A stretch of 21,919 nucleotides of DNA from a virus: positions 1 through 21,919 of IMG/VR virus record IMGVR_UViG_3300017751_000278, one strand, 5' to 3'. Under the pieces are notes generated by a model that made no database searches, was not told the DNA's origin, and saw nothing but the letters and a program-made list of their open reading frames with translations. How positions within the stretch are numbered: the stretch's first letter is position 1; each line of letters begins with the position of its first letter. The position numbers and the translations under genes are program-made. Shown here in pieces: positions 1 to 21,919 of this stretch.

Positions 1-14
1 AGAGGTGAAAGTAA

Positions 15-110
15 ATGAATGAATGTGAATGTACAGAAATAATGAATGAAAAATTTGGTACATATTGTAAATGGTGTTGGGATAATTTTATAGAGGTGAA
101 AGAAGAATGA
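15..110 (+). CDS. Cys-rich 31-aa miniprotein
   Basis: A 31-residue ORF with an ideal Shine-Dalgarno (AGAGGTGA at 2-8, about 6 nt before the ATG). Its stop overlaps the next start as ATGA at 107-110, a sign of translational coupling. The peptide has a CxC pair near the N-terminus and a CxxC (YCKWCW) in the middle, so it could bind one zinc ion; this is inference from cysteine spacing only. No family is recognised. The same purine-rich leader (agaggtgaaag) recurs before the next gene. It may start upstream of the window, but the ATG with its ribosome site makes this start convincing. Confidence 0.6.
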   Translation: MNECECTEIMNEKFGTYCKWCWDNFIEVKEE

Positions 111-289
111 GTTTAGAAAACCATATGGTTGTAGGGCCGGATGACTTTGATGAAGTAGTAGAATGCTTTCATGTAGGAGAATGGGCAATAGACAGAATTG
201 ATTTGGCGAATGGAGAAAACGTAGTTTCAATCAGATGCGTAGATTGCGGTGCAATTTTTGAAGGTAATGTAAGCGAGGTGATTGAATGA
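107..289 (+). CDS. Small acidic protein with CxxC, unknown
   Basis: A 60-aa protein of unknown function. It is preceded by GAGGTGA at 93-99 and overlaps the neighbours on both sides by ATGA. The N-terminal half is acidic and the C-terminal half carries RCVDCG followed by IFEG, a single zinc-knuckle-like CxxC that would need a partner or dimer to complete a site. Placement in a run of coupled miniproteins suggests an early or accessory viral role, but nothing in the sequence specifies it. Confidence 0.65.
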   Translation: MSLENHMVVGPDDFDEVVECFHVGEWAIDRIDLANGENVVSIRCVDCGAIFEGNVSEVIE

Positions 290-570
290 GAGACTTGAGA
301 AAAAATATGCTTGCGTCGTCAATTAAAAAAGTTAATAAAGAAAGACAAAGAGGAGATAATATGATTGGAACACAATTACAGAATAAGCACAACGGTAGAC
401 GCATTACTATAACAGAAAAAATAATTTCTGATACAGGTAATATTATGTACACGGCTAATGATGAAAAATACACAGTATTAGCAGACCATGACATGAAGCA
501 TTGGTTTGAAGTATCAACAGTAAGAGTAAACAGAAAGCCTAAGTACATGGACAAAGGAGAGGAAGAATAA
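286..570 (+). CDS. Small protein with two possible starts, unknown
   Basis: A 94-aa ORF. The ATG at 286 overlaps the previous stop and has GAGGTGATT just upstream. A second in-frame ATG at 361 has its own strong Shine-Dalgarno (AGAGGAGAT, 349-357), giving a 69-aa product. The first 25 residues are basic (Lys/Arg rich); the remainder (residues 26-94) alternates beta-prone stretches and looks like a small beta-barrel, which is inference only. Both forms may be made. The C-terminus reads GEEE because the frame runs through the purine-rich ribosome-binding site of the next gene. Confidence 0.65.
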   Translation: MRDLRKNMLASSIKKVNKERQRGDNMIGTQLQNKHNGRRITITEKIISDTGNIMYTANDEKYTVLADHDMKHWFEVSTVRVNRKPKYMDKGEEE

Positions 571-671
571 TGAAAGCAGGTGTAAGAGCAAGATACTTTA
601 CTAAATTTAAAGCAAGAAAAGCATACAAAGATAATGGTAATAAACATATAAAAGGAGATGAAGAAGAATGA
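570..671 (+). CDS. Basic 33-aa miniprotein
   Basis: A 33-residue ORF starting at the TAATG overlap with the preceding stop and ending in an ATGA overlap with the next start. Ribosome site GGAGAGGAAG lies at 557-566. The first 28 residues are strongly basic (many Lys/Arg plus aromatic Tyr/Phe), consistent with a nucleic-acid-binding peptide. The last residues, GDEEE, are the in-frame reading of the downstream gene's Shine-Dalgarno. Function is unknown. Support comes from overlap architecture on both sides rather than homology. Confidence 0.5.
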   Translation: MKAGVRARYFTKFKARKAYKDNGNKHIKGDEEE

Positions 672-1822
672 TAGAAGAAATAGAAGAAGAAACATATACT
701 TTAGCGGTTAAACTAAAAACATTACCGCAAAAAAGAACAAAGACAAATGGAGAAATAATCCCCCCTCATGAGGTATTTAACTACAGAAGTGATTATCATA
801 CAAGTGATAGGGCAGAAGTCAGAAGGTCTTATCTAACAGAAGTACCTTCTAGTGTGTATAATTTAGTACAAAATTTTGCGGGTTATTGGGGTGAGGCTAA
901 ACCTTTAACGGCTAACGAAATAAATTTTTATTTAGGAAAGTTTGACGATTTAAAAACAATTGCGATTTACAAAAATCAAATAAATGTCAATACAGGAAAG
1001 CCTTATCTTATCTTTACCCATAATAATAAATATACAGGTAATTATTCCACTGTATATAAAATGGTAAATCAATTTAATATGTACACAAGTAATCCTAATT
1101 TATTAGATAATGCTATCATCGTAGATATGGATGAGTTTATGAGATTTTATAATGATGTTAAAGATGATTGGGAAGCACAAGATAATCTAAAAGAGACAAT
1201 AAGGGATGAATCATCAAAGGTAATCAGATTAATAAACAAAGATAGAGATTTAACAAAGGCTTTAGAAGAAACAAGTAAAAAATTAGAGGAATTAAATTCT
1301 TTTAACGATTATAATATTTCTCAAGAAGATATAGAAATAGTACGTTTGTACAACGATAAAGATTTTCTACGTTCTTTAGGTAATGAGTATGTTGACCATG
1401 ACTATAATAAATGGGATGATTTATACCGTAAGATAGTTCGCAAACTAGAAATCTACAAAAGAGCGATTAGTAGTGATTATTATGCCTACGCAAATATGGA
1501 TTTCAATATAACACTAGATTTTTACTTAAAAGTACAAAAATATATCATGCAAACTTATAGTGATTCATCATACCCATTAATAAAACACCCTAATAAGTGG
1601 AATAAAGAAAAATCTGAATATGAAACAATAGCATTGAGTGATTTACCTGCCTTAGATGAATATTGTGCGAGAATATCGGCACTAAATACTATGAAAATAA
1701 CAATAAAAAATAAAAAAGATGAGATGATAAAATATTATCTATCACGGTTAAATTACAAATCAGATTTAATTGTTTGTGATGTCAATTCGGAAACTTTAAT
1801 AACAAAGGGCGAAGAGGAATAA
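668..1822 (+). CDS. Unknown 384-aa protein with central coiled coil
   Basis: The largest gene in the first five kilobases. Start ATG is coupled to the previous stop, with AAAGGAGATGAAG upstream. No domain is recognised. The first 60 residues are polar; residues about 60-150 are Tyr/Asn-rich and mixed alpha/beta. Residues about 165-215 form a heptad-rich, Lys/Glu-rich helix likely to be a coiled coil, and the remainder is helical and Tyr-rich. There is no signal peptide or membrane segment. The C-terminal GEEE comes from the ribosome-binding site of the next gene. A structural, DNA-associated or host-takeover role are all possible; nothing decides between them. Confidence 0.85.
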   Translation: MIEEIEEETYTLAVKLKTLPQKRTKTNGEIIPPHEVFNYRSDYHTSDRAEVRRSYLTEVPSSVYNLVQNFAGYWGEAKPLTANEINFYLGKFDDLKTIAIYKNQINVNTGKPYLIFTHNNKYTGNYSTVYKMVNQFNMYTSNPNLLDNAIIVDMDEFMRFYNDVKDDWEAQDNLKETIRDESSKVIRLINKDRDLTKALEETSKKLEELNSFNDYNISQEDIEIVRLYNDKDFLRSLGNEYVDHDYNKWDDLYRKIVRKLEIYKRAISSDYYAYANMDFNITLDFYLKVQKYIMQTYSDSSYPLIKHPNKWNKEKSEYETIALSDLPALDEYCARISALNTMKITIKNKKDEMIKYYLSRLNYKSDLIVCDVNSETLITKGEEE

Positions 1823-1824
1823 CT

Positions 1825-2373
1825 ATGAATATATTTTTTATAGACGAACAACCGGAAGAAGCGGCACGTAACTTGTGCCTAAAACACAAACCTAAAATGT
1901 GTGTAGAGTCAGCACAAATGATGGCATCAGCAATTTTACGCTATGGTGCTTTGCCCGATACTTTACCACTTACAAAATCCGGTACGCACTACAAAGGTGG
2001 TTACCCACATCACCCTTCTACTGTGTGGGCAGGAGAATGCGTAGAGAATTTCCGTTGGCTTGCCCGCCATGCTATACAACAATGCTTATCATATACAGAA
2101 ACATTCGGTAAAGTTCATGCGTGTGAGCAACCTATCCGTGAGATGGCAGAACATTATGTAATTCATCATATGCCTGTCAATGGAAGCGTTACAGATATTC
2201 CTTTGGCTATGAACGAAGAGACTACACGCCATGTTCCTTTGACTCAAGCAGTTCAAGAATACCGTGATTACTATTACCGTAAAACTAATGTTATGGCAGT
2301 AGAATGGTCAGACAATCAAACACCTACGTGGTGGGAAGATGTGTGTGTAAGAAACGGAGGTCTTGTAATATGA
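1825..2373 (+). CDS. Conserved phage-type protein (N-IF...CxKHxxKM family), unknown
   Basis: A 182-aa protein. It opens with MNIFFIDEQPEEAA, then CLKHKPKMCVESAQMMASA, then HPSTVWAGEC, and has a Tyr/Trp-rich C-terminus (YRDYYYRKT, TPTWWEDV). From memory this is a widespread family in marine tailed phages (start MNIFxLDxDP, then CDKHVVKMxxExAQ). I know no established function and would not trust an enzymatic label. Conserved Cys, His and Trp residues suggest a metal- or nucleotide-binding enzyme (inference). Base composition is less A-rich and more codon-balanced than its neighbours, which may indicate later acquisition. Purine-rich GAAGAGGAA lies 5-6 nt before the start. Confidence 0.8.
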   Translation: MNIFFIDEQPEEAARNLCLKHKPKMCVESAQMMASAILRYGALPDTLPLTKSGTHYKGGYPHHPSTVWAGECVENFRWLARHAIQQCLSYTETFGKVHACEQPIREMAEHYVIHHMPVNGSVTDIPLAMNEETTRHVPLTQAVQEYRDYYYRKTNVMAVEWSDNQTPTWWEDVCVRNGGLVI

Positions 2374-2582
2374 AAGACAATATGTATGTTTGTATAAATA
2401 GTGGTAATGGTAATAATAAATTTATCAATCTAAATAATATAGACGCTATAATAAAACATGAGAATTATGGTACGGTTGATTTTCATATGAGTGGTGGAAG
2501 CATAATTACTTTACCCTTAAAAGAATTTGAAGACCCCGATGGTATTATTTCAAAAATAAGAGAAATATATAATATGTGCTAG
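2370..2582 (+). CDS. Small beta-rich protein, unknown
   Basis: A 70-aa protein starting at the ATG at 2370, where GGAGG (2356-2360) is well placed and the start overlaps the previous stop as ATGA. A longer GTG-initiated reading from 2304 would lie entirely inside the upstream gene and is not favoured. The middle reads as short beta strands around a Gly/Ser turn (FHMSGGSIITLPL), and the C-terminal helix ends in YNMC. The pattern resembles small phage proteins with a PH- or SH3-like barrel, but this is only shape-level inference. Confidence 0.65.
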   Translation: MKDNMYVCINSGNGNNKFINLNNIDAIIKHENYGTVDFHMSGGSIITLPLKEFEDPDGIISKIREIYNMC

Positions 2583-2591
2583 GTGATAAAA

Positions 2592-3071
2592 ATGACACAA
2601 CCAATAGGAGATAGGACATTTAGCGTACCTAAATACAAAGTAACAGGTTATGCTTACGATGGTAGGATTTGTTTAGATACAGGAGACAGGTGGTTAGTTA
2701 GAATGCCTCCGAGATATTTTGACCCATACAATGACCTTGATAAAAGTGATTTAGGTAGGGCTAAAAAATATTATGATGAAAGAATGGTAGCCGCAATATT
2801 GTGGCAATCAGTAGATAGTATGACCGAAGATGAATACCAATATCGCTCACAGAAATGGAAGCCTAAAGGTGCTTATGGTATAATAAGAAAGAAAGGGCTT
2901 CGGTGGGGCATTGGTGGCAGAGCAAAGGGCAACAATAAATACACGCCTAGAGATGAGTTAGCAAGAGCAGACCCAAATAACTTTAGGCATGGTAATAAAT
3001 ACCCATCATCTAAATATAATCAGTGGCAAAAAGATGGGGCTAGAAAAGAAAAGGAGAGTAAAAAGAAATGA
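2592..3071 (+). CDS. Basic 159-aa protein, unknown
   Basis: Start chosen at the ATG at 2592, which has AGGTGA (2581-2586) at ideal spacing; the GTG at 2583 lies inside that ribosome site. Residues 1-45 look like a small beta-domain (KVTGYAYDGRICLDTGDRW) with a DRWLVRMPPRYFDP motif. The C-terminal third is very rich in Lys/Arg/Asn/Gly and low in hydrophobics, ending KEKESKKK, so it is probably disordered and nucleic-acid binding. The stop overlaps the next start. No family recognised. Confidence 0.7.
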   Translation: MTQPIGDRTFSVPKYKVTGYAYDGRICLDTGDRWLVRMPPRYFDPYNDLDKSDLGRAKKYYDERMVAAILWQSVDSMTEDEYQYRSQKWKPKGAYGIIRKKGLRWGIGGRAKGNNKYTPRDELARADPNNFRHGNKYPSSKYNQWQKDGARKEKESKKK

Positions 3072-3367
3072 GACATACTATAAGCAGTAAAGTAAAAAAC
3101 AAAGGAACTAAAAACAGGAACAGAAGTCGTATGTTAGATGCGGTAGCAAGATACATAGAAGAAAACGGGCCGTCTACTGTGTACAGTATATCCGACGGTG
3201 CTAGATTTAAGAATGGTAGATTAATAAAAAATAATAACTCATTCAAAAGTACAGTATCTTTAGCCCTTATATTAAGTCGCGACCCTAGATTTGTTAAGGT
3301 TGAAAAATTGACAAGAGAAAATACATATTTGTGGGGTAATGCTTGCGAAGTCATTACGGAAGATTAA
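3068..3367 (+). CDS. Winged-helix DNA-binding protein (paralog family member 1)
   Basis: A 99-aa protein with a very basic N-terminal tail (residues 1-20) followed by a predicted winged helix. The first helix is RMLDAVARYIEENGPS, a recognition-helix region follows (SFKSTVSLALILSRDP), and a wing strand (RFVKVEKL) ends in an aromatic turn (TYLWGNA). The segment ALILSRDPRFVKV matches SQILRKSPYFIKI of the protein at 5438 and AALMSKNPQIVAT of the protein at 9996, so these look like diverged paralogs. It probably regulates viral or host transcription. Overlaps the upstream gene by 4 nt and has AGGAGAG upstream. Confidence 0.75.
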   Translation: MRHTISSKVKNKGTKNRNRSRMLDAVARYIEENGPSTVYSISDGARFKNGRLIKNNNSFKSTVSLALILSRDPRFVKVEKLTRENTYLWGNACEVITED

Positions 3368-3386
3368 AATACATGGGGGTTATGGT

Positions 3387-3560
3387 ATGGCTATGATGAA
3401 ACAAAAGTTGGTAGAAGATTACAATACAGTAAATGACTTCATAATGTACCTAGCAAATCTAGGTACTGTTGATTTAAACACATGGATTAGGCGTAGTACA
3501 GAAGAACAATTAGAGTTACTAAAAGCCTCACAGAATTATTACGGCAAGGTGAGAGAATGA
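3387..3560 (+). CDS. Small helical protein, unknown
   Basis: A 57-aa protein. The ATG at 3387 follows GGGGGT (3375-3380) at normal spacing, while an upstream in-frame TTG at 3339 lies inside the previous gene and is not supported. The sequence is helical throughout (DYNTVNDFIMYLANLGTVD, then STEEQLELLKASQNYYG), soluble, with no metal motif. It is coupled to the next gene by an ATGA overlap. Function unknown. Confidence 0.6.
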   Translation: MAMMKQKLVEDYNTVNDFIMYLANLGTVDLNTWIRRSTEEQLELLKASQNYYGKVRE

Positions 3561-3814
3561 GTAGGTTTAGATTAGCAAGCGTTAAACACGCGGAGTATGA
3601 GATATACAAAGGTATGCTAGTCAATCAAAGAGATGAGCCTATACAAAGAACTATGCAAAATATCTTTGATAGAGTAGTACCTAAGAATGATGCAGTAGCA
3701 TTAAAGAGATGGAATACGGCCATCAAAAATGTCAAACATCAGATGACAAATAAGTTAGAAAATAGAAGACAGTATTTACCTGTTGGGCATATTGATAGGA
3801 GTGAAGAACAATGA
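3557..3814 (+). CDS. Basic helical 85-aa protein, unknown
   Basis: Starts at an ATGA overlap with GGTGAGAG upstream and ends at another ATGA overlap. The protein is basic, with several predicted helices (EYEIYKGMLVNQ, TMQNIFDRVVP, LKRWNTAIKNVKHQM). It has no cysteine cluster or membrane segment. A nucleic-acid or protein-binding role is possible. No family recognised. Confidence 0.65.
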   Translation: MSRFRLASVKHAEYEIYKGMLVNQRDEPIQRTMQNIFDRVVPKNDAVALKRWNTAIKNVKHQMTNKLENRRQYLPVGHIDRSEEQ

Positions 3815-3993
3815 GTAAAATAGAGGATAAAGTAATTACAATGATTCAAGAAAGGGCTATGACAGGCGAACTAAAGTATGGTACGAATATGGAACGTAGC
3901 GATTTATCTATGAAAGAATGGCTCACACACCTTCAAGAAGAATTATTAGATGCGGCAATTTATGTACAAAAACTCAAGGAATTGATAGGATAG
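3811..3993 (+). CDS. MazG-like short helical protein
   Basis: A 60-aa all-helical protein with the pattern KYGT..ER.DLS..EWL.H.QEELLDAAIYVQKL. From memory this resembles small phage proteins related to MazG/all-alpha NTP pyrophosphohydrolases, in which a Trp-Leu-x-His-x-x-Glu-Glu-x-x-Asp-Ala stretch forms part of the metal-binding helix. Only one EExxD-type motif is present and the protein is about half the usual catalytic length, so catalysis is uncertain; it may act as a dimer or have lost activity. It is coupled by ATGA to the upstream gene and is the last gene before a short gap. Confidence 0.65.
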   Translation: MSKIEDKVITMIQERAMTGELKYGTNMERSDLSMKEWLTHLQEELLDAAIYVQKLKELIG

Positions 3994-4012
3994 AAACCCT
4001 TATTAATACTAA
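3994..4012 (+). promoter_or_regulatory. Possible promoter (weak class B-like)
   Basis: The sequence AAACCCTTATTAATAC between two genes shares its AAACC-plus-TATA-like beginning with the better promoters at 9960 and 21783. The spacing to the next start is 1-2 nt off the exact value seen there, and the downstream TTACCAA element is missing. It is therefore only a candidate. Confidence 0.3.
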
Positions 4013-4027
4013 ATGGTTGGTGAATAT

Positions 4028-4300
4028 ATGGTGAAAAAACACAGAGCAAGAAGACCTATCGGTGAGATAATGAGGGATAAAAAAGAACCTATGTCGGCTT
4101 ATGAGATAGCAGAACAAATGATGAATAAGAAAATGAAATTCTATGCTGAAAGACCCAAAACAATAGCACAATTATTGAAAGGGGCGAAAGGTATTACAAG
4201 GAGTAAAGTATTACGAAAGAGAGAAATTACTTCTACTATAACTACTTTGTATCACATGGAAGATTACGAAGCATATGAGAGATGGTTACATGACAGATGA
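4028..4300 (+). CDS. Winged-helix-like basic protein
   Basis: A 90-aa protein from the ATG at 4028, which has GGTTGGTGA 4-7 nt upstream; an ATG at 4013 (95 aa) and a GTG at 4031 are alternatives. After a basic tail (KKHRARRP) comes a regular HTH pattern: PMSAYEIAEQMM, then RPKTIAQLLKGAKGITRSKV, then STITTLYHMEDYEAYERWL. This looks like a winged helix related in outline to the other small DNA-binding proteins of the window. It lies just after a possible promoter, so it may head a short transcription unit. Specificity is unknown. Confidence 0.65.
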   Translation: MVKKHRARRPIGEIMRDKKEPMSAYEIAEQMMNKKMKFYAERPKTIAQLLKGAKGITRSKVLRKREITSTITTLYHMEDYEAYERWLHDR

Positions 4301-4484
4301 AGAACAAATGACAACAGAAGAAATATTGAGGAGAGCGTATAAATGGTTTGGTGTAAAAGCACCTACTAACTATACCTTTAAGATAAGAGATGATTATGTA
4401 AAAACAATGAAAGCATATGCGGCTTGGGTAAGACAGGACAAGATAACAAACTCTACATGGTGGGATGAATGGAAAATAAATTGA
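4290..4484 (+). CDS. Small acidic protein rich in Trp, unknown
   Basis: A 64-aa protein. The ATG at 4290 lies inside the end of the previous gene, and an earlier in-frame ATG at 4275 would overlap more and is less likely; a GAGATGG stretch before 4290 is a modest ribosome site. The N-terminus is acidic (TDEEQMTTEEIL), followed by a helical part with YKWFGVKAP and YAAWVRQDK and a Trp-rich end (STWWDEWKIN). It overlaps the next gene by 16 nt. No known family. Confidence 0.6.
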   Translation: MTDEEQMTTEEILRRAYKWFGVKAPTNYTFKIRDDYVKTMKAYAAWVRQDKITNSTWWDEWKIN

Positions 4485-5218
4485 TAGAAGTTCCTATTAG
4501 TAAAATAAAATTAGTAGAGGCAACATCTTTTACTTATGTAGGTGAAGGTAGATACTTGAAACAACCTAAAATAGAAATTAAATATAACGATAAAAGTTAT
4601 TTTATACTTGACAGAAAAGTATGTTATAGTTTGATAAAACAATTTGAGCCTAACATTACTTGGACAGAATGGGTACAAATACAAAACTTTGAGTTGTCTT
4701 TGTTTAAAATATTAGATGATTATTTTACTGAGTATAATAATTATATAATAAAAGTATGGGTAGAAAAATATAATGAAATACAAATTATATATGACTTTGA
4801 AATGGAAGATGTGTCTTTTGGTATTATGAGGCTAAATAACCTCAAGGCTAGTATTATGTATATGTCAATAGAAGCGCTGAAGGATTGGGCTTTACATACT
4901 GTAAGCGACAAGATAACAATAAGTAAGGGAGATAATACGATAGAGATACAAGAGTATGAAAAGTTTGTTATTATACGAGCAAGAAAATATGTCGAAAATG
5001 GTTTTGTACAAACTATGCCCGCTATAAAAATATTGGGTATTATAGAAACTATTCAATGGTATATTGTTTATGAATCTATTATAGAGGCTAAAGAAAGTTT
5101 AGAAAAAGCAGATAAAATGCAAACAAGAAATATAGGCAGTATAAAAAATACCGCAAATATGAAGACTAAAGAAAAAGATGACATAGAACATGAATGGTTT
5201 CTTAATTCTTTTTACTAA
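4469..5218 (+). CDS. Unknown 249-aa protein with PIP-like C-terminus
   Basis: Start ATG at 4469 overlaps the previous gene; GTGGGATGA upstream is the ribosome site. The protein is mixed alpha/beta and rich in Ile/Tyr. The first half contains beta segments (KIEIKYNDKSYFILDRK), the second contains an alternating IEIQEYEKFVIIRARKYVE strand pair followed by helices and a polar linker (residues about 215-240). The very last residues, EWFLNSFY, fit the PCNA-interacting pattern (polar-x-x-Leu-x-x-Phe-Tyr) behind a flexible linker. A clamp-associated replication or repair role is inferred; no catalytic motif is seen. Confidence 0.8.
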   Translation: MENKLIEVPISKIKLVEATSFTYVGEGRYLKQPKIEIKYNDKSYFILDRKVCYSLIKQFEPNITWTEWVQIQNFELSLFKILDDYFTEYNNYIIKVWVEKYNEIQIIYDFEMEDVSFGIMRLNNLKASIMYMSIEALKDWALHTVSDKITISKGDNTIEIQEYEKFVIIRARKYVENGFVQTMPAIKILGIIETIQWYIVYESIIEAKESLEKADKMQTRNIGSIKNTANMKTKEKDDIEHEWFLNSFY

Positions 5219-5249
5219 AAAAAAATATAACAAAATTAATTAATGGAGG

Positions 5250-5382
5250 GCAGTAGCACGTTTTTGATAATTCTTTAATTACTTCAATAGTATTTTAGGT
5301 AATAGTTAACTAATCTAAAAACATCTATGAAGAAATAAAAGAATTAAAGAATATTAGAGCAGTACATCGTTTTATTATTTCT
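5250..5382. repeat. Degenerate direct repeats flanking the hairpin
   Basis: The stretch beginning GCAGTAGCACGTTTTTGA at 5250-5275 is echoed by GCAGTACATCGTTTTATT at 5359-5382, about 109 nt apart. Both run on to an ATTCT or TTTCT end. The alignment needs small gaps. The copies sit symmetrically on both sides of the long inverted repeat, as would be expected of an origin-like or protein-binding array. Confidence 0.35.
5271..5351. repeat. Long imperfect inverted repeat in the largest non-coding gap
   Basis: Four nested complementary segments share one axis near 5307-5311. TTCTTTAATT (5271-5280) pairs with AATTAAAGAA (5342-5351). CTTCA-A-TAG (5282-5290) pairs with CTATGAAG (5325-5332) with one bulged A. 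TTTTAG (5293-5298) pairs with CTAAAA (5315-5320). TAGTT/AACTA (5303-5312) is a perfect palindrome at the centre. Together this gives about 27 possible base pairs, too ordered for chance in a 219-base gap. It could be a structured RNA, a replication origin or a dyad operator. I see no ORF, tRNA or poly-T terminator immediately after it. Confidence 0.6.
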
Positions 5383-5407
5383 GTGGTTGCGTGGTCTTAC
5401 TGAAACA

Positions 5408-5425
5408 ATTAAAAGCGAACAAGTA
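5408..5425 (+). promoter_or_regulatory. Class A promoter variant before the 5438 gene
   Basis: ATTAAA-AGCGA-ACAAGTA matches the class A pattern TTTATA-N5-AGAAGTA with the same N5 spacing. The TATA-like centre is 27.5 nt before the ATG at 5438, identical to other class A sites. A strong GAGGTGAT also lies just before the ATG, so the transcript may start slightly earlier than a strict leaderless model predicts. Confidence 0.55.
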
Positions 5426-5437
5426 TGAGGTGATAGT

Positions 5438-5821
5438 ATGGCAAGAGGTAGTGGAAGTAAACAGTGTGTAGAATTATCATACAGATATTTAGACCAACAT
5501 GAAAAAAGAGAAGCAAGTACACATGACATAATGTGGTATTTGAACAATAGAAAGGTTACAACGGGGTGCAGAAAAACTAAACAGACATGGAGTATTCAAC
5601 AAGTATCTCAAATACTTAGAAAATCGCCGTACTTTATTAAAATAGGTACTGTAAGAAGTATAACACCTTCCGGTAGTTCTTCTACGTGTTGTGTCTATAG
5701 ATGTGCGGATTTGAAACAAGTGATTGCTAAAAAGTTATCTTACAGTCATAATATTTCTACATATAAATCTGTACCGAAATTCGCAAGAGAAGAATATGTA
5801 AAGCAGGGGGGAGTATTGTGA
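5438..5821 (+). CDS. Winged-helix DNA-binding protein (paralog family member 2)
   Basis: A 127-aa basic protein that heads an operon. Helix 1 is CVELSYRYLDQHEKRE, helix 2 is STHDIMWYLNNRK, the recognition region is TWSIQQVSQILRKSP, and a wing strand follows (YFIKIGTVRSITP) with the aromatic/Cys end CCVYRCADL. The block SQILRKSPYFIKI parallels the proteins at 3068 and 9996, indicating a viral family of winged-helix regulators. Its position directly behind the long inverted repeat and its own promoter suggests autoregulation (inference). GAGGTGAT at 5427-5434 is an unusually close ribosome site. The stop overlaps the next GTG start. Confidence 0.8.
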   Translation: MARGSGSKQCVELSYRYLDQHEKREASTHDIMWYLNNRKVTTGCRKTKQTWSIQQVSQILRKSPYFIKIGTVRSITPSGSSSTCCVYRCADLKQVIAKKLSYSHNISTYKSVPKFAREEYVKQGGVL

Positions 5822-6627
5822 TAGAGCAAAAATTGGATATAGATATAGTGTGGCTTAACGGAAGAAGACCAAAAAAAGAGCAGACTCATTTAATAGTATA
5901 TCATCAAGAAGAACATGGTGCGGCCACTACTATAGCGGGTAAAGCATTAATAGGAGAAAGGCCGCCTGTTGCTTCTATATATTCTAAGCATCTAAATACT
6001 ACATCTGTTAATTTTATACCCGTACCTTTTTGGCCGGAGTATAGATTATACGAAACAAGAAACAATGACGGTAAAAGATTTTTTATCTTGAGAATACCTA
6101 CTGCTTATCCTATTGAGTTAACACAAGATAGGTATGCAAATAAAGATGTGTGGATGCACACTTATCCTGTGGTTAGAGACATCGTAATGACTCTTAATGA
6201 ATTAGGTGTAAATAAAATGTCATATATGACTACAAATCTGTTTGTTTTGCATAAAGACTTTAAAGAGTATAGTAAAGTTGCACACGGAGAGGTAGTAAGT
6301 TACAATTGGTCTACAATGAAAGAAGAAGTTACTACTCATAGTGGAAAATATCAAGAAGATAGTTTAGAGTTAGATTATATTTTAGCACCGAATGTTTGGA
6401 TATGGTGTGATGTTTTCTGTAATTTTACTTCTTCCCCCCTAAAATTATCAGAAGTATTATTAGGAAGTGCTAGTGGAGAATCAGTAGATATGGACACGGC
6501 AGACGCACTTTTAAACCATATACTTTTAACATATGACTTGTCGTGTGATGAATCTGCACTACAAAGTATAACGGAAAAACTTGTAGATATGGACAACATT
6601 AAAAACTTTGGAGGACTTGACATATGA
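5818..6627 (+). CDS. PAC2-family protein (proteasome-assembly-chaperone-like)
   Basis: A 269-aa protein with a GTG start preceded by GGGGGGAG at good spacing. Residues about 33-135 follow the archaeal PAC2 (proteasome assembly chaperone 2) plan: AATTIAGKALIGE and then PPVASIYSKHL (family pattern: identity of the object, then a chain like EIYSPHFPP). Next come the hydrophobic RLYETRNNDGKRFFILRIP and YPVVRDIVMTLNELGVNKM, corresponding to the strand after the YY/E site and the helix preceding the family's GxxxT loop. PAC2 proteins bind proteasome alpha subunits or act as paralog scaffolds. No HbYX-type C-terminus is present (it ends NFGGLDI), so proteasome docking would have to differ. It sits between a regulator and an MCM-like ATPase. 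Assignment is from fold-level pattern, not a search. Confidence 0.6.
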   Translation: MIEQKLDIDIVWLNGRRPKKEQTHLIVYHQEEHGAATTIAGKALIGERPPVASIYSKHLNTTSVNFIPVPFWPEYRLYETRNNDGKRFFILRIPTAYPIELTQDRYANKDVWMHTYPVVRDIVMTLNELGVNKMSYMTTNLFVLHKDFKEYSKVAHGEVVSYNWSTMKEEVTTHSGKYQEDSLELDYILAPNVWIWCDVFCNFTSSPLKLSEVLLGSASGESVDMDTADALLNHILLTYDLSCDESALQSITEKLVDMDNIKNFGGLDI

Positions 6628-7928
6628 ATATATTTGACAACATAAAAGACTTTGCTAGAAGAAACCACTATGTAGATGTAGAGGATAAAGTACCTATATT
6701 TATCTGTAGTATTGGAGCGCATATCTTTAATGCTCTTAATAAATGTTCTAGGTGTGACTTTGACCCCGATAGCCCTTTAGTAGATGAAGAAAATGATTTC
6801 TTGATTACCAATTGTGCTTTGAGACATAACAATATGCCCTTCTATACTCCTATGTCACAGTTACCCGACACACGAATTCATCTAATGCTTCGTGGCCCTA
6901 AAGGGTCGGGTAAATCTGTATTGATTATGATGTTCTTAGCGGAAGGTACGGGATTACTACATAGTCAGAATGCTGACTTAGGGCAAGGTATGAGAACAAT
7001 GCTTGGGCCTAACTCCGTTACAGAAGCAGGTATGTTTGGTAGTGTAGACGAAGAAGGTAATATTATGGGCCGACCATTGGCTAGAGATTTGTGTGGTGGC
7101 TTCTTAGGATTTGAAGAGTTTTCTTCTATGTCTGATGCGTCTAAAAAAGACCACAGTATGGATATGAAAAATCAGTTACTTACTTCCTTAGATAATGGCC
7201 GTGTACAGAAAGCCTTGAGAGCAGGATGGGTTAGTTACACTACTAGATATACAGTATGGGCAGGTACACAACCTGCTAGGTTTGAGTTAGATTCCGGTCT
7301 TGACCGTAGATTCTTTATTATAGATATAGAAATGTCACCGCAAAAAGAATTGCTTTACAAACAAGCACAACACAAACAATCTAATATGACGGTAGAAGAA
7401 AGAACTTCTCTAGCCACATTAAGTATAGAGATTAAACAATGGATACGAGAGAGAATGATGTTAGCAGTTTCAGAACCGCCTACAGGAATTATTTTTGCCG
7501 ATGATATTGGTGATTGGATTAATAGGCCGGACATACGTTCTTTTGAGGCTGACTTGTTCAGAAGATTAGCGATAGGCTATCATATGATGTTGCCAACATA
7601 TAGAGGAGGGCAACCACTAATGATTACTCTTGACAATACTTTAGAGACTATACTAAATATGTCACTAGAACAACGTCGTAGAGTTATGGATGCAGATTCA
7701 GAACTTATCAGAACTACCTTTTGGATGAAAGACTTACCTAAGTCAGAATTACTCAAGGAGATTTCCCGTATGATTACTATGGGAGATTATCAAAGTGCTA
7801 AAAGATGGGTAGTAGAAAACTTAGAAGGACAGTCTTGGTATTGTGAGTATGAACCGGAGACTTCTAGGCGTGGTAGAAAAGGTATGCTTTGTAGGATAGG
7901 GCCAAACGCAAATACTATGGGTGAGTAA
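6624..7928 (+). CDS. MCM-like AAA+ ATPase (putative replicative helicase)
   Basis: A 434-aa protein. Walker A is GPKGSGKS at residues 91-98, Walker B is FLGFEEF at about 160-166 (two Glu instead of Asp-Glu). The block DNGRVQKALRAGW, then TVWAGTQPAR (sensor 1 region) and LDRRFFIID (arginine-finger region) lines up with the MCM order QTISIAKAG..., SVLAAANP and SRFDLIF. The helical and winged C-terminal part runs to the end. A CxxC (residues 41-44) lies in a short N-terminal part, much smaller than the full MCM OB/zinc domain. It probably unwinds DNA as a hexamer for the viral replisome. ATGA overlap with the PAC2-like gene. The missing N-terminal OB fold may be supplied by another subunit. Confidence 0.75.
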   Translation: MNIFDNIKDFARRNHYVDVEDKVPIFICSIGAHIFNALNKCSRCDFDPDSPLVDEENDFLITNCALRHNNMPFYTPMSQLPDTRIHLMLRGPKGSGKSVLIMMFLAEGTGLLHSQNADLGQGMRTMLGPNSVTEAGMFGSVDEEGNIMGRPLARDLCGGFLGFEEFSSMSDASKKDHSMDMKNQLLTSLDNGRVQKALRAGWVSYTTRYTVWAGTQPARFELDSGLDRRFFIIDIEMSPQKELLYKQAQHKQSNMTVEERTSLATLSIEIKQWIRERMMLAVSEPPTGIIFADDIGDWINRPDIRSFEADLFRRLAIGYHMMLPTYRGGQPLMITLDNTLETILNMSLEQRRRVMDADSELIRTTFWMKDLPKSELLKEISRMITMGDYQSAKRWVVENLEGQSWYCEYEPETSRRGRKGMLCRIGPNANTMGE

Positions 7929-8207
7929 ATGGGTAGAAAATCAAAAACGACAAAGGCTTGGTGGCCCGCAGTAAGAAAATACTTACAGAATAGGAGAGAT
8001 GATAAACTTCCGTTTGTCACAAGTAATGTTATTATAGCAGAAGCCTACATGATTGGTTCATATGGTAGTGCGGCTCAAGATAAACTATTATGTCAATCAA
8101 GAATGTGTCCTACACAAAGAGAATTATCAAGATGGTTGGCAGACCATCCCGATATTATAAGCGTTAAAAAACAAAGAGTAGAGTGGGGTTTAAAAAATGA
8201 AAACTAG
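7929..8207 (+). CDS. Winged-helix protein (paralog family member 3)
   Basis: A 92-aa basic protein starting right after the helicase stop (stop TAA then ATG). Layout: basic KSKTTKAWWPAVRKYLQNRR, a helical core, and the recognition block TQRELSRWLADHPDIISVKKQRVEW. That block has the same shape as the other small winged-helix proteins (hydrophobic-x-x-x-P-x-I then a wing with Arg/Trp). There are Cys residues at about 56 and 60 but no full zinc set. It sits between the MCM-like ATPase and the terminase-like gene and overlaps the latter by 11 nt. Role unknown, probably DNA binding. Confidence 0.65.
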   Translation: MGRKSKTTKAWWPAVRKYLQNRRDDKLPFVTSNVIIAEAYMIGSYGSAAQDKLLCQSRMCPTQRELSRWLADHPDIISVKKQRVEWGLKNEN

Positions 8208-8814
8208 ATTTGAAATACAACAAAGATTAAGAAATGAAAACGATATGTTTGCTATGGAAGTTCTTAGATGGGTTCTTGATGGCGGGTGTGCTTTATGCGA
8301 CCACAAAAAGAAGAAAGAATTTGAAATAGAATTAAATAACGGTGATACTACTCCCGATTATTTAGAGAGTAAATATAGTTGGTCGGAAGGTACAGTAATG
8401 AAGCACATGGAGAGTCACGTAGAGTTTGACCCCGAAGAAGCAGAACACGTAGAGGAAGCAAGAAAACAATCTATAAATACGTTAGATGCGGCAGAAGATA
8501 TTGTGAATAGAATAGCATCGTACCTAGATGAGTTAGAAGAAAGAAAGGAAGCACACGGCGGTATCACTTCCGATTTCGTTGCTGATGCGGCTAAGTTAAT
8601 CGGTCAAGCAAATTCAAGCCTAAAGTTAGTAGGTCAATTGAAGAAAGAGATAGGTGTAGATTCTCAATTATTATTAGCACAATCACAAATGAATCATATG
8701 TCAAATATACTTGTAGATGTTCTTGGTACTAATCCGCAATTACTAGACCAAATAGAGTTTAGGATGGCGGCACTTAAAGCACCTGTCACAGTAGATTATG
8801 AGGTTATAGAATGA
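8197..8814 (+). CDS. Terminase small-subunit-like protein
   Basis: A 205-aa protein. It starts with GGCALCDHKKKKEFEIEL (Cys31, Cys34), then a HTH-like stretch DTTPDYLESKYSWSEGTVMKH and a His at 74. This C-x-x-C, basic, I/E, ...Y..S..T...H...H layout is typical, from memory, of phage small terminase or packaging proteins that bind the packaging site through a helix-turn-helix. The rest (about 85-170) is a long acidic helical region with heptads that could form the oligomer. A stable TerL partner is not in the window. It might instead be a DNA-binding regulator. ATGA overlap with the next gene. Confidence 0.45.
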   Translation: MKTRFEIQQRLRNENDMFAMEVLRWVLDGGCALCDHKKKKEFEIELNNGDTTPDYLESKYSWSEGTVMKHMESHVEFDPEEAEHVEEARKQSINTLDAAEDIVNRIASYLDELEERKEAHGGITSDFVADAAKLIGQANSSLKLVGQLKKEIGVDSQLLLAQSQMNHMSNILVDVLGTNPQLLDQIEFRMAALKAPVTVDYEVIE

Positions 8815-9065
8815 AGAAATGGCGCACAGGTAAAAACGTAAGTCTTTTTGCTAGACCTATCTATAAAGATGATATGCCTATTCTTATACAAGCCATGATA
8901 GATGATGGTTTGATGGGTACTATTGGAGATAGAGGTGTCTTGTGGGAATATAACGGTTATAGTATTACCCCTAAAGCGGTGCGTGATGCTTGGGGTTTAA
9001 CTGCTACTCAATATAAACGAATATGTGATTATATTTATGAGCATGACCCTTTCTATACTGTATAA
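8811..9065 (+). CDS. Unknown 84-aa protein
   Basis: Starts in an ATGA overlap and lacks a strong ribosome site of its own, so it is likely translated by coupling. It has a basic start (KKWRTGKNVSLF) and an HTH-like end (SITPKAVRDAWGLTATQYKRICDYIYEHDP) that could contact DNA. It closes the operon that begins at 5438. No family recognised. Confidence 0.65.
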   Translation: MKKWRTGKNVSLFARPIYKDDMPILIQAMIDDGLMGTIGDRGVLWEYNGYSITPKAVRDAWGLTATQYKRICDYIYEHDPFYTV

Positions 9066-9109
9066 AGTAAGTATGTTAAAAATCATGGCAAAAAATTTGG
9101 AGTGGTTAC

Positions 9110-9775
9110 ATGGGTATTGTGATTTTTACAAAAGACGACTCGCAGTTTTTAGTAGGCGACTATGTTATAATGGTTAAAGAAATTGATACCTCTCTTAGTA
9201 ATCCCGAAGTAAATTATATCTTACGAACAAATAAATTTACAGAAGCAGATGTTATCGCTTGGCTACCATATATAACCACTAAACTAATTGTATGTATAGA
9301 TAAAGCACCTAAGATTACTAAAAAGACAGAAGACAATGTAATAATTGATAAGTCACTAAAGGTTGCTAGTGACCGCAAAAACTTAACTGCTATAACCTCT
9401 ATAATTAATTGGTCAGATAGATTAAGAGTGTGGAAACAGATACAGACTTTACCTGTTCCCTATGCTTTAGTGTTTTTAAAACAGAATGTAAAAGATATAG
9501 ACACTTGGAGATTAATAGCACAAACTAATATGGAATTGCCCGAAGATTATACAAAGGCTATCTTTGCTTATTCTATAACGGGTAAAAGACAGAGTGTGGC
9601 TTGGCCTAAGAAGCAAAAAGTTAAAGAGCAAGCACCACCACCTTTCCGCATGGGAGATAAGTATTGGCAAGAGATTATAACCTCTAAAGAAGTTGGTAAT
9701 GAAATTAGAGAGCAAGGTATAGATTTACCTAAAGGTATGAAAAAAACAAAACAGAAGGTGAATGAATGGGTTTAG
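9110..9775 (+). CDS. 221-aa protein, possible clamp-loader-associated subunit
   Basis: A 221-aa protein. GGAGTGG just upstream is a modest ribosome site. Residues 1-80 are mixed alpha/beta (KLIVCIDKAPKI resembles a core strand), residues 80-150 are helical with a conserved-looking WSDRLRVWKQIQTLPVPYA and LVFLKQNVKDIDTWRLI, and a Lys/Pro-rich linker follows. The last eight residues, KQKVNEWV, look like a PCNA-binding tail. The middle helices recall the collar-type domains of clamp loader small subunits such as T4 gp62, but this is speculation without motif support. Adjacent genes do not settle the role. Confidence 0.7.
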   Translation: MGIVIFTKDDSQFLVGDYVIMVKEIDTSLSNPEVNYILRTNKFTEADVIAWLPYITTKLIVCIDKAPKITKKTEDNVIIDKSLKVASDRKNLTAITSIINWSDRLRVWKQIQTLPVPYALVFLKQNVKDIDTWRLIAQTNMELPEDYTKAIFAYSITGKRQSVAWPKKQKVKEQAPPPFRMGDKYWQEIITSKEVGNEIREQGIDLPKGMKKTKQKVNEWV

Positions 9776-9957
9776 CCTTCTTATGTAGTATAATATTTAT
9801 AGTATTATTCGTTAGTTTCTTTATAGGTTTTTTTATTTCTTTTACTGACATATATATTGCTATAGAAAATACACCTGCTACTGAACATCTAATCCCTACA
9901 CAGGAACAACAAGATAATTCTTTTGCTTATACCGCTATGTGGTTAGATATTGATTAA
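9766..9957 (+). CDS. Small membrane protein
   Basis: A 63-aa protein with AAGGTGA upstream and an overlap with the preceding gene. Residues 2-33 form one long hydrophobic stretch (GLAFLCSIIFIVLFVSFFIG and on), long enough for a membrane helix or hairpin, followed by an acidic soluble tail (IENTPATEHLIPTQEQQ). It may be a holin-like, spanin-like or host-membrane modulator (inference). There are no charged residues on the N-terminal side, so orientation is unclear. Confidence 0.65.
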   Translation: MGLAFLCSIIFIVLFVSFFIGFFISFTDIYIAIENTPATEHLIPTQEQQDNSFAYTAMWLDID

Positions 9958-9959
9958 TA

Positions 9960-9990
9960 AAACCCTTCATATACTTTTATATATTACCAA
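9960..9990 (+). promoter_or_regulatory. Class B promoter for the 9996 gene
   Basis: AAACC at -36, TTCATATA at -30 (centre 27.5 nt before the ATG) and TTACCAA at -12 relative to the start at 9996. The promoter at 21783 has the same three blocks at exactly the same positions. There is no Shine-Dalgarno before the ATG, so the mRNA is likely leaderless. Confidence 0.6.
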
Positions 9991-9995
9991 GATAT

Positions 9996-10403
9996 ATGAG
10001 CGCGAATAACCGCCGCATTCGACGTATCATTGTAGAGATACTTTTTGAGTGTGGACAGATGACAAAAGAAGGAATGGCAGATATGTTAGCACAACGTAAA
10101 ACTGTTCGTACTGTTCCTAGCCCACATAGTTTAGCGGCCCTTATGTCTAAGAATCCACAGATAGTAGCGACGGGTTCAGAAGCAGTAGAAAATGCCGTAG
10201 GAACTAAGGCTATGCACTTAATTTATGACATAGATAGAGAGTTAATTAAAAATAAAGATGATATTACCTACACACGTTCTTTGACAGTTATGACTCCTAG
10301 TGAGAAAGCAAAATCTCAAAAATGTTCCTGTAGTAGAACTAGAGTCTTCCCTCCTAATAGTGATGTCTGTCTACATTGTATAAGAGAACAATCAACATCT
10401 TAA
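9996..10403 (+). CDS. Winged-helix plus zinc-finger regulator (paralog family member 4)
   Basis: A 135-aa protein read from a leaderless ATG. A basic start (NNRRIRRIIVEILF) leads into a winged helix: MTKEGMADMLAQRK, then SPHSLAALMSKNPQIVATG. The block AALMSKNPQIVAT matches the proteins at 3068 and 5438. The C-terminus adds CSCSRTRV...DVCLHCIREQ, a CxC plus CxxC set that can hold one zinc. A regulator with its own dedicated promoter is a plausible viral transcription factor. It belongs to the same paralogous set but is the only one with the zinc module. Confidence 0.75.
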   Translation: MSANNRRIRRIIVEILFECGQMTKEGMADMLAQRKTVRTVPSPHSLAALMSKNPQIVATGSEAVENAVGTKAMHLIYDIDRELIKNKDDITYTRSLTVMTPSEKAKSQKCSCSRTRVFPPNSDVCLHCIREQSTS

Positions 10404-10417
10404 TAAGCGAATAAGTA
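10400..10417 (+). promoter_or_regulatory. Class A promoter variant (24-nt longer leader)
   Basis: TTAATA-AGCGA-ATAAGTA fits class A with the same N5 spacing and two substitutions. Its centre is 51.5 nt before the ATG at 10454, the same offset as the promoter at 11949. The mRNA would therefore carry a leader of about 24 nt. Confidence 0.5.
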
Positions 10418-10453
10418 CGAAAGTAATTTAAGACGCTAAGAGTATTGGTTACT

Positions 10454-10804
10454 ATGGATACAGACAGACTTATGTTCCATTTACTACAACAGATGCAAGC
10501 ATACGGAACAGACCCACTATTAGCAGATATACTGACGGACGAGAATATTAGACAAAGCCACCTTGTTAAAGATTGTATTGATTTTTTAACTGACATAGAT
10601 ATTATAGATGATTTTGTAACTAATCCCGAATTAATGATGTCAAGAGCATGGAGTTTAGATTTAGTTAGAGGTATGGGCTTAGGTGTTTTGATGGCATTAG
10701 AAACAGATAATTCTAATCCCGTTGATTTTAAAGCAGAACTAGCAGAAATGTACAAACAATTAGAATCTTTGAGAATCGAGAAGACCTTTGATTCGCTTGC
10801 GTAG
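10454..10804 (+). CDS. Acidic helical 116-aa protein, unknown
   Basis: Start taken as the ATG at 10454 (MDTDRLMFHLLQQ); a TTG at 10445 is possible but offers nothing better. No strong ribosome site precedes it, in keeping with an unusual leader. The product is a soluble, acidic, all-helical protein with a hydrophobic segment RGMGLGVLMALE that is too short for a membrane helix, and a coiled-coil-like end (FKAELAEMYKQLESLRIEK). No family recognised; it is transcribed from its own promoter as a single gene. Confidence 0.7.
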   Translation: MDTDRLMFHLLQQMQAYGTDPLLADILTDENIRQSHLVKDCIDFLTDIDIIDDFVTNPELMMSRAWSLDLVRGMGLGVLMALETDNSNPVDFKAELAEMYKQLESLRIEKTFDSLA

Positions 10805-10817
10805 TCATTACATTATC

Positions 10818-10835
10818 TTTATATTCTTAGAAGTA
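10818..10835 (+). promoter_or_regulatory. Class A promoter for the 10848 gene
   Basis: TTTATA-TTCTT-AGAAGTA, exact in the two conserved blocks. The TATA centre is 27.5 nt before the GTG at 10848 and there is no Shine-Dalgarno, so it supports the GTG as a leaderless start. Confidence 0.65.
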
Positions 10836-10847
10836 AGCCTTTAATTT

Positions 10848-11069
10848 GTGAGCGAGGCGAGGATAGATAAACAGGTGCTATCCCCAAACCGTAACCGATA
10901 TGCACAGATAGATGTAGAGCCGTTGATGAAGGAAGGAGTAAAGACACGAAGATTAAGAGTCTCACGTTCTGATAAACAAGCCAAGAGTCATAGATGCAGA
11001 ACCGTTCTGATAATACATAGAGCATTAACAAGTCGGATAAGCCAAACGTTCACACCTATGAGGAATTAA
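10848..11069 (+). CDS. Basic 73-aa protein with leaderless GTG start
   Basis: The GTG start is supported mainly by the promoter at fixed distance. The product is highly basic (VKTRRLRVSRSDKQAKSHRCR), with few hydrophobic residues and no domain that I recognise. It could be a small nucleic-acid-binding protein or an inhibitor. It sits directly before the clamp-loader gene and probably shares its transcript, with a GAGG ribosome site for the latter at its end. Because composition is odd and no homology supports it, non-coding leader function cannot be excluded. Confidence 0.5.
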   Translation: MSEARIDKQVLSPNRNRYAQIDVEPLMKEGVKTRRLRVSRSDKQAKSHRCRTVLIIHRALTSRISQTFTPMRN

Positions 11070-11070
11070 A

Positions 11071-11943
11071 ATGAGTAAAGTATGGGCATTAAAACATAGA
11101 CCATCTATAGATGATATAGTTGGTCAAGATGATATTATAAATGCTATAGGTAATGGGATGCAACATATGGTATTCTATAGTCCACAAGCAGGTACAGGTA
11201 AAACAAGTTTGGCTCATGCTCTAGCAAAGAGACATGGTAGTACCTTACATATCTTTAACGCTAGTAGTAAAAAGACTAGAGGTATAGAGTTTGTAGAAGA
11301 AGAACTTATGCCTATGTCAAGAACAGGTAATTGGAAGCAAATATTTTTATTAGACGAGGCAGACCAATTAACACCTGCCGCACAATCAGCACTAAAAGGT
11401 GTGATAGAAAACGCACACGGTTGGTTTATTCTAACTTGTAATGATTTGTCTAAAGTAAGTATATGGTTACAATCAAGATGTAGAGTTCTTAAGTTCAACC
11501 CTATTAGTGAAGAACATATGAAACAAAGATTAATTACTATAGCGGGTAAAGAAGGCGTAGAGATAACACCTAATCATTTAGCCTTAATAATTAATAACCA
11601 TAGAGGAGATTTACGAAATGCAATCAACGCATTACAGGCATATCATAATTCTCAAGACAAACATTCCTTTGTACATTCATTAGAGAACGAGAAGTTTGAT
11701 GTCCAACAATTCTTAACACTTTGTTTTAGAGAAAAAGATTTTGAAGAGTCATTAAAACTACTAGACAAAGATAACAAAAGGGAGAGTATTAGAGCAGTAT
11801 TCCGTTTTGCTATGGAGTCAAATGCTAAACCCCCAAGTAAATTAAAGGTTATAGAAGCCGCCGTCACATCCGAAAGGGATTTTATTATGGGTGTTGACGA
11901 AGATATTATACTCTCTAATTTTGTTTTAATGTGTATAAGGTAA
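11071..11943 (+). CDS. rfcS: Clamp-loader ATPase, RFC small-subunit type
   Basis: A 290-aa AAA+ protein. Start region WALKHRPSIDDIVGQD is the classic RFC opening (W..K.RP....D..GQ). Walker A SPQAGTGKTS spans residues 37-46, Walker B LLDEAD at 93-98, sensor 1 LTCND near 121, and the SRC arginine-finger motif at 135-137 (QSRCRVLKF). The NHRGDLRNAINALQAY sensor 2 region follows, then a shortened collar domain. It loads the sliding clamp encoded at 15885. Archaeal RFC normally needs a large subunit, none of which is seen here, so it may be homo-oligomeric, use a host subunit, or partner with the protein at 9110. Ribosome site GAGG. Confidence 0.93.
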   Translation: MSKVWALKHRPSIDDIVGQDDIINAIGNGMQHMVFYSPQAGTGKTSLAHALAKRHGSTLHIFNASSKKTRGIEFVEEELMPMSRTGNWKQIFLLDEADQLTPAAQSALKGVIENAHGWFILTCNDLSKVSIWLQSRCRVLKFNPISEEHMKQRLITIAGKEGVEITPNHLALIINNHRGDLRNAINALQAYHNSQDKHSFVHSLENEKFDVQQFLTLCFREKDFEESLKLLDKDNKRESIRAVFRFAMESNAKPPSKLKVIEAAVTSERDFIMGVDEDIILSNFVLMCIR

Positions 11944-11948
11944 TAATC

Positions 11949-11966
11949 TTTATAAGCAAAGAAGTA
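11949..11966 (+). promoter_or_regulatory. Class A promoter for the SSB-GroES-GroEL operon
   Basis: TTTATA-AGCAA-AGAAGTA; the core TTTATAAGCAAAGAAGTA is identical over 18 bases to the site at 14897. The TATA centre is 51.5 nt before the ATG at 12003. The start has an AAGGTGATTGAA ribosome site, consistent with a short leader of about 24 nt. Confidence 0.65.
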
Positions 11967-12002
11967 AGACGAGAGGATATAGAAAACCAAAAGGTGATTG
12001 AA

Positions 12003-13199
12003 ATGATAGATGAAAAAATAATACAAAGAACTGCTAATACGCTGAATATAGATATAAACACTCTCAAGAGTAGGACAGATGAAATCCTGTTGGCTCAAGG
12101 AGAGGCATGGAAAAATGCAGGTAAATCAGAACAAGATTGTTATGCCCTAGCATTAAAGGTAGCCGGTAGTAAAATTAAAAATGAAAACTCAAGACTACTA
12201 CGTTCCGGTGCTTCTAAATTAGAAGGTATGTTTATATCAGTACCACGCCCTAAAGAATGGGGTAAGATACTATACAATAAAATGAAGAGTCAAATGATTA
12301 GTGCGTCAGAAGAAGTACGTCAACAATTTGTAGACAATGGAAAGATTGTACTATACAATGATAATGGTGATGGAACTTATACTAGATATGCTAGAGAAGA
12401 TTTCTTCGGTGAAGATACTACTAATGTAAATGAACTAGACAAGAACGCTATGCGTCTTGATGGTGACTCTTACTTCTACTGTGTATGGGATAGTAACAAC
12501 CCTACTTTCCCTAGTGGAGATAGAAACTTTAAATTCGGTAATGCAAGACCACAAAACGAACAAGAAAGAACATCTATGTTCTTAGGTCGTGTAGAAGGTT
12601 CTAGTGATGAAGTAAAGATGATGACTGTAACCGCACAAGGTAAAGCGGCAGATATGCAATACCCAACATTCACCCCTTTGACTATGGCTCTACGTGTCGG
12701 TAAAGACGGTAAGAAATGCTACGTTAAAGCAGATATGGCTAACTATACCGCAGATGCTAGTAAAGCAGAAATCTTTTCAGCCGCACCTATCATGGCTGAC
12801 GGTACAGGGTTAGTACCTTCTCTGTTAGGTTCAGAAAATATGTTGTCATCATTAGATGCTCTACGTGATTACTATGACCAATTCAACGGCCAAGCCGGTT
12901 GGTGGGATAGAATAGTAGGTGTAATAGGTGAAGTAATTCATATAGACCCTAGAGATAACGGTGGTTATACTCTTGTGTGTGCTGATTTAGATATAGCATC
13001 AGTAGCACCTGTAGTAGAAGTATACGTTCCATCAGAACATGGTAGTAGAGTAGACTTTGCAGTAGGTACTAAGATATTATTAGTCGGTCAAACATGGAGA
13101 ACAAGAGATACAGATGAACAAAAATTATCTGTAAACGGTTGGTATCCTTTTGACGAAGTAGAGGCTATGGAAACTGTAGACGCAGAAGGGTGGGATTAA
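12003..13199 (+). CDS. OB-fold ssDNA-binding protein (RPA-like) with acidic tail
   Basis: A 398-aa protein starting at the ATG at 12003 with AAGGTGATT at good spacing; an earlier reading frame start at 11931 would run through the promoter. N-terminal helices (about 1-60), then a block with GMFISVPRPKEWGKILYNKM. The last third (about residues 290-375) follows an OB-fold plan: GVIGEVIHIDPRDNGGYTLV, VVEVYVPSE, DFAVGTKILLVGQTW. The C-terminus is strongly acidic and ends AEGWD, like the acidic aromatic tips of SSB proteins that recruit replication partners. It probably coats ssDNA during replication. Head of an operon with the chaperonins, which is unusual. Not proven to bind DNA. Confidence 0.65.
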   Translation: MIDEKIIQRTANTLNIDINTLKSRTDEILLAQGEAWKNAGKSEQDCYALALKVAGSKIKNENSRLLRSGASKLEGMFISVPRPKEWGKILYNKMKSQMISASEEVRQQFVDNGKIVLYNDNGDGTYTRYAREDFFGEDTTNVNELDKNAMRLDGDSYFYCVWDSNNPTFPSGDRNFKFGNARPQNEQERTSMFLGRVEGSSDEVKMMTVTAQGKAADMQYPTFTPLTMALRVGKDGKKCYVKADMANYTADASKAEIFSAAPIMADGTGLVPSLLGSENMLSSLDALRDYYDQFNGQAGWWDRIVGVIGEVIHIDPRDNGGYTLVCADLDIASVAPVVEVYVPSEHGSRVDFAVGTKILLVGQTWRTRDTDEQKLSVNGWYPFDEVEAMETVDAEGWD

Positions 13200-13411
13200 T
13201 GCAAGCGTTGGGCAACAATGTTATTGTTGAACCAACCCCACAGTCTGATAGCGGCTTAATCATAAATACATCTTACTCCGTTCTATCAATAGGTTCTCTA
13301 GTTCCTACACAAATAAGTGTAGGTTCTAGGGTTCTTATTGAATCAGATAGTTTAAAGACAGAAGGTATTACTAAGTATTGTAAATTCTCAGATATTATAG
13401 CGGTGATATAA
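13199..13411 (+). CDS. groS: GroES-type co-chaperonin (short)
   Basis: A 70-aa protein starting at the TAATG overlap with the SSB-like gene, with AAGGGTGGG as ribosome site. The start MQALGNNVIVEP is the GroES beta-barrel opening, DSGLII sits where the mobile loop ends (family pattern GGIVLP), SVGSRVLIE matches VGDRVLF, and the end FSDIIAVI equals the family's SDILAVI. It is about 25 residues shorter than bacterial GroES, mainly in the mobile loop and roof. It lies immediately before GroEL in the classic groES-groEL order. It would cap the chaperonin ring. Strong support from order plus motifs. Confidence 0.85.
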   Translation: MQALGNNVIVEPTPQSDSGLIINTSYSVLSIGSLVPTQISVGSRVLIESDSLKTEGITKYCKFSDIIAVI

Positions 13412-14917
13412 ATGAAAACATTAATAACAGGTAAAGAAGCAAGTAACAAATTACTACAAGGAGTAAACAAAGTAGCCAATGCGGTTAAAGGAACTCTAGG
13501 GCCAAACGCCCGAACTGTAATTATACAAAGAGAAGATACTTTCCCCCTTATATTAAATGATGGAGTTACTATTGCTAAAGCAGTAAATGACCCCGACCCC
13601 TATGTACAAATGGGTATAGATTTAATTAAGGAAGTGGCATCACAAGCACAACATAAGTCCGGTGATGGTACTACTACTGCTACATTATTAGCGCAAGCCC
13701 TATGTAATATAGGGTATGATGCTATCCATAGAGGAGAAGATGCAGTAGGTTTAACTAACGCTATAAAAGAAGAGGCTGAAATTATCATAGATAAATTATT
13801 AGAAGAAGCAATTCCTGTTACTGATGACAAAGATATGTTAAAGAATGTTGCTATCATAGCATCTAACAACGATGAAGACTTAGGTAATCTGATAGCAGAA
13901 GTTATGGACAAAGTAGGTTCGGAAGGTGCAATAGCAGTAGAGGCCGGTAGTGGTTTCGATACTATATATAATATAGAATCCGGTCTTGAAGTACAGTCGG
14001 GTGCAGTTAGCCCTTACTTTACACAGAATTTAGTAAACTCTAATGTTTTATTAACAAGTGACAGGTTAGATAACTTTGAAAGTTTAGTACCTGCTCTTGA
14101 ACTTTCTATGAAAGCGGGTAGAGGACTAATGATTTTCTGCTCTGACTATAATCCTGCTATGTTACCTAATATACTTATTAATGTAGTACAAGGAAAGATA
14201 AGTGCCTGTATTGTAAAGACGGCAGGTATGGGTCAAGGACAACAAGATTGGTTACAGGATATACAATCAGTGACAGGTGGACATATGTTTTCTAAGATTT
14301 TAGGTGATAATATTTTAGAGGTTAAAGAAAATCAATTAGGTTTTGTACTAAAAGCAGATTGTACTAAAGATACTACTATGTTGCTTACCGAAAAAGATAC
14401 TAGGGATGAAAAACATATTGATAAATTATATCAACAATTAGATGATAGTGACAATAATTGGGAAAAGCAGACACTTACCCGTAGGATTGCACGATTAACT
14501 GACGGTGTTGCATCCATTAAAGTAGGTGCTAATACAGAAATAGAATTACGAGAGCGTAAAGAAAGAATAGATGATGCAGTAAACGCAGTTAGGGCCGCAC
14601 AAAGAAACGGAGTAATTGCAGGTGGTGGTGTGTTACTTAGACATTTTGGAGAACAAAGTTCTTTAGAGATTATAAAAGAAGCATTTGTTATGCCCGAAGA
14701 AACATTACTAGATAATGCAGGGATAATGCAGTATCCTAAAATACAATACGATGAAGATGCTGACTTAGGTTTTGACATGAAAGAAAAAGGAGTCTATGAC
14801 CCTGTTGATGTCACTATAAATTCTATAAGAAGTGCGGTATCTATAGCGGTATTAGTATTATTATCAGATGCGTTAGTAGGTCTACCTGCTGACAAGTTTA
14901 TAAGCAAAGAAGTATGA
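13412..14917 (+). CDS. groL: GroEL-type (group I) chaperonin
   Basis: A 501-aa ATPase that folds proteins with GroES. Group I motifs in order: TLGPNART (28-35), ILNDGVTIA with Asp50, GDGTTTAT (84-91), VGSEGAIAVEAG, SPYFTQN in the apical part, GANTEIELRERK near residue 370, AGGGVLL, and VYDPVDVT with the catalytic-type Asp463. It is shorter than bacterial GroEL (about 545 aa) and lacks the Gly-Gly-Met tail. This is not the thermosome class expected of archaeal cells. It starts immediately after the GroES stop, with GGTGATATAA as ribosome site. The 3' end carries an overlapping promoter for the next operon. Likely aids folding of capsid or replication proteins (inference). Confidence 0.95.
   Translation: MKTLITGKEASNKLLQGVNKVANAVKGTLGPNARTVIIQREDTFPLILNDGVTIAKAVNDPDPYVQMGIDLIKEVASQAQHKSGDGTTTATLLAQALCNIGYDAIHRGEDAVGLTNAIKEEAEIIIDKLLEEAIPVTDDKDMLKNVAIIASNNDEDLGNLIAEVMDKVGSEGAIAVEAGSGFDTIYNIESGLEVQSGAVSPYFTQNLVNSNVLLTSDRLDNFESLVPALELSMKAGRGLMIFCSDYNPAMLPNILINVVQGKISACIVKTAGMGQGQQDWLQDIQSVTGGHMFSKILGDNILEVKENQLGFVLKADCTKDTTMLLTEKDTRDEKHIDKLYQQLDDSDNNWEKQTLTRRIARLTDGVASIKVGANTEIELRERKERIDDAVNAVRAAQRNGVIAGGGVLLRHFGEQSSLEIIKEAFVMPEETLLDNAGIMQYPKIQYDEDADLGFDMKEKGVYDPVDVTINSIRSAVSIAVLVLLSDALVGLPADKFISKEV
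14897..14914 (+). promoter_or_regulatory. Class A promoter inside the end of GroEL
   Basis: TTTATA-AGCAA-AGAAGTA within the last codons of the chaperonin gene (encoding FISKEV). The TATA centre is 27.5 nt before the ATG at 14927. GAGGG just before the ATG could serve as a ribosome site if the transcript starts upstream. Confidence 0.6.
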
Positions 14918-14926
14918 GGGAATAAT

Positions 14927-15898
14927 ATGTCTTGGGGAAATCAAACAAACAACACAGTAGCCAAAAAAGAAGTAGCAAAAGCACCGACGCAATTATATGA
15001 CCGCGATTATTATAGGTCGCTTTTAGATACTAAGAAAACTACATCTCAGAAATATAGAATGGCTCTTGTGGCACATGAAAACTCATGTAAAACAGGTCTT
15101 GCTCTTTCTCTATTAGAAGCAGAAATAGATAACGGTAAAACTATTACTATCTTAGATATAGATAATTCAGCAGGTGCTACAGTAGAATATTTATACCCTA
15201 ATGCGGATAACATTAGAGTTATACCTTTACTAGATGAGTCTGATGATTCTATCTATCATGAAGATAATTCTGTAAACCACATGGCTCTTATCAACAAGAC
15301 AAAGTGGTTTATCAATCTTCTAGCAGAAGATATAGCAGAACAACCGGAACAACACGGTGGTATAATTTTTGATGGTGGCTCTACATTCCTTAAATGGTGT
15401 GAGTTTGCTATGAGACAGTCTCTACTAGCAAAGGGTATCATTGAGAACGAAGATGACTCATTTAATCAGAAAGAATGGAGAGAGCGTAACAGACTAAATC
15501 GTGACGTTCTTGATAGACTTCATGCTCTACCTGTCTCTAAAATATTCAACACCTTCCACTTGAAGGCAGTACAACAATATATGGATGACGGTACAGGTAA
15601 GAAAGTTCTTATGGCCGTTGGAGAAAGACCGGATTGGGAGAAAGGTACTATGCGTAGATTCTCTCAACAGATATTCCTATCCCGCTACATGAAGAAGGCT
15701 GACATGGCCGCCGGTGTAAAGGGTGACAAATCTCTAGCAGATGGTGAATGGGCAGTTAAGGCTACTATAGAAGAAATGAAAGGTAGTAATATGGAATATG
15801 TAGGTAGTACACATACTATTTTAAGCGTTAAAGATGCTAAAGTAAAATGGTTCGGCTTACCTTTCCTAACAGAAGGTGCTAAGAATGATAACAATTGA
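14927..15898 (+). CDS. RecA-superfamily ATPase with unusual P-loop
   Basis: A 323-aa protein. The Walker A position reads AHENSCKTG (residues 49-57); both P-loop glycines are replaced (Ala and Cys) but the Lys-Thr pair remains. A following ITILDIDNSAGATVE and Walker B-like HGGIIFDGGST (143-152, Asp149) identify a RecA/RadA-like core similar to phage nucleotide-binding (AAA_24/Sak4-type) proteins. The remainder has KIFNTFHLKAVQ, where such ATPases place their sensor strand. Probable role: recombination or strand annealing at forks. It leads an operon with clamp, HTH protein and polymerase. Whether it hydrolyses ATP is doubtful because of the P-loop. Confidence 0.75.
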   Translation: MSWGNQTNNTVAKKEVAKAPTQLYDRDYYRSLLDTKKTTSQKYRMALVAHENSCKTGLALSLLEAEIDNGKTITILDIDNSAGATVEYLYPNADNIRVIPLLDESDDSIYHEDNSVNHMALINKTKWFINLLAEDIAEQPEQHGGIIFDGGSTFLKWCEFAMRQSLLAKGIIENEDDSFNQKEWRERNRLNRDVLDRLHALPVSKIFNTFHLKAVQQYMDDGTGKKVLMAVGERPDWEKGTMRRFSQQIFLSRYMKKADMAAGVKGDKSLADGEWAVKATIEEMKGSNMEYVGSTHTILSVKDAKVKWFGLPFLTEGAKNDNN

Positions 15899-16721
15899 TT
15901 GTGATACTCTTAGGATTCTCTTGGAGAAAGTCAGAAGACCGCAAACTATAGCGGGTAAACAACAAGACCAAATACATTCTTGTATTCTGACACCCGAACA
16001 TAATAAAGTAAAGGTTGTTTCTTTAGTTAAGGATGGTGTAACTTCTTTAAACAGATTTACTTGTTTCGCTACTTGTAAAGTAGGCGATAAAGAAATACCA
16101 ATTACTAACATTAAAGATTTTCTAGGAATATTAAAGTATCACGGCGGTTCACTATCGTTGTCTTCGGTAGGTGATAAAGTAAAGATTAAATCTAAAAGTA
16201 AACAAACTACTATTACGGGCTCTACTAAGGCTACTGCTTATCCTCATAATCCTGCAACACTAATGGAATGGACTACTAAATCTTTGGCAATATCACGCTC
16301 CTTTGTTAAGGACGATAGTGGTTATAATTATGTCTCCAAAACAAATGAGACAATAAAACCTTTCTTTAAACATATGACAGATGGAAACACTTTGTTTGAG
16401 GCTCTACGTTGCGATTCAATGAATGGTCAAAAATTTAACCGTTATACTTTTATTTTTAGTAGTAGCGGCTTTTCTGTAAAAACAGGTAAAGAATTAAAGG
16501 GTCAAACAATATACAAACTACAAAGTAATACTACTTATACCGAAGATGACTATACACAAGAATGGGAGGCTACCTTTGAAGGAGGTCTTGAAAATTTATT
16601 TAGTCATATGAATGGTTCTGTCACACTCTATTTTTATCAGTTCCCCGAACAAGGGATTAAGATGCTGATAGATTTAGGGTCAGAAGATTATGTCTTCCAA
16701 GCAAGTATAATAGGTGAATAA
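15885..16721 (+). CDS. Sliding clamp (PCNA-like)
   Basis: A 278-aa protein starting at the ATG at 15885, which has AGAAGGT at the right distance; the GTG at 15876 sits inside that site. It overlaps the upstream gene. Sequence plan is that of a two-domain clamp: opening MITIDCDTLRILLEKVRRP, an alternating strand region ending in GDKVKIKSKSKQTTI (end of domain 1), an interdomain segment, then domain 2 with TYKLQSNTTY-like strands and SVTLYFYQFPEQGIKMLIDL near the C-terminus, a typical final clamp strand set. Length fits PCNA (about 250). It ties PolB and the other tail-bearing proteins to DNA. Identification is from shape and operon context, no sharp motif exists. Confidence 0.7.
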   Translation: MITIDCDTLRILLEKVRRPQTIAGKQQDQIHSCILTPEHNKVKVVSLVKDGVTSLNRFTCFATCKVGDKEIPITNIKDFLGILKYHGGSLSLSSVGDKVKIKSKSKQTTITGSTKATAYPHNPATLMEWTTKSLAISRSFVKDDSGYNYVSKTNETIKPFFKHMTDGNTLFEALRCDSMNGQKFNRYTFIFSSSGFSVKTGKELKGQTIYKLQSNTTYTEDDYTQEWEATFEGGLENLFSHMNGSVTLYFYQFPEQGIKMLIDLGSEDYVFQASIIGE

Positions 16722-16722
16722 A

Positions 16723-17046
16723 ATGATTAGTACAACAATGTATGATGAAGAATTAATAACAGACGTAATAGATACTCTAAGAGGTATGATTAATCTTGGT
16801 GTAGATGGTGATGCTATTGCACAAAATGAAAGATATAGTGTTAACATTACTTTAATAGAAAAGAATAAGCCAAAGAAATATCGCGACCCACTATGGTTAC
16901 ATGATGCTTATGTGGTACAAGGTAGGTCTATGCAAGACATAGGTAAAGAATTTAATATTAGTCCTACTGCTATAAACCAATGGTTAACTAAATTAGAAAT
17001 ACCTACAAGAGTACATAAGAGAATCCTTAACGCTAATGAGGAATAG
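16723..17046 (+). CDS. Helix-turn-helix DNA-binding protein
   Basis: A 107-aa protein starting at 16723 behind TAGGTGA; a GTG at 16714 would fall in that site. The C-terminal half has a clear HTH: YVVQGRSMQDIGKEFNISP then TAINQWLTKLEIPTR, like sigma-region-4 or resolvase-type domains that recognise DNA with Q/R contacts. The N-terminal half (acidic, LITDVIDTLRGMINLG) may dimerise. It lies between clamp and polymerase, so it could be an origin-binding or polymerase-operon regulator. GAGGAA at its 3' end is the ribosome site for PolB. Confidence 0.8.
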   Translation: MISTTMYDEELITDVIDTLRGMINLGVDGDAIAQNERYSVNITLIEKNKPKKYRDPLWLHDAYVVQGRSMQDIGKEFNISPTAINQWLTKLEIPTRVHKRILNANEE

Positions 17047-17048
17047 GT

Positions 17049-19265
17049 GTGATAGTTACTCAAGGTAGAGGACGTACAGTTAATGTACGATATAGAGATG
17101 AGCAAGGTGTTCGTAAGACCGATAAACTAACTAACTATAGCCCTTATTTTTTTATAACAGATGAAGATGCTATAGACATTTCTGCCTCTAGTAAAGAAAG
17201 TGGGTACAAAGGTGTTTATGGAGAAGACTTAACTAAGATTCTAGTATCAGACCCTAGGTTTGTATATGATTTTAAGAATCAAAACCCACATATACCTACA
17301 TGGGAAGCAAATATACCTTATGTTAATAGAGTATTGGTTGATAGAGTAAACAATGGTCATGAACCTTACAAGAATTATAAGCATAGAATTTGGTATCTTG
17401 ATTGCGAATGGAGTCCTGCTACTAATAAGATGAGAATTATAGTGGTTAATGATTCTTTTACGGGTAAAGAATATGTGTGGTTTGTAGACAAAACTTTAAC
17501 AGAAATAAAAATGTTTAATAAATACGGCGATTACACTTATGAAACACCTGCTATTGGCTTTCCCGACGAAAAAGATATGTTAGAGCATTTCTTAAGTCAC
17601 ATGAATAAACAAGACCCCGATATAATTACGGGTTGGTTTGTAGTAGGTGCTGACATAAGAACTATTATAGAAAGATGTAGGGCTTGTAATATTAACCCTG
17701 CTCTTATGAGTCCATATAGAAGAATAAATTATACCTACAAAGATTGGGAACAACCTATTGTCGGTAGAAATTGTATAGATTTGATGATAGGCTTCTCTAA
17801 AATATGGGAAATGAAGAATGGTAAATTACCTTCTTACAAATTAGATGATGTAGCACATGAAGTTTTAGGAGAAAAGAAGATTGAGTTACCCGACGGACAC
17901 GACACTTATCTTACTGACCCTCCACTGTACTTACACTACGCTAGACAAGACGTAAGATTGTTACCTAAATTAGACTCTAAAGTAAATGCGTTAGAGTATT
18001 ACACATCACTACAACATATTGTACAATGTGACATACGTTCTACCCCATTTATTACAAAGATGTTTTCTAACTTAGTATTACTAGACCCTAAGACAAATCT
18101 AAGAATACCTACTAAGCCACAGTTTGAGTACGAACCTTACATGGGGGCAGAAGTTATGGAAGTAGAACCATCTGTATATCAGAACGTAGGTATCCTAGAT
18201 ATTAAGGCTATGTATCACAGTAATGCTTCTCTATACAATATATCTTGGGATACTCTTGATAAAAATGGTAAAGATTGTGGTAATGGTACTAAGTTTTCAG
18301 AAGGTGATAAAGGTATTCTAGTTAGACAAATGGATTACATGACAGAAACTAGGAATATATATAAAAAACTTATGAAATCTGACCCTAGTAACTATGATAA
18401 ATGGGATACAATGCAGTTCGCTTGTAAGTCTTTAGTAGCATCTATGTATGGTGTGGCGGGAGATGCAAAATACGGCTTGTATCATCCCGATGTAGCGGCT
18501 TCAATTACTTATACTTCTAGGGCTACTCTAGGTAGGCTCAAACAGTGTGCTGAAGACAACGGTTCTAAGGTGCTTTACGGCCATACAGACAGTGTGTTTT
18601 GTGTAATAGATAGTCCACAGGCCGGAGAGGATTTGATAGCCACAATCAACGCTACAATGCACCCTATTGAAACTGAGTTTGAGAAGTGGTGTTCGTCTAT
18701 GGTTTTGATGGCTAAGAATAGATACGCCGGAAATGTTACATGGACTGATGGTCAGTTCCACGAACCAAAAATGTATATCAAAGGTATAGAAATGAAACAA
18801 TCACGTATGCCTCCTATTATGAAAGAGGTTATGGGAAATACTATACAGATGATATTAGATGGTAAAAATGAATTAGCGGTTAACGACAAACTTAAACCTA
18901 TTATAACGAGCATAGTAAATGGTACTGTAGATATTAACAGTATTTGTATGAAGGGTAAATTAGATAGAAATTTAAGTGACTACAAAGTTTTATCCGGTTC
19001 TAGTGCAGGTGCGGCATGGGCTAACGAAAATCTAGGTAAGGGTTATCATAGTGGTTCTTTCTTTAAAGTTACTCTTGACGATAAAGGTAAGTATGTAGCA
19101 TTTGACGAACCGGAAGATATAACGGGTATAGTAAATATAGGTTACAAAATACTATGTGAAAGATTCGTTATTAAAAAAGTAACACCATATTATGAATTGA
19201 TGGGTTGGTCAACACAACCTTTGATAAACTCTATGAGGGGCTTGGGCGGACTCTCTTGGCTATAA
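17049..19265 (+). CDS. polB: Family B DNA polymerase
   Basis: A 738-aa replicative polymerase with GTG start and GAGGAA 6 nt upstream. Exonuclease sites are intact: YLDCEW (Asp118, Glu120), GADI with Asp202, and YARQD (Tyr297, Asp301). Polymerase motifs are A: LDIKAMYHS (382-391, Asp384, His where Pro is usual), B: CKSLVASMYG (459-468, Ala where Asn is usual) and C: YGHTDS (510-515) with His512 in place of the first Asp, but the second Asp (514) retained. It should copy and proofread viral DNA; the motif changes may slow it or mark a lineage. The C-terminus GLGGLSWL resembles the clamp-binding tails of archaeal PolB. Last gene of its operon. Confidence 0.95.
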   Translation: MIVTQGRGRTVNVRYRDEQGVRKTDKLTNYSPYFFITDEDAIDISASSKESGYKGVYGEDLTKILVSDPRFVYDFKNQNPHIPTWEANIPYVNRVLVDRVNNGHEPYKNYKHRIWYLDCEWSPATNKMRIIVVNDSFTGKEYVWFVDKTLTEIKMFNKYGDYTYETPAIGFPDEKDMLEHFLSHMNKQDPDIITGWFVVGADIRTIIERCRACNINPALMSPYRRINYTYKDWEQPIVGRNCIDLMIGFSKIWEMKNGKLPSYKLDDVAHEVLGEKKIELPDGHDTYLTDPPLYLHYARQDVRLLPKLDSKVNALEYYTSLQHIVQCDIRSTPFITKMFSNLVLLDPKTNLRIPTKPQFEYEPYMGAEVMEVEPSVYQNVGILDIKAMYHSNASLYNISWDTLDKNGKDCGNGTKFSEGDKGILVRQMDYMTETRNIYKKLMKSDPSNYDKWDTMQFACKSLVASMYGVAGDAKYGLYHPDVAASITYTSRATLGRLKQCAEDNGSKVLYGHTDSVFCVIDSPQAGEDLIATINATMHPIETEFEKWCSSMVLMAKNRYAGNVTWTDGQFHEPKMYIKGIEMKQSRMPPIMKEVMGNTIQMILDGKNELAVNDKLKPIITSIVNGTVDINSICMKGKLDRNLSDYKVLSGSSAGAAWANENLGKGYHSGSFFKVTLDDKGKYVAFDEPEDITGIVNIGYKILCERFVIKKVTPYYELMGWSTQPLINSMRGLGGLSWL

Positions 19266-19266
19266 G

Positions 19267-19284
19267 TTTATAACCTAAGAAGTA
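19267..19284 (+). promoter_or_regulatory. Class A promoter for the 19297 operon
   Basis: TTTATA-ACCTA-AGAAGTA right after the polymerase stop. The TATA centre is 27.5 nt before the ATG at 19297. No Shine-Dalgarno is present, so a leaderless mRNA is likely. Confidence 0.65.
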
Positions 19285-19296
19285 TGATGTAAAGTT

Positions 19297-19611
19297 ATGA
19301 GTAGAAGTAGAGCGCAAAGTGGTAAACCTACAGTAAAACAATTACAGAAAGATGTACATGAGATGAGAGGAGTAATTAATCAATTGATTAATGCTATGAC
19401 ATCAGATGTAGGAAGATTAAATTCTTTAGTGTTTGGCATTCTAAAAGAGAATGGGCAGATAAAAGAACAGTCTTGTCCTAAATGCTCTCAACGTATTTTA
19501 AGCCCTATACTAAAAGCCGTACCTTTAGATAAAGTATGTCCTTCATGTGGTACTGATTTACTACAAGGGCAAACTACAATAGACCAATGGGATAGCGGAG
19601 AGGAAGAATGA
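19297..19611 (+). CDS. Coiled-coil and zinc-ribbon protein with PIP-like tail
   Basis: A 104-aa protein from a leaderless ATG. Residues 10-50 form a coiled coil (KQLQKDVHEMRGVINQLINA). Residues 62-85 hold two CxxC pairs (SCPKC and VCPSCG) making a zinc ribbon. Near the end, QTTIDQWD fits the PCNA-interacting box (Gln-x-x-Ile-x-x-Trp-Asp), and the tail GEEE is the read-through of the next gene's ribosome site. It could tether the clamp to DNA or to the Cas4-like nuclease encoded next, whose start overlaps. No enzymatic motif is seen. Confidence 0.75.
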   Translation: MSRSRAQSGKPTVKQLQKDVHEMRGVINQLINAMTSDVGRLNSLVFGILKENGQIKEQSCPKCSQRILSPILKAVPLDKVCPSCGTDLLQGQTTIDQWDSGEEE

Positions 19612-20459
19612 TAGCCACTAAAGAACAAATTAGTAAATCTTCTTATAAGCCGGAAGGCGAAATACTTAGAGTTTCTAAGTCATCTTATATGACATATAAA
19701 ATGTGTCCTAGACAATTTTATTGGAGATATGTTGCAGATGTTCCCTCTACCCCACCTACTGAATCTATGATACGTGGTACTATATTACATAGTGCTATGG
19801 AAACAGGTATTTTAGGTGAACCCGAAGATATGCAAAGATTTTTAACGGCAGAAAATATGGATACAGATATAGGTGCAGTTGCTATGACAAATTTACTACA
19901 TAGGGTAGCGGCAGACTTAGGTTCTTTAGAGGTTATAGAAGCAGAAGTAAAACATCAAGTATATGAAGAATTAGATTTGCCTAGCGGTATGACTCCTGTT
20001 ATATGGGTAGGTATGATTGACGGTGTTATTAGACACCCTAACGGCGGATTAATTTTAGTAGAATTAAAAACAGGTAACATGAACATGGGCAAGTTAGGTA
20101 GAACTAGAAAAGAATTAGTATACTATGCTAGAATATTAAAATTATTAGGCTATGATGAAATTACACATTTCTTATATATAACACCGGATTATGAAATTAA
20201 AGATAATGATAAATTACTTGATGAATATAAAAAAAGAGGGAAGACAATGTGGGTAGGTGAAACTCACGGCTACGCTCTTTTAGAGCCTGTAACCACTCGC
20301 TCTATTAATTCCTTTGAGGCATCTTTATATGATACTATTGAATCACTCACACTCCAAGACTACCCTATGGTGTGGAATGAATATTTCTGCCCTATGTGGT
20401 GTGACTTTCATTTAAATTGTGAGTCCGAAATGACGGGTAGTATTGAGAAATGGTTGTGA
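19608..20459 (+). CDS. Cas4/RecB-like Fe-S PD-(D/E)XK nuclease
   Basis: A 283-aa protein. Motifs in order: KMCPRQFYWR with Cys33, RGTILHSAME with His61, MIDGVI with Asp138, LILVELKTG with Glu152 and Lys154, then the KELVYYARIL helix of the family, and a C-terminal CPMWCDFHLNC with Cys261, Cys265 and Cys271. Together these place it in the Cas4/AddB-like family whose four cysteines hold a [4Fe-4S] cluster. It likely degrades or trims DNA ends in viral recombination or replication. No CRISPR array or other Cas gene is nearby, so a CRISPR adaptation role is not indicated. C-terminus TGSIEKWL resembles a clamp-binding tail. Confidence 0.9.
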   Translation: MIATKEQISKSSYKPEGEILRVSKSSYMTYKMCPRQFYWRYVADVPSTPPTESMIRGTILHSAMETGILGEPEDMQRFLTAENMDTDIGAVAMTNLLHRVAADLGSLEVIEAEVKHQVYEELDLPSGMTPVIWVGMIDGVIRHPNGGLILVELKTGNMNMGKLGRTRKELVYYARILKLLGYDEITHFLYITPDYEIKDNDKLLDEYKKRGKTMWVGETHGYALLEPVTTRSINSFEASLYDTIESLTLQDYPMVWNEYFCPMWCDFHLNCESEMTGSIEKWL

Positions 20460-20463
20460 TATA

Positions 20464-20607
20464 ATGATACAAATAATAAATATAAAAAAAGTTACAGATA
20501 ATATGCAGGTAGATTTAAATTTTAGCCCTTTAATTGAAATAGGTAGTATTACATTACTATTATTAGGGGCATTCTTAGTATTTAAATTAAAAGTGGTGAA
20601 AGCATGA
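20464..20607 (+). CDS. 47-aa membrane miniprotein
   Basis: A short ORF four nucleotides after the nuclease stop, with an ATGA overlap onto the next ORF. It has a single hydrophobic segment (about residues 22-40, ending LLLLGAFLVF) with basic residues on the C-terminal side, consistent with one membrane helix. The ribosome site is weak (GGTTGTGAT upstream). It lies between a nuclease and a zinc miniprotein; function is unknown. Confidence 0.5.
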   Translation: MIQIINIKKVTDNMQVDLNFSPLIEIGSITLLLLGAFLVFKLKVVKA

Positions 20608-20768
20608 AAGTTTATGCCGTGTGTGATGCTTGTGGAGAAGAAGAAGATTGGGAAGGCTTTGAAGAAATGGTTCAAGTAAATGCTCAAGTAGGTCATATGC
20701 CTAGAGTAATTTTAGTAGGCGGTTGTGCTTGCGGACACCAACAAGAAGTAGCAGATATAACTGAGTGA
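20604..20768 (+). CDS. Zinc-binding 54-aa miniprotein
   Basis: A 54-aa protein in an ATGA overlap with its upstream neighbour and in overlap with the primase start. The order CDAC (7-10) and CACGH (41-45) makes a four-Cys zinc-binding set, with acidic residues between (EEEDWEGFEEM). GTGGTGAA precedes the ATG. It looks like a small rubredoxin-like or ribbon module that may assist the primase translated directly after it. No family assigned. Confidence 0.65.
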   Translation: MKVYAVCDACGEEEDWEGFEEMVQVNAQVGHMPRVILVGGCACGHQQEVADITE

Positions 20769-20773
20769 TAACC

Positions 20774-21784
20774 ATGCTACTTAATTTTCCAAGAGAGATA
20801 GGGCTTCGCCGTCGTCAATGTGATAGTAGACAAGTCTTTGACGATTATGTTAATCGTATTAATGGTAAGGCTTCTATCTATACTTCTTTGTATTCTTTTG
20901 AGAGAAAACACCCTACTAGAGCATGGAAGTATGATACAGATTCAGTAGTAATGGATAGAGCGTGGTGGGATTTTGACACGACAGAAGAAGAAGATATTTT
21001 TACCGTTAAAGATGATGTAAATACATTACTACAGAGAATAGAAGGTGATATAAGGGTAGTGGCTACAGGTAGAGGATTTCACGTACACCAAATATTTGAC
21101 AAATCCGTTAAAGGTACTGCTATATCAAAACATGTAGATAGATACCAAAGAAAAATGGGTAAAGGATTAAAAACTCTTGATGGTGTAGGTAATCCTTTAA
21201 AACTTACAAGAGTTCCCGACACATATAATGTGACTAGAAAAAAGTGGGCAGTTAATATAGACGTTAAAGAATTTATGAATGACCACCAAGAATATATAAT
21301 CCCTAAAAAACCGGATATAAAACTTATCAAGAATGACCCGTTTAGAGGAGAGATAAGAGATTCTTCTTTTAATATTGTCAAATGGATAGCAGAAAATCCT
21401 GCTAAACAGATGCCTATTTTACAAGCCTTTGATGGTGAGATAGGCACTATGGCACAAGTACCAATTCCCCCTTGTTTAGACAAGGCTATGAGGCAAGAAA
21501 ACCCTAGACATGATGTGAGGGTAGCCTTGACCCAACACTTAGCAGAAAGCCTACGTTGGTTCTCTAACCCTTCTACTATGACTTACCAAGAAAAAGCAAA
21601 AATAGGTGATGAGATAGCAGACTTTTATTCTACACTAGGTTGGAGAGATTATAATAAACAAACTACAAGATTTCATATAAACAGTATATTAGATTATGAG
21701 AATACTGCTTCTTGTCATTGGTTACAGGCTAGAAATTTATGTACAGGCCCATGTTGGAATGATGATGGCACAAGAAGAGATTAA
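20774..21784 (+). CDS. AEP primase, PriS fused to a PriL-like Fe-S domain
   Basis: A 336-aa protein from the ATG at 20774 (GAGTGATAACC upstream); a GTG at 20765 overlapping the previous stop is an alternative. Catalytic AEP motifs: WWDFDTT (Asp66, Asp68), ATGRGFHVHQ (97-106, His103, His105) and KLTRVPDTYNV (143-152). The C-terminal third (about 230-336) is helical with Cys234, Cys314, Cys323 and Cys327; the first spacing of 80 residues is like that in archaeal PriL and eukaryotic PRIM2, where the Cys hold a 4Fe-4S cluster. So one chain seems to combine catalysis and the iron-sulfur domain, making RNA or DNA primers for PolB. It ends right before a promoter. Confidence 0.88.
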   Translation: MLLNFPREIGLRRRQCDSRQVFDDYVNRINGKASIYTSLYSFERKHPTRAWKYDTDSVVMDRAWWDFDTTEEEDIFTVKDDVNTLLQRIEGDIRVVATGRGFHVHQIFDKSVKGTAISKHVDRYQRKMGKGLKTLDGVGNPLKLTRVPDTYNVTRKKWAVNIDVKEFMNDHQEYIIPKKPDIKLIKNDPFRGEIRDSSFNIVKWIAENPAKQMPILQAFDGEIGTMAQVPIPPCLDKAMRQENPRHDVRVALTQHLAESLRWFSNPSTMTYQEKAKIGDEIADFYSTLGWRDYNKQTTRFHINSILDYENTASCHWLQARNLCTGPCWNDDGTRRD

Positions 21785-21813
21785 ACCTTTTATATAGGCT
21801 TTATAGTTACCAA
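21783..21813 (+). promoter_or_regulatory. Class B promoter for the last gene
   Basis: AAACC at -36, TTTATATA at -30 and TTACCAA at -12 relative to the GTG at 21819, the same three positions as at 9960-9990. The block starts at the primase stop codon. It also reveals the otherwise unmarked start of the final gene. Confidence 0.6.
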
Positions 21814-21818
21814 TAATT

Positions 21819-21919
21819 GTGTTAATCATTGATGACCGCGAGAATGAAAAAGTTAAGCAAAAACTCTTAATGAGAATGGGAGACTTCTCTAAATCTCCCG
21901 ATGGTAGGGCTAAGATTAA
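21819..21919 (+). CDS. Start of an ERCC4-type nuclease gene (partial)
   Basis: An open reading frame from a leaderless GTG to the end of the window, 33 residues visible. It begins MLIIDDRENEKVKQKLL, where hydrophobic strand plus DDRE is the hallmark start of ERCC4/XPF/Mus81/Hef nuclease domains (usual start IxVDxRE). A following helix (KQKLLMRMGDF) fits the family. The catalytic GDx(n)ERKxxxD core would lie beyond the window. Such proteins cut fork or flap structures, which suits the replication genes before it. The assignment rests on a short N-terminus and the promoter distance. Confidence 0.45.
   Translation, partial: MLIIDDRENEKVKQKLLMRMGDFSKSPDGRAKI

Follow-up and report, generated by a model that had tools for sequence, protein, structure and literature searches.

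A virus-private box adjoining TTTATA appears to mark a replication regulon in uncultured marine viruses

Does a short sequence that recurs in front of several genes of an uncultured virus represent a promoter class, and if so, what reads it? Here, we examined an IMG/VR viral contig of 21,919 bases (hereafter, the window), in which a sequence-only reading had described a TATA-like hexamer, five free bases, and a second block, AGAAGTA, at fixed distances from start codons. The exact form TTTATA-N5-AGAAGTA occurred four times in the window (10818, 11949, 14897, and 19267), always on the + strand, compared with 0.01 occurrences expected from dinucleotide shuffles of the window, none of which reached four; these sites are therefore real, and the strict motif is far commoner than in shuffled sequence. 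Two variants that keep the spacing were located where they had been claimed, ATTAAA-AGCGA-ACAAGTA at 5408 and TTAATA-AGCGA-ATAAGTA at 10400. When recomputed from the sequence, all six claimed distances from the TATA center to the start codon proved correct: 27.5 nt at 5438, 10848, 14927, and 19297, and 51.5 nt at 10454 and 12003. A loose search of the window allowing up to three mismatches was dropped, its 43 matches lying near the background of 28.9 and being barely enriched. Because this looser pattern approximates the background, the strict sites constitute the evidence within the window, and the rest required comparison with relatives. The promoters, termed class A in that reading, and the genes behind them are listed in Table 1.

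Table 1. Class-A promoters and associated genes in the window
Feature	Position (strand)	TATA and box	Basis or remark
Class-A promoter of winged-helix gene	5408..5425 (+)	weak TATA ATTAAA, box AGCGAACAAG	sequence and orthologous boxes
Family 42 winged-helix protein (predicted), candidate trans-factor	5438..5821 (+)		AlphaFold2 and Foldseek
Class-A promoter of 10454 gene	10400..10417 (+)	TTAATA, box AGCGAATAAG	orthologous sites at family 26 in G011 and G012
Family 26, conserved, no assigned function	10454..10804 (+)		in 9 of 11 viruses
Class-A promoter of clamp-loader unit	10818..10835 (+)	box TTCTTAGAAG	exact match
Replication factor C small-subunit-like clamp loader	11071..11943 (+)		Pfam AAA and AAA_lid_RFC1
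Class-A promoter of 12003 gene	11949..11966 (+)	box AGCAAAGAAG	exact match
Family 3, putatively RPA-like	12003..13199 (+)		gene order only; no Pfam match
Class-A promoter of 14927 gene	14897..14914 (+)	box AGCAAAGAAG	exact match; inside 3' end of chaperonin gene
Putative RadA-like P-loop protein	14927..15898 (+)		by inference; no Pfam match
Class-A promoter of Zn-ribbon gene	19267..19284 (+)	box ACCTAAGAAG	exact match
Family 27, coiled-coil plus zinc-ribbon protein	19297..19611 (+)		

Searching IMG/VR for relatives of the clamp loader, polymerase, and 14927 proteins yielded approximately 130 related loci. The group consists of uncultured marine viruses whose hosts are probably archaeal. A class-A promoter occurred group-wide at the winged-helix (5438), 10454, clamp-loader, 12003, 14927, and Zn-ribbon (19297) genes; the six sites first noticed in the window are exactly the gene set conserved in the relatives. 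The weak variants at 5408 and 10400 are independently supported, because they lie at family 42 and family 26 genes whose orthologues bear class-A boxes in other viruses. The letters of the box, in turn, depended on the lineage. A close relative with 93% identity (L006) kept the sites and had AGAAGTA even at the weak 5408 position (ATTAAA-AGCGA-AGAAGTA). In L007, whose clamp loader is 64% identical, the same genes had TTTATA followed by different letters (ACCGTCGTAG, ACCGTAATAG, and GTCGTAATAG), and the promoter found at 10818 in the window recurred together with the GTGAGCGA that follows it, leading directly to the clamp loader. L008 and L009 carried TGCGGAAAGTG and similar words, and the L018 box TGCGGATAGG differed from the window box AGCAAAGAAG. 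When the promoter of the 14897 type was aligned across dozens of viruses, TTTATA stood at a fixed place and was followed by a lineage-specific word. AGAAGTA, taken earlier as the consensus of a separate second block, is thus the dialect of the window's own clade, other lineages having other words that abut the TATA element.

The class-A element begins right after TTTATA and spans approximately +7 to +16, and the "N5 spacer" belongs to it. Position +9 was C in 88% of orthologous promoters; among non-redundant viral TTTATA sites, C at +9 was found in 108 of 176 near gene starts versus 98 of 457 inside genes (Fisher p 6e-21). Across 28 non-redundant viruses, orthologous class-A promoters were identified at the clamp-loader, 12003, 14927, and Zn-ribbon genes, the 12003 gene having TTTATA and a box in 26 of them (C at +9 in 23) and the Zn-ribbon promoter having an ortholog in 25 (C at +9 in 19). 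The geometry was equally regular: the first T lay 29–31 nt from the start codon at 62 of 108 non-redundant class-A sites, at none was this distance 32–36 nt, and a further set followed at 37 nt or more. This distribution agrees with the earlier proposal of a promoter class with fixed geometry, and it is best read as leaderless genes plus a subset with short leaders. It fits the spacing of an archaeal TATA/TFB core promoter, in which a TATA-like box lies approximately 24–31 nt upstream of a leaderless start codon or of the first base of a short leader. A and G were enriched just upstream of TTTATA, where a purine-rich BRE would lie, but this enrichment is confounded by the preceding gene, whose stop codon often supplies these bases. 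At family 42 promoters, the TATA element was often degraded (ATTATA or ATTAAA) while the box was kept, and TATA and box are therefore separable.

We then compared the 12 bases after TTTATA in the 28 non-redundant viruses, each of which had two or more of the four orthologous promoters. Box identity averaged 0.693 between different genes within a virus versus 0.434 for the same gene between viruses, and none of 5,000 shuffles, which treat the viruses as independent, reached the observed within-virus value. The within-virus identity exceeded even the same-gene identity between viruses whose RadA-like proteins are 80–90% identical (0.604). The effect was stronger at +7 to +11 (0.809 within versus 0.507 between) than at +12 to +18 (0.609 versus 0.372), which, together with the prevalence of C at +9, contradicts the notion of a free five-base spacer. 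Composition as the cause of within-virus similarity was excluded by intragenic TTTATA sites (0.262 both within and between viruses), and copying of large promoter segments was excluded by the flanks at −24 to −13, which showed no effect (0.257 within, 0.256 between). Ten bases thus change together at unrelated genome positions without their surroundings being copied, which a single trans-acting reader in each virus would explain most simply.

The sequence-only reading had proposed a matrix scan of related viral genomes. A matrix was built for each virus from its known promoters, and scans of eight contigs of 60–72 kb and the window against a Markov background gave 3–7 sites per record where usually 0–1 were expected (1–3 in G016, which had the weakest matrix). 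Held-out sites were recovered upstream of family 42 in G009, G011, G015, and G016 and upstream of family 26 in G011 and G012, as well as upstream of a few small genes; a few lower-scoring matches fell inside genes. No match lay upstream of any structural gene in these eight contigs and the window, and the portal and other structural genes of these viruses use other promoters that lack the box. Class A therefore appears to mark one regulon of 3–7 promoters per genome, comprising the gene of the predicted winged-helix regulator and replication genes. Sites that lie near replication genes and recur within one genome would also suit a repeated DNA site for a replication origin, packaging, or recombination that stands at operon junctions by chance. 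We consider this highly improbable, given that the sites occur in one orientation only, with fixed spacing to TTTATA and to the start codons, and are conserved at particular genes whatever the position of those genes. Moreover, in viruses without the chaperonin cassette, the RadA-like gene directly follows the 12003 gene, and its promoter is gone as well.

If the box is read in trans, the reader could belong to the host or to the virus. The putative host is a member of Poseidoniales, an assignment based on gene content matching the ICTV description of Aoguangviridae; viruses of Aoguangviridae/Magrovirales combine PolB, RFC, PCNA, primase, GroEL, and GroES in one virus (PMC10768690). Here, PolB, RFC, and Cpn60 were found by Pfam, and PCNA-, primase-, and GroES-like genes were assigned by size, order, and inference only. 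Searches for viral genes in 319 Poseidoniales genomes and in genome contigs returned nothing, and there was no match to a named magrovirus; named phages gave only distant PolB and GroEL matches, and neither the RadA-like gene nor the 6624 gene matched any of them. In Poseidoniales genomes, reached via a literature-confirmed MGII primer, promoter-like TTTATA was rare (25 sites in approximately 1.2 Mb), and C at +9 occurred in 0 of 25 sites compared with the viral 108 of 176. The word TTTATAWSCGKA occurred 3 times in 13.3 Mb from eight Poseidoniales genomes versus 27 times in 1.7 Mb from 30 viral contigs. The Poseidoniales promoters examined had neither a TTTATA peak nor the box, although this contrast holds only if Poseidoniales is the host.

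These data bear on the explanation that host TFB or TBP itself contacts the box, as an extension of TATA or a downstream BRE, with the box differing between viruses as their hosts differ and no viral factor being involved. The box directly adjoins TATA, where the TFB core domain, as established for TFIIB, contacts DNA. The eukaryotic BREd likewise lies immediately downstream of TATA and is read by a general factor, but it has one consensus, whereas class-A boxes, placed in the same way, are private to each virus and do not occur in the Poseidoniales promoters examined. A TFB is drawn for YSH_150918 of Magrovirales/Aoguangviridae; in contrast, no TFIIB-domain protein (PF00382) was found in 30 related viral contigs, many of them incomplete, in a search whose control matched, and Poseidoniales genomes encode two TFBs, as a host-read box would allow. 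However, a contact of the general host factors sits poorly with Poseidoniales promoters that lack both the TTTATA peak and the box, with boxless portal and other structural promoters in the same viruses, and with a box of approximately 10 bp that changes rapidly between viruses whose core proteins are approximately 60–80% identical; we regard it as rather unlikely. A virus-specific factor, as originally suggested, remains the best explanation of boxes that evolve in concert within each virus and are nearly absent from Poseidoniales.

Which viral protein might read the box? The leading candidate, still unproven, is family 42 (5438), a predicted winged-helix protein. Its AlphaFold2 model (pLDDT 81, pTM 0.70) has the order helix-strand-helix-helix-strand-strand, and the best Foldseek match was 2od5 (E 2.7e-4), a nucleic-acid-binding protein of an uncultured marine organism, followed by TFIIE, PadR, and Fox winged helices. 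A family 42 profile found no match among the sequences of solved structures, only the fold comparison giving matches; 8 of 20 members weakly matched Pfam DUF3860, described as a family with a PDB structure. The family 42 gene itself carried a class-A box in L007, L015, L018, L026/L307, L036, L052, L055, L057, L060, L069, L089, and L316, although family 42 and class-A boxes were not recovered together in every virus. Identity of this box to the other boxes of its own virus was 0.678, against 0.475 to those of other viruses (1 of 20,000 permutations). Among the three proteins named by the sequence-only reading as possible readers, that at 5438 is the most plausible, because in most viruses the box stands in the promoter of its own gene, whereas that at 9996 is a poor fit for a rapidly changing box, because it is highly conserved across viruses.

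There is nevertheless a substantial, if less than even, chance that the reader is another viral protein conserved in the group: the 9996 winged-helix/Zn protein, the 16714 helix-turn-helix protein, the Zn-ribbon protein 19297, or family 26. Co-variation of protein and box, controlled for core divergence, produced no clear winner and did not single out family 42: its partial r was 0.31, compared with 0.45 for family 26, 0.51 for family 34, and approximately 0.25 for replication proteins. The Zn-ribbon gene is one of the regulon's own members, and its four Cys residues are invariant in 25 relatives. Its structural model was of low confidence (pTM 0.42) and too poor for a fold search. Family 26, despite its higher correlation, has no recognizable DNA-binding feature, the conservation of 9996 weighs against it as noted above, and only family 42 joins a predicted winged-helix fold to a boxed promoter of its own in most viruses.

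Many class-A genes also have a Shine-Dalgarno-like GAGGTGAT between the box and the start codon. Such sequences, with at least four matching bases, preceded 0.75 of class-A genes inside operons, as commonly as operon-internal genes, versus 0.53 of other class-A genes and 0.24 at random. Being commoner inside operons, they may serve the read-through mRNA, which is likely from this distribution. As a test of leaderless versus leadered transcripts, the Shine-Dalgarno signal is ambiguous; a leaderless transcript would not need GAGGTGAT. The same sequence would fall in a 5' UTR if TTTATA and box formed one contiguous promoter of approximately 16–18 nt, with transcription starting just after the box and driven by an unrecognized viral initiation factor or polymerase. 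GAGGTGAT also precedes the winged-helix gene, upstream of which there is no close co-directional gene; this would fit such an arrangement, as would the resemblance of private, contiguous, orientation-locked words to the promoters of phage polymerases. Against it, the start distances follow the leaderless TATA geometry (a cluster at 29–31 nt and none at 32–36 nt), and the Shine-Dalgarno sequence tracks operon context. No single-subunit RNA polymerase (PF00940) was found in 30 contigs, a weak argument since the positive control of that search also gave no match. On balance, a contiguous promoter is very unlikely.

The explanation that we consider probable as a whole combines an archaeal-type TATA core with a virus-private box, one replication regulon, and a co-diverging viral reader for which family 42 is the leading candidate. 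TTTATA would act as the core promoter, its first T lying 29–31 nt from the start codon or a short leader intervening. Immediately downstream of it is an asymmetric box of approximately 10 bp at +7 to +16 (approximately −23 to −14 relative to the predicted start of transcription). A virus-encoded DNA-binding protein would read this box, and the two would diverge jointly within each lineage; if the reader is family 42, its boxed gene predicts autoregulation. Bound there, the protein would sit between TBP/TFB and the polymerase, where archaeal repressors commonly act. For this reason, a repressor that shuts off the replication regulon as its product accumulates is slightly favored over an activator. 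An unlikely but more radical version is that each lineage has a dedicated initiation-type factor reading the box with or instead of host TFB, such that the factor and its regulon sites would switch specificity together and the replication promoters of related viruses would be mutually incompatible.

Virus-private promoter flanks are already known in crenarchaeal viruses. In SIRV2 and others, a regulatory sequence of early genes is shared within each virus, the TATA core being alike and the flanks virus-specific, and the gene of the wHTH regulator Aca8 bears the shared sequence as well, from which the authors infer different viral regulators (PMC11065993). Class A resembles this system in that several genes per virus share the sequence (here 3–7 sites per genome), the core is alike while the flank differs between viruses (here 0.693 within versus 0.434 between), and a wHTH gene bears it (here family 42, by predicted fold, in 12 viruses). 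The SIRV2/Aca8-type sequences, however, belong to early anti-defense genes in rudi-, lipothrix-, and bicaudaviruses, and their flanks extend to either side of BRE/TATA. Class A instead precedes replication genes in tailed marine viruses (those of the clamp loader, 12003, 14927, Zn-ribbon, family 26, and wHTH proteins), with no anti-defense gene found among them, and its short private box adjoins TATA downstream. SIRV1/SIRV2 promoters have a GTC motif downstream of TATA (PMC5569661, citing Kessler 2004), likewise a virus-specific cis element in that location, but a trinucleotide, whereas class-A boxes are approximately 10 bp long, differ between viruses, and generally lack GTC. Halovirus HF2, whose PolB is distantly related to the viral PolB here (23–25% identity), has 58-bp class I intergenic repeats whose conserved motif lies at the start site, and mutations around TATA outside its box had no negative effect (PMC8707807). 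Class A resembles these repeats, a promoter class of early-middle genes in a tailed archaeal virus that is conserved in position among relatives and for which a viral regulator was proposed; class A, in contrast, is little conserved at the predicted start.

What is new here is the short box adjoining TATA on its downstream side, its association with a replication regulon of tailed marine viruses, and concerted divergence measured over 28 viruses. The timing of gene expression in uncultured marine archaeal viruses is almost unknown, and the regulon, its cis element, and a shortlist of candidate regulators were obtained here from sequence alone, together with approximately 28 natural variants of the site. 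With these variants, joint shifts in the specificity of a viral regulator and its operator could readily be tested, and the class-A element may serve as a marker for replication operons in viral contigs.

In the window, about 220 nt (10848-11069), holding a doubtful 73-aa ORF, separate the predicted class-A promoter at 10818 from the clamp loader gene. In the related viral locus L007, the clamp loader directly follows the same class-A promoter and a GTGAGCGA start, and in loci L008 and L009, a winged-helix-like gene occupies the place of this segment. Four related viral contigs (G009, G016, G029, and G033) were without the GroES/Cpn60 cassette; in these viruses, the 12003 gene (RPA-like by gene order) is followed directly by the 14927 gene (putatively RadA-like), which has no class-A promoter of its own.

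Other genes show a promoter of a second type, in which CTTAAAT lies at about -31 and a Shine-Dalgarno sequence is often missing. The regions upstream of the portal genes (G009, G016, G018, and G022) carried structural-gene promoters of a different look, such as TTAATAAACAC, and their sequences suggest that the structural-gene promoters form a separate late class. Upstream of a large gene (about 530-590 aa) on the structural strand stands TTTATAGGACACTTA or TTTATAGCACACTTG with a CATATAGAGG-like string after it, possibly a separate element.

Coordinates of the features in the window and in related viral loci and contigs
Feature	Position	Description
CTTAAAT-type promoter	L009, about 8509; L008, about 3869; G012 and G016, at family 12	
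TTTATAGGACACTTA / TTTATAGCACACTTG + CATATAGAGG-like string	Upstream of gene at + 23525 (G011), 6884 (G012), 4848 (G015)	
GroES/Cpn60 cassette	Window 13190-14917, between the 12003 and 14927 genes	Families 38 and 39
Family 53	Window 9996-10403	Winged-helix + Zn-finger-like protein

The family 53 protein is very strongly conserved across the entire virus group, and its gene has a TATA-like promoter of its own. The solved structure from an uncultured marine organism (PDB 2od5 / Pfam DUF3860), the best Foldseek match of the family 42 winged-helix model, may well be that of a protein from this virus group.
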